From positions 68,746,001-68,810,000 of the forward strand of contig CM065817.1 of NCBI GenBank assembly GCA_033398695.1: a DNA stretch of 64,000 nt, written 5' to 3'. Below the pieces are notes generated by a model that saw nothing but the letters and a program-made list of their open reading frames with translations, did not search any database and was not told the origin of the DNA. Within the stretch, counting starts at the first letter, position 1. Each line of letters begins with the position of its first letter. The position numbers were made by a program, and so were the translations under genes. This DNA comes from Orobanche coerulescens (lineage: Eukaryota; Streptophyta; Magnoliopsida; Lamiales; Orobanchaceae). Below are positions 1 to 64,000 of this stretch, piece by piece.

Positions 1-2
1 TA

Positions 3-3000
3 GACCATGATGCTGATTGGACAAAGTTTAAATTGATGATGGAAGCTCAGTACTGCCCTCATCCTGTGAGGGAATCCAAGGTTCGAGAGTTTTTCTCTGC
101 TCAGCCTTCAGATGTGCCAGTATCTCAGGCAATTAAGATGTTTAACCAACAGCTGGCATTTGTTCGACATCTAGTCAGGACATATGCTGAAATGATGATC
201 CATTTTGATATGAGAATGAAACCAGAAATCCAGAGGTACATGTCTGGTTTTGAATGTACCACTCTCCGCCAATACCAGGATAAGGCATTGGCATATGAGA
301 TCAAGGAAGCAGCAATGGAGAAGTTTATGGAATCCAAGAAGCAGAAAGTCTCTGGTACTTTTACAGAGCATAAGAACAGCGGGCCCCTCAAGGCCCAGTC
401 ACCCTTTCATTATTTCACGAAACCTCCGCACCCATCTAGGAGCGTAAAGAACTTCGGAGCAGCATCAACCATGATAGATGTCACCAGGAAATGCTTTAAC
501 TGTGCCCAGATAGGGCACTATCGACGGAATTGCCCCTTACCTGCCGTGACTTGTTTTGATTGTGGACGGGAGGGACATCGTACGGTGTTCTGTGAAGAGG
601 CTGCAAAGTCTTTTAGAGCCTGTACACAGCAGCCAGTTCAGAAGGAAGCTAGTATCCAACAGGCGCAGCAAAGTGTACAGATGCCTCAGAATTTTGGCCG
701 CGGACGAGGCAGAGGACAGTGGTACCGAAAGGGTACATCGAGTGCCGGATCTGTTCCCCCATGTCTGTACGAGATGAGGAGAATAGACGATCAGGATGCT
801 GCTGTCGCATCAGGTACCGTTCAGATCCTTTCCCAGCCAGTTAGCGTTTTATTCGATACAGGAGCTACGCATTCATTTATATCCTTATCTTGTGTAAAAC
901 GTTTGAATGTTTCTGGTTTTCATAAATGTGAACCTTATGTTGTTGGTTTACCGAGTGGAGAGAAGATTGTTGGAAACTTAGAAACTAGAGATTTCCCTGT
1001 ATCACTTGGAGGCAAAGAGTGGCTCTCAAATCTGATTGTGATAGAAATGCAAGGATACGACCTGATACTCGGAGACGATTGGCTTAATCGATATGGAGCT
1101 ATTGTAAACTACCGAAGGAGGAATATCTCGCTGATCGCTAACGATGGTTCCGAAATATTGTTTGAAGGATGGAAACCAGGAAGCTCAGGAAAGTTGATCA
1201 AAGCAATGAAAGCTGTCAAATTGTTGAAACAGGGCTGTACCAGATACTGGTGCTATGCAATGAAGAAAGAAGACGAAATTGTGGAACTTTCATCCATTCA
1301 TGTTGTTAACGAATTTCCAGATGTATTTCCTGATGAGTTACCTGAACTACCTCCACGACGGGATGTAGAATTCACCATTGAGTTGGGACCCGGAGCTACC
1401 CCAATTTCTAAGGCGCCGTATCGTATGGCACCTACTGAGATGTATGAACTGAAAAAGCAGCTGGAGGAGTTACTGGACAAAGGCTATATCCAGCCAAGCG
1501 TTTCGCCCTGGGGAGTGCCAGTTATTTTTGTTCGGAAGAAGGATGGATCGCTTCGACTGTGTATTGACTATCGAGAGCTGAACAAAATGACGATTAAGAA
1601 CAAATATTCGTTGCCACGGATTGATGATTTGTTTGACTAGTTACAAGTAGCAACGGTATTTTCTAAAATCGATTTGAGATCAGGATATAATCAGCTGAGG
1701 ATTAAGGAATCTGATGTTCTGAAGTCAGCATTCAGAACTCGCTACGGACACTATAAGTTTGTAGTGATGCCGTTTGGTCTCACTAACGCACCTGCTGTAT
1801 TCATGCAATTGATGAACCGAGTGTTCATCAAATATTTGGATAAATTTGTGGTCGTGTTCATTGATGACATTCTGGTGTATTCTAAGAGTCCGGAAGAGCA
1901 TGCACAACATTTACGGACTGTGTTAGACCTGTTAAAAAATGAACAATTGTACGCCAAACTTTCTAAGTGTGAATTCTGGCTAAAGGAAGTAATGTTCCTC
2001 GGCCATGTGGTATCAGCTGAAGGAGTCCGAGTAGATCCTCAAAATATCGAAGCAATTATGGATTGGAAACCTCCAAAGAACGTAAAAGAAGTACGAAGTT
2101 TCTTAGGACTTGCTGGATATTATCGTCGATTCGTGGAAGGGTTTTCTAAAATTTTCCGCCCACTTACTCGACTCCTGCAGAAAACTCAAAAGTTTAAGTA
2201 GAACGAATTGTGCCAGAATAGCTTTGATGAATTGAATAAGAGATTGACGACATCACCGATTTTAACACTTCCACAGGGGACTGGAGGATTCATAGTTTAC
2301 AGTGATGCTTTAAACCAAGGACTCGGATGCGTATTGATGCAGAATGATAAGGTGATCGCTTATGCATCACGACAGCTGAAACCTTACGAAGTGAATTACC
2401 CAACACATGATTTGGAGCTAGCAACAGTAGTTTTTGCTTTGAAAATCTGGAGAAATTACCTGTACGGGACTCACTGTCAGATCTTTACGGATCACAAGAG
2501 TCTAAAATACATCTTCAGTCAGAAAGAGTTGAACATGCGGCAGAGAAGATGGTTAGAGCTGATTAAGGACTACGACTTGGAAATTTTGTATCATCCAGGC
2601 AAAGCGAATGTAGTAGCAGATGCACTTAGCCGCAAGCCTATTTCTATCCAGATGCTGGAGACTCTGACCTCCCAGCTCAGCATTCAACGAGAGATGATTA
2701 GAGAAGGAATTGAAGTTTGGTTACAAAAAGTCCAAGGACAACTGTGCGTGATGGAATTAACTTCATCATTAACCGAAGAAATCAAATCTAGACAGGCAGA
2801 TGATCCTCTGATGATTCAGTTACGTGATGAAGTGATCAAGGGAAAGGCCCCCGGATTCGTAATTCATGATGATGGAGTTTTGAGATTTCAGAGCCGACTC
2901 TGCGTTCCCGATGTCGATGTTCTGAAACAGACAATTATGAAGGAAGCTCACAGTTTGCCCTATTCTATCCACCCAGGCACCAGTAAGATGTACAAGGACT

Positions 3001-3572
3001 TGGAGCAGAATTTCTGGTGGGGCAACATGAAGAAAGATGTAGTGGACTATGTTTCGAAATGCTTGACTTGTCAGCAGGTTAAGATCGAGCATCAATGACC
3101 TGCCAGAATGTTGAAGCCACTCCCGATTCCTGAATGGAAGTGGGAGGACATATCGATGAACTTTATCACTAGTATGCCGAGAACTAAGACAGGAATGAAC
3201 ATGATTTGGGTGATAGTTGATCGTTTAACCAAGTCAGCTCATTTCCCAGGCATTAAGGACATGTGGGGACCAGAGAGGTTGGCACGAGTATTCATTTCAG
3301 AGATAGTTCGACTGCATGGTACGCCGAAGTCCATTATTTTTGATCGAGACGGCCGTTTTGTGTCTCACTTTTGGAGAGCAGTTCATAAGGCCTTGGGGAC
3401 CGAATTGAACTTCAGCACAGCTTATCACCCGCAGACTGATAGACAATCCGAGAGGACCATTCAAACGGTGGAAGACATGCTAAGGGCCTGTGCCTTAGAT
3501 TGGTCAAACGATTGGGAAATTCATCTACCATTGATTGAATTGACCTACAATATGTTGTGGTACTTGTACTAG
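3..3572 (+). pseudogene. gypsy A gag-pol polyprotein, three in-frame nonsense codons
   Basis: The frame is open from the first bases, so the true start lies left of the window. Visible in order: gag; two CCHC zinc knuckles ([14 protein letters not shown] at 491-532, [14 protein letters not shown] at 551-592); protease with DTG at 855-863; RT with CIDYRELN and the FIDD active site at 1862-1867; RNase H with ADALSR near 2617; integrase with an HHCC finger (about 2949-3075) and a core up to 3550. One frame runs throughout, broken only by TAG 1638-1640, TAG 2199-2201 and TGA 3096-3098; each fits a single C-to-T or G-to-A change. The first integrase catalytic Asp appears as Asn (ISMNF, codon 3159-3161), so this integrase would be dead even without the stops. 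Translation then runs into unrelated LTR sequence. Confidence 0.93.
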
Positions 3573-3946
3573 CATCGTTGTGCTAACCCCTTCGGGGGTG
3601 AACATTTGTTTATGTTCAGGATCCAGGAGAGCGGGAAAACAACCACTGGAGCTGCATGATGATGAGGGTGCAGAGTGATGTTCCGGTCGGGTTTATTATC
3701 TGTTGTTGGTTATTTAATAAGTACTCGAGTGCGTCGTAATTTGTGATGTTTGGATTTTAGTGATGTATTAATATTCTCCATTTGGGCATTTGTACTTTCG
3801 GTATTGAACCATAATTGTCGTATTTTATTGCAAGAATTTTCACAAGTTGGTATCTGTCATTGTCGTTTCATTTATTCAGCCTTATAAATTCTTATGTAAA
3901 GGATTTACGGCGCTGTAATATTCCTGAATATATTGGGGGTGTTACA
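3573..3946 (+). repeat. 3' LTR remnant (R/U5) of gypsy A
   Basis: The motif CTAACCCCTTCGGGGG near 3582 recurs in related form in the gypsy C LTR (CCCCAAAAGGGGTTAGC at about 20140, opposite strand) and in the gypsy D LTR (GACCCCGTTGGGGG near 60412). The segment ends in GCTGTAATATTCCTG then GGGGGTGTTACA, the same end as the other two LTRs. The left boundary is approximate and marks a deletion joining integrase to U5. Confidence 0.75.
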
Positions 3947-5610
3947 AAATCAACTCAACAGGAGGAACAAACCATGAAGAAGATATACCCAAATAGATCA
4001 GAGATCATCCCATCCATCAAATCATTGGAAACTTAACTGATGGAGTCAAGACCAGGCAATCTACAGAACCTGCAGGAATGGCAATGTTCTCTTGTTTCAT
4101 GTCTCAGATGTAACCTAAAACAACTGAACATGATTTGGATGATTACTCATGGATAAATGCAATGCAAGAGGAGCTGAACGAGATGGAGAGAAACAATGTC
4201 TGGGAACTAACAGACAGACCAGATCACAAGAAAGTAATTGGTACCAAATGGGTGTACAAGAACAAGTGTGATGAAGATGGAGCTGTTGTTAGGAATAAAG
4301 CCAGACTAGTTGCTAAAAGATATGCACAATGTGAAGGAATATATTTTGATGAAACATATGCACCTGCTACAAGACTTTAAGCTATCAGACTATTCCTTGC
4401 ATATGCAGCATTCAAAGATTTTGAAGTCTACCAGATGGATGTGAAAAGTGCTTTTCTCAATGGAATCCTAGAAGAAGAAGTCTATGTGGAGCAACCCCCC
4501 AAATTTGTCAAAGAAGACAAAGTATACAATCTTCTAAAAGCTCTATATGGACTCAAGAAGGCACCAAGAGCATGGTATGAAACACTATCTGTGTTTCTGG
4601 AGAAGAATGGTTTCAGGAAAGGAAAGGTGGACAAGACCCTATTCAGAGTAGAACATGAAGACCACATATTATTAGTTCAAATGTATCTGGATGACATCAT
4701 ATTTGTCTCAACCCACCCGGATCTATGTGAGAAGTTCTCAAATCTCATGCAAGGAGAATTTGAGATGAGTATGATGGGCAAACTAAACTTCTTTCTTGGT
4801 TTGCAAGTCAAGCAGATGAACAATGGAATATTCATCAATCAAGCTAATTACACAAAAGATCCAATCAAGATTGGATTAGACTCAGCCAAAACACTAAGAA
4901 CTCCAATGAGCACAAGCTTACACCTAGATGCAGATGAAGGAGGCATATCAGTGGATCCAACCCACTACAGAGGACTTATTGGATCACTCCTTTACCTAAC
5001 TGTAAGCAGACCAGATATATCATATGTTGTAGGAGTATGTGCAAGATTTAAATCCAATCCAAAGCAGTCTCACCAGGAAGAAGCTAAGAGGATTATCAGA
5101 TACCTTAAGTCTACAATCAATGTTGGATTATAGTACCCCAAGGACAACAACTTTGAGTTATCAGGCTACTCAGATGCAGACTTTGCAGGATGTAAGATTG
5201 ACAGGAAAAGCACCAGTGGAACGTGCCAATTCCTTGGAACCAAACTGATATCATGGTTCAGCAAGAAGTAGGTATCCAACTCAATTTCCACAACTGAGTC
5301 AGAGTACCTAGCTGCAGGCAGTTGTTGTGCACAAATCCTATGGATCAGACAACAGCTAAAAGACTACAACATCACTGTAAATGAAGTTCCAATATGGTGT
5401 GACAGCAATAGTGCAATTGCAATAACAAACAATCTAGTATTGAACTCAAGAACAAATCACATAGATGTTAAACATCAGTTCATCAGAGACCATGTGCTTA
5501 AAAGGGAGTAAGAGTAGAAAGAGTCGGCACAGAGTACCAAATTGCTGACATATTCACAAAACATTTACCAGAAGAAAGGTTTCTGGAACTAACCAGGGAA
5601 CTTGGCCTAC
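3947..5610 (+). pseudogene. copia A pol fragment (linker, RT, RNase H)
   Basis: In the frame containing 4021 and 4135 the translation runs IIGNLTDGVKTR, then WINAMQEELNEMERNNVW (copia RT entry), [23 protein letters not shown] and the YLDD-type active site (MYLDDIIF near 4685). SRPDISY follows, then RNase H with SGYSDADFAG, TESEYLAAG and CDSNSAIAI. In-frame stops fall at 4111-4113, 4378-4380, 5131-5133 and near 5268, with frameshifts after about 5505. The gag, protease and integrase core are absent. The RT is close to that of copia B. It is non-functional. Confidence 0.9.
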
Positions 5611-5627
5611 TAGATTGGGAATCTAGT

Positions 5628-5850
5628 ACGGACGAGAAAGCTACCTGATGTGGGGTCCAGACGGCAAGAAAGCTACCTGATGTAGGGACCAGCGATGAAA
5701 AGCTACCTGATGCAGAAAGCTACCCGATGCAGAAAGCTAATTGATGCAGAAAACTACCTGATGCAGACGAGATGAAGAAATCTAGCTGATATCACGCTCA
5801 GGTGACATATCTCACATGATGCAGAAGACGAAGGAAAGCTAGCCGATCAG
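5628..5850 (+). repeat. Minisatellite of ~20-bp units, AAAGCTACCTGATGCAG-like
   Basis: Right after RNase H the unit GAAAGCTACCTGATG plus a few variable bases is repeated about seven times with decreasing fidelity (5638, 5672, 5698, 5717, 5736, 5752), grading into diverged copies near 5830. Repeat spacing is 19-30 bp. It lies between pol and the 3' ORF. Copia B does not carry this repeat at the same position. Confidence 0.8.
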
Positions 5851-5997
5851 AATAGATAAGGAATCACAGCAGCATCAGAAGTCAAACGGTCAACCAACTA
5901 AGTTTCCAATTCTTAGACCGACTTAATTATTATATTATTTATTTACACGTAGATAATCCCACTACCTCCACAACGTCCAATCAACTTCAACCGTCAT

Positions 5998-6080
5998 TCC
6001 TTAAATTATCAAAAATCGTACCGTCGCTTGATTATTTTATTATTAAAATTCAAAGTGTCTTTTCAACTGGGTATTTAAGG
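5998..6080 (+). promoter_or_regulatory. Putative internal promoter of the copia A 3' ORF (TATTTAAG)
   Basis: TATTTAAG at 6072-6079 lies about 107 bp upstream of the ATG at 6186, in a stretch without long ORFs. Upstream are CCTTAAAT (about 5999) and ACCGT motifs. The same pair occurs in copia B before its own TATA and ATG. The spacing resembles a plant core promoter. Use of this promoter is inferred. Confidence 0.4.
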
Positions 6081-6185
6081 CGGTCATAAACTTTACCGTC
6101 TTCAAGCTTTTAGAACCCTAATTTTCAAAAAGAAGAAAAACTCTTTGGATATACACTACACTCAATCGAAAATATATTTGCAGAC

Positions 6186-9114
6186 ATGGAATCTTACTTC
6201 GAAGGTGCCAATTTCAAGCGGGTGAAAGATCAGATCATTTTCATCATTGTTGAAGACTTTGAAGGGTTACTAGCAACAAACAACTCGGGGGAAATGGCAT
6301 ACGTAATCCGAATGATGAAGAAAAACAGCATCTACCATTTCTGGACATTTCCCCGAAGTATCTTTTCAAGGAGGCTGTAATATGTTTTTACAAGGAGGCT
6401 CAAGTCACCGAGCACTGCATTTCAAGCTTGATTCTTGGAGAAGAAGTCAACATCACCCCTCAAACCATCCCCGATGCCTTCCAGATGGAAAACCGAGCCA
6501 TCACCATCGAAGCCCTAAAGCAATGCCCAATCGAGACTTGGTATGAGATCAAGCTGACCAAGGAGTCGTCTAAAGTCAAACTCACAGCAAATAAATATGA
6601 CCTTAGAAAGGAATACAAGTATGTCCTGGACATAAACAAAAAAATTGTAATGGGCATGGCAGGGAGCTACGATCAACTATCCTCTATCAAGTACGTCGTG
6701 ATGGGATCCCTCATTCATCAGAAGAAGACAAACTGGCCTGACTACATATATAGGCAGTTAGTCCGAGAGGTGAACAAAGTCAGCTGGGATGAAGAAGAGA
6801 AGAAATTCAGACATAAGCTGGCTTATGGAACTCAAATAAGTTGGATTCTAGAGTTCCTGGGAAAAGCAAGGGGAATGGCAGAACTCTTTCACCTTAGCAA
6901 GAAGCTTGGTCATTTAGACCATGAAACCATGCAGCACATCGGGGACAAGAAGGTAAAGGCAGCTGAAATGATCAAAGAATGACTTCTGGAACGTTTGAGT
7001 ACAGAGGACCCGCAGACACTGAATCAGAGAAGTCAGATGCAGCTGCAGTTGAGACCTCTCAAAAGTCATCTGCAGTTGAGAAGCTGCCTGCAGATGACTC
7101 CGCAAATGACAACACCCCCTATCCAATTGTTCAAGAGGAAGTCACCTGCAACAGAGGAAGCCGGCCATATCTCATCATCTCTAGATAGGTACCTCAAAAG
7201 GCAGAGAGGCTTGGTTACCCATCTGAAGATGAAGAAGAAGTGCAGCCTGTTAGATCACCTGCACCAGTCGAAAATTCATCAGCTCAGATGCAGATCATAA
7301 TATCACCTGCACCTGCTCCTGCTGAAGAATAGCCAGATCAGACAGAGCTGATGGCTGAAAGAATTCCACTCCTGACTCTTCCTATCATGACAGAGGACGA
7401 AGAAGCATGGGAGACAATTGAAGTACCTGCTGCAGACTACTCATTCATTCTCAGGGAAAACAACTATCTGAACCTGACCACAGCTCAACTGCAGATGGTA
7501 AGGAAAGAAGTTCTACATTACTCTTTTATAAATATATATGCAGAATGGAAAGAACTGAAATTGCTCAACTTTTCCCAACTAAAACGATTTAGGGAGAGAA
7601 GTACTTGGGAGCACCCCATTGCTATTGAACAGCTGATTTTGTATTTTTGTCATGAAACAAATATGGGAAAGATACTGGAGGAAAACTGGTTCATATCTAA
7701 CTTTAAATACAACATGGACCAATTCATCCTCCAGGTCATGAAAGATGTTTTTCAAGTGGAAATTTTTGCTGAGGAGGATGAAGTAAGGAGAGAAGGAGAA
7801 AGAGAAGAAAATAAAATTATCATTGCTGAAGAAGTTAAAAGGAAAAATAGACTGAAGAAGTTGAAAAGAAGGATGAGGATGAGGAGGAAGAAAAAGAAAA
7901 AGAAAAGTCTGAAGAACAAAAGGAGACAGAAGAAGATAAAGAGAAAAAGGAAGAAGAAAGAAGAGATGAAGATCAGGACTAACAAGAACCTGATCATGCC
8001 CCGGAAGCTGGAGCAGATAATTAGGGGGAATAGCCTGAGCAAAACCCCCCAGGAGCAAAAAGTCATCTGCAGAGCAGAAGTCCTCTGCAGAGAAGAAACA
8101 ACCATCTGCAGAGAGAAAGTCTCCTGTAGAAAAGGAACCATCAGATGGCAAATCAGGGACACCTGAGAAGACCCCATCTGATAAGGCGCCTGCTGATAGA
8201 TAGGTATTGTCTGAGAAATCCATTGCTCAGAGACCAACTGAGGATTCAGGAGAAAATGTTGTTCGTGCGGAGCCGCCGGTGTATCAGCTACCTCCTAATC
8301 TGACTGAGCTGATCAGAGGCATTGTTGAAGAGATAGTTGCCAAGCTTATGGCAACTGAAGTCAAACCCGACCTGTTGTCCCTTAATGAAAAAATAGACTC
8401 CTTGCTGAAAAAGAAAGAACCTTCCCCACCACCAACTAACTCCAGAATACCCCTGGGCATGTCTGATTTTATGGCCTCGGTGGAGCAGCAGCTAGCTACC
8501 ATTATTGATGCTGGCAAAAAGGGGGAAGAGAGAGGAAATAGGGAAGAGGGAAGCGTAGAACATATCATGCAGGGGGAAGTCAGTGAAGAGGAAGTCATAG
8601 AGCAAGTAAGAACAAAGGAAAGGCAAGACCCTCTTCTGATTCAGGCTGGAACGTTTCACCTCAAGAGAAAAGAATTAGCTGCATCATCAGATGTCCAACC
8701 TCCAGGCAAGATCCGGAGGAGAGATTCCTATGGGAGGGAAAGGAGCCTTGCTTTGTTGAGGAATTCTTACCTGCTGAGGCAGCTCCAATGTGGGAAGGAG
8801 CAAGGAAGAAATTTATAGAGAAATATTATCTATGGGAGTTGCTTCAATACAAAGATTGCTCCCCACAACAAACGTTCATCAATTTCATGTCTGATACTTG
8901 GCCAAAACTCCGGGCAGTTCTGAAGAAATATGCAAAGAAATTCGATACCTATCCCATGATTTCCAGTTTCAGACCTGAAGAAGTGCCCACTCTTATGAAC
9001 AATGAATTGGATGAACTGACCCTTCATACAGAAATCAAGAAACTGTGTGCTGAGAACAACTTTACATCTGCCGAGGAGCAAGAATTTGCCTATGGTAGTC
9101 AAGAGGAAATATAG
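6186..9114 (+). pseudogene. copia A 3' ORF (pol-distal protein), decayed
   Basis: The reading starts at ATG 6186 and continues through several frames to a TAG at 9112-9114. The N-terminal domain (about 6186-6982, with a frameshift near 6350-6430) aligns by eye to codons 30-240 of the copia B 3' ORF, for example TNWPDYIYRQLVREV against VNWCQIILKRLQEEV. The middle (7351-8166) has a second helical segment, then an extreme Lys/Glu-rich tract near 7780-7960. The end (8207-9114) holds a likely coiled-coil segment (LTELIRGIVEEIV...) and a last helical block. Function is unknown. It occupies the env-like position of some plant copia elements, but I see no signal peptide or convincing membrane segment, so I do not call it an envelope protein. 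Its frames are broken by frameshifts and stops near 6380, 6980, 7190, 8166 and 8818. Confidence 0.7.
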
Positions 9115-9187
9115 GTTAGCCCCTATCTCCAGGAGGCCAATTGGTGGAAAACCCTTAAGGTCTCTCCCTCCATCCAAGTTGAAGATC

Positions 9188-9379
9188 ACAAGAGGAAGAG
9201 AAAGATAGATTAAATCTTCTGTAATTTTTAACTGTAATTTTACTTTGTAATTTAGTTGTAAATTTTGCAATACTTGTAATTTACTTACCTGTATTTCTTC
9301 ATTCATCTTTACTATAATATAACAATAAAATTTATAACAGTCATTTGAATGACAACCACTAGTTGTCTCAAAAGAGGAC
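9188..9379 (+). terminator. PPT-like tract and plant-type poly(A) region at the end of copia A
   Basis: A purine run (AAGAGGAAGAGAAAGATAGA, about 9190-9209) is followed by at least five TGTAATTT-like repeats (9221-9295) and AATAAA at 9324-9329. TGTA-rich far-upstream elements plus AATAAA are the usual plant poly(A) arrangement. It may be the start of the copia A 3' LTR, truncated at 9379 by the Athila insertion. Confidence 0.5.
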
Positions 9380-10244
9380 TGTTGCGATAATTCTTGAACG
9401 CAAGTGTACGTTATCGTATACAAGTAATAAAGTGATGAGTGAGTATCGTTCCCACGAGAACTGGATCACTAACTACCGATTTTTATGTATTCTAGTTTTA
9501 TTCGAACAATCGAATTTTGGGTTTGCAATTAATTACTAAAAGAAATTAATAAAATACTAGACAGTAAAAATGATCGCTTGAAGAAAGAGAATCAAATGAT
9601 AAATAAGTCTAGGATTCTGAATCCACCTAGGTTTATCCGAATTTACTCTCGATTATCTGAAGTTAATGATTTTCCCAATTTATTGAAGGCGAAGATTTAT
9701 AATATACTCTACCGCCTCTCCCGAGGTCAATAGATTTTTCTAAAGGTGAATTAATTCGTCAATAGACAAAAAGCATAAAATCTCCAAAAGGCCACGTAGT
9801 TTCTATGAGTATATTCCTATCTCACAGAATAAAACGGTCCTCAACAATAGTTCCTCACCAACTCTCCTCTCCGGATTCGAATTGAATGATTAAAACAATA
9901 CAACTATTGTCCAGATAATTGAAAGCATTAAACACGATTGGGAAAACTCAACAAAAAGGGAATTTAAATAGATAATCTCAAGCAAATCCGTCAAAACGTA
10001 GGTTTCGTCAAAATCCTAGATTAGGGTTTTAGCCTGACATGCTAATTAATGAAAATACAGAATAAATGAATAAAAGCATAAAAATCAAACGCAGATGAAG
10101 CTCGGATTCCTCCGTTCTTCTGGCTTCCGCCCTCTGCTCTTGAAGTCTTCTGCTTATCTTCCTCTTCTGCCGTTTCCTCCAAGATTCTCCGATTCCAAGA
10201 TTTGATCAAAAGATCCAATGATCATTAATTAGGGTCTTAAACCC

Positions 10245-10254
10245 TTATTTATAG
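10245..10254 (-). promoter_or_regulatory. LTR TATA box of the Athila-like element
   Basis: The minus strand reads GCTATAAATAAGG. It lies ~95 bp downstream (element orientation) of the nearest palindrome of the 10350-10506 array, which makes the array part of U3. Confidence 0.55.
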
Positions 10255-10349
10255 CTCTGCACAGTCTCCAAATCGCGTCCGTGTGAGTAGGTCGAGAACT
10301 GGCTTCAAAACGGCCCAAATCCACGCGGAGCATACCAAAACCGCTAAGT

Positions 10350-10506
10350 GTGCCGCGGCACATGGCCTTCAGCTGGACGCCTGGGCGCCTTTTAATTCAT
10401 CTGTGCCGCGGCTCACCTGGACTGTGCCGCGGCACAAAGTACAGTCTACTTTGTGCCCGCTGGTTGTCTTCCTGTGCAGCGGCCCACTTGCCTTGTGCCG
10501 CGGCTC
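10350..10506. repeat. Array of GTGCCGCGGCAC palindromes in the Athila LTR U3
   Basis: Perfect 12-bp palindromes at 10350-10361 and 10424-10435. Near copies at 10403-10414 (GTGCCGCGGCTC), 10474-10485 (GTGCAGCGGCCC) and 10495-10506 (GTGCCGCGGCTC). The spacers differ in sequence and length (9-40 bp), though AAAGTACAGT follows one copy as it does in the second array at 12575-12863. Confidence 0.9.
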
Positions 10507-11252
10507 ACGGCCAAAATTCGCCGTTTTCACCCGTTTCACCTCGTTTTAGCTTCCTGACTCCAATCTCCTGACAAACATACAAAATTAAGGCATTAAAAGC
10601 TTATTTAAGCAAATCTACTCTCCAAAATAATACAAAATAATGATAAATAAGCGTATAAAAATACGCCTAACAAATACCCCCAAACTTAAGCCTTTGCTTG
10701 TCCTCAAGCAGAAAGAATTAATTTCAACAAAAGAGTGTCGTGAATAATCGTGCAACTCATAGTGCTCAACCTAATCAATACTATCCTGAAATTCTCTCTG
10801 AAAAATACGAGTATCGTAATGGCGAGCTACACTCAGAACACTGATTCTACAAAGTAACCAAGTTCAGTCCTAATTACTCGTTCATGAAGAAAATCCAGCT
10901 CAAAGATTAACAAATGTGAATCAAATCGACCGTCAATATGAAAGGTTAAAATAAACGAGCTAAAGTCGCCCCGTTCCACAGTCTGATGGCAAAATTTTCA
11001 CGAGTTTCATAAAAATAATCCCCGGACAGTATTCCCTTATATATATATGCTCAAGAAATTGATTCGAGTTGACCACTAGGTTCGGATTTCGGGATGTTTC
11101 ATCGGGATAATCCTAGGGTGGAACTTCCATTCTCATGTATTGGGAAACCGTTTGACGTAAAAGACACTCATGGGGCACATGGATGCTTCTAGTTACTAAG
11201 TTCCCCTCCACAGCGGAGAAACAACTCGAATAGCTAATTCCCGCATGTCCGA

Positions 11253-11432
11253 ATCAAGGTCGCTGTTTTACGCGAGAGTAAAAAACAACGGGTCACGCGA
11301 GTACCCCTGGTTACTAGGCTTCCCGTCTTCGGCACATGTGAAATTTCTAAATCACTAGTCTAATCAGGGTCGTCGTTTTATGTGAGAGTAAACAACGGGT
11401 CACGTGAATACCCCCGGTTACTAGACTTCCCA
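11253..11432. repeat. Imperfect ~70-bp direct repeat in the Athila 3' domain
   Basis: GGTCGCTGTTTTACGCGAG at 11260 recurs as GGTCGTCGTTTTATGTGAG near 11368. Both copies continue with AACGGGTCACG, GGTTACTAG and CTTCCC. The period is about 113 bp and the copies differ mostly by C/T and A/G changes at CpG. No ORF spans it. Confidence 0.75.
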
Positions 11433-12560
11433 TCATAGAACAAAAATATCTCGACTTTTGGGAAAAACTGACCGACTCTAAACTCAATCTCAGTGCCAAC
11501 ACGACTTATGTAACTGGACGACTAGCTAACCGAAAAATGTAACCAAATGTATCGACGGTGATTTTAAAACACGTATGTATCCTCTCTTATCTGCCAAGAC
11601 CTCTACAATCACGAAAAAAAATTTCGGACCTAAATGAAAACTTAGCAAAAACAGAAATCACTGACTACAACCCGACTAAAACTCGACCGTTTCTTCAGAG
11701 AGAAAAACAGTGTCGTAACATCAGTATTACACAAATAGAAGCACGAAAAATTCACGAATAGAGTAAAATCAAGACAAGCAAGGCTAACGACAAAAATAAC
11801 GCAAAGTAATAAAAAGTGCAACAAAATTAGTACAGCAATGAATGTAGCAACAGAAAGTAAACCCCCCCAAACTTAGGACGTACATTGACCTCAATGGACA
11901 AAATATAATACGCAATAGAATAAGAAGGTCAAGTACTCCCCTCCAGTCCTCTCACGAGCTGGTGCCGGCATCATCCAGTGAGCTTGTACGCTTCTCGACT
12001 ACATCATGCGGAGCGTGAATAAATGAGCTTGCATCATCAAAGAGGAAGTTAAGTACGAGCTCTCAAGTTTAACATGATGTGAGGGTTGGGGACAATGTAA
12101 TTCGATAAAATGATTCGTTGCATACAATTTGAAAATGCTTGGCTTACCAATTTTTCATTGCAGCAATTTATCAAACACTTGGTATGCACAAGTTAAAATG
12201 AAGAACAAGAATTTTGATGGTTAACTCCAAATCCCAAAAATAATACACAGATAATAGCCATGAATAACGACAACTATCATCACCAATTCGTTCATAATTA
12301 CCAATTCCATCACAATCAAATACCAAATTCCCCATATTCCAACTCCATTTTAGATAAAACATTGAAGAACAACTAGCAATATATAACTTCAATTCTTTTC
12401 AAATCAAGTATCACTTATGATTAAGAAATCAAGAATTACCTGAAGAATTTGAGAAGGAGACTAAGAGAAGGGTATCGACTGACCTCATTGTGCGAAGGAA
12501 GGAAGTAAGGAAGGGACCTTGTGCTGGCCGGTCGACTGTATGAAGCATACCTGGGCATTC

Positions 12561-12568
12561 TTATATTG
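12561..12568 (-). promoter_or_regulatory. TATA-like box next to the second palindrome array
   Basis: The minus strand reads GCAATATAAGAATG. It lies only ~8 bp beyond the last palindrome of the 12575-12863 array in element orientation. About 90 bp further on the minus strand comes an ATG (CACAATGAGGTC) and then a donor-like CAG/GTAATTC. This could be a subgenomic promoter of a lost 3' gene; that is inference. Confidence 0.35.
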
Positions 12569-12574
12569 CGACGG

Positions 12575-12863
12575 GGGCCGCGGCACAACATAAGTGAACC
12601 GCGGCCCAAGGTACAGTCGGCCTGGGACTCTTTGTAATACCGCCGGATGCTGCGGCTCAGTGTAGGCGTGCCGCGGCTCATTTGCCCCGTGCCGCGGCAC
12701 AGAGTACAGTTTCCTGGGCGTTTCTTGAACATTTGGTGTGCCGTGGCTCAGGGAATGTGTGCCGCGGCTCAGTAAGATCGTGCCGCGGCACAGTGTACAG
12801 TTTGTTTGGCCATGTTTCCTCAACTGGTGCATGCCGCGGCTCACTTTTATTGTGCCGCGGCCC
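12575..12863. repeat. Second array of GTGCCGCGGCAC palindromes, after Athila pol
   Basis: Ten copies: 12575, 12596, about 12648, 12669, 12689 (perfect), 12738, 12759, 12780 (perfect), 12831 and 12852. Several are followed by an AGAGTACAGTTT-like tail. The word is the same as in the LTR array 2 kb away, but the flanks are not an LTR copy. Confidence 0.9.
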
Positions 12864-13069
12864 ATCATTGAATTCCTCCCCTTGGGTGATTCCTGCACAG
12901 AATTTTTAAACGAAAACATCAAGACGAGAGGGATGGACGGATCAAAGAAAAATGACGACAAATAAAGACTCTAATAATGCATAAAAACAAGAAAGATTCT
13001 ACAACTAATACTCGGGTTGCCTCCCGAGAAGCGCTAAGTTTATAGTGTTCAGCCGGACTATTCTCGCAT

Positions 13070-16000
13070 TCATCCGGCGGTGGATAAGACGACACTCGTT
13101 TTCTGCGTGTCTATTGGATTTCCCAAGTATGCCTTCGACCATTGTCCATTAACTTTGAATTTTCGGTCATCTTTTTGTACTTCTACCGCACCATGTGGGA
13201 ACACTTGAACTACGGTGAACGGTCCCGACCATCGTGAATGCAATTTCCCGGGAAATAACTTTAAGCGAGAATTAAATAGCAACACCTCTTGTCCCGGGAC
13301 AAACTCTCTATGCGTGATGTGCTTATCATGCCAAGTCTTTGTCCGCTCCTTATAAAGTTTCGCATTTTCGTATGAGTCGTGGCGAATTTATTCCAACTCG
13401 TTCAGCTGCAAACAACGCTTTTCGCCAGAAGATTTCAGATCAAAGTTTAGTTTCTTTATCGCCCAGTAAGCACGATGTTCCATCTCTACAGGTAAATGGC
13501 AACCTTTCCCATAAACCAATCTGTAGGGCGACATTCCGATAGGTGTTTTATACGCAGTCCGGTACGCCCAAAGTGCATCATCGAGTTTAAATGACCAATC
13601 TTTTCGAGACGAGCTGACCGTCTTTTCTAGGATCCACTTCAGCTCTCGATTTGATATCTCGACGTGACCGCTCATCTGAGGATGGTATGCTGTAGCAACA
13701 CGATGAGTGACTCCATATTTTCTCAAAACCGCATCAAGAAATTTGTTGTCGAAGTATGACCCACCATCACTGATAATAGCACGTGGAGTCCCAAAACGTG
13801 TGAAAATATATTGTTTTATAAACTTGATTACGACATTGGACCCATTCGTAGGTAGTGCCACCGCTTCAACCCATTTTGAGACATAATCTACGGCCACCAA
13901 AATATAGAGATTCTTATTTGATGGAGGAAATGGACCCATGAAGTCGATCCCCCATACATCGAACAATTCAACTTCAAGAATGGTGTTCAGCGGCACTTCG
14001 TGCCGTCTTGAGATGTTTCCCGTCCGTTGACACCGATCACACGTGGACACAAAGGAGTGAGCATCCTTGAATAAGGACGGCCAATAGAACCCCGATTGTA
14101 AGACCTTCGCCGCTGTTCTATTTCCACTAAAATGCCCACCGCAGGGTGATGCATGGCAATGGTTTAGCACACTGTGGATTTCCTCATCCGGAATACATCT
14201 ACGAATGATTTGATCGGGGCATCTCTTGAAAAGAAAAGGATCGTCCCACAAATAATACTTAGCGTCCGAGATTAGCTTCTTCTTTTGATGGCGTGAGAGG
14301 TCGTTCGGAATTGTTTTACTTGCCAAGTAGTTCACTAGATAAGCATACCAAGGCACGTGTTTTGAATCCAACTTGTAGAGCTGCTCGTCGGGGAAGGTTT
14401 CCAAGATTTGTGGCTGACTTTCTCCCTTCTCGAGGGGATTATCTAATCGTGAAAGGTGATCAGCTATAACATTTTCAGTACCTTTCTTGTCCCGAATCTC
14501 CAAGTTGAATTCTTGAAGGAGTAGCACCCACCGAATCAACCTTGGTTTGGCATCCTTCTTCTCCAAAAGGTATTTTATTGCTGAATGGTCGGTCCACATT
14601 ATCACTTTCGTTCCCAGTAGATACGCTCGGAATTTATCAAATGCAAAGATCACCGCCGACAATTCCTTCTCCGTTGTGGCATAATTTCTTTGGGCGTCAT
14701 CGAGTGTTCGGCTCGCATAGTATATGACATGGAACACCTTCCCTCATCTCTGCCCCAAAACAGCCCCAATGGCAAAGTCGCTTGCATCACACATTAACTC
14801 GAACGGAAGGTCCCAGTCCGGAGCGACTATCACCGGTGCCGTGCTTAGAGCTTTCTTCAATAAATCGAAACTTTATTTACACGATTCGTCAAAAGTAAAT
14901 GGAACATCCTTCATGAGTAGATTGCACAGCGGCTTCATGATCTTCGAAAAATCCTTAATAAATCAGCGATAGAAACCGGCATGTCCCAAAAAACTTCTAA
15001 TCCCCTTGACCGAAGTGGGCGGAGGCATCTTCTCAATTGTTTCAATTTTCGCTCGGTCGACTTCAATTCCATGTGAGGATGTTCGATGGCCAAGCACAAT
15101 GCCCTCCTGCACCATAAAATGACATTTCTCCCAGTTCAAGACCAAATTTGTCTCTTCGCATCTTCTCAAGACTTTCTGCAATTTTTTCAAACAAATGTCA
15201 AACGAATCTCCAAAAACAGAAAAATCATCCATAAAAATCTCAATACACTGCTCTACCATGTCAGAAAAAATAGCCATCATACACCGTTGAAAAGTAGCCG
15301 GCGCATTACATAATCCAAAAGGCATGCGCCTATAAGCGAAAATGCCGTAAGGACATGTAAACGTCATTTTCTCTTGGTCTTCGGGGGCTATGTAAATCTG
15401 ATTATACCCCGAGTAACCATCGAGAAAGCAATAGAAATCGTGTCCGGCTAATCTATCTAACATCTGATCAATAAAAGGTAAGGGGAAATGATCTTTTGTA
15501 GTGGCCTTATTTAATTTCCTATAATCTATGCACATACGCCACCCCGTGACAATCCTAGTGGGAATTAATTCATTATTATCATTTTGAACAACCGTTATCC
15601 CACCCTTTTTCGACACAACTTGGACCGGACTTACCCACTTGCTATCAGAAATCAGAAAGATCATACCTGCGTCGAGGAGTTTTAAAACCTCGACTTTTAC
15701 CACCTCCTTCATGTTTGGATTCAACCGGCGTTGATGCTCCACGGATGGTTTGTAGTCTTCCTCCATCAAAATCTTGTGCATGCAAATTGACAGGCTGATC
15801 CCCTTAATATCCGCAATAGACCATCCAAGAGCAGATTTGTACTCCCTCAAAACTCTCAATAATTTCGCCTCTTGATCCCCTGCTAAAGTGGACGAAAGAA
15901 TAACTGGAAGGGAGTCGTCGGGCCCTAAAAATGCATATTTTAAATGAGGTGGCAGCTTCTTGAGTTCCAACTTTGGAGGTTTTTCGATCGATGAGACTGG

Positions 16001-16502
16001 TCGAGTTAGTGAACTTCCGAGCTCCTCGAATGGTTGACGAATGAAAATTTGCGGGGAAGCATCCATGTGGCGTACGTAGGCTGCATGCTCTGCATTTAGT
16101 TCGGAAATAGCCCCAATCAAAACGGACTCCAAAGGGTCGGGTGGATAATTCTCTCGAAAGGTTCTACTCACGCACGAGTCAATGACGTCAACTTGGAAAC
16201 AATTTTCAGCATCATTCGGATATTTTACGGATCGAAAGATATTGAACGTTACTTGCTCCTCTTGAACACGTAGAGTCAGCTTCCCCTTTTCCACATCGAT
16301 CAAAGTTCGGCCGGTCGCTAAGAATGGTCTTCCGAAGATAATTGGGATATCTTGATCTTCCTCCATGTCGAGCACAATAAAATCCGCTGGAAAGATAAAT
16401 TTGTCAACCTTTACCAACACGTCCTCTATTACTCCCCTCGGATATTTGATGGACCTATCGGCCAATTGTAAGGAGACCGTCGTCGGCTTGGCTTCCCCAA
16501 TA
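13070..16502 (-). pseudogene. Athila-like pol (protease end, RT, RNase H, integrase), four in-frame stops
   Basis: A single minus-strand frame runs from 16502 to the TGA at 13070. In order: the C-terminal half of the protease (TVSLQLADRSIKYPRG, GRPFLATGRTLIDV); RT with MCIDYRKLNKATTKDHFPLP and the FMDD active site near 15225; RNase H with [20 protein letters not shown] and [11 protein letters not shown]; integrase HHCC finger ([11 protein letters not shown] ... CDRCQ) and core ([29 protein letters not shown]); and the tail LKLFPGKLHSRWSGPFTV. Stops are TGA 14963-14965, TAA 14873-14875, TGA 14744-14746 and TAA 13388-13390; there is no frameshift. Both TGA codons stand where Arg is expected and fit CGA-to-TGA decay. 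Upstream of 16502 the frame enters unrelated sequence, so the protease DTG and gag are absent. Confidence 0.93.
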
Positions 16503-17345
16503 GAATGATAAGATAAACAAAGAAGTCCACTCTCCAATGGATGGATTTGTTACAGTGGTGAAACTGCTACGAAGGAAGATCAAACGATCGTACTATAAAT
16601 ATCTGAAGATATGAATTGAGCAAAGTACGACGCGAACAATACTTTCAAGCAAACATAGCAATCAAGGCAATCAAATCTATCAAAGCTATCAACGCAATCT
16701 ATAGCATCGTAAAGAGCAAAGCATTCAGGATCATATTCTGAAAAGCTCTTTGTTGGAGAAGACAAACATTCTTGTCTCAAAAATTGAGTACGAGGTACTA
16801 ACGTAAATGAGATTTTCAGAAGTTTCGCGAATGATAAGGCACCCAAGGATTCTTGATTGGAAGGTGATAGACAGCTCGAGAGTTATTGAGGCATCCTTGG
16901 ATTTTCGATCAAGAGGTGTTAGGCAGTCAAATGGAGTTGCAACAGCCACCAGATTTCACTGGTTGGAACCTGTTGTAACTGGTTTAATCATTGTAATGTT
17001 TATCACTGGTTGAAAGTTATAGTAGATTCATCTCCAACTGGTTTGGAGAAAAATGGACTAGTAGAGGATTACCCCACCTCTGAAACCACTATAAGTGCTG
17101 TGTGATTTACTGCTTTGAACATCATACTTAACTGTTGCATTCATATTTACTGTTCCATTAGATAGTTATCTGCAGTGAACATTAGTTACCTGCTATCGTC
17201 ATCACTTGTGTCTTCCACATTACCTGTTTGCGGACGACATAAGTCATCTGTACCTAATCACAGCTGAGTAACTCATCTTAGATTCAGAAAGAGTTTAATA
17301 AGTCTATTCACACCCCTCCTCTAGACTTATTCCTGACGACTTGTG
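16503..17345 (+). repeat. Copia LTR fragment (+), copy 1
   Basis: A TATA-like ACTATAAATATC near 16592 and an ending rich in copia-like U5 features (AGTTTAATAAGTC, TTCACACCCCTCCTCTAGAC near 17300-17327) suggest the R/U5 part of a + strand copia LTR without its U3. No clear tRNA primer site follows, so the right limit is approximate. The 5' side is cut at the duplication edge. Short ORFs here are not credible. Confidence 0.45.
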
Positions 17346-18160
17346 ACCTACAACAAGATGTTTTTGAACTTTTTAAATCTGATGTTTCCAGGTTTGAAAT
17401 GGAAAATAGATTTCTACGTTAAGAAGTTTGTTCTTGACCCAAAAAAGGAGATGTCACACTTGATCAAAGGAAATGACCAAATTAAGAAAGATTAAAGTTG
17501 TGCAGAAACAATATAGTCAGTCGTGTTTCAGCAATAAACTGCTTTTGCTCGGGAATTATTGGGATGATTGGCATATACTGGATCGAAGCCCTACTAGTCT
17601 AGTTTCTGATGGTTCAAATGGAGAAGCATTTGGAATTTTCCACATTAGGAACCCCTCGAACTTTTTCTCTGCATTTGTTTCCTCCTTAGCAGTCGTGAGG
17701 TGAAAAATGGACCAATCGTTTAGAATCTCATGTATGATCTCAGTTTGTTAACACAACGAATGAATATTGAACATATTTTTCCATTTGATCGTCAAATTTA
17801 GTAACGAAGGAATAAAATATTTTCATAATTTGACGAGCTAATCGAGCTCGGTTGGATATATTTCAATTTGATTGATAACTAGACCAAGTCCAAGCATGAT
17901 TTTGACTCGATTAAAAAATCAAAACCAACTTCAACATCACTATGTTCACCTTGACTATACTCGTTTACACCCCTAAACAAAAGTAACTTGTGGTTGTAAA
18001 AGAGTATTCAAAGGGTAGGTATACAAGCCCCTGTATTGGAGAGTGAGAATTCAGTATAGCTGTAGTGTAGAGGAGAATCATACGAATGGTCAGGCAAGGA
18101 TTACTCACGGGCGATGTTATTAGCACGTAGCAACCAGAAGAACGAGTTTGTAATTGGAAT

Positions 18161-18382
18161 TTATGACCTGGTCATTCCAAATTGAAATGTGATATATTGG
18201 CACTCTAACCCATTGAGTATGAATTTAATTTCATGGTATAAACATCTTCCGACATTTCCTTGCTTGCGAAGCACATCCTGTTCTTTATACTTGATTGGAA
18301 TATTTAAACCGGAATTAATTCTTGTTAATGTACCACCCACTCCTTGGTATACTTGTCTTATGTGCATCGAGTTGAATATCAC
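18161..18382 (-). other. Unidentified open segment, copy 1
   Basis: A 73-codon minus-strand frame (VYQGVGGTLTRINSGLNIP...) is kept open in both block copies (also 37116-37322), with three amino-acid differences in the shared part by eye. The opposite strand is also open over most of it, so coding is uncertain. I recognise no family. Confidence 0.2.
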
Positions 18383-18468
18383 TATATTTTCCCATGAGCC
18401 TTTTATATGGGCATGTCAGGTAGAGAAGAAAATGACCAAATCTTATTAGACTGGTTAAAGAGATCCGA

Positions 18469-18699
18469 CTAAAAGCCTAGAGAACGGGGATAAAAATCAA
18501 AGTTACCATTAGAGGCCATAGGCTCCAAAATGCCATAAAAGAAATCTGTAAGAGCGGTGGAAGGCACGAGTCTTCTCTTAACCGAAGGCCTAGGTGCTTG
18601 AGGGACTCGCACCATGGCGGATAAAAAGAAATTGGAGCCAGAAACCTCGATCTGTGAGCAGTTAGGAAGAGAGTGAGGGGTTAATAATTTCGTATATTT
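18469..18699 (-). other. Unidentified coding-like island (possible captured exon), copy 1
   Basis: The frame is open from 18699 to a TAG at 18469-18471 on the minus strand, with an ATG at 18615 giving 48 residues (MVRVPQAPRPSVKRR... ending YPRSLGF). Its composition is more protein-like than the AT-rich flanks. The same frame is intact in block copy 2 (37424-37570). An AG just upstream (TCACAG/TCATAG) could be a splice acceptor. I recognise no family; a captured host exon is one possibility. Confidence 0.25.
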
Positions 18700-21055
18700 C
18701 TATTGCGGTAATGAAGTTCGGAGAACCGTGATTATGGGTGGTCCATTGGGACTATAGATATTAATGAAAATCGATATTAGTACAAAATTTTGATGTCTTA
18801 ATAGTTAGGCTAATAGAAAATTTTTATGCATTTTGCTAGATTTATGACGTTTGAACTGGAAGGGCAGTAGGTTATGCATCTCATGGATTTCGAGTTTGAT
18901 AATAATAACTGTAAAGTGTGGCGTGTAGTCTGAGATAGTCGTTCTGGGCTTAACAGCTATATAATTTATAAGTTGTTATGAAAAATATATATTTGGTGAT
19001 TTTAAATGAAATATGTGAGTTCACTATTTTAAAATGATATTTAGTAATTTTAACAAAATAGATATTTTCGTTCTTGATCATACGACATTTTGATAAAAGA
19101 AAATTATTATTATATTTTGATCAAGAAATTTTAACTACTTATAAAATCTAGTATTTTTATTTCTAAAATTTGAGTACGATTCACATATTTTAGTACAGGA
19201 TATAAACGTTCTTTGTTTTCGAGAAAGAACGGTGGGTGTTCTGAGATGAAAGAAATTTTTGATATATTTTGTAAAATGGTGATTTGGAATTCCCGATAAA
19301 AGAAGAGGTAATGCTTTTAATCTTCAAGTAAAGAAAAAAATGTTGTAGTAATTTTATTCAAAAAACGAGACTCTTAAATTTTGAACGAAGGAATAAAGAG
19401 TTGATTATTGTGCAAAGAACATATTTTAGTATTTCAGAAGGAAGATTGATCTTGAAAGATTTATTGATGGCGTACATTTCAATAATAGAAGCTTAAAGTG
19501 TAGTATTTTATGTCACGGATAAATCTCGATATTCTATAGTTTTGAATAAAGGTGAGAGTTCTAAAATTTGAAAATGTAATGTGTTGATTTTAATCGACAA
19601 ATAGAACTCATTTGATATTCCAAATATATGTTGCAAAATGGTATATTGATGAGAAAAAAAACTCAAGTCAGAGAGTCTTGTTACGAGTTAAAAATGTATT
19701 TTAGTCAGTTCGAGCAAGGGCCATGCACAATGAAGTTTAGTAATGCAACACCCCCAAGTTATTCAGGGTATATTACAGTGCCGTGAGCCCCGCCGTGGGA
19801 CCCACAAGGCTATTCACACGCGGAACCATGAACTTTAACCGATACGGTCTAAGTATAGTCCAATGGAGGACAATAAAATTGGCACTCAAGACAATATCCA
19901 ATAAGACCGAATACAATACATCAAGAATCAATCCCAAGGCAACACAGGCCAAAACATCAAGAAAGCCAGAAGCAGTACTGGAGTACTCATGACCATTCCA
20001 AGTAAAACATCACTGAATGGATGAAAGACAAAGTATAACCAGTGACAAAACACAGCATCACATTTGCCCATCATCTTCATGCCAACCCAGTACATTCCTA
20101 TCCGCTCTCATGGATCCTGAAATACATGAAAGGTATTTACCCCAAAAGGGGTTAGCTGTCGAATATCTAATACAAGTATATCGAATATGAAATACAATAC
20201 TTCTTGATAATAAAGTAAATGTAATCATCATTCCATCAGGCTCAAGACTAGTATTCCGGAATAACTAAATCTCATACACTTCATCAATACATACGTGATT
20301 AACCGTGGAACCGCACCAAAGGCAACGGAACCCTCACATGCCCTGTCAGACCCTCCCGGAGTGGTTAACCCAAAATATTCACAGAACCGTACCAAAGGCA
20401 ATGGAACCCTCAGAGGACCCATCGGTCCATCCCAGAATGAATATATACAATCATACAATTCATATACCCTACTTCAAAGTTGAGAACGTACAATCATAAA
20501 CATATACTTGCCTTCGAGACATCGAGAATTGGAAGGAAAGGAATACAAGTTCCATAGGTCCAAGAACGCACTTCCGGCACCTAAACGATTCGTAAGGAAC
20601 ACGATAATTAATAATCCATACTCAAATCACACAAAGAAACTCATGAAACACACCTATGATTCACAGCACTCCAAGGATAAACACCTAGAGGTTTGGAAAT
20701 CATCCAAACCCTCTCTAGTCCGAACAAAGTACATAAACATCCATATATTCGTAGGTGAAACGTGGGTACGGGGTAGATACATCATAATATCAAAGATTCA
20801 AGCTCCAAAATGGATAAATCAGATGAATCTAAGAAAATCCCCAAAAATTCCCCAAACTAGGGTTCTAAGGAATTTACCTTGATTTGTAAGGTAGAAGCGG
20901 ATTAGAAGTTGTATAATCTTTGTTATTCAACCCAAGATGATGATAGCTGATGAAAGATTGCCCCCAAATCGCCCTCCGGATCGCCCTCTCATGCTCTCTC
21001 GTCGGAAATGAGTAAAAGGGATGAAAAATGACGAAGAACGGGGTTTACCCCCTCT

Positions 21056-21062
21056 TATATAC
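21056..21062 (-). promoter_or_regulatory. Gypsy C LTR TATA box, copy 1
   Basis: The minus strand reads GCAGTATATAAGAGGGGG. The nearest palindrome of the array begins about 10 bp upstream in element orientation. Confidence 0.6.
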
Positions 21063-21070
21063 TGCGCCTG

Positions 21071-21360
21071 ATTAACGCGCGCTAAAACACAAGGCTAGTG
21101 TGCACTAATGGGGTCACCCAGTAGTCCAGTAGGTTCTGACCTGCGTCGTTAGCGTGCACTACATCTGGCACTAGTGCGCACTATACAACACCGATAGCGT
21201 GCGTTAGCTCACGCCTAGCATGCACTAACTGCTAGTCCAGAGAGCAAAATTCGGCTACTGCCTCTGCCAGACTCAACCCATTAGCACGCGCTACTGGCGA
21301 AGCTAGCGCAGGCTACTCGAAATGAATAACGTACGTTAGCTCACGCCTAGCGTGCGCTAT
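21071..21360. repeat. Array of TAGCGYGCGCTA palindromes in gypsy C U3, copy 1
   Basis: About ten degenerate copies, e.g. TTAACGCGCGCTAA (21072), CTAGTGTGCACTAA (21095), TTAGCGTGCACTA (about 21150), CTAGTGCGCACTA (about 21172), ATAGCGTGCGTTAG (about 21193), TTAGCACGCGCTA (about 21280) and CTAGCGTGCGCTA (21348). Spacers are unrelated. Copy 2 keeps more CpG, including a perfect 14-bp palindrome. Confidence 0.88.
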
Positions 21361-21553
21361 CTACTCCATATAATATCATCGCCGCAAGGTCCAATCGATA
21401 CGAACATGTTTCGAAGGATACGAAATTCTAGAATCAACAACATCTCGATAGGCGCTTACAAGCGCGATAAAAGCGAAAGGACGACAAGGTCAAAATCATG
21501 AAAAATATAGGTATTACATTCTCCCCCTCTAAAAAGAAGTTTTGTACCGAAAC

Positions 21554-22082
21554 TTAAGAAATAAAAAGTTTGGGGTATCCAGATCGCATCCTCTCCCCCG
21601 CCTCGAAAGTCGCTTCCTCAACTCCATATCTTAACCATTGCACCTTAACCAACGGAATGGTTTTTTGCTGAAGCTGCTTCTCATGATGTTCAAGGATCTT
21701 CACCGGTCTCTCCGGAAAGGTAACACCCTCGGCTACATCAATCTCACTATAATCGATAATATGACTTGGATCCGGCACGTACTTCTTCAAATGAGAAACA
21801 TAAAAATGTTATGGACATGACTTAAAGCTGGAGGCGATGCCAAGCGATAAGCTAAATCTCCAACCCTGTCCAAAATTTCAAACGGTTCGATATACTTCAG
21901 ACTAAGTTTCCCCTTTTTCCGAAGCGAAAGCCTCCTTTGGTCGGCGATACTTTTAGTAGAACATGGTCTCTAACTTCGAATTCCAATGGTCGACGACGAG
22001 TATCAGCATAAGATTTGATATGTTGAAGGGCATTCTCAAATGATGAAATGAACTCAACTACAACCATCTGCACTGTATTCAA
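21554..22082 (-). pseudogene. Gypsy C integrase C-terminus with chromo-like tail, copy 1
   Basis: The minus strand holds FEVRDHVLLKVSPTKGGFRFGKRG (21897-22000), the GPY/F-side tail of a gypsy integrase, then MKKYVPDPSHIIDYSEIDV ... KTIPLVKVQWLRYGVEEATFE (21554-21790), the typical C-terminus of Tekay-type chromoviruses. The two parts are in different frames, with a frameshift between. Everything upstream (gag to integrase core) is missing; the sequence passes at about 22082 into noncoding LTR-like DNA. The PPT and LTR follow directly downstream. Confidence 0.85.
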
Positions 22083-24635
22083 ACAATACCAAGAATCCCC
22101 AAAACATCATAACTCATAAGTGTGGAATGAACTATCTGTGCCAAATCCTGTCTGTCGGATTGCACCGTCAAATCTCAAGCTGGATCAAACCCAATATCAC
22201 ATAATATATTTGTAGATCAACTACCACAAAATAATGATAATAAGTCCCGAAACATCAACGTACAGTCCGAATGCTCATACGATCAATAACAATGATCAAC
22301 CAATAAATCTACCGAGAATATCATCGACGTGATAAACTCCAACACGATCAACAAATGATAACAACGACCAAGAATACCATCAACATGATATACTCCAAAC
22401 AATCAATAATAATGGATCTCAAAGAAATAACCCCAGCTGTCTCGGACATACCTCTCGGGCGTATGAACAACCAGTTGCAACTCATCGAACATACCTAACC
22501 ATAAATGGAGGATGAACGAAAAATCCTTGTGGCTCAATGATGGACATCACAGTACGCCTGATCCGGAAATGTGTCCGTGCACATGTCCACCCCATATACG
22601 GAATCCAGGATATAGTGGGGCACGTACCTAATTAGCCTCACAAAGTAACGTCTCGTGTGTATGGTCCAATGCAGAAACATCCATGCACGACCATAGTGTG
22701 CCCGGCTAAAAATCCTACACAATAACCAATCAGCATGCAGATATAACTCCAGGTATGTCACGCTGCAACATGACAACAAAACTCAAAGAATCACATATCT
22801 AATAAGGATCAAAAGACTCACTAAAGTGAACAACGACAATTGACAATGAAAAGTCGACACGACCAATCAATATCCAAACAATAATCCTGGGATCATCATC
22901 CCCAATGAATGATCAACACGATCAATGATCTCAATACAAACAGTCCTGGGATCAGCATCCCTCAACCAAACAATCAACATGAATCCCATCATACGGAACA
23001 TCGACATGCAACATATACAACAATTTACCAGAATAATTATCCTCATAACAGAACAATACTTAAATTACCTCAATGCCGGAGATAATGTCCTTTTAAACCA
23101 ACAACATCCCTGAACGAATACACAGTTATTCGAATAATCTCGAATGAGGTACCGCCCATTAATATCAATAAGACACCATCCCAACACCAATGTCGATACG
23201 ATAAACTATCTTCGATATCCGACATTCCATATCATAGGCCAAGGCTAATTCACATCTCCGTCTTGAGTCAAACACAATTAAATAATATACATTATGATTT
23301 AATCCAAACTAGGGCACAATATACAAACTATCATCCCGACAATTTACATTTTTAATATCATTGCTATATGAATTATATATGAAATGAAAGCAAAACCATT
23401 CATTAACTATTATAAACTGAACAACTATAAACTTGCCTCGATACTGATACAACGAAGTCGTTACCAATTCCATTGCCTTCGTCTACGAGCTCCTCAGCCC
23501 CGACCAAAAGCAATCTATAAACTCTTCAACCTCAACCGCAACACGATGGTTATAATCAACGATCAATTATCGCAACATATTGCAACAATCGATTAACACA
23601 CATTTAATAATAATCAACACTCGGTATAACCAACCAATCAACTCAATGGCTCAACAATACATCGATCAAAGACAAAACTAAATAGTCCAACTCAACAATT
23701 ACGAACTCATATCCACAATACAAACTGAAACTCGATAATCATAATTAACAATCAATATAACCGATCAACAAATCCAACGGTTCTATAATATCTCTATTAA
23801 ACTCAAATCCGAACAACCCAAGTCAAACAATCACGAACCCATAACCATAATACAATTCCATAATCTGATGATCATATCAACAATCAATTTAACCAAGTGT
23901 CTTAACATACTCGACTCCAACTTCAACTTTATATACGAATTAACAAGGTTCCTTCTTGTTCATATTGGTAAATTCATAGGAAACAAATTACCGGTTATTA
24001 TCATGAATAATCATATCAACTTATCCCGATAACGAGGATTACACAACATACCCTATTCCGAATTCAACCGTAAATTCAACATGATATGTTTTACCCTGGT
24101 TCATATTCATAAATATCACACCAATACTATACATTAAGATTATCAATTAATCCAATTCTCCGATCATTCAGCTCGTATGAACGCATATACTCAAAGAAGG
24201 ACAATACTCTCATCAAATTCATAATCAACATTCGTATATCATCAAGACCATACGAAAATCATATCACCTACTCACATAACTTGTCTATTAACATCAACAA
24301 TCATCATCAATATCCGAAAATGATGAGAAGGATTAACCAACATATCTCCAGAAGACGAACAACGTAATTCATACCACAAGAATCGTATCAATGTCCATAT
24401 ATCAACGACAAGGTCAACATAATTCGGCAATCCATCTCACAATCATACTTATCAACTTGTTTATATGATAATCATCAACTCAAGAACACCAATATTCAAT
24501 CCAAAACGAAATCCAAAGTGAATGTTAATTACTTCTTCGAAGAAATGGGTTGATTCTCAAGGTTGAATCTGTTTCCAAGCTTAATGATGTTACAAACGAT
24601 CAACTCCATGATACTCAAGTGTTATAAACAATCAA
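22083..24635 (-). repeat. AC-rich LTR-like stretch of gypsy type, copy 1
   Basis: No gene. Around 22540-22760 the minus strand (TGTAGGATTTTTAGCCGG..., TGAGGCTAATTAGGTAC) resembles the R/U5 part of the gypsy D LTR (60140-60250: GGAATTTTTAGTCGAGCAC, GTGAGACTAATTAGGTAC). I read this as part of a second, rearranged LTR of the gypsy C lineage. Its right end abuts copia E, cut in mid-RT, at about 24635. Confidence 0.5.
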
Positions 24636-27605
24636 CTACAAGCCTTTAGGCTGCTCCATATAGATTTCCTCCTCGAGAAATCCATTAAGGAAAGCCATCT
24701 TTACATCCATTTGCCATATCTCATAATCGTGGTAGGCATCTATAGCAAGCATTATGCGAATAGACTTGATCATGGCTACGGGCGAGAAGGTATCGCGATA
24801 ATTGATCCCTTCCTTTTGGGTATAACCCTTGGCCACAATCGTGGCCTTATAGGCGTCAACCTTGCCATCCCCATCAGTCTTTCTCTTGTAGATCCACTTG
24901 TTCCCAATAGTCACTATGCCCTCGGTGCGGTCTACTAGAGTCCAAACCTGATTGACATGCATCGAGTCTACCTCAGCTTCTATAGCTTCACGCTATTTCG
25001 CGGAGTCTACATCCACGATCGCTTGGTCATAGGTCGTTGGTCGGTCTCTTGGCTATCACCTGGAACCTCATGGAGACCCAGCTCCTCCAAGTGTACAAGG
25101 CCATACCTCACAGGTAAATGAGACACCCTACTATACCTACGAGGTGGTTGTACTTGTGTTTCAGAAGGTTCGGTTCCAATTTCTTGCACAGGTGTCTCAT
25201 GAGGAGTTTCATTGTATTCTTCCAAAGAAATACTTCTACCTGCTCCGCCTTCCTGAATGAACTCATCTTCTAGGAAGTGTGCTTGTAAAACAACAACAAT
25301 CTTTCAGTCTTCGGGCATGAAGAATAGATAACCCATCGTACCAGATAGGAATCCAATGAAACGTCCCTTCACGGACCTCGCTTCCAACTTCTCCAACTTA
25401 ATATTCTTGACATAGGCGGGACATCCCCAAATCCTAATGTGATCAAGACTTGGTTTCCTACCCTCCCACATCTCATGTGGAGTTTTAGGAACGGATTTCG
25501 AATGACATCTGTTCAAGATATAGGCCGCAGTCAGGAGTGCATATCCCATAGGTAAATCGGTAAGTCAGTATAGCCTAGCATAGAACGGACCATGTTCAAC
25601 AAGGTCCGGTTCCTTCTTTCTGACACACCATTTAATTGAGGAGTAGCTGGAGGTGTTAGTTGTGATACTATTCCATGTTCATTTAAGAACTCGTCAAACT
25701 CCGTACTCATATACTCGCCACCTCGGTCCGACCAAAGTACTTTGATATGATTACCAGTTTGTTTTTCGACTAGGGTCTTTAATTCCTGGAATTTCTCAAA
25801 GGCCTCGGATTTATGTTTCATAAATATACATAACCATACCTAGTATGATCATCTGTAAACGTAATGAAATATTGATATCCATCACGTGCTGCTTCCAAAG
25901 CACCACATACGTCGGCATGGATTAATCCTAGTTTATCAGCGGATCTTTCGAAAAGTCCCTATGAAGGGGGACTTAGTCATTTTGCCTTTAAGGCAAGATT
26001 CAAAAGTAGAAAAGGGATCCAATCCCAATGGACCCATAAGCCCATCCTTTTCCATTTTGTAAACCTTGGTCTGACCAACATGACCAAGTCTAAGATGCCA
26101 TTTCAAAACTTGATTAGTTTCATCCCTACCACGCTTCCTAGTCATAGTATTCACAACGACTTTGTTACTAAGGTTCAGATGATACAGTCCATTTAACAAT
26201 GTAGCAGTGCCCACTAGTTTATTTCTAAAATAAATTTTGCACGATCCATCAACAATGAAAAATGAAAAGCCTTTCCGATCCATGACCGGAATGGATATAA
26301 TGTTTTTATGCCCCTTGGGCAAAACAAGTACATCTTCTAAATTTAAAACAAAGCCGGATTCTAAACACAAAAGAAGTGATACTATATCAGTTGCCTCGAC
26401 ACAATGCCCGCTTCTGACAGTAATCATCACTTCCCCAGCTCCAAACTTCCTACATTGTTCCAGATACTGATTCACGGTACAAATATGAGAACTAGCACCT
26501 GAATCCAGTATCCAAGAAGTAGAAAATACAGTAGCAGAACAATTTGTTTCCAAAACTAAAAGTTTTGTACCTGAAGCGCCATGAAGAATCGGACAATCTA
26601 TAGCCCAGTGGCCCAGCTCAATGCATTTGAGACATGAATCCTTCTTCTTATTGCTCTTGGGAACCAACGGGGCCTTGCCCTTACCCTTAAGGTCCTTGAA
26701 TTGTGGTCCTGTCTGCTTCTTGGTCTTTTTCTTCTTATTCTTAGACCTCCGAGGTCCGGAAGATATCACAAGGGTAGACTCCTTCATCCGTGGAGTCTTC
26801 ATATGAGACTGAGCGGTCACCAGTTTGTTCATCAACCCTGCTAAATTGCACGCAATCTCATTGCAGTTGAAATTCATAACAAACTGTGAGAAAGAATCAA
26901 GGAGAGACTGTAGGATTAGGTCAGTCTGAAGAGAAGTATCCATCTTAAAATCAAGAGCCTCTAATCTCTCAATCATAGATATCATTTTGACGACGTGGTC
27001 CCAACCTTATCACCTTTCTTCATCCTTGCACCGAACAGTTGCTTGGATATCTCATATCTAGCAGTTCGATTGTGCTCACCATGAAGCTCGGTTAAGTGAG
27101 ATAAAATCTGCCTAGCAGAAATCATTTTCTCATGAGCTCTCTGAAGCTCATTAGACATAGAAGCCATCATATAAGCACGGAATTTTATGTCATCCTTAAC
27201 CCATTTTTCGTGGTTTTCAATCCCTTCCTGATTGGCTCTTGTCCGCACTGGAGGCGCCAAAATGTTTGTCTCCAAGACCTATCCCAGTGCCTCTATACTG
27301 AGGACTATCATGATATTGAGGAACCAATCCACAAAGTTAGGTCCGATTAAGGTGTTCTTTTCGAGTAAAATTGCGAGTGGGTTCATTGTCATATTGAGAG
27401 TTATGTTCGTCTGCATTAAGTACGAAAGATTAATTAGTGACTCGTTCAATAATGATATGAGTATAGAATTAAGGTCTTTTCTATTCTTTAACCCAGCTTC
27501 CACTATTTTTATCGGAATAACACAATCCCATGTGAAATCCGGAAGTATCGGTCGCTCTACTTCATAGTGGTGATCGAGTTCTTTATAAATTTTAATAGAG
27601 GGCAA
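24636..27605 (-). pseudogene. Copia E gag-pol, 3' truncated, copy 1
   Basis: The minus strand gives gag (MNPLAILLEKNTLIGPNFVDW ... QLFGARMKKG), zinc knuckle CLKCIELGHWAIDC, protease WILDSGASSHIC, GAG-pre-integrase block (WHLRLGHVGQTKVYKM), integrase core with WSDRGGEY and a linker (WGCPAYVKNIKLEKLEARS). It ends in the RT N-half (WIYKRKTDGDGKVDAYKA ... DVKMAFLNGFLEEEIYMEQ), cut before the catalytic Asp pair. There are several frameshifts and stops (near 27279, 26985, 25930, 25830, 25540, 25300 and 24965). The zinc knuckle has Gly-to-Ile and Arg-to-Ile changes relative to copy 2. The start of gag at the MNPL Met near 27408 is more likely than the upstream Met at 27605. Confidence 0.9.
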
Positions 27606-29020
27606 CCGAACAGGTTTCTAGTCTATTAATTTTCATAAAGTGGTGTCCAACACCAACCCATGTAATGGATGATTCGATCTTCTTTTTCCCCTTGTTCACT
27701 CCCCTCAACCTATACGGTTTCTATGGTTCGTGAACAAGCTAAGTTTATACCATCGACGTAAATCAGTTTCACAATTGAATCTTATTCGGTAACCGAACAA
27801 GTTTCTAGGGATAAACTTTGCTCCAACTGAAGGCATCCAATGCGCTCTCGGTAATTTATCCATCCTCCCCAAACGACTACCCCGATAACTCGGAAGCATA
27901 GCACATCCGGTTTGGATTTCAATTTTTCGAAAGCTAGATGGAGGGAAGGAAAACCTTGAAATATTTTAAGCTTAATGATTTGTCGTGGGAGAATTTTCGC
28001 GATTAATGTTAGACTTTGCACATTAATTCATTTAAGCGCGTTTGTAGCATTCATACCATATAAATAAACATTCACAACCTAGTTGCTACCAACATGTAGT
28101 TCATGGACCATTCCTAGAATCAAAAACTCCATAATCTAATACAAGTCTTCGGTCTTGAATCTTCTTCTTCTCGACCGAATCTTCCTCCGCTCTTCGTCAT
28201 TACATATAATTTTTACATTGAAAAATTGCATCCTAAATACAAATAATTCAAGTAAAATAAATAGGCTCAAAACGGCCTTTACAACCCAATCGAATAAAAC
28301 CGAACGATTCAAAACTAAGTCCATGAACCACATCACCATTCAAAAGCATCCATCCAATAAATACTAAATAAATGGATACAACATATAAATATTTATTGAT
28401 TAAATGGATACAACATATAAATATATATTGATCCAATCAATAAATAGAATTGATCCAATCAATTCACACAACCGGTAATATGGAAACGTTCAAAATAATT
28501 CGGTCATCCAAAAGTATTCCAATTAATCAAATTTCCCTTATAAAATAAAATACCATAAATCATTTAAACATATTAAATCTAATTTAACATGCGGGAGATT
28601 AATTTTCAGGAACACACGAAAAAACGGATCGGGACTGCCTGCCCGATACGGCCCTTGCCGATTGGCACGGTCGGGTCACCCATCCAGTCGCTAGACTGGC
28701 CGCTGGACACGGCCCGTGTAAAAAATGACACGGTCGGGTCACCCGGGCAGACTTTCCCCTTCGTCCGAAAAGTCGTCCAACGATGATTTAGTGCTAGATT
28801 TTCGACCGGATATCCAATATCAATATTTTCCAACTTTCATATCTTCAATATAAATCACATTTTCCAGAAATTAAAGATTTATATTTAGACATAAATTTAC
28901 GAAAAATATAACTACAACGAACAAAAAACATACATCACGATTATGACTATAAATGATTACAAAATCACCATCCAATCAAGCGTTCCAAATGCTAAATATC
29001 ATATAAACGATTGCAAGACC
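27606..29020 (-). other. Copia E untranslated leader, copy 1
   Basis: About 1.4 kb between PBS and gag without a credible ORF. It holds the GC-rich repeat at 28625-28755 and AT-rich sequence with ATAAATAT-like direct repeats near 28370-28450. Confidence 0.55.
28625..28755. repeat. GC-rich repeat/palindrome cluster in copia E leader, copy 1
   Basis: CACGGTCGGGTCACCC occurs twice (about 28667 and 28730). ACACGGCCCGTGT (two 6-bp arms, one centre base) lies at about 28708, and ATACGGCCC near 28647. It stands out in an AT-rich leader. It is a weaker, shorter relative in style of the three LTR palindrome arrays. On the minus strand, ATTTTATAAGG lies ~80 bp further along. Confidence 0.6.
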
Positions 29021-29036
29021 TACTCTCCGATACCAC
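29021..29036 (-). other. Primer binding site of copia E, copy 1
   Basis: The minus strand reads CCAACA AGTGGTATCGGAGAGT, right after the LTR end. It resembles the usual TGGTATCAGAGC complement of initiator tRNA-Met with one change. Confidence 0.7.
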
Positions 29037-30893
29037 TGTTGGGATTCAGTGACTAAAACGATGGCCCATCAGAAGCGGTAAAACGAAAATTAATTCGATC
29101 CGAATCCCTACGAGGATCGATCAAGCTACGTATATACGAATATAAAACGAAAACAAGGAAGATTAGAAATCATACCCTCGTAGTCCGTTGATTAAATGGT
29201 GTACTCCTTGAAGACGATTCCCCAAGCTTTAAATGCTTTCCACGAATCCAATCAGCTCCACGCTCTTGTATGATCCAACACCGAAAGCACCACGTCTCTA
29301 CTTTCCATGCGCCAACGAAACGATCGGAATTACAACGCCTTTGCTATCCTTGAAGGATACGGCTAGAGCAAGGTTGTAGGAACTTGTAAATTAAGATCAC
29401 AACACTCCAAGTGTTTAATCTATATCTCTCAAATAATCTCTCGATTTTTCTCCAAGAAAACTCAAGAACAAATGAAGAGGAGGAAGAAGACTTGGAGAAA
29501 ACTATTTTCTCTCTCTTTCTCTTAAACTCACAGATGAATGCACACTTCCATGAGTGAGGTAGTCTTCACATCTTTTATTCTCATTCAAATCAAGACCATA
29601 TCACCTTTTCCATATAAAAAGAGATTTGATATCTCTTAAGGTCATAAGTCTTCCATTATTAAAATGGAGACAAAGACCAAGATGGGAATAGGTGAGGGGG
29701 GCACCCATCTAGAAGGAATCAGATGAGTTTGGTTCGTTTCGGACTCCCATGAGTCCAAACAGATAAACTCCAATTCTGTTCTGATGTATTTATATCAATT
29801 AATTAATCTAATTAATTAATCATATCAAATACAATATAATATAATTAATTTCTCCAAGAAATAATTATATCTATGAATTAAATTAATCACCTGTAATTTA
29901 TTTAATTCATTAGACCGTAATAAATTCATCCAATAAATTAATTTAGAGATCCAATGTCCCAAAGTTAATTAGACATCCAATGTCCAATAAATTAGATATA
30001 TAATATCTAATATTTATAAAGAGGTAATAAGCTCGATTTATTCCGTCGTCAATCCTATTGCGCGACTCGGTAGGTCCGTCTCAATTAGCAATGGGAGGAA
30101 CCAAAGAGTAGTAGCACCACCTAGCCAGCCTGGCGGCCTACACTGTACCCCAACTGAGAACGAATGATATGGGATCATTCAAGAACCATTCGGTCGTGAA
30201 TACCAATATACGTATAAACCCTTCTTTCAAATGTCCCGATCAAGTTATAGGGTCACAGTCAGTGAAACCCTATATGTACTTGACGCTATACATGAGTTAG
30301 TGCAAATAGAGATCATCGAGCTCTCGTGTATCTAATACAACTAGCTCCAATGCTTTGGCCAAAGACTTATGATTTCATCCGCCAATAACCGCATAGGACA
30401 TATAACCTGTTCACTAACAGGAGAAAGAATTATATCTTGAGATTCAATAGGACCTGCTACTTTCTCGTCAAGACGCACATCGAGGTTGACCCCCACCTTC
30501 CGGTTTTCGGGGTTGAACTACTCTAATGAAAATCTTAACGTCACAAGCACATCCCTACTAAATCTTCAAGTCGAAGGTTCACGAATACCTATCACAACTT
30601 TCGATTCCGTCATTGACTGTCCCGGAGTGAAATCCATGTGACGAATCAAGGGTGAGTCGGTTCGAGTGTACTAATCCAATTAGCATACCTATAACGTGTG
30701 CTTCCACTAACCATTAGTGTTCGACAGGCACTCTCCAAGTCAAAGGACACGTCATACAAGTCTTCACATAAACTAAACGCCCAGTCAAGTTTCATCGACT
30801 TGCGAACGATTAAGTATTTGAGCCATAAATCTTTCCAGTGCCGATCTCCTTATCTAATAAGGAGTGGAATGTTTTGCTCTCAAATACATAGAC

Positions 30894-30932
<39 letters not shown>

Positions 30933-31062
30933 TCAGGAACGCCAGTGACTTCCAGTAAATAAAGAAACATACAATTGCGTTATGATAATATTTCACATAA
31001 TAAAAAGTACAATGCCCTCACTGAACATCCTCTGAGTGGCATTCGAAGGCATACTCCTAACA
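29037..31062 (-). repeat. Copia E 5' LTR (2026 bp), copy 1
   Basis: On the element strand it runs TGTTAGGAGTATGCC ... GAATCCCAACA, with TGTT/AACA termini, followed by the PBS. The start is of a common plant copia LTR type. It includes a (TA)n tract. ORFs inside are not credible. Confidence 0.8.
30898..30929. repeat. (TA)n microsatellite, copy 1
   Basis: About 15 TA units, reduced in block copy 2 to an interrupted ATATATATATTT (49845-49858). This length change accounts for part of the offset shift between the block copies. Confidence 0.9.
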
Positions 31063-31502
31063 GCATGTTTCCACTGCGATTCTAGGTTGAAGCGAAAAAT
31101 ACACAAAACCACTGTATCATCAAAAGGCACCACAACAAAACCGCATATGAGGTATAGAACAATAAAACCCCTATGGTTGCATATTCACATTATTAGTTGC
31201 AGCTGTTATGTTCACAACAACGGGAAAAATCAGCTCAAGATCTTCGATGAGAAGTCTGATGAAGGAATAGTCGTCACGTATTCATCTGTCAGCAAGGAAT
31301 ATGAAAGAAAAAAATGGTCTAGTCATAAGAAATAAGTCTAGACTATTTTCCCACGATTACAGACAGGAATAAGGCATAGTCAATGATGAAAACATTTGCC
31401 CGTGTAGCCACATTAGAAGCCATCACAATATTCCTAGCATTTACAGCTCACAAGAACTTCATTGTATATCAAATGGACGTTAACAGTGCACTCATAAATG
31501 GT
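31063..31502 (+). pseudogene. Copia F pol scrap (+), copy 1
   Basis: The + strand encodes an integrase C-terminal piece (CYVHNNGKNQLKIFDEKSDEGIV, about 31205-31275), then, after ~110 bp of decayed sequence, an RT piece (TFARVATLEAITIFLAF and [15 protein letters not shown], about 31390-31500). The region between them in a normal copia pol is deleted. The RT is interrupted at about 31503 by the sequence listed next. Confidence 0.75.
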
Positions 31503-31696
31503 CACTACGCCATATATGGTCTTTACCAACACATGGGACAGGTGTTGCCACGTCAAATGTTGCCTTATATGGCTAAATTTAGAATAAATTCGATATAAGG
31601 CAACACTGTAATTTCATGTTGCAGTTGGTATCAAATAATGTTACCTTAAATATAATTAAACCTTCAATGCCAACACTTATGTGGGTGTTGCAGTAG
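31503..31696. mobile_element. Small non-autonomous DNA-transposon-like insert, copy 1
   Basis: It begins CACTACGCCATATATGG exactly where the copia RT motif breaks, and holds a perfect 13-bp inverted repeat (TGTTGCCTTATAT 31558-31570, ATATAAGGCAACA 31593-31605). It ends about GTGTTGCAGTAG. The CACTA start suggests a CACTA-type remnant, but the terminal inverted repeats are weak. Copy 2 is at about 50433-50626. Confidence 0.3.
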
Positions 31697-31990
31697 ATAT
31701 GGCTGGAAAAATATACTGGAAGTACCGTATACTGTACTTATCGTACCAAAAAAATACCAAAAATACCGAGTTTTCGGTATACCATAATTTTCAGTATGGT
31801 ATGATACCGCATCGCTTGATTTCAGCACGGAAACTATATGGAATATTTGATACCTCCTAGATACCATTGTCAGATCAATTTGGTATGTATCGAATTTTTC
31901 GATATATACCGATATCTCTGTATATTCACATACCATTATGTATTGATTTCCCGGTATATACCGGAATGCCGATATATTTTGCAATTTTTG
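31697..31990. repeat. GGTATACC-rich stretch, copy 1
   Basis: Many short GGTATACC/CGGTAT half-palindromes (e.g. TTCGGTATACCATAA, CCGGTATATACCGG). Copy 2 (50627-50920) keeps more of them. This is an AT-rich repeat of unknown family; I see no terminal repeats or ORF. Confidence 0.5.
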
Positions 31991-32900
31991 ATGCATATTT
32001 ATAATTTTATAGGTTATAAATCTACTAAGTGTACACTTATTAAAAATACAAAATAGAATTTAAAACTTAGAATTGGAATTTAGAACTCAAGTACTCAACC
32101 CTAATTTCAGATTTCAGTTTCTGCCTCCTAACCCATCGCAAACCCAAACCATCAGCTGTGGGATGTCTTCACCGATCCGGACTCTGGCGCGCTGCTCTCG
32201 AGTCTCCTCGCGTTGCCTCGCAATTTGTCTCGTTGAGATCTCCTCGTGCTGCCTATTTTGTTCCGACTTCCGCTAGCCGCGTCCATATATGGAGGTTTTG
32301 GTAATACAAAAGACAGAATCATTTAATGTTGGGTTTGTCAAGTTCCATATTGGGTAAATGAGATATCAATTTCATAGGTTTATTGAGCATGTACGTTAAT
32401 ACTGTGGTGCCTGGTGCTGCCTTATCCATCATTCTTCTTTTTGTTAATCATTGTAGCTGTAGAAATTCTGCAGTGACAATAGTCTCCTTGTAGATGTTTT
32501 TATATTAATTAGCCTTGTCTCAATTGATATTGAACGATTGAATTTTGTTGCTTAAGGGATATGCTTTTGAGAACTCTAATAATTATGGAAAAGAACTATC
32601 TTGGAAGAGCGGCGTCAATCCTTTTCTGTTATTTCAGTTGAAACACAGTGAATCACCGCTTCTCTCTTCTCTTTAAGAAGATGCTGATGAATTGGTTTAT
32701 GTGGTAAATTAGTTTGAAGGTACTCCTATTCAATCTACGAGTCTTATGTGCTTGGGTTTTGGGAAGAATTGGAGCAACTTGAAGGACTAACATTTCTGTT
32801 TTAGTACTTGTAATAATCATTTCTACATTAGAACCTTGCTTGAATATGCTTCAGATCATAACCTGTAGGTCACTAAGTATACAGGATACAGATTGGAAAT
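31991..32900. other. No recognisable gene, copy 1
   Basis: About 0.9 kb with a GC-richer patch at 32150-32280 whose ORF (67 codons) matches no family I know. The rest is AT-rich. It ends at GAAAT, the likely target-site duplication of copia B. Confidence 0.5.
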
Positions 32901-33954
32901 TGTTTTAAACAACAAGCTGTACGGTTTTCAAATATGAGTGCGTAGCAGAAGTCTTATTAAAGTGAGTTTCTATAAATACAGCAACTAAATATGAAGTGTA
33001 TACTTAAAAATAATCACGAATATTAAAACAGTAAATGTAGAAGATAACTGACACGATAATTAAAGTGGTTCGAGGTAAACCCCTCTACGTCCACTGGTCC
33101 TCCACACAGGAGTGAAAATGTTTATTATAAATACCACGTACACAACTACGTATTTATAATCAAACCTAATCAATATATCGTTCACACAAATTGATATAAT
33201 GATCTTAGCCTTCAACCGTTCACATAGGTTGGTTTAAGCTATCACTTGACTGACTTCTTCACACACAGTTCCGAAGCTTCATCTCTTCAATGCAAGTCCA
33301 TCACACACAGTTTAGGAATAGCAAGGTTTCCCAGTCCACACAGGGCTGATGGATTTTGTTCAAGGGTAGAACAATGATTGAACAACAACTTTTTACTTTC
33401 TGAGCTTTTAGCTGATGATGTGTTGTTCACAGTTTGAGCACTTGTATATCTCTTGTTTCAGAATAGCAGTATGCTTTGGGAGATATGTTTGCTCAGATGT
33501 ATATGATGATAACTTCGTATTTTTCAAGTATATGTGATCTTCAAACTCTGGAGATATATATAGCCTTCTTTGAATATATCCGTTGAGATAGATCCGTTGA
33601 GCAGGATTCCGTTCCAACAGGATGATGTGTTTGAATAAAACACGATCCGTATTTTGCGCTAGATTGAAGATCTCTGATGGCTTGGTATTTAAATACTTTA
33701 TCCTTTAGTATTTAAATATATCTTCTCAAATGGGACTTTGAATTTAGTGAATACCAAAGATTCCTTCTTATCCTGTATGGAAACTGTATGGAATGATAGC
33801 TGTATTGTCGATTCGAGACAGCTTCCATATTTAGTCTTATGAGACTTCTTTGCTGTATGATTGATTCACTGTATGCTGGGGCTACGAGAAGTCTTCGATA
33901 CAGGATGATACCTTTGATCAGATTTTCGTCTCAAAATTTGTCATTTTCTCAACA
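32901..33954 (-). repeat. Copia B-family 3' LTR (1054 bp), copy 1
   Basis: On the + strand it runs TGTTTTAAACAAC ... TTTTCTCAACA. The element strand has a TATA (GGCTATATATATCTCC, about + 33550), then AATAAA and GGAGGACCAGTGG, a usual copia R/U5 arrangement. GAAAT lies at the left. No 5' LTR is available for comparison and a classical PPT is not evident next to 33954, so limits are tentative. Confidence 0.55.
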
Positions 33955-34090
33955 AGAGAGGAGAGCACCTACGACATATCTTGAATTTTCTTGTCGTGGG
34001 CTCGAAGCTGGAACCGGTTTCAATCATAGCAGATGCTGTCTTGGCCTCGGACACGCGTAGCTTTGATTTTTATTCTCTCAGGATCTGCTC

Positions 34091-35305
34091 TTATTTTTCT
34101 TGCAATTGGCTCAGGGCCTGCTTGAAGACGTGTGGCACGATAGTGAAGGCTTCTTCCACTCGGGAGACTTCATGCCTTAGACCTGTCATCTCTTCAACGA
34201 AAGATGTGTGTAGCCAATCAAGAGCTTTTTCCACAAAATACAGGGCGTTGACGGCATCCTGGATGAAAACAGTTTGGAGGCTAAGAGCATGTAATCGCTC
34301 TTTCCTTGTGGCAGTCCTAGGAGAGTCTGGATGGGCGAAATCGTCAACTCCGTTCCACCTTCTCAAGTTCACATTAGGATGTGAATTGAGTTGGACGTCC
34401 TCAGGTATTATACCGTCATCGGATTCCAAAGCGGTTGAGGGTGCGGGAGTATCAGATTCGGTCTCAGCGACAAGTGGTGCTGCATCCTCCTGTGCTGGGA
34501 TGGGTTCTGAAGACATGGATACAGGAGGGACTGATTCCTCCTGCTGTCTCTCAGCTTCCGCCTGCTCCGGCAGAGGGACTGATTCCTCATGCGGGATGGC
34601 ATCGGATTCTTCTTCGGCTTGGGCGGCGATAGGCTCGGGTGCCTGTAGCGAAACAGATTATTCCTCCACGATATGAGGGACTGAATCCTCGTTGTCGGGA
34701 ACATTGTCTTGTTGATGGGGAGGTGATTGGTGATGACTCAAAGTTCCTGCGCCCATCTGAAATTCAGATTCCTGGCGACTTATTCTTAGACCAGCCTGAA
34801 GGGCGTCGTCATCATCGTCTGAGTCAGGATCTAATTTTGGACTTTTGGGAGATTCCACGAACTTAGCTTTTCCTTTCTTTCGTGCTTCGGCTTTTTCAAA
34901 CAGACGGCTCTCAATAAGCTCTTTAACGCAAAGGTTGTCCCATTGGATCAGGACAGCAACATATTGAGCGTCCGTCAATTCCGAAAAAAATCTTTCTTCG
35001 TTGCTCCATTCGCTGCAGTTGTACAGGTTGTCGTACGGAGCAAGTCTGTAGTTTTTCCATTGGACAAATCGTTCATAAGCCTCTTCAATTTGCACAGAAA
35101 GTAGGGTTTTGTTAATAATTGTGTCCGGGGAGGGGCTGCGTACAGCGCCTGACTCCGCAGTAGGCATGGGTTCCTCTAGAGGTGTGTGATCCTGTATCGG
35201 AGAGGGATCCCTTACAGGGGTTGGTACCCTGATGGGAGATGGATCCTTAACGGGTGTGGAATCCCGTACAGGAGAAGTAGCTTTTGGCTCCAAAGTGGCA
35301 GCCGA
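34091..35305 (-). pseudogene. Copia B 3' ORF, C-terminal part, copy 1
   Basis: The minus strand is the same as 53025-54239, with the frame kept except for a TAA at 34658-34660, where copy 2 has CAA. It contains six Ser/Thr-Pro hexapeptide repeats (SPVRDS, TPVKDP, SPIRVP, ...), acidic Ser/Glu-rich linkers and a C-terminal helical block ending LSQLQEK. At 35305 it breaks off. Translation then continues by chance through the 151-bp junction sequence to ATG 35491, making a chimeric ORF. Confidence 0.85.
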
Positions 35306-35456
35306 AACTGGAGAGATTCCCGGAAAGCTAGGAATAAAATATTCCTTGAGATCCCCATTCTGAAGAGTTATGATTATTCTAATAAAGAATAACGGTGCTA
35401 ACAAAGAAAGTCTTTCGAACGGTCGGAATTGAAAAGGGGAATCAAGCCATGCAACG
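35306..35456. other. 151-bp junction sequence between the two block copies
   Basis: Present once in the window. It keeps the minus-strand frame open (FIPSFPGISPVSA and, further upstream, AWLDSPFQFRPFERLS), so it fuses the 3' ORF tail to sequence from the block start. I recognise no source. It may be filler DNA from break repair or a piece of another element. Confidence 0.8.
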
Positions 35457-36301
35457 GAATGATAAGATAAACAAAGAAGTCCACTCTCCAATGGATGGTT
35501 TTGTTACAGTGGTGAAACTGTTATGAAGGAAGATCAAAGGATCGTACTATAAATATCTGAAGATATGAACTGAGCAAAGTACGACGCGAACAATACTTTC
35601 AATAAAACATAGCAATCAAGGCAATCAAATCTATCAAAGCTATCAACGCAATCTATAGCATCGTAAAGAGCAAAGCATTCAGGATCATATTCTGAAAAGC
35701 TCTTTGTTGGAGAAGACAAACACTCTTGTCTCAAAAATTGAGTACGAGGTACTTATGTAAACGAGATTTTCAAAAGTTTCGCGAATGATAAGGCATCCAA
35801 GGATTCTTGATTGGAAGGTGATAGACAGCTCGAGAGTTGTTGAGGCATCCTTGGATTTTCGATCAAGAGGTGCTAGGCAGTCAAAGGGAGTTGCAACGGC
35901 CACCAGATTCCACTGGTTGGAACCTGTTGTAACTGGTTTAATCATTGTAATGTTTATCACTGGTTGAAAGTTATAGTAGATTCATCTCCAACTGGTTTGG
36001 AGAAAAATGGACTAGTAGAGGATTACCCCACCTCTGAAACCACTATAAGTGCTGTGTGATTTACTGCTTTGAACATCATACTTAACTGTTGCATTCATAT
36101 TTACTGTTCCATTAGATAGTTATCTGCAGTGAACATTAGTTACCTGCTATCGTCATCAGTTGTGTCTTCCACATTACCTGTTTGCGGACGACATAAGTCA
36201 TCTGTACCTAATCACAGCTGAGTAACTCATCTTAGATTCAGAATAGAGTTTAATAAGTCTATTCACACCCCTCCTCTAGACTTATTCCTGACGACTTGTG
36301 A
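35457..36301 (+). repeat. Copia LTR fragment (+), copy 2
   Basis: Second copy of 16503-17345, with the TATA-like box and U5-type end. Differences from copy 1 are mainly transitions. Confidence 0.45.
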
Positions 36302-38700
36302 CCTACAACAAGATGTTTTTGAACTTTTTAAATCTGATGTTTCCAGGTTTGAAATGGAAAATAGATTTCTACGTTAAGAAGTTTGTTCTTGACCCAAAAA
36401 AGGAGATGTCACACTGGATCAAAGGAAATGACCAAATTAAGAAAGATAAAAGTTGTGCAGAAACAATATAGTCAGTCGTGTTTCAGCAATAAACTGCTTT
36501 TGCTCGGGAATTATTGGGATGATTGGCATATACTGGATCGAAGCCCTACTAGTCTAGTTTCTGATGGTTCAAATGGAGAAGCATTTGGAATTTTTCACAT
36601 TAGGAACCCCTCGAACTTTTTCTCTGCATTTGTTTCCTCCTTAGCAGTCGTGAGGTGAAAAATGGACCAATCGTTTAGAATCTTATGTATGAGCACAGTT
36701 TGTTAACACAACGAATGAAGATTGAACATATTTTTCCATTTGATCGTCAAATTTAGTAACGAAGGAATAAAATATTTTCATAATTTGACGAGCTAATCGA
36801 GCTCGGTTGGATATATTTCAATTTGATTGATAACTAGACCAAGTCCAAGCACGATTTTGACTCGATTAAAAAATCAAAACCAACTTCAACATCACTATGT
36901 TCACCTTGACTATACTCGTTTACACCCCTAAACGAAAGTAACTTGTGTTTGTAAAAGAGTATTCAAAGGGTAGGTATACAAGCCCCTGTATTGGAGAGTG
37001 AGAATTCAGTATAGCTATAGTGTAGAGGAGAATCATACGAATGGTCAGGCAAGGATTATTCACGGGTGATGTTATTAGCACGTAGCAACCAGAAGAACGA
37101 GTTTGTAATTGGAATTTATGACTTGGTCATTCCAAATTGAAATGTGATATATTGGCAGTCTAACCCATTGAGTATGAATTTAATTTCATGGTATAAACAT
37201 CGTTCGACATTTCCTTGCTTGTGAAGCACATCCTGTTCTTTATACTTGATTGGAATATTTAAACCGGAATTAATTCTTGTTAATGTACCACCCACTCCTT
37301 GGTATACTTGTCTTATGTGCATCGAGTTGAATATCAGTATATTTTCCCGTGAGCCCTTTATATGGGCATGTCAGGTAGAGAAGAAAATGACCAAATCTTA
37401 TTAGACTGGTTAAAGAGATCCGACTAAAAGCCTAGAGAACGGGGATAAAAATCAAAGTTACCATTAGAGGCCATAGGCTCCAAAATGCCATAAAAGAAAT
37501 CTGTAAGAGCGGTGGAAGGCATGAGTCTTCTCTTAACCGAAGGCCTAGGTGCTTGAGGGACTCGCACCATGGCGGATAAAAAGAAATTGGAGCCAGAAAC
37601 CTCGATCTATGAGCAGTTAGGAAGAGAGTGAGGGGTTAATAATTTCGTATATTTCTATTGCGGTAATGAAGTTCGGAGAACCGTGATTATGGGTGGTCCA
37701 TTGGGACTATAGATATTAATGAAAATCGATATTAGTATAAAATTTTGATGTCTTAGTAGTTAGGCTAATAGAAAATTTTTATGCATTTTGCTGGATTTAT
37801 GACGTTTGAACTGGAAGGGCAGTAGGTTATGCATCTCATGGATTTCGAGTTTGATAATGATAACTGTAAAGTGTGGTGTGTAGTCTGAGATAGTCGTTCT
37901 GGTCTTAACGGCTATATAATTTATAAGTTATTATGAAAATATATATTTGGTGATTTTAAATGAAATATGTGAGTTCACTATTTTAAAATGATATTTAGTA
38001 ATTTTAACAAAATAGATATTTTCGTTCTTGATCATACGACATTTTGATAAAAGAAAATTATTATTATATTTTGATCAAGAAATTTTAACTACTTATAAAA
38101 TCTAGTATTTTTATTTCTAAAATTTGAGTACGATTCAGATATTTTAGTACAGGATATAAAAGTTTCTTTGTTTTCGAGAAAGAACGGTGGGTTTTCTGAG
38201 ATGAAAGAAATTTTTGATATATTTTGTAAAATGGTGATTTGGAATTCCCGATAAAAGAAGAGGTAATGCTTTTAATCTTCAAGTAAAGAAAAAAATGTTG
38301 TAGTAATTTTATTCAAAAAAGGAGACTCTTAAATTTTGAACGAAGGAATAAAGAGTTGATTATTGTGCAAAGAACATAGTTTAGTATTTCAGAAGGAAGA
38401 TTGATTTTGAAAGATTTATTGATGGCGTACATTTCAATAATAGAAGCTTAAAGTGTAGTATTTTATGTCACGGATAAATCTCGATATTCTATAGTTTTGA
38501 ATAAAGGTGAGAGTTCTAAAATTTGAAAATGTAATGTGTTGATTTTAATCGACAAATAGAACTCATTTGATATTCCAAATAGATGTTGCAAAATGGTATA
38601 TTGATGAGAAAAAAAAAACTCAAGCCAGAGAGTCTTGTTACGAGTTAAAAATGTATTTTAGTCAGTTCGAGCAAGGGCCATCCACAATGAAGTTTAGTAA
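36302..38700. other. AT-rich sequence without recognisable gene, copy 2
   Basis: Second copy of 17346-19743. The two coding-like islands are kept open (37116-37322 and 37424-37570, minus strand). Confidence 0.6.
37424..37570 (-). other. Unidentified coding-like island, copy 2
   Basis: A frame of 48 residues from ATG 37570 to TAG 37424-37426, the same as copy 1 at 18469-18615. The conservation may only reflect the youth of the duplication. Confidence 0.22.
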
Positions 38701-40474
38701 TGTAACACCCCCAAGTTATTCAGGGTATATTACAGCGCCGTGAGCCCCGCCGTGGGACCCACAAGGCTATTCACATGCAGAACCATGAACTTTGACCGAT
38801 ACGGTCTAAGTATAGTCCAATGGAGGACAATAAAATTGGCACTCAAGACAATATCCAATAAGACCGAATACAATACATCAAGAATCAATCCCAAGGCAAC
38901 ACAGGCCAAAACATCAAGAAATCCAGAAGCAGTACTGGAGTACTCATGACCATTCCAAGTAAAACATCACTGAATGGATGAAATACAAAGTATAACCAGT
39001 GACAAGACACAGCATCACATTTGCCCATCATCTTCATGCCGACCCGGTACATTCCTATCCGCTCTCATGGATCCTGAAATACATGAAAGGTATTTACCCC
39101 AAAAGGGGTTAGCTGTCGAATATCTAGTACAAGTATATCGAATATGAAATACAATACTTCTTGATAATAAAGTAAATGTAATCATCATTCCATCAGGCTC
39201 AAGACTAGTATTCCGGAATAACTAAATCTCATACACTTCATCAATACATACGTGATTAACCGTGGAACCGCACCAAAGGCAACGGAACCCTCACATGCCC
39301 TGTCAGACCCTCCCAGAGTGGTTAACCCAAAATATTCGCAGAACCACACCAAAGGCAACGGAACCCTCAGAGGACCCATCGGTCCGTCCCAGAGTGAATA
39401 TATACAATCAGACAATTCATATACCCTACTTCAAAGTCAAGAACGTACAATCATAAACATATACTTGCCTTCGAGACATCGAGAATTGGAAGAAAAGGAA
39501 TACAAGTTCCATAGGTCCAAGAACGCACTTCCGGCACCTAAACGATTTGTAAGGAACACGATAATTAATAATCCATACTCAAATCACACAAAGAAACTCA
39601 CGAAACACACCTACGATTCACAACACTCCAAGGATGAACACCTCGAGGTTTGGAAATCATCCAAACCCTCTCTAGTCCGAACAAAGTACATAAACATCCA
39701 TATATTCGTAGGTGAAACGTGGGTACGTGGAGATACATCATAATATCAAAGATTCAAGCTCCAAAATGGATAAATTGGATGAATCTAAGAAAATCCCCAA
39801 AAATTCCCCAAACTAGGGTTCTAAGGAATTTACCTTGATTTGGAAGGTAGAAGCGGATTAGAAGTTGTATAATCTTTGTTATTCAACCCAAGATGATGAT
39901 AGCTGATGAAAGATTGCCCCCAAATCGCCCCCCGGATCGCCCTCTCATGCTCTCTCGTCGGAAATGAGTAAAAGGGATGAAAAATGACGAAGAACGGGGT
40001 TTACCCCCTCTTATATACTGCGCCTGATTAGCGCGCGCTAAAACACAAGGCTAGCGTGCGCTAATGGGGTCACCCAGTAGTCCAGTACGTTCTGACCTGC
40101 GTCATTAGCGTGCGCTACATCTGTCACTAGTGCACACTATACAATGCCGATAGCGTGCGTTAGCTCATGCCTAGCGTGCACTAACTGCTAGTCTAGAGAG
40201 CAAAATTCGGCTACTGCCTCTGCCAGACTCAACCCATTAGCACGCGCTACTGGCGAAGCTAGCGCAGGCTACTCGAAACGAATAACGTACGTTAGCTCAC
40301 GCCTAGCGTGCGCTATCTACTCCATATAATATCATCGCCGCAAGGTCCATTCGATACGAACATGTTTCGAAGGATACGAAATTCTAGAATCAACAACATC
40401 TCGATAGGCGCTTACAAGCGCGATAAAAGCGAAAGGACGACAAGGTCAAAATCATGAAAAATATAGGTATTACA
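38701..40474 (-). repeat. Gypsy C 3' LTR, copy 2
   Basis: Starts TGTAACACCCCC and ends GGTATTACA on the + strand. The PPT follows at 40475-40486. The TATA (minus strand AGTATATAAGAG) is at about 40011-40017. Confidence 0.8.
40028..40316. repeat. Array of TAGCGYGCGCTA palindromes, copy 2
   Basis: Begins with the perfect palindrome TTAGCGCGCGCTAA (40028-40041), 11 bp upstream of the TATA, then CTAGCGTGCGCTAA (40051). It continues with about eight degenerate copies to 40316. This copy retains CpGs that have become TpG or CpA in copy 1. Confidence 0.9.
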
Positions 40475-40509
40475 TTCTCCCCCTCTAAAAAGAAGTTTTG
40501 TCCCGAAAC

Positions 40510-41038
40510 TTAAGAAATAAAAAGTTTGGGGTATCCAGATCGCATCCTCTCCCCCGCCTCGAAAGTTGCTTCCTCAACTCCATATCTTAACCATTGCACC
40601 TTAACCAACGGAATGGTTTTTTGCTGAAGCTGCTTCTCATGATGTTCAAGGATCTTCACCGGTCTCTCCGGAAAGGTAACATCCTCGGCTACATCAATCT
40701 CACTATAATCGATAATATGACTTGGATCCGGCACGTACTTCTTCAAATGAGAAACATAAAAACGTTATGGACATGACTCAAAGATGGAGGCGATTCCAAG
40801 CGATAAGCTAAATCTCCAACCCTGTCCAAAATTTCAAACGGTTCGATATACTTCAGACTAAGTTTCCCTTTTTTCCGAAGCGAAAGCCTCCTTTGGTCGG
40901 CGATACTTTTAGTAGAACATGGTCTCTAACTTCGAATTCCAATGGTCGACGACGAGTATCGGCATAAGATTTGATATGTTGAAGGGCATTCTCAAATGAT
41001 AAAATGAACTCAACTACAACCATCTGTACTGTATTCAA
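40510..41038 (-). pseudogene. Gypsy C integrase C-terminus with chromo-like tail, copy 2
   Basis: Same as 21554-22082: FEVRDHVLLKVSPTKGGF, then KKYVPDPSHIIDYSEID ... VQWLRYGVEEATFEAGE, in two frames. No catalytic part is present. Confidence 0.85.
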
Positions 41039-43591
41039 ACAATACCAAGAATCCCCAAAACACCATCATAACTCATAAGTGTGGAATGAACTATCTGTGC
41101 CAAATCCTGTCCGTCGGATTGCACCGTCAAATCTCAAGCTGGATCAAACCCAATATCACACAATATATTTGTAGATCAACTACCACAAAATAATGATAAT
41201 AAGTCCCAAAACATCAACGTACAGTCGGAATGCTCATACGATCAATAACAATGATCAACCAATAAATCTACCGAGAATATCATCGACGTGATAAACTCCA
41301 ACACGATCAACAAATGATAACAACGACCGAGAATACCATCAACATGATATACTCAAAACAATCAACAATAATGGATCTCAAAGAAATAACCCCAGCTGTC
41401 GGACATACCCCTCGGGCGTATGAACAACCAGTTGCAACCCATCGAACATACCCAACCATAAATGGAGGATGAACGACAAATCCTTGTGGCTCAAAGATGG
41501 ACATCACAGTACGCCTGATCCGGAAATGTGTCCGTGCACATGTCCACCCCGTATACGAAATCCAGGATATAGTGGGACACGTACCTAATTAGCCTCACAA
41601 AGTAACGTCTCGTGTGCATGGTCTAATGCAGAAACATCCATGCATGACCATAGTGTGCACGGCTAAAAATCCTACACAATAACCAATCAGCATGCAGATA
41701 TAACTCCAGGTATGTCACGCTGCAACATGACAACAAAACTCAAAGAATCACATATCTAATATGGATCAAAAGACTCACTAAAGTGAACAACGACAATTGA
41801 CAATGAAAAGTCGACACGACCAATCAATATCCAAACAATAATCCTGGGATCATCATCCCCAATGAATGATCAACACGATCAATGATCTCAATACAAACAG
41901 TCCTGGGATCAGCATCCCTCAACGAGACAATCAACATGAATCCCATCATACGGAACATCGACATGCAACATATACAACAATTTACCAGAATAATTATCCT
42001 CATAACGGAACAATACTTCAATTACCTCAGTGCCGGAGATAATATCCTTTTACACCAACAACATGCCTGAACGAATACACAGTTATTCGAATAATCTCGA
42101 ATGAGGTACCACCCATTAATATCAATAAGACACCATCCCGACACCAATGTCGATACGATAAACTATCTTCGATATCCGACATTCCATATCATAGGCCAAG
42201 GCTAATTCACATCTCCGTCTTTAGTCAAACACAATTAAATAATATACATTATGATTTAATCCAAACTAGGGCACAATATACAAACTATCATCCCGACAAT
42301 TTACATTTATAATATCATTGCTATATGAATTATATATGAAATGAAAGCGAAACCATTCATTAACTATTATAAACTGAACAACTATAAACTTGCCTCGATA
42401 CCGATACAACGAAGTCGTTACCAATTCCATTGCCTTCATCTACGAGCTCCTCAGCCCCGACCAAAAGCAATCTACGAACTCTTCAACCTAAACCGCAATA
42501 CGATGATTATAATCAACGATCAATTATCGCAACATATTGCAACAATTGATTAACACACATTCAATAATAATCAACACTCAGTATAACCAACCAACCAACT
42601 CAATGGCTCAACAATACCTCGATCAAAGACAAAACCAAATAGTCCAACTCAACAATTACGAACTCATATCCACAATACAAACTGAAACTCGATAATCATA
42701 ATTAACAATCAATATAACCGATCAACAAACCCAACGGTTCTATAATATCTCTATTAAACTCAAATCCGAACAACTCAAGTCAAACAATCACGAACCCATA
42801 ACCATAATACAATTCCATAATCTGATGATCATATCAACAATCAATTTAACCAAGTGTCTTAACATACTCGACTCCAACTTCAACTTTAAATACGAATTAA
42901 CAAGGTTCCTTCTTGTTCATATTCGTAAATTCATAGGAAAAAAATTACCGGTTATTATCATGAATAATCATATCAACTTATCCCGATAACGAGGATTACA
43001 CAACATACCCTATTCCGAATTCAACCGTAAATTCAACATGATATGTTTAACCTGGTTCATATTCATAAACATCACACCAATACTATACATTAAGATTATC
43101 AATTAATCCAATTCTCCGATCATTCAACTCGTATGAACGCATATACTCAAAGAAGGACAATACTCTCATCAAATTCATAATCAACATTCGTATATCATCA
43201 AGACCATACGAAAATCATATCACCTACTCACATAACTCGTCTATTAACATCAACAATCATCATCAATATCCGAAAATGAGGAGAAGGATTAACCAACATA
43301 TCTCCAGAAGACGAACAACGTAATTCATACCACAAGAATCATATCAATGTCCATATATCAACGACAAGGTCAACATAATTCGGCAATCCATCTCACAATC
43401 ATACTTATCAACTTGTTTATATGATAATCATCAACTTAAGAACACCAATATTCAATCCAAAACGAAATCCAAAGTGAATGTTAATTACTTCTTCGAAGAA
43501 ATGGGTTGATCCTCAAGGTTGAATCTGTTTCCAAGCTTAATGATGTTACAAACGATCAACTCCATGATACTCAAGTGTTACAAACGATCAA
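41039..43591 (-). repeat. AC-rich LTR-like stretch, copy 2
   Basis: Second copy of 22083-24635, with no gene. It ends where copia E is cut in RT. Confidence 0.5.
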
Positions 43592-46563
43592 CTACAAGCC
43601 TTTAGGCTGCTCCATATAGATTTCCTCCTCGAGAAATCCATTAAGGAAAGCCATCTTTACATCCATTTGCCATATCTCATAATCGTGGTAGGCAGCTATA
43701 GCAAGCATTATGCGAATAGACTTGTTCATGGCTACGGGCGAGAAGGTATCGCGGTAATTGATCCCTTCCTTTTGGGTATAACCCTTTGCCACAATTGTGG
43801 CCTTATAGGCGTCAACCTTGCCATCCCCATCAGTCTTTCTCTTGTAGATCCACTTGTTCCCAATAGTCACTATGCCCTCGGTGCGGTCTACTAGAGTCCA
43901 TACCTGATTGACATGCATCGAGTCTATCTCAGCTTCCATAGCTTCACGCTATTTTGCGGAGTCTACATCCACGATCGCTTGGTCATAGGTCGTTGGGTCG
44001 GTCTCTTGGCTATCACCTGGAACCTCATGGAGACCCAGCTCCTCCAAGTGTACAAGGCCATACCTCACAGGTAAATGAGACACCCTACTATACCTACGAG
44101 GTGGTTGTACTTGTGTTTCAGAAGGTTCGCTTCCAATTTCTTGCAAAGGTGTCTCATGAGGAGTTTCATTGTATTCTTCCAAAGAAATACTTCTACCTGC
44201 TCCGCCTTCCTGAATGAACTCATCTTCCAGGAAGTGTGCTTGTAAAACAACAACAATCTTTCAGTCTTCGGGCATGAAGAATAGATAACCCATCGTCCCA
44301 GATGGGCATCCAATGAAACGTCCCTTCATGGACCTCGCTTCCAACTTCTCCAACTTAATCTTCTTGACATAGGCGGGACATCCCCAAATCCTAATGTGAT
44401 CAAGACTTGGTTTCCTGCCCTCCCACATCTCATGTGGAGTTTTAGGAACGAATTTCGAATGACATCTGTTCAAGATATAGGCCGTAGTCAGGAGTGCATA
44501 CCCCACAGGTAAATCGGTAAGTCAGTATAGCCTAGCATAGAACAGACCATGTTCAACAAGGTCCGGTTCCTTCTTTCTGACACACCATTTAATTGAGGAG
44601 TAGCTGGAGGTGTTAGTTGTGATACTATTCCATGTTCATTTAGGAACTCGTCAAACTCCGTACTCATTTACTTACCACCCCGGTCCAACCAAAGTACTTT
44701 GATATGATTACCAGTTTGTTTTTCGACTAGGGTCTTTAATTCCTGGAATTTCTCAAAGGCCTCGGATTTATGTTTCATAAATATACATAACCATACCTAG
44801 TATGATCATCTGTAAACGTAATGAAATATTGATATCCATCATGTGCTGCTTCCAAAGCACCACATACGTCGGTATGGATTAATCCTAGTTTATCAGCGGA
44901 TCTTTCGAAAAGTCCCTGTGAAGGGGGACTTAGTCATTTTGCCTTTAAGGCAAGATTCAAAAGTAGGAAAGGGATCCAATCCCAATGGACCCATAAGCCC
45001 ATCCTTTTCCATTTTGTAAACCTTGGTCAGACCAACATGACCAAGTCTAAGATGCCATTTCAAAACTTGATTAGTTTCATCCCTACCACGCTTCCTAGTC
45101 ATAGTATTCACAACGACTTTATTACTAAGGTTCAGATGATACATTCCATTTAACAATGTAGCAGTGCCCACTAGTTTATTTCTAAAATAAATTTTGAAGG
45201 ATCCATCAACAATGAAAAATGAAAAGCCTTTCTGATCCATGACCGGAATGGATACAATGTTTTTATGCCCCTTGGGCAAAACAAGTACATCTTCTAAATT
45301 TAAAACAAAGCCGGATTCTAAACACAAAAGAAGTGATCCTATGTGAGTTGCCTCAACACTATGCCCGCTTCCGACAGTAATCATCACTTCCCCAGCTCCA
45401 AGCTTCCTACTTTGTTACAGATACTGATTCACGGTACAAATATGAGAACTAGCACCTGAATCCAGTATCCAAGAAGTAGAAAATACAGTAGCAGAACAAT
45501 TTGTTTCCAAAACTAAAAGTTTTGTACCTGAAGCACCATGAAGAATCGGACAATCTCTAGCCCAGTGGCCCAGCTCGCCGCATTTGAGACATGCGTCCTT
45601 TTTCTTCTTGCTCTTGGGAACCAACAGGGCCTTGCCCTTACCCTTAAGGTCCTTGAATTGTGGTCCTGTCTGCTTCTTGGTCTTTTTCTTCTTATTCTTA
45701 GACCTCCGAGGTCCGGAAGATATCACAAGGGCAGACTCCTTCTTCCGCGGAGTCTTCATATGAGACTGAGCAGTCACCAGTTTGTTCATCAACCCTGCTA
45801 AATTGCACGCAATCTCATTGCAGTTGAAATTCATAACAAACTGTGAGAAAGAATCAGGGAGAGACTGTAGGATAAGGTCGGTCTGAAGGGAAGTATCCAT
45901 CTTAAAATCAAGAGCCTCCAATCTCTCGATCATAGATATTATTTTGAGGACGTGGTCCCCAACCTTCTCACCTTTCTTCATCCTTGCACCGAACAGTTGC
46001 TTGGATATCTCATATCTAGCAGTTCGATTGTGCTCACCATAAAGCTCGGTTAACTGAGATAAAATCTGCCTAGCAGAAATCATTTTCTCATGAGCTCTCT
46101 GAAGCTCATTAGACATAGAGGCCATCATATAATCACGGAATTTTACATCATCCTTAAACCATTTTTCGTGGTTTTCAATCCCTTCCTGATTGGCTCTTGT
46201 CCGCACTGGAGGCACCGGTATGTTTGTCTCCAAGACCTATCCCAATGCCTCTATACTCAGGACTATCATCAGATTGCGGAACCAATCCACAAAGTTAGGT
46301 CCGATTAAGGTGTTCTTTTCGAGTAGAATTGCGAGTGGGTTCATTGTCGTATTGAGAGTTATGTTCGTCTGCATTAAGTACGACAGATTAATTAGTGACT
46401 CGTTCAATAATGATCTGAGTATAGAATTAAGGTCTTTTCTATTCTTTAACCCAGCTCCCATTATTTTTATCGGAATAACACAATCCCATGTGAAATCCGG
46501 AAGTATCGGTCGCTCTACTTCATAGTGGTGATCGAGTTCTTTATAAATTTTAATAGAGGGCAA
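43592..46563 (-). pseudogene. Copia E gag-pol, 3' truncated, copy 2
   Basis: Same domains as copy 1, better kept. Gag is open from 46233 to 45415 over 272 codons and includes a canonical zinc knuckle CLKCGELGHWARDC and protease WILDSGASSHIC. Then come GAG-pre-integrase, a damaged integrase core (44510-44770), the linker and the RT N-half ending YMEQPKGL. It is cut at 43592 before the RT active site. Confidence 0.9.
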
Positions 46564-47994
46564 CCGAACAGGTTTCTAGTCTATTAATTTTCATAAAGTG
46601 GTGTCCAACACCAACCCATCTAATGGATGATTCGATCTTCTTTTTCCCCTTGTTCACTCCCCTCAACCTATACGGTTCCTATGGTTCGTGAACAAGTTAA
46701 GTTTATACCATCGACGTAAATCAGTTTCACAATTGAATCTTATTCGGTAACCGAACAAGTTTCTAGGGATAAAATTTGCTCCAACTGAAGGCATCCAATG
46801 CGCTCTCGGTAATTTATCCATCCTCCCCAAACGACTACCCCGATAACTCGGAAGCATAGCACATCCGGTTTGGATTTCAATTTTCCGAAAGCTAGATGGA
46901 GGGAAGGAAAACCTTGAAATCTTTTAAGCTTAATGATTTGTCGTGGGAGAATTTTCGCGATTAATGTTAGACTTTGCACATTAATTCATTTAAGCACGTT
47001 TGTAGCATTCATACCATATGAATAAACATTCACAACCTAGTTGCTACCAACATGTAGTTCATGGACCATTCCTAGAATAAAAAACTCCATAATCTAATAC
47101 AAGTCTTCGGTCTTGAATCTTCTTCTTCTCGACCGAATCTTCCTCCGCTCTTCGTCATTACATATAATTTTTACATTGAAAAATTGCATCCTAAATACAA
47201 ATAATTCTAGTAAAATAAATAGGCTCAAAATGGCCTTTACAACCCAATCGAATAAAACCGAACGATTCAAAACTAAGTCCACGAACCACATCACCATTCA
47301 AAAGCATTCATCCAATAAATACTAAATAAATGGATACAACATATAAATATTTATTGATTAAATGGATACAGCATATAAATATATATTGATCCAATCAATA
47401 AATAGAATTGATCTAATCAATTCACACAACCGGTAATATGGAAACGTTCAAAATAATTCGGTCATCCAAAAGTATTCCAATTAATCAAATTTCCCTTGTA
47501 AAATAAAATACCATAAATCATTTAAACATATTAAATCTAATTTAACATGCGGGAGATTAATTTTCAGGAACACACGAAAAAACGAACCGGGACTACCTGT
47601 CCAACACGGCCAATGCCGATTGGCACAGTCGGGTCACCCATCCAGTCGCTAGACTGGCTGCTGGACACGGCCCGTGTCAAAAATGACACGGTCGGGTCAC
47701 CCGGGCAGACTTCCCCCTTCGTCCGAAAAGTCGTCCAACGACGATTTAGTGCTAGTTTTTCGACCGGATATCCAATATCAATATTTTCCAGCTTTCATAT
47801 CTTCAATATAAATCACATTTTCCAGAAATTAAAGATTTATATTTAGACATAAATTTACGAAAAATATAACTACAATGAACAAAAAACATACATCACGATT
47901 ATGACTATAATTGATTACAAAATCACCATCCAATCAAGCGTTCCAAATGCTAAATATCATATATACGATTGCAAGACCTACTCTCCGATACCAC
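46564..47994 (-). other. Copia E leader and PBS, copy 2
   Basis: Noncoding. The GC-rich repeat cluster is at about 47583-47713, and the PBS-like AGTGGTATCGGAGAG (minus strand) is at about 47980-47994. Confidence 0.55.
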
Positions 47995-49992
47995 TGTTGG
48001 GATTCGGTGCCTAAAACGATGGCCCATCAGAAGCGGTAAAACAAAAATTAATTCGATCCGAATCCCTACGAGGATCGATCAAGCTATGTATATACGAATA
48101 TAAAATGAAAACAAGGAAGATTAAAAATCATACCCTCGTAGTCCGTTGATTAAATGGTGTACTCCTTGAAGACGATTCCCCAAGCTTTAAATGCTTTCCA
48201 CGAATCCAATCAGCTCCAAGCTCTTGGATGATCCAACGCCGAAAGCACCGCATCTCTACTTTCCATGCGCCAACGAAACGATCGGAATGACAACGCCTTT
48301 GCTATCCTTGAAGGATACGGCTAGAGCAAGGTTGTAGGAACTTGTAAATTAAGATCACAACACTCCAAGTGTTTAATCTATATCTCTCAAATAATCTCTC
48401 GATTTTTCTCCAAGAAAACTCAAGAACAAATGAAGAGGAGGAAGAAGACTTGGAGAAAACTATTTTCTCTCTCATTCTCTTAAACTCACAGATGAATGCA
48501 CAATTCCACGAGTGAGGTAGTCTTCACATCTTTTATCCTCATTCAAATCAAGACCATATCACCTTTTCCATATAAAAAGAGATTTGATATCTCTTAAGGT
48601 CATAAGTCTTCCATTATTAAAATGGAGACAAAGACCAAGATGGGAATAGGTGAGGGGGGCACATCTAGAAGGAATCAGATGAGTTCGGTTCGCTTCGGAC
48701 TCCCATGAGTCCAAACAGATAAACTCCAATTCTGTTCCGATGTATTTATATCAATTAATTAATCTAATTAATTAATCATATCAAATACAATATAATATAA
48801 TTAATTTCTCCAAGAAATAATTATATCTATGAATTAAATTAATCACCTGTAATTTATTTAATTCATTAGACCATAATAAATTCATCCAATAAATTAATTT
48901 AGACATCCAATGTCCCAAAGTTAATTAGACATCCAATGTCCAATAAATTAGATATACAATATCTAATATTTATAAAGAGGGAATAAGCTCGATTTATTCC
49001 GTCGTCAATCCTATTGCGCGACTCGGTAGGTCCGTCTCAGTTAGCAATGGGAGGAACCAAAGAGTAGTAGCACCACCTAGCCAGCCTAGCGGCCTACACT
49101 GTACCCCAACTGAGAACGAATGATAGGGATCATTCAAGAACCATTCGGTTGTGAATACCAATATACGTATAAACCCTTCTTTCAAATGTCCCGATCAAGT
49201 TATAGGGTCACAGTCAGTGAAACCCTATATGTACTTGACGCTATGCATGAGTTAATGCAAATAGAGATCACCGAGCTCTCGTGTATCCAATACAACTAGC
49301 TCCAATGCTTTGGCCAAAGACTTATGATTTCATCCGCCAACAACCGCACAGGACATATAACCTGTTCACTAACAGGAGAGAGAATTCTATCTTGAGATTC
49401 AGTAGGACCTGCTACTTTCCCGTCAAGACGCACGTCGAGGTTGACCCCACCTTCCGGTTTTCGGGGTTGAACTACTCTAATGAAAATCTTAACGTCACAA
49501 GCACTTCCCTGCTAAATCCTCAAGTCGAAGGTTCACGAATACCTATCACAACTTTCAATTCCGTCATTGACTATCCCGGAGTGAAACCCGTGTGAAGAAT
49601 CAAGGGTGAGTCGGTTCGAATAATTAGCATACCTATAACGTGTGCTTCCACTAACCATTAGTGTTCGACATGCACTCTTCAAGTCAAAGAACACGTCATA
49701 CAAGTCTTCACATAAACTAAACGCCCAGTCAAGTTTCATCGACTTGCGAACGATTAAGTATTTGAGCCATAATTCTTTCCAGTGCCGATCTCCTTATCTA
49801 ATAAGGAGTGGAATGTTTTGCTCTCAAATACACAGACTAGTTTCTATATATATATTTATGAGTCAGGAACGCCAGTGACTACCAGTAAATAAGGAAACAT
49901 ACAATTGCCTTATGATAATATTTTACATAATAACAAGTACAATGCCCTCACTGAACATCCTCTGAGTGGCATTCGAGGGCATACTCCTAATA
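47995..49992 (-). repeat. Copia E 5' LTR (1998 bp), copy 2
   Basis: TGTTGGGATTC ... CTCCTAATA on the + strand; the last bases have mutated from CTAACA. It is shorter than copy 1 because of the (TA)n tract and a few small deletions. Confidence 0.8.
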
Positions 49993-51834
49993 GCATGTTG
50001 CCACTGCGATTCTAGGTTGAAGCGAAAAATACACAAAACCACTGTATCATCAAAAGGCACCACAACAAAACCGCATATGAGGTATAGAACAATAAAACCC
50101 CTATGGTTGCATATTCACATTATTAGTTGCAGCTGTTATGTTCTCAACAACGGGAAAAATCAGCTCAAGATCTTCGATGAGAAGTCTGATGAAGGAATAG
50201 TCGTCAGGTATTCATCTATTAGCAAGGAATATGAAAGAAAAAAATGGTCTAGTCATAAGAAATAAGTCTAGACTATTTGCCCACGATTACAGACAGGAAT
50301 AAGGCATAGTCAATGATGAAAACATTTGCCCGTGTAGCCACATTAGAAGCCATCACAATATTCCTAGCATTTACAGCTCACACGAACTTCATTGTATATC
50401 AAATGGACGTTAACAGTGCACTCATAAATGGTCACTACGCCATATATGGTCTTTACCAACACATGGGACAGGTGTTGCCACGTCAAATGTTGACTTATAT
50501 GGCTAAATTTAGAATAAATTCGATATAAGGCAACACTGTAATTTCATGTTGCAGTTGGTATCAAATAATGTTACCTTAAATATAATTAAACCTTCAATGC
50601 CAACACTTATGTGGGTGTTGCAGTAGATATGGCTGGAAAAATATACTGGAAGTACCGTATACTGTACTTATCGTACCAAAAAAATACCAAAAATACCGAG
50701 TTTTCGGTATACCATAATTTTCTGTATGGTATGATACCGTACCGTTTGATTTCAGCACGGAAACTATATGGAATATTTGATACCTCCGGTATACCATTGC
50801 TGTACTGAATTTCGGTATGTATCGAATTTTTCGATATATACCGATATCTCTGTATATTCACATACCATTATGTATTGATTTCCCGGTATATACCGGAATG
50901 CCGATATATTTTGCAATTTTTGATGCATATTTATAATTTTATAGGTTATAAATCTACTAAGTGTACACTTATTAAAAATACAAAATAGAATTTAAAACTT
51001 AGAATTGGAATTTAGAACTCAAGTACTCAACCCTAATTTCAGATTTCAGTTTCTGCCTCCTAACCCATCGCAAACCCAAACCATCAGCTGTGGGATGTCT
51101 TCACCGATCCGGACTCTGGCGCGCTGCTCTCGAGTCTCCTCGCGTTGCCTCGCAATTTGTCTCGTTGAGATCTCCTCGTGCTGCCTATTTTGTTCCGACT
51201 TCCGCTAGCCGCGTCCATATATGGAGGTTTTGGTAATACAAAAGACACAAAATCATTTAATGTTGGGTTTGTCAAGTTCCATATTGGGTAAATGAGATAT
51301 CAATTTCATAGGTGTATTGAGCATGTACGTTAATACTGTGGTGCCTGGTGCTGCCTTATCCATCATTCTTCTTTTTGTTAATAATTGTAGCTGTACAAAT
51401 TTTGCAGTGACAATAGTCTCCTTGTAGATGTTTTTATATTAATTAGCCTTGTCTCAATTGATATTGAACGATTGAATTTTGTTGCTTAAGGGAGATGCTT
51501 TTGAGAACTCTAATAATTATGGAAAAGAACTATCTTGGAAGAGCGGCGTCAATCCTTTTCTGTTATTTCAGTTGAAACACAGTGAATCACCGCTTCTCTC
51601 TTCTCGTTAAGAAGATGCTGATGAATTGGTTTATGTGGTAAATTAGTTTGAAGGTACTCCTATTCAATCTACGAGTCTTATGTGTTTGGGTTTTGGGAAG
51701 AATTGGAGCAACTTGAAGGACTAACGTTTCTGTTTTAGTACTTGTAATAATCATTTCTACATTAGAACCTTGCTTGAATATGCTTTAGATCATAACCTGT
51801 AGGTCACTAAGTATACAGGATATAGATTGGAAAT
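49993..51834. other. Copia F scrap, CACTA-like insert, GGTATACC-rich stretch and gene-free DNA, copy 2
   Basis: Second copy of 31063-32900. The copia RT motif is at 50313-50432, the insert at about 50433-50626, the GGTATACC-rich stretch at 50627-50920, and the rest is without genes. It ends with GAAAT (51830-51834). Confidence 0.6.
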
Positions 51835-52887
51835 TGTTTTAAACAACAAGCTGTACGGTTTTTAAATCTGAGTGCGTAGCGGAAGTCTTATTAAAGTGAG
51901 TTGCTGTAAATACAACAACTAGATATGAAGTGTATACTTAAAAATAATCACGAATATTAAAACAGTAAATGTAGAAGATAACTGACACGGTAATTAAAGT
52001 GGTTCGAGGTAAACCCCTCTACATCCACTGGTCCTCCACACAGGAGTGAAAATGTTTATTATAAATACTACGTACACAACTACGTATTTATAATCAAACC
52101 TAATCAATATATCGTTCACACAAATTGATATAATGATCTTAGCCTTCAACCGTTCACACAGATTGGTTTAAGCTATCACTTGACTGGCTTCTTCACACAC
52201 AGTTCCGAAGCTTCATCTCTTCAATGCAAGTCCGTCACACATAGTTCAGGAATAGCAAGGTTTCTCAGTCCACACAGGGCTGATGGGTTTTGTTCAAGGG
52301 TAGAACAATGATTGAACAACAGCTTTGACTTTCTGAGCTTTTAGCTGATGATGTGTTGTTCACAGTTTGAGCAATTGTATATCTCTTGTTTTAGAATAGC
52401 AGTATGCTTTGGGAGATATGTTTGCTCAGATGTATATGATGATAACTTCGTATTTTTCAAGTATATGTGATCTTCAAACTCTGGAGATATATATAGCCTT
52501 CTTTGAATATATCCGTTGAGATAGATCCGTTGAGCAGGATTCCGTCCCAACAGGATGATCTGTTTGAATAAAACACGATCCGGATTTTGCGTTAGATTGA
52601 AGATCTCTGATGGCTTGGTATTTAAATACTTTATCCTTTAGTATTTAAATATATCTTCTCAAATGGGACTTTGAATTTAGTGAATACCAAAGATTCCTTC
52701 TTGTCCTGTTTGGATACTGTATGGAATGATAGCTGTATTGTCAATTCGAGACAGCTTCCATACTTAGTCTTATGAGACTTCTTTGCTGTATGATTGATTC
52801 ACTGTATGCTGGGGCTACGAGAAGTCTTCCATACATGATGATACCTCTGATCAGATTTTCGTCTCAAAATTTGTCATTTTCTCAACA
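51835..52887 (-). repeat. Copia B 3' LTR (1053 bp)
   Basis: TGTTTTAAACAAC ... TTTTCTCAACA on the + strand, the same as 32901-33954. It has TATA, AATAAA and a GTGGAGGACCAGTGG U5 segment on the element strand. GAAAT at 51830-51834 is the likely target-site copy. The purine run adjacent to the right end is on the wrong strand for a PPT, so the start is tentative. Confidence 0.55.
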
Positions 52888-53024
52888 AGAGAGGAGAGCA
52901 CCTACGACATATCTTGAATTTTCTTGTCGTGGGCTCGAAGCTGGGAACCGGTTTCAATCATAGCAGATGCTGTCTTGGCCTCGGACACGTGTAGCTTTGA
53001 TTTTTATTCTCTCAGGATCTGCTC

Positions 53025-55379
53025 CTATTTTTCTTGCAATTGGCTCAGGGCCTGCTTGAAGACGTGTGGCACGATTGTGAAGGCTTCTTCCACTCGGGAG
53101 ACTTCATGCCTTAGACCTGTCATCTCTTCAACGGAAGATGTGTGTAGCCAATCAAGAGCTTTTTCCACAAAATACAGGGCGTTGACGGCGTCCTGGATGA
53201 AAACAGTTTGGAGGCCAAGAGCATGTAATCGCTCTTTCCTTGTGGCAGTCCTAGGAGAGTCTGGCTGGGCGAAATCGTCAACTCCGTTCCACCTTCTCAA
53301 GTTCACATTAGGACGTGAATTGAGTTGGATGTCCTCAGGTATTATACCGTCGTCGGATTCCAAAGAGGTTGAGGGTGCGGGAGTATCAGATTCGGTCTCA
53401 GCGACAGGTGGTGCTTCATCCTCCTGTGCTGGGATGGGTTCTGAAGACATGGATACAGGAGGGAATGATTCCTCCTGCTGTCTCTCAGCTTCCGCCTGCT
53501 CCGGCAGAGGGACTGATTCCTCATGCGGGATGGCGTTGGATTCTTCTTCGGCTTGGGTGGCGACAGTTTCGGGTGCCTGTTGCGAAACATATTGTTCCTC
53601 CACGACATGAGGGACTGAATCCTCGTTGTCGGGAACATTGTCTTGTTGATGGGGAGGTGATTGGTGATAACTCGAAGTTCCTGCGCCCATCTCAAATTCA
53701 GATTCCTGGCGACTTATTCTTAGACCATCCTGAAGGGCGTCGTCATCATCGTCTGAGTTGGGATCTGATTTTGGACTTTTGGGAGATTCCACGAACTTAG
53801 CTTTTCCTTTCTTTCGTGCTTCGGCTTTTTCAAACAGATGGCTCTCAAATAGCTCTTTAACACAAAGGTTGTCCCATTGGATCAGGACAGCAACATCTTG
53901 AGCGTCCGTCAATTCCAAAACAAATCTTTCTTCATTGCTCCATTCGCTGCAGTTGTATAGGTTGTCGTACGGAGCAAGTCTGTAGTTTTTCCATTGGACA
54001 AATCGTTCATAAGCCTCTTCAATTTGCACAGAAAGTAGGGTTTTGTTAATAATTGTGTCCGGGGAGGGGCTGCGTACAGCGCCTGACTCCGCTGTAGGCA
54101 TGGGTTCCTCTACAGGTGTGTGATCCTGTATCGGAGAGGGATCCCTTACAGGGGTTGGTACCCTGATGGGAGATGGATCCTTAACGGGTGTGGAATCCCG
54201 TACAGGAGAAGTAGCTTTTGGCTCCAAAGTGGTAGCCGACTCGCCAGAGTCTTGTATGTTGGCAGATGTCTGAGCATCCGTCATAGCCGCCAAAGGCTCG
54301 GGATATACTGTATCGACAGTAGTAGGCATCTCTTCCACAGGGGTTGGGCCCTGGGGGAGTTGTTCAGTGGGTTGTGCAACAGAAGGAGCGTCCTTGGAGG
54401 TTTCTGTAGACTTAACTTTTGAAAGCCTCCTTAGCTTCCTTTTCGGCTTCTCAACAGCAACTGGAGTTTTGCTGTGAGATCTTTTTCTCTTACTTGAAGT
54501 CTCCTCGCTCTAAGACTTCGAAGATATGTCCCTTGGGTCGGGAGAAAGGGGCAATTTCCGAACGTAAGGCCTGTTTGCAATAAGGGGTCCTTTCTTGAAG
54601 ACGGTGGGTCTGATGCTTCCCATATAAATGCGAGAAGTGATCTTCTTTGCTTTTTCATCTTGCGGAACACCGCATTTAGTCAGAATATAATTCAAAAGCA
54701 AACCAAAGGATTTCTTCTGCAAGGCAGGCTTAGAAACTTCTTCCTGCAACCGTTTGAGGATAATTTGACACCAATTGACCTTCTCACAGGTCATAATTGC
54801 AACCATCATCCTGAACCTAAGATTGGTGAACATCTCGAATGCACCTGTTCTGTTCTCAATAACACGACAATAGAAATCGTGTAAATAAACGAAAGGTAAA
54901 CAAAAGTTTTTCTTATGGCAAGAGGTGTGAACCGTTTCCACCGACGCTGAACCGGTGAACAAGCCATAGTAAGCGGTTAACAGTTCTTGGGACCCAAAGG
55001 TCTCAAGATCTTCCATTGACAGACCATCAGCAGGAAGCCTGTAGAGATTCTGGAGAAGGTCCTGGTCAACACGGATCTCGACTCCACAAATGACGTCTGT
55101 GATGTCAACAACATGTCCTCCCTGAGCCAGTGAAAGGAAACGAACAGCAGCATTAAGGTAGAACTCCTCAACCATATGAACATTAAATCGTTCAGCAGAG
55201 TGGCTGCCAAGGCGATATAGGCCTTGTTGACGAATCCTAGTGATGACGTACTCCATCGATTCGACGTCATCCACTTTGGAACGAACACATTCAAGCACGA
55301 TAGATCTAGAGAAGATCCATCCGTCGATGATGTTGGAGGATTTCTTGAGAGAGATGGAAGAGGTCTGAGAAGATGCCAT
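53025..55379 (-). pseudogene. Copia B 3' ORF, 785 codons with one in-frame TAG
   Basis: ATG at 55379, TAG at 54510-54512 (codon 290), end at 53025. The frame is otherwise unbroken, so this is nearly intact. Codons 1-285 form a folded-looking domain that aligns to the N-terminal domain of the copia A 3' ORF. Directly after the TAG comes a basic, bipartite-NLS-like stretch (KRKRSHSK ... KRKLRR). Then follow an acidic and Ser/Pro-rich region with six Ser/Thr-Pro hexapeptides (18-bp DNA repeats at about 54125-54235), a helical block (EEAYERFVQWKNYRLAPYDN), Glu/Gln-rich linkers and a C-terminal helical block. There is no signal peptide or membrane segment, so a nuclear or nucleic-acid role seems likelier than an envelope one. 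Function is unknown. TATAAAAG is 134 bp upstream of the ATG. Confidence 0.75.
54121..54236. repeat. 18-bp coding minisatellite (Ser/Thr-Pro hexapeptides)
   Basis: Six units of 18 bp encode [ST]-P-[VI]-x-[DV]-[PSH]-type hexapeptides in the copia B 3' ORF. The same units occupy the end of block copy 1 (about 35187-35302). The block breakpoint (35305 / 54239) falls at the edge of this tandem repeat. Confidence 0.8.
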
Positions 55380-55512
55380 TGACGATTCTTGAAGAAAAGT
55401 TAAAAAGGATTCAAAGAGTATGCAGTAAATACAAAAAGGTTTGTAGGCTGTATGCATAAGAACTCTTACAATATGCAGAAAGCGTAAAGAGTCTCAAATG
55501 GAATTTATAGTC

Positions 55513-55568
55513 CTTTTATAGTTGGCGGCGAAGAAGGGTTTTCAGAGACTAAACGGTCAGATTTAAGG
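55513..55568 (-). promoter_or_regulatory. Putative internal promoter of the copia B 3' ORF
   Basis: The minus strand reads CCAACTATAAAAGGACTATAAATT (TATAAAAG at + 55513-55520), ~134 bp upstream of the ATG at 55379. CCTTAAAT (+ 55561-55568) and ACCGTT motifs lie upstream, as in copia A. A pyrimidine-rich leader follows. Confidence 0.5.
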
Positions 55569-55940
55569 GATGAGAACCGTTGTTTGAAATGAACGATCAC
55601 GATAGACTGAGTGTAACCGGTACAACTTATCCATCTATTTTAAAATAGGAGCGGGTCCCACTTCTGACTTATTAAATTACCCTTAATGCCTGAAACAGCG
55701 GTGTACAATTAATAAAAATTTGAAACATCGCGGCTTTGAAGATACCAATGTCCATATGTCGTGTAAAGCATTTAATGCAAACGATTTGTAATAATAACAT
55801 GGCAAGTGGACATAAAATATTTTAAAATAAATAACATGATAATTGATTTCCCATTGTAGGTGCTGTATCCGCGAAAATCCAACGTTTCTCCTTAAAAGGT
55901 ACATATGGGTTTCAATTCGATACAACAGCTTTTGGATTAA

Positions 55941-56108
55941 TGCTGTATTCTTGGGTCGTACTGTATTCCCCCTTAATTATTGCACACGTCAGCTGTAGGA
56001 TAATTCATATTGCTTGGTTCCTACAGTGCGGTTCTAATAGACTGAGTGTACAAATAACTAATGGTGGATACTGTATTCTTGGGTCTTACAGCATTCCCCC
56101 TTAATTAC
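55941..56108 (-). repeat. Duplicated PPT-like segment between RNase H and 3' ORF of copia B
   Basis: On the minus strand TTAAGGGGGAATGCTGTAAG and a close copy with ACAGTACGACC occur at + 56071-56108 and 55941-55979, about 130 bp apart. AAGGGGGAA resembles the PPT that normally precedes a copia 3' LTR, yet here a 3' ORF follows. It may be an internal PPT or a fossil of the original 3' end. Confidence 0.6.
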
Positions 56109-58231
56109 TGAGTAAAAGCATTAAAAACTTACAGGGAGTTAGGCTGTAGCAATCCCAATTCATGTCGAAGCAGTAAAATCTTGCTGTGTCGAGAGGTTTG
56201 GTGAAGATGTTGGCTAACTGGATATCTGTATGAACTTTTTCCAGCCGAACATCCTTGTTCTCAACATGATTTCTAATGAAATGATGCATCATGTGAATAT
56301 GCTTGGTGCGCGAGTGCAATACAGGGTTGTGGGTGATAGCAATTGCACTCGTGCTATCGCACATAATCTGCGTCTCTTTGGCTTCAATTCTATAGTCTGA
56401 CAGCTGTTGTTGCATCCAAAGGATCTGCATACAGCAACTACCAGCAGCATAGTATTCTGATTCAGCTGTTGAAAACAAGTTTGCCAATTGTTTCTTGCTA
56501 AACCAAGACACCAGTCTAGGTCCAACAAAGTGACAAGTTCCACTTGTACTCTTCCTATCTAGCTTGCAACCTCTGAGATCCGAGTCGCTGTAGCCAACTA
56601 AATCGAATCCGCCTTCTTTAGGATGCCACAGTCCTACATCGACTATTCCTTTGACGTATTTCAGGATTCTTTTAGCTGTTGCGAAGTGTGATTCTTTAGG
56701 TGATACTTGATATCACGCACACACTCCTACAGCAAACTGGATATCGGGCCTGCTACCCGTTAGGTACAAGAGTGAGACAATAAGCTTCCTGTAGAGTGAT
56801 TGATCAACCGGCTTTCCAGCTTCATCAGCACTAATTTGCACGGAAGTGCTCATGGGGGTTGACGATGATTTGGAAGTATTCATTCCAAATTTGTTGAGAA
56901 GCTCCTTGCTGTATTTTTCCTGGTTGATGAAAATCCCTGTAGGCAACTGCTTTACCTTCAAACCTAGGAAATAACTAAGTTCTCCCATCATACTCATTTC
57001 AAATTTACTTTGCATGAGATGAGAGAACCTTTGACATAAAGCAAGGTTAGTTGAACCAAATATTATATCGTCTATATAGATTTGAACGAAAGTCATCACC
57101 TTCCTATATTTTGAACAAGGTCTTGTCCACAACACCTTTCTCGAATCCATTATCAGTTAGATACTGGGACAGTCTCATACCATGCTCTAGGGGCTTGCTT
57201 AAGTCCATACAATGCTTTCCTTAGCCTGTATACTAGGTCTTCGCCTTCTGGAATGACAAACCCTGGTGGTTGTTCAACATATACTTCCTCAGCAATGTCT
57301 CCTTTCAGGAATGCACTTTTGACGTCCATTTGATATACAATGAAGCTTTTATGGGCGGCAAAGGCTAAAAATATCCTAATGGCTTTTAGTCTGGCTACAG
57401 GGGCAAATGTCTCATCGTAGTCTATGCCTTCTTCCTGTCTGTATCCTTGGGCGACTAGTCGGGATTTATTCCTGATAATGAGTCCATTTCTATTTTTCTT
57501 GTTTCTAAATACCCATTTGGTTCCAATTACTGATTGATGCGTAGGTCTGGGTACAAGATACCATACGTTGTTTTTTTCGAAACCGTTAAGCTCTTGTTCC
57601 ATAGATGTGATCCAATGAGAGTCATTGAGAGCTTCTTTGGTAGAAACAGGTTTGGATTGGGCTAAGAATACAGCAATGGTGCACATATTAAGTCTTCTAA
57701 GCTCGGATAGAGATTTCTATTCAAGAAATGGAGATATATTTGACTCGGGGTCTTCTTGCGCACATAGTACATTTCCTTGTGTACTCTGTATTCTCCTACG
57801 GGTAGAAAAACCAGCATCAATGTTTCCAATGATCATATCTTGTGGGTGATCTCTCAACCATCTTCTGTCGGGTTCTAATTCAGGGTCCCGTACTGTATCT
57901 TGAGTTGTTGTAGTTTTAGCTTCAGCTTGTACATCATCAGCTTCATCTACATCAGTTCTTACATCTGCGGGGTTGATTTCTAGTTCAACGATAGGTTCGA
58001 TAGGAGTTGGTGGATCTATGATGGAAAGTTGTTGGATGTCCTGAGAAAGGTCTTCTACTCCTGTAGGATCATGGTGAGGTTCATCGAACACTACATGAAC
58101 TGATTCCTCAATTGTTAGCTTCCTTTTATTGAAGATCTTGTAAGCTTTGCTAACAGAGGAATATCCTACAAATATCCCTTCATACGATTTCTCATCGAAG
58201 GTTCTAAGCTGATCCTTATAGTTGATCAAAA
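56101..58231 (-). pseudogene. Copia B pol (integrase end, RT, RNase H)
   Basis: The minus strand begins in mid-integrase at the gypsy D insertion (YKDQLRTFDEKSYEGIFVGYS). The RT follows with [42 protein letters not shown] and the IYIDDIIFG active site (about 57055). RNase H comes next, with AESEYYAAGSCC, CDSTSAIAITHN and KHIHMMHHFIRNH. It is broken by TAG 57717-57719, a one-base frameshift near 57160, a stop near 57110 and TGA 56713-56715 (a CGA-to-TGA type). The RT and RNase H are close relatives of copia A. Confidence 0.9.
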
Positions 58232-58629
58232 TGTAATACCTGCATCTAAAAATGTGAAAGTACGAAACTAACGGTGTTTTGTTGTTACATACCTCGTATG
58301 CTGTTTTGTTGTGATGCTTGTTGATGATACATCAGTTTTGTGTGTAGCACACTGTATTGGTGGCTTCGCCCCACAAACGCTGTGGCAATTTGTGTTCATC
58401 ATTGGCATTTTGTAACCGTGCATCAGTTACCGATCGTCATTCATCTCCGTTTGTGGATCAAGACGAGAGTATCATCATTATCATCGTGAATGGTAGTCTT
58501 ATGATGGAAGTATCAGCTATCGCGTGTTATTAGACTTAATTACATTCATAAGAGTATTATATGTCGGATCATTCACCGTTTGTAGCGAGTTAATGGAGTT
58601 GTCGCATTTTTGTCATTTCCAGCAACGAG

Positions 58630-59134
58630 TTACGGCCGTAACAAATAATACATTACGGCCGTAACATGCATTCGTTGGCTTAAGGTTGTTTAGCCGAAGA
58701 CGAGATACGGCCGTAAGGTAGGCAGGCTACAGCCATAAGATATGTTCGTGGGTTGCAGGAAATGTCGGACGAGGAGGGGTTACAGCCGTAAGGGTTGCGG
58801 CATACGGCCATAAGGCTTGGCTGGTTACGGCCATACGTGTCAAGCAGGGTGCCCAGGCAGTTTTGACAAAGGCTTCATACGCCCGTATGTTTGGCTGGTT
58901 ACGGCCGTATCGGTTGAGTTACGCCCGTAAGGTGTGCGGGTACGGCCGTATGGCTGTCGGCAGGTGTTTGGATGAGGGCGAGTTACGCCCGTAAGACAGG
59001 TGCGGGTACGGCCGTATGACTGACGGCAGATTCTGGACGAAGCCGAGTTATGGCCGTACGAGATGGCTGGTTACGGCTGTAAGGCCGTTGACCCGGGATG
59101 TTACGGCCGTAAGTAGGCCGAGTTACGGCCATAA
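58630..59134. repeat. Array of 17 TTACGGCCGTAA palindromes in gypsy D U3
   Basis: Perfect 12-bp palindromes at 58630, 58653 and 59101. One- or two-base variants at 58705, 58727, 58780, 58801, 58825, 58877 (ATACGCCCGTAT), 58899, 58919, 58940, 58983, 59006, 59048, 59071 and 59123. Spacers are unrelated and 9-40 bp long. The array ends 10 bp before the TATA. Confidence 0.95.
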
Positions 59135-59144
59135 CGTTCGGCAG

Positions 59145-59152
59145 TTTATAAG
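59145..59152 (+). promoter_or_regulatory. Gypsy D LTR TATA box
   Basis: CAGTTTATAAGGACC, 10 bp after the last palindrome. GAGAGAGAGAGCTTGAGG follows ~60 bp downstream, a pyrimidine/purine stretch typical of a transcript leader. Confidence 0.6.
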
Positions 59153-60798
59153 GACCTGGACGGGTTTTTGAGGTCATTTATCTCATTTTCTTCACCTTGT
59201 CCGAGAGAGAGAGCTTGAGGAAGAGATTTTTCTTCATCAATCACTTGAGTACTCGGTTTTCATCATCTTCATTCGGTTGTGAAGCTTGGATAGTCGATCT
59301 AACGCGTGTTCATCGGATCAAAGTATTTGGATCTTCTAAGGTAATATTCTTCAAACATCTTGGATTTTGATTTTGTGTTGAGATATGATGTTTTGGACGT
59401 TATAATCATGTTGTATGAAAAGATGTACGTATGATTATGAGTGTGTATGAATATTCATTGGATTATTGAAGGTTATTCAAGAACACTTTGAATATTGAGT
59501 TGGATTTGGGGGTTTTCGATTAGCTGTTGTTGAAATCACGAATTTGGATATTCATATTGGATTTTTGATTATATTGAAGATGTTTTGTCGGTTTGAAACA
59601 CTTCTTGGAGATTTGATATTGGTATAGTTAAGGTTTGGTTGTAAACAATCGAAGTTTGGTCACAACGTGTTTGATATAATGCCCCAATGAACTTGGTTTA
59701 GTCGTATCGACGTTTTGAGTTAGTTATCATCGTGTTTGATTCGTATGTTGAATGGATTGTTGGTAATTGTGTTATTCAAGGTTGTTCGAGCGACCGACAT
59801 CTCATTTAGGATGTTTTTTCGTGGAAGGACATTTGTCACCGGTGTTGTGTAAGTTAATTCCTACTCGGTTAAAAGGATATTCATTCCTTTTGTTGTTGTT
59901 CATTCATAATCATAACTCATTCATAATGTATTAACCGTATTAAGACTTGTAATTTTCGAATAATCACTTCATTCACGAGGAACGACGGTTCCAATCATTT
60001 CATTGAGCTATCATTCACTTCACTATTATTTTCATCTCGGTGAGTCATTCTTGACTTTGTCAGATTATTATTCATTGATATTCATTATGGTCATTCTCGT
60101 TTACATGACCTTCTGGGTTCATATTGCATGGCTGGATGTGGATGTGTGGAATTTTTAGTCGAGCACACGATAGTCATGTGTTGGGTTCACCAATACATTG
60201 GACTGTGCACACGGTAATGCTTACCTCCGTGAGACTAATTAGGTACAAGGACTGGTGTGTCCGGGCACTCGTCTTGTACACTTGCACAGAACATTACGGG
60301 CTTATTATGATGCTCCTCTTCAGCTTAAATTCATAACTAAGGATATTTCATAATTGAGATATATCATGATTGTGTATATTCAACCCTTGAGGATTGTTGT
60401 TCTGTGTAAGTGACCCCGTTGGGGGATATTGTTTTCAGGTCATGACAAGGCAAAAGCACGGGAACAGAACGTTGACGGCGAGGAGTCTCAGTGATACTAG
60501 TAGGGGGCCCCAATCCTTTCAGTCATTCATGTTGTCGTCATTTATTTTCCGCTGCAGTTTTCCATTTGGATACTCCGTTTCATTCAGTGTTGTGTATTTT
60601 ATCTTCATATAAAATATACATGTATTCGATATTATCTTAGGTGTGTTGAAATGAAACTCCTCGTCGGAGTAATTGATGATATAATGTGGTTCGGTACTAC
60701 AATTATATTATTTAATTCATTAATTTTCATTTTCCTGGTGGGTCCCAGTCGGGGGTCCACGGCACTGTAATATCCGCCTAGTTTGGGGTGTTACAGAG

Positions 60799-60815
60799 TT
60801 GGTATCAGAACGTGG
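60799..60815 (+). other. Primer binding site of gypsy D
   Basis: TTGGTATCAGAACGTGG starts four bases after the LTR end. TGGTATCAGA matches the usual complement to the initiator tRNA-Met 3' end. Confidence 0.8.
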
Positions 60816-61271
60816 TTTTGAATACTACCTTCCGATTCATGTCTCATTTGGAATCATCATCATCAGACTAGTATCATTGGTCTTTCGCGTCACGTGTGAC
60901 CTGTGCAAATGCTGAGCCCATCAGACCGAAAGAACTGTAAGACTTCTAACGCCATGGTATAATTTCTGGCAATAATCATTCATTCATAATTCATCAGTTA
61001 ACGATCCTCAAACATCATTTTCATTTCGATCATATTGATCATGTTAACTCATTAATCACTCATTTCATTTCATTACTCATTTGTTAATCTTGAAGATCAT
61101 ATCATTAATCTTGTTAACTTGTTCAAGATAATCGTTTCAAGAATATCATCAGATAATCATGTCACCTTAGTTAATCATTCATGTAATCACTGTATTAGAG
61201 CACGTACGCTCATTTTCATCATTTCATGACGTAAATCATAATGCGGTGCTCATACGAGATCTATGATTATC
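60816..61271. other. Gypsy D leader
   Basis: No ORF of note. TCATT/ATCAT-rich sequence between the PBS and the first gag-like ATG. Confidence 0.5.
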
Positions 61272-62442
61272 ATGCGACCTCCCTACTTCAGTATGGAGAG
61301 AGCTGTCAGGGGACGCACGGGGAGAGGCCGCGGTGCGGGCCGAAACCCGGGAAATGATCACTCACTGTTGGGAAATCGTACCCAGGACTCAGCTCGATTG
61401 GAAGATGTTCGGTTTGATCCACTCAATTTATGCGGGTCATGATGACCCATATGCAATTGCTTAATCATCATTGCGCCACTCTGGCCGAATTAATCGAGAG
61501 AACTCTCCCGTATGAGCCTGCTGCTAAGGAAATTGCTGAGCAACAACCTTCACCTGTCATCAAGAAATCAACGAAGCGTAATTAGTCCTAAGGCGGTCAG
61601 TCAACCTTCAAGAAGCCTCGTGCGAGTCTTAACTTTTCTGAGCGATCTCCTACGGCGCCTAATCCTGCGGGTTCTCAGTCCCGAGCGGCCAGATCAGCCA
61701 TCACCTGTTTCAACTGTGGAGCACCGGGTCATTACAGCACTAAGTGTCTGAAACCATCTATCACGTGCCATAATTGTGGGATTGTTGGGCATAAGGCCCG
61801 TTTTTGCCGAAGGGACTCTAAGCCGACTCCGATGGCATCTTAGGCCCCGAAGCAATCAGCGATTCAGAATCAGACTGCTCTGTCAGCGTCGTTTAAGAAG
61901 ACGGAAGCGAAAAAAGGAGGAGCTCATATTTATCATACGGGAGCGTCCGGTCTGGGGGCCGGCAAGTCCCGGATTCACGCAATGAAGAGGACCGGCGATC
62001 CGGAGGCCCGAATGATCTCAGGCATACTCGTAATTCTATCTCAACCTGTGTGAACCCTTTTTGATACTGGTACATCGCATTCATTCATTTCCGAATCATA
62101 TTTGTATAGACTTCACTTGGATAGTCCTATTAATTATAGACCTTATATCATTGGTCTACCTGTCGGTAGAAGAATTCTCGGAAATCATGAGGTTAAGAAC
62201 TCACCGAATTAAGCTTAATGACCGCGATTGGTTGGTAGACCTAATCGTGGTGGATTTACCTTAGGATGATGTAATATTGGGTATTAGTTGGATGGATCGT
62301 CATGATGCCATCCTCAGTGTTCGTAAGCGTATGGTCACTATCATTTCAGTCATTGGAGCCGAGTGTGTATTTCAGGGAGGTAATCCCCATTGTTCCAGAA
62401 GAATCATTAATATGATGAAAGCAGTGAAATTACTCAATCAGA

Positions 62443-62763
62443 GATGTTCAATCATTCATTGTATCATTGTCATCGATTGGCCGTTCTAAGGCAATCGAGG
62501 TTTTCAATCATTTATTGTATCATTGTCATCGATTGGCCGTTCTAAGGCAATCGAGGTGTTCAATCATTCATTGTATCATTATCATCGATTGGCCGTTCTA
62601 AGGCAATTGAGGTGTTCAATCGTTCATTGTATCATTGTCATCGATTGGCCGTTGTAAGGCAATCGAGGTGTTCAACCATTCACTGTATCATTGTCATCGA
62701 TTGACCGTTGTAAGGCAATCGAGGTGTTCAACCATTCGTGGTATCATTGTTATCGATTGACGA
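62443..62763 (+). repeat. 56-bp tandem repeat (about 6 copies) in gypsy D
   Basis: The element GTATCATTGTCATCGATTG recurs at exactly 56-bp steps (62461, 62517, 62573, 62629, 62685, 62741). It lies in the protease-RT linker. As 56 is not a multiple of 3, each extra unit shifts the frame. Confidence 0.95.
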
Positions 62764-63076
62764 TGTACTCCCAGACAAGCTACCTGGTTTACCTCCACCG
62801 AGGGATGTGGAATCCACAATAGAGTTGGAGCCTGGTACGTCCCCATTATCGAAGGCACCACATCGGATGGCCCCGACCGAAATGCAGGAGTTGAAGAATC
62901 AACTAGAGGAATTATTCGAGAAAGGTTATACCAACCGAGTGCGTCCCCGTAGGGCGCACCCGTGTTATTTTGTCAAGAAGAAGGATGGTTCGTTTCGTTC
63001 GTGTATTGATTATCGGGAGTTGAACAGGGTGACGATCAAGAATAAGTATCCTCTACCGCGTATTGATGATCTCTTA

Positions 63077-63469
63077 GGCTCTGTTCTTTTAGACTGAATG
63101 AAATCAATCGAATCAATTGAATCGAATGGATTCGAATCGAATCAATCGAATCGAATCGAATGGAATCGAATCGAATCGAATCGAATCGAATCGCAATATA
63201 TATTAAGGGTAAATAATAATAATAATGGTAAATAATAATAATGATAGTAATTAACAACAACAACGATAATAGTAATATTATTAGTAATAATAACAATAAT
63301 AATAATTAAGATTAATAATAAAAATAAGAAGAAGAAGAACGAAGTTTAATCGAATCGAATCAACCGAACCGAATCAATCGAATGGACTGAATCGAACTAA
63401 ATCGAATCGAATGGACTCGAATCGAATCAATCAATCAAAACTGAAAAATAAGTCCAAAAGAACAGGGCC
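63077..63469. mobile_element. Tourist-like (PIF/Harbinger) MITE in gypsy D RT, 393 bp
   Basis: Terminal inverted repeats GGCTCTGTTCTTTTAGACT and GGCCCTGTTCTTTTGGACT (2 mismatches in 19). It is flanked by TTA on both sides (63074-63076, 63470-63472), the 3-bp target site of PIF/Harbinger elements. Removing it with one TTA rejoins the RT frame (DDLLDQL). The interior is an AATCG(A)-type and AAT-rich simple repeat with no coding capacity. Confidence 0.9.
63100..63440. repeat. GAATC/AAT simple repeats inside the MITE
   Basis: AATCGAATCGAATGG-type pentamer repeats occupy both ends of the MITE core (63105-63192 and 63345-63435), with (AAT)n in the centre (63205-63330). Confidence 0.9.
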
Positions 63470-64000
63470 TTAGATCAACTTTAGGGAGCTTCAGTATTTT
63501 TCCAAGATCGACTTAAGATCTGGATATCATCAGTTGCGAATTCGAGAGTCGGATATCGCGAGGGTGGCGTTTCGAACACGCTATGGTCATTATGAGTTCG
63601 TGGAGTTAATTAATGCACTAATGCACCTGCGGTATTCATGGAGTTAATGAATCGGGTTTTCATCGACTTTTTGGATCAGTTTGTGGTTGTCTTCATTGAT
63701 GACATTTTAATTTATTCTCGTGACCGAGAGGACCACGAGTTTCACCTTCATCAGGTGCTCGACGTGTTGAGACGAGAGCAACTTTATGGAAAGTTTTCCA
63801 AATGTGAGTTCTGGATGTCCGAAGTGACGTTTCTCGGGCATGTAATTTCATCAGACGGTGTGTGTGTTGATCCTCAAAAGACGGAGGCTATCCGAGATTG
63901 GTTACCTCCGAAGAATGTTAAGGAAATTCGAAGCTTTCTCGGATTAGCTGGTTATTATCAACGGTTTGTGGAAGGATTTTTCTAAAATTGCTCAACCATT

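What the first reader, a model, noticed from the sequence alone, without database searches (positions are those of the whole stretch)
9380..59152. Different retrotransposons share one layout: an array of CpG-centred palindromes just upstream of TATA, each element with its own palindrome word
Seen directly: gypsy D has 17 copies of TTACGGCCGTAA (58630-59134). The Athila-like element has 5 copies of GTGCCGCGGCAC in U3 (10350-10506) and 10 after pol (12575-12863). Gypsy C has about 10 copies of TAGCGYGCGCTA (21071-21360, 40028-40316). All are about 12 bp, two-fold symmetric, CpG-rich at the centre, repeated 5-17 times with unrelated spacers, and located on the upstream side of a TATA box in the element's own orientation. 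The last palindrome is 8-11 bp from the TATA in three of the four arrays. The words do not match each other, so this is not common descent of sequence but of arrangement, or convergence. Known parallel: VANDAL DNA transposons of Arabidopsis carry family-specific short repeated motifs bound by their own anti-silencing VANC proteins. Inference: these arrays may be a fast-changing recognition code for an element or host factor. Alternatively, since U3 is also the 3' end of the genomic RNA, they could be dimerisation or packaging signals.
Basis: partly seen in the sequence, partly recalled or inferred. Interest (0 to 1): 0.88.

Follow-up and report, generated by a model that had tools for sequence, protein, structure and literature searches.

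The report
Swappable palindrome arrays in LTR promoters
Many retrotransposon families in this large plant genome carry, next to their promoter, rows of short mirror-image DNA words that look like evenly spaced docking sites for a paired DNA-binding protein, and closely related elements carry different words, as if they switch which protein drives or protects them.

Summary
In 284 kb (window, 20 kb of flanks, 20 evenly spaced 10-kb pieces of one contig) there are 36 arrays with 325 sites; the same scan of reversed sequence gives 0. Genome-wide, GTGCCGCGGCAC occurs 101,126 times (reversed control 26) and TAACGTACGTTA 79,338 times (control 473).

Words are 12-bp dyads, read here as two 5-bp half-sites around 2 bp. 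The commonest pitch is 23 bp. Sites within an array are 0.86 identical, equal-length spacers only 0.33. This points to a dimeric protein binding double-stranded DNA beside the promoter.

'Each element its own word' fails: a few words are shared by unrelated LTRs, while LTRs 80-93% identical on both flanks can carry different words.

In two families (D, B) only gag-pol was seen, so a host factor is likelier than an element-encoded VANC-like protein. Palindromes upstream of TATA are already described for Ty1/copia Sireviruses (PMC2829016). What I did not find in print is the Ty3/gypsy version, the fixed pitch, and word switching on a constant backbone. The binder is unidentified.

The parts
58630..59134 (+). 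Array of TTACGGCCGTAA dyads in the U3 of the 5' LTR of Ty3/gypsy element D (15 sites with at most 2 mismatches)
59147..59151 (+). TATAA 12 bp after the last palindrome of D
58232..60795 (+). 5' LTR of D (start by the TGTAATACC motif, end by TGTTACA; homology to the 3' LTR outside the window starts at 58388)
   Evidence: 3' LTR in L006
61469..64000 (+). Internal gag-pol region of D, degenerate, running out of the window into L006; no other ORF of 90 aa or more on the plus strand
10350..10506 (-). Array of GTGCCGCGGCAC dyads in the 3' LTR of Athila-like element A (5 sites with at most 2 mismatches)
10246..10253 (-). TATAAATA 96 bp after the LTR array of A
12575..12863 (-). Second GTGCCGCGGCAC array of A, between pol and the 3' LTR (8 sites with at most 2 mismatches)
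12560..12565 (-). TATAAG 9 bp after the post-pol array of A; possible internal promoter (inferred)
13391..16549 (-). pol ORF pieces of A (RT, RNase H, integrase), cut off at the start of the tandem duplication
21073..21359 (-). Array of TAGCGYGCGCTA dyads of element C, first duplicate (10 sites with at most 2 mismatches)
21055..21061 (-). TATATAA 11 bp after the C array
40029..40315 (-). Array of TAGCGYGCGCTA dyads of element C, second duplicate (10 sites with at most 2 mismatches); not independent of the first

Best explanation
Each array is a cooperative landing strip, on double-stranded DNA, for a dimeric sequence-specific protein. It sits in the U3 promoter of LTR retrotransposons (and after pol in A, upstream of a TATA). 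A two-fold symmetric 12-bp site binds one dimer; dimers sit at a fixed pitch of about two helical turns (23 bp for TWRCG words, 21 bp for GTGCC), so they can touch and then recruit transcription, or keep chromatin open, at the adjacent TATA. The words form a small vocabulary recognised by a few trans-acting factors, most likely host transcription factors that different families share. A family changes factor either by exchanging the U3 segment with another family or by rewriting all sites in place. Shown here: the arrays, their abundance, symmetry, pitch, site-against-spacer conservation, promoter position, and different words on one backbone. Inferred: protein binding, activation, and host origin of the factor.
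For: Abundance against reversed controls: 101,126 vs 26, 79,338 vs 473, 11,289 pairs vs 0. 36 arrays in 284 kb, reversed sequence 0. Pitch: of 170 neighbour intervals in 21 non-redundant arrays 64 are exactly 23 bp; of the first 50 listed TAACGTACGTTA pairs allowed a gap of 1-31 bp, 40 have a gap of 11 and 47 a gap of 10-12. Sites within an array 0.857 identical (917 comparisons), equal-length spacers 0.334 (134), spacers between arrays 0.264, shuffled 0.254. In 134 aligned array pairs left after filters, site identity 0.813 against 0.680 outside, site higher in 128; a simple neutral simulation gave 0.773 against 0.717 at 30% divergence. After insertion the sites decay like other DNA: CpG transitions 20 of 200 in sites, 87 of 856 elsewhere, so conservation between families is not low mutability. 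Mirror positions co-vary: 2/11 symmetric in 204 of 261 (162.5 expected), 3/10 in 209 (132.6). Strict TATA near an array end 21 of 36 against 7.6 at random. Many-to-many relation of words and backbones. D and B show gag-pol only.
Against: No binding, expression or methylation data exist here. I could not match the words to a known plant factor; that rests on recall only, no motif library was at hand. Co-variation is biased, because sites were chosen by similarity to mostly symmetric words; positions 1/12 and 5/8 show no excess. Arrays compared may share ancestry, and weak alignments may be anchored on the sites. Long intervals are periodic, but the best period is 11.3, not 10.5 (at 10.5 R = 0.33). 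Some arrays lack a near TATA. The D array also folds strongly as RNA, so an RNA role is open. D and B copies are degenerate; an extra gene in intact relatives is not excluded.
Confidence: 0.6

Rival explanations
1. The words are targets of element-encoded anti-silencing proteins that coevolve with them, as VANC proteins do with VANDAL motifs. Binding removes methylation and opens the element; non-autonomous copies borrow the protein by carrying the word.
For: Dense arrays of a short word in non-coding DNA, words differing between related elements, concerted change of the sites of one array (L001 against L009), arrays in elements with no coding match (L013, L014, L025). VANC motifs are described as dense, rapidly diverging and evolving together (passages of PMC5735166 and PMC10398659).
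Against: In D and B pol is followed by the polypurine tract and LTR, and no extra ORF was found. The same word class occurs in 4 to 8 of 13 LTR backbone components, whereas VANC motifs are largely private. VANC motifs are in one orientation with no mention of palindromes (0 occurrences).
Confidence: 0.17
2. The palindromes act in RNA: read-through transcripts fold into hairpins that feed small RNAs and silencing, or the U3 copy at the 3' end of genomic RNA helps dimerisation or packaging.
For: The D array folds much better than shuffles (z = -6.0, 0 of 100 shuffles). In maize Sireviruses palindrome clusters are small-RNA hotspots (passages of PMC5311732 and PMC10760457).
Against: Self-complementary words fold for any reason. 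A fixed 23-bp pitch over near-random spacers and a place next to TATA are not needed for RNA pairing. Hairpin feeding of small RNAs would be costly to the element and would not keep sites conserved.
Confidence: 0.12
3. The arrays are by-products: a tandem repeat arose once, spread with the elements and by exchange between LTRs, and has no function.
For: Arrays contain longer internal repeats (58916-59016 and 58980-59081, 80%), and backbones are shared between families.
Against: Sites 0.86 against spacers 0.33 identical within arrays; site identity above surroundings in 128 of 134 pairs; equal decay of sites after insertion rules out low mutability.
Confidence: 0.04

Closest known systems
Sirevirus repeated motifs (RM boxes), Ty1/copia; Bousios et al. 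2010, PMC2829016 (sections 9 and 10 and passages read)
   Same: Family-specific short palindromes, 8-32 copies per element, clustered in the upstream half of the LTR shortly before a TATA, CpG-rich, with further copies upstream of the env-like gene in nine elements. Element A here also has arrays in the LTR and after pol.
   Different: Described for Sireviruses and reported absent from the other Ty1/copia elements compared; nearly all with a CGG-CCG core. Here the bearers are Ty3/gypsy (D, B, A), words have other cores, the pitch is fixed, and one LTR backbone carries several words. I saw no pitch or swapping analysis in the parts I read.
Palindromes in maize Sirevirus LTR cis-regions (Bousios et al. 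2016, Genome Research); not held, known here only through passages of PMC5311732 and PMC10760457
   Same: Palindrome clusters in the regulatory part of the LTR, evolving fast.
   Different: There linked to small-RNA hotspots and secondary structure; no small-RNA data here.
VANDAL transposons and VANC anti-silencing proteins; PMC5735166 and PMC10398659 (passages)
   Same: Dense short motifs in non-coding DNA, motif differs between related elements, copies change together.
   Different: DNA transposons, motif not described as palindromic, protein encoded by the element itself; none found in D or B.
Exchange of regulatory regions between retroelements: region-specific recombination of non-coding regulatory sequences in grass pararetroviruses (abstract of PMC5491270); LTR swapping in plants (listing only)
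   Same: A regulatory segment moves between partners while the rest stays.
   Different: Here related backbones end up with different words, rather than partners becoming alike.

Membership tests
Sirevirus RM-box elements | Bearer is a Ty1/copia Sirevirus | tested here: not met
   D has RT, RNase H, integrase and SH3_Tf2-1 in Ty3/gypsy order; B has RVT_1, RNase H, integrase zinc domain, weak chromodomain below cut-off; A is RVT_1/rve
Sirevirus RM-box elements | Repeated palindrome cluster upstream of TATA in the LTR | tested here: met
   with exceptions
Sirevirus RM-box elements | CGG-CCG core in the palindrome | tested here: not met
   TTACGGCCGTAA contains CGG-CCG, but TAACGTACGTTA and TAGCGCGCGCTA do not and GTGCCGCGGCAC has CCG-CGG
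Sirevirus RM-box elements | Extra copies upstream of an env-like gene | tested here: inconclusive
   A has an array and TATA after pol, but no ORF of 110 aa or more on the minus strand between 10,671 and 12,488
VANDAL/VANC-type anti-silencing | Element encodes the motif-binding protein | tested here: not met
   Only gag-pol seen in D and B; copies degenerate, other families not tested
VANDAL/VANC-type anti-silencing | Dense short motifs that differ between related elements and change together | tested here: met
VANDAL/VANC-type anti-silencing | Binding causes loss of DNA methylation | not testable with these tools
   no methylation or binding data
Ty3/gypsy chromovirus (D, B) | Chromodomain at the end of integrase | tested here: inconclusive
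   L009 piece: Chromo 20.5 bits, E 0.00045, cut-off 25.1

The most novel reading that the evidence does not exclude
LTR promoters in this plant use an exchangeable recognition code: a few 12-bp dyad words at fixed pitch, each read by a different trans-acting factor, and retrotransposon families repeatedly switch code by swapping or rewriting the whole array while the rest of the LTR stays the same, to follow or escape a fast-changing host or element factor.
Probability: 0.35. Interest if true: 0.85.

Novelty: new variant of a known kind. Interest (0 to 1): 0.64.

Why it matters
How retrotransposons win and keep promoter activity in large plant genomes is poorly known. A promoter grammar of about 10^5 identical sites per word makes the trans-acting factor findable by simple affinity methods. 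Word switching on a constant LTR backbone gives natural pairs that differ in little but the code, which would let one ask directly whether factor switching precedes bursts of amplification.

Tried and rejected
Single-word counts for TTACGGCCGTAA and TAGCGCGCGCTA, and a control palindrome of the same make-up (TATCGGCCGATA), did not complete, so word specificity against another palindrome genome-wide is untested; locally only five CpG words recur 7-17 times, the next most frequent non-TA word 3 times. Exact words in the literature: 18 papers hold one of six words, and none of the 18 titles concerns retrotransposons. A wider dyad scan (half-sites 5-6, centre 0-15) gave 33 palindromic rows, 8 outside known arrays, mirror control 3 rows; it missed the ACGGCGCAA word that I saw by eye in L025. 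Helical phasing: tested and kept only as weak, because the best period of long intervals is 11.3. Each element with its own word: rejected. Looser TATA count: 22 of 32 typed arrays have a TATA-like string at 9-22 bp, without a null; two of the misses (L009 near 8760, L024 near 6093) arise because my typed array end overlaps the TATA. One search dropped pairs with under 180 columns, under 60 outside or 36 site columns, or outside identity above 0.92 or below 0.6; the number dropped was not printed, and the 134 kept include two LTR pairs of one element. L001-L004 were picked by a TTACGG pair search and are left out of the counts, but are. Two papers searches failed on term format.
Full report
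What was checked. The window is C17:68746001-68810000 of an unnamed 3.65-Gb genome. It is a plant by its element content; of 111 homologues of the ORF at 54513-55493, 110 carry Orobanche names (minor, hederae, gracilis; 34-59% identity) and one has no name, so an Orobanchaceae host is likely but not shown. The counts with one and two mismatches are in the observation check. The two C arrays lie in an 18.8-kb tandem duplication at 97.2%.

How common. Beyond the window I read its 20 kb of flanks and 20 pieces of 10 kb at 10-Mb steps on one contig. These 284 kb hold 36 arrays of at least 4 sites (325 sites); reversed sequence holds none. Genome-wide counts with reversed controls: GTGCCGCGGCAC 101,126 vs 26; TAACGTACGTTA 79,338 vs 473; TTACGGCCGTAA pairs at 23 bp 11,289 vs 0; TAACGTACGTTA pairs with a gap of 1-31 bp 6,244 vs 0. 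TTACGGCCGTAA and TAGCGCGCGCTA alone, and a control palindrome, could not be counted because the machine stayed busy.

Anatomy of the word. Words read as two inverted 5-bp half-sites around 2 bp: TTACG-GC-CGTAA, TAACG-TA-CGTTA, TAGCG-CG-CGCTA, GTGCC-GC-GGCAC. Three share the half-site TWRCG. A fifth, longer dyad with arms ACGGCGCAA was seen by eye in L025. Among 261 TWRCG sites, mirror positions 2/11 and 3/10 co-vary (204 and 209 symmetric; 162.5 and 132.6 expected), positions 1/12 and 5/8 do not; the choice of reference words favours symmetry, so this is supporting evidence only.

Pitch and conservation. In 21 arrays with no blastn hit over 30% of their length to another kept array, 64 of 170 neighbour intervals are exactly 23 bp. 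GTGCC arrays favour 21 bp (13 of 37 intervals). In the first 50 listed TAACG pairs, 40 have an 11-bp gap. Intervals of 26 bp or more are periodic (max R in 9.5-11.5 not reached in 2000 jitters) but peak at 11.3 rather than 10.5, so exact helical phasing is not established. Within arrays, sites are 0.857 identical and 11-bp spacers 0.334, near the shuffled 0.254. Between homologous arrays, sites beat surroundings in 128 of 134 pairs (0.813 vs 0.680). In duplicate pairs that have decayed since insertion, site CpG transitions (20 of 200) equal those elsewhere (87 of 856; one of the six pairs had no sites). So the sites mutate normally and are kept only while elements propagate.

Place. A strict TATAWW lies within 60 bp of an array end in 21 of 36 cases, against a mean of 7.6 and a maximum of 16 in 1000 random placements. 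In the window the gaps are 9-12 bp for D, C and A after pol, and 96 bp for the A LTR. Exceptions: GTGCC arrays often have only a distant or poor TATA, and the B-type LTR and L009 each have a second array about 0.8 kb downstream.

Words and backbones. Joining arrays whose flanks match by at least 150 bp at 80%, 31 typed arrays form 13 components. One component of 17 carries four word classes, while TWRCG occurs in 7, TTACG-GC in 4 and GTGCC in 4 components (counted from its list, the ACGGCGCAA word in 1). Five pairs match on both flanks but differ in word: L008/L024 (87.9 and 87.4%), L012/L015 (83.9 and 93.4%), L009/L010 (84.9 and 87.4%), L001/L009 (85.4 and 87.0%), L002/L024 (87.8 and 80.5%). 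In L012/L015 and L008/L024 the differing segment spans the array, TATA and some flanking DNA, as an exchange would leave. In L001/L009 the array is partly alignable and the centre has changed from GC to YR at several sites, which looks like rewriting in place.

Who encodes the binder. In B, a tRNA-like primer site follows the LTR and gag starts about 230 bp later. In the B relative in L009 pol ends about 40 bp before the LTR, and in D the pol stop is followed by a G-rich tract and the LTR. D pieces match RT, RNase H, integrase and SH3_Tf2-1; the chromodomain match in L009 is below cut-off. No extra gene was found there, which favours a host factor; the copies are degenerate and other families were not examined.

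Known or new. Sirevirus RM boxes (PMC2829016) already show family-specific palindromes before TATA and before env. Passages in PMC10760457 note that LTR cis-regions are often arrays of sometimes palindromic repeats. Searches for a Ty3/gypsy, chromovirus or Orobanche version listed none by title or opening abstract; most subscription papers are not in that library. I therefore rate this a new variant of a known kind.

Reading. Cooperative binding by a dimeric factor, probably of the host, is the best-supported account (0.6). The bold reading, an exchangeable promoter code, is not excluded.

Noticed in passing
window 16503-35305 and 35457-54239: An 18.8-kb segment with nested elements is tandemly duplicated at 97.2% identity.
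   Followed up: partly
L-loci and window, about 90-240 bp downstream of arrays: AGGTAA, a splice-donor-like string, lies within 420 bp downstream of 16 of 31 arrays against 9.8% of random windows; the swapped segments end near it in L012/L015 and L008/L024. Arrays are partly related, so this is not independent.
   Followed up: partly
window 53028-58331 (minus); L023:2508-7755: A copia element with ORFs downstream of pol (weak PF20167 plus a disordered ORF), relatives in Orobanche. In L023 four TTCGAGCTCGAA copies lie between RNase H and the PF20167 ORF, as in Sireviruses upstream of env.
   Followed up: partly
L005:8065-8367 and L009:4261-4426: A second TWRCG array far downstream of the TATA in B-type LTRs, without its own TATA.
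   Followed up: no
L025:1215-1600 and 6570-6950: A longer dyad with arms ACGGCGCAA and a 13-bp centre before a TATA, on the same backbone as other words.
   Followed up: partly
L009 near 8760-8913: Some dyads are 11 bp (TTACGACGTAA), with a 1-bp centre.
   Followed up: no
window 62435-62767: Short tandem repeat of about 56 bp in the gag-pro region of D.
   Followed up: no
window 6263-8815 (plus): Three ORFs, one with a PF20167 match below cut-off, one rich in Lys/Arg.
   Followed up: no
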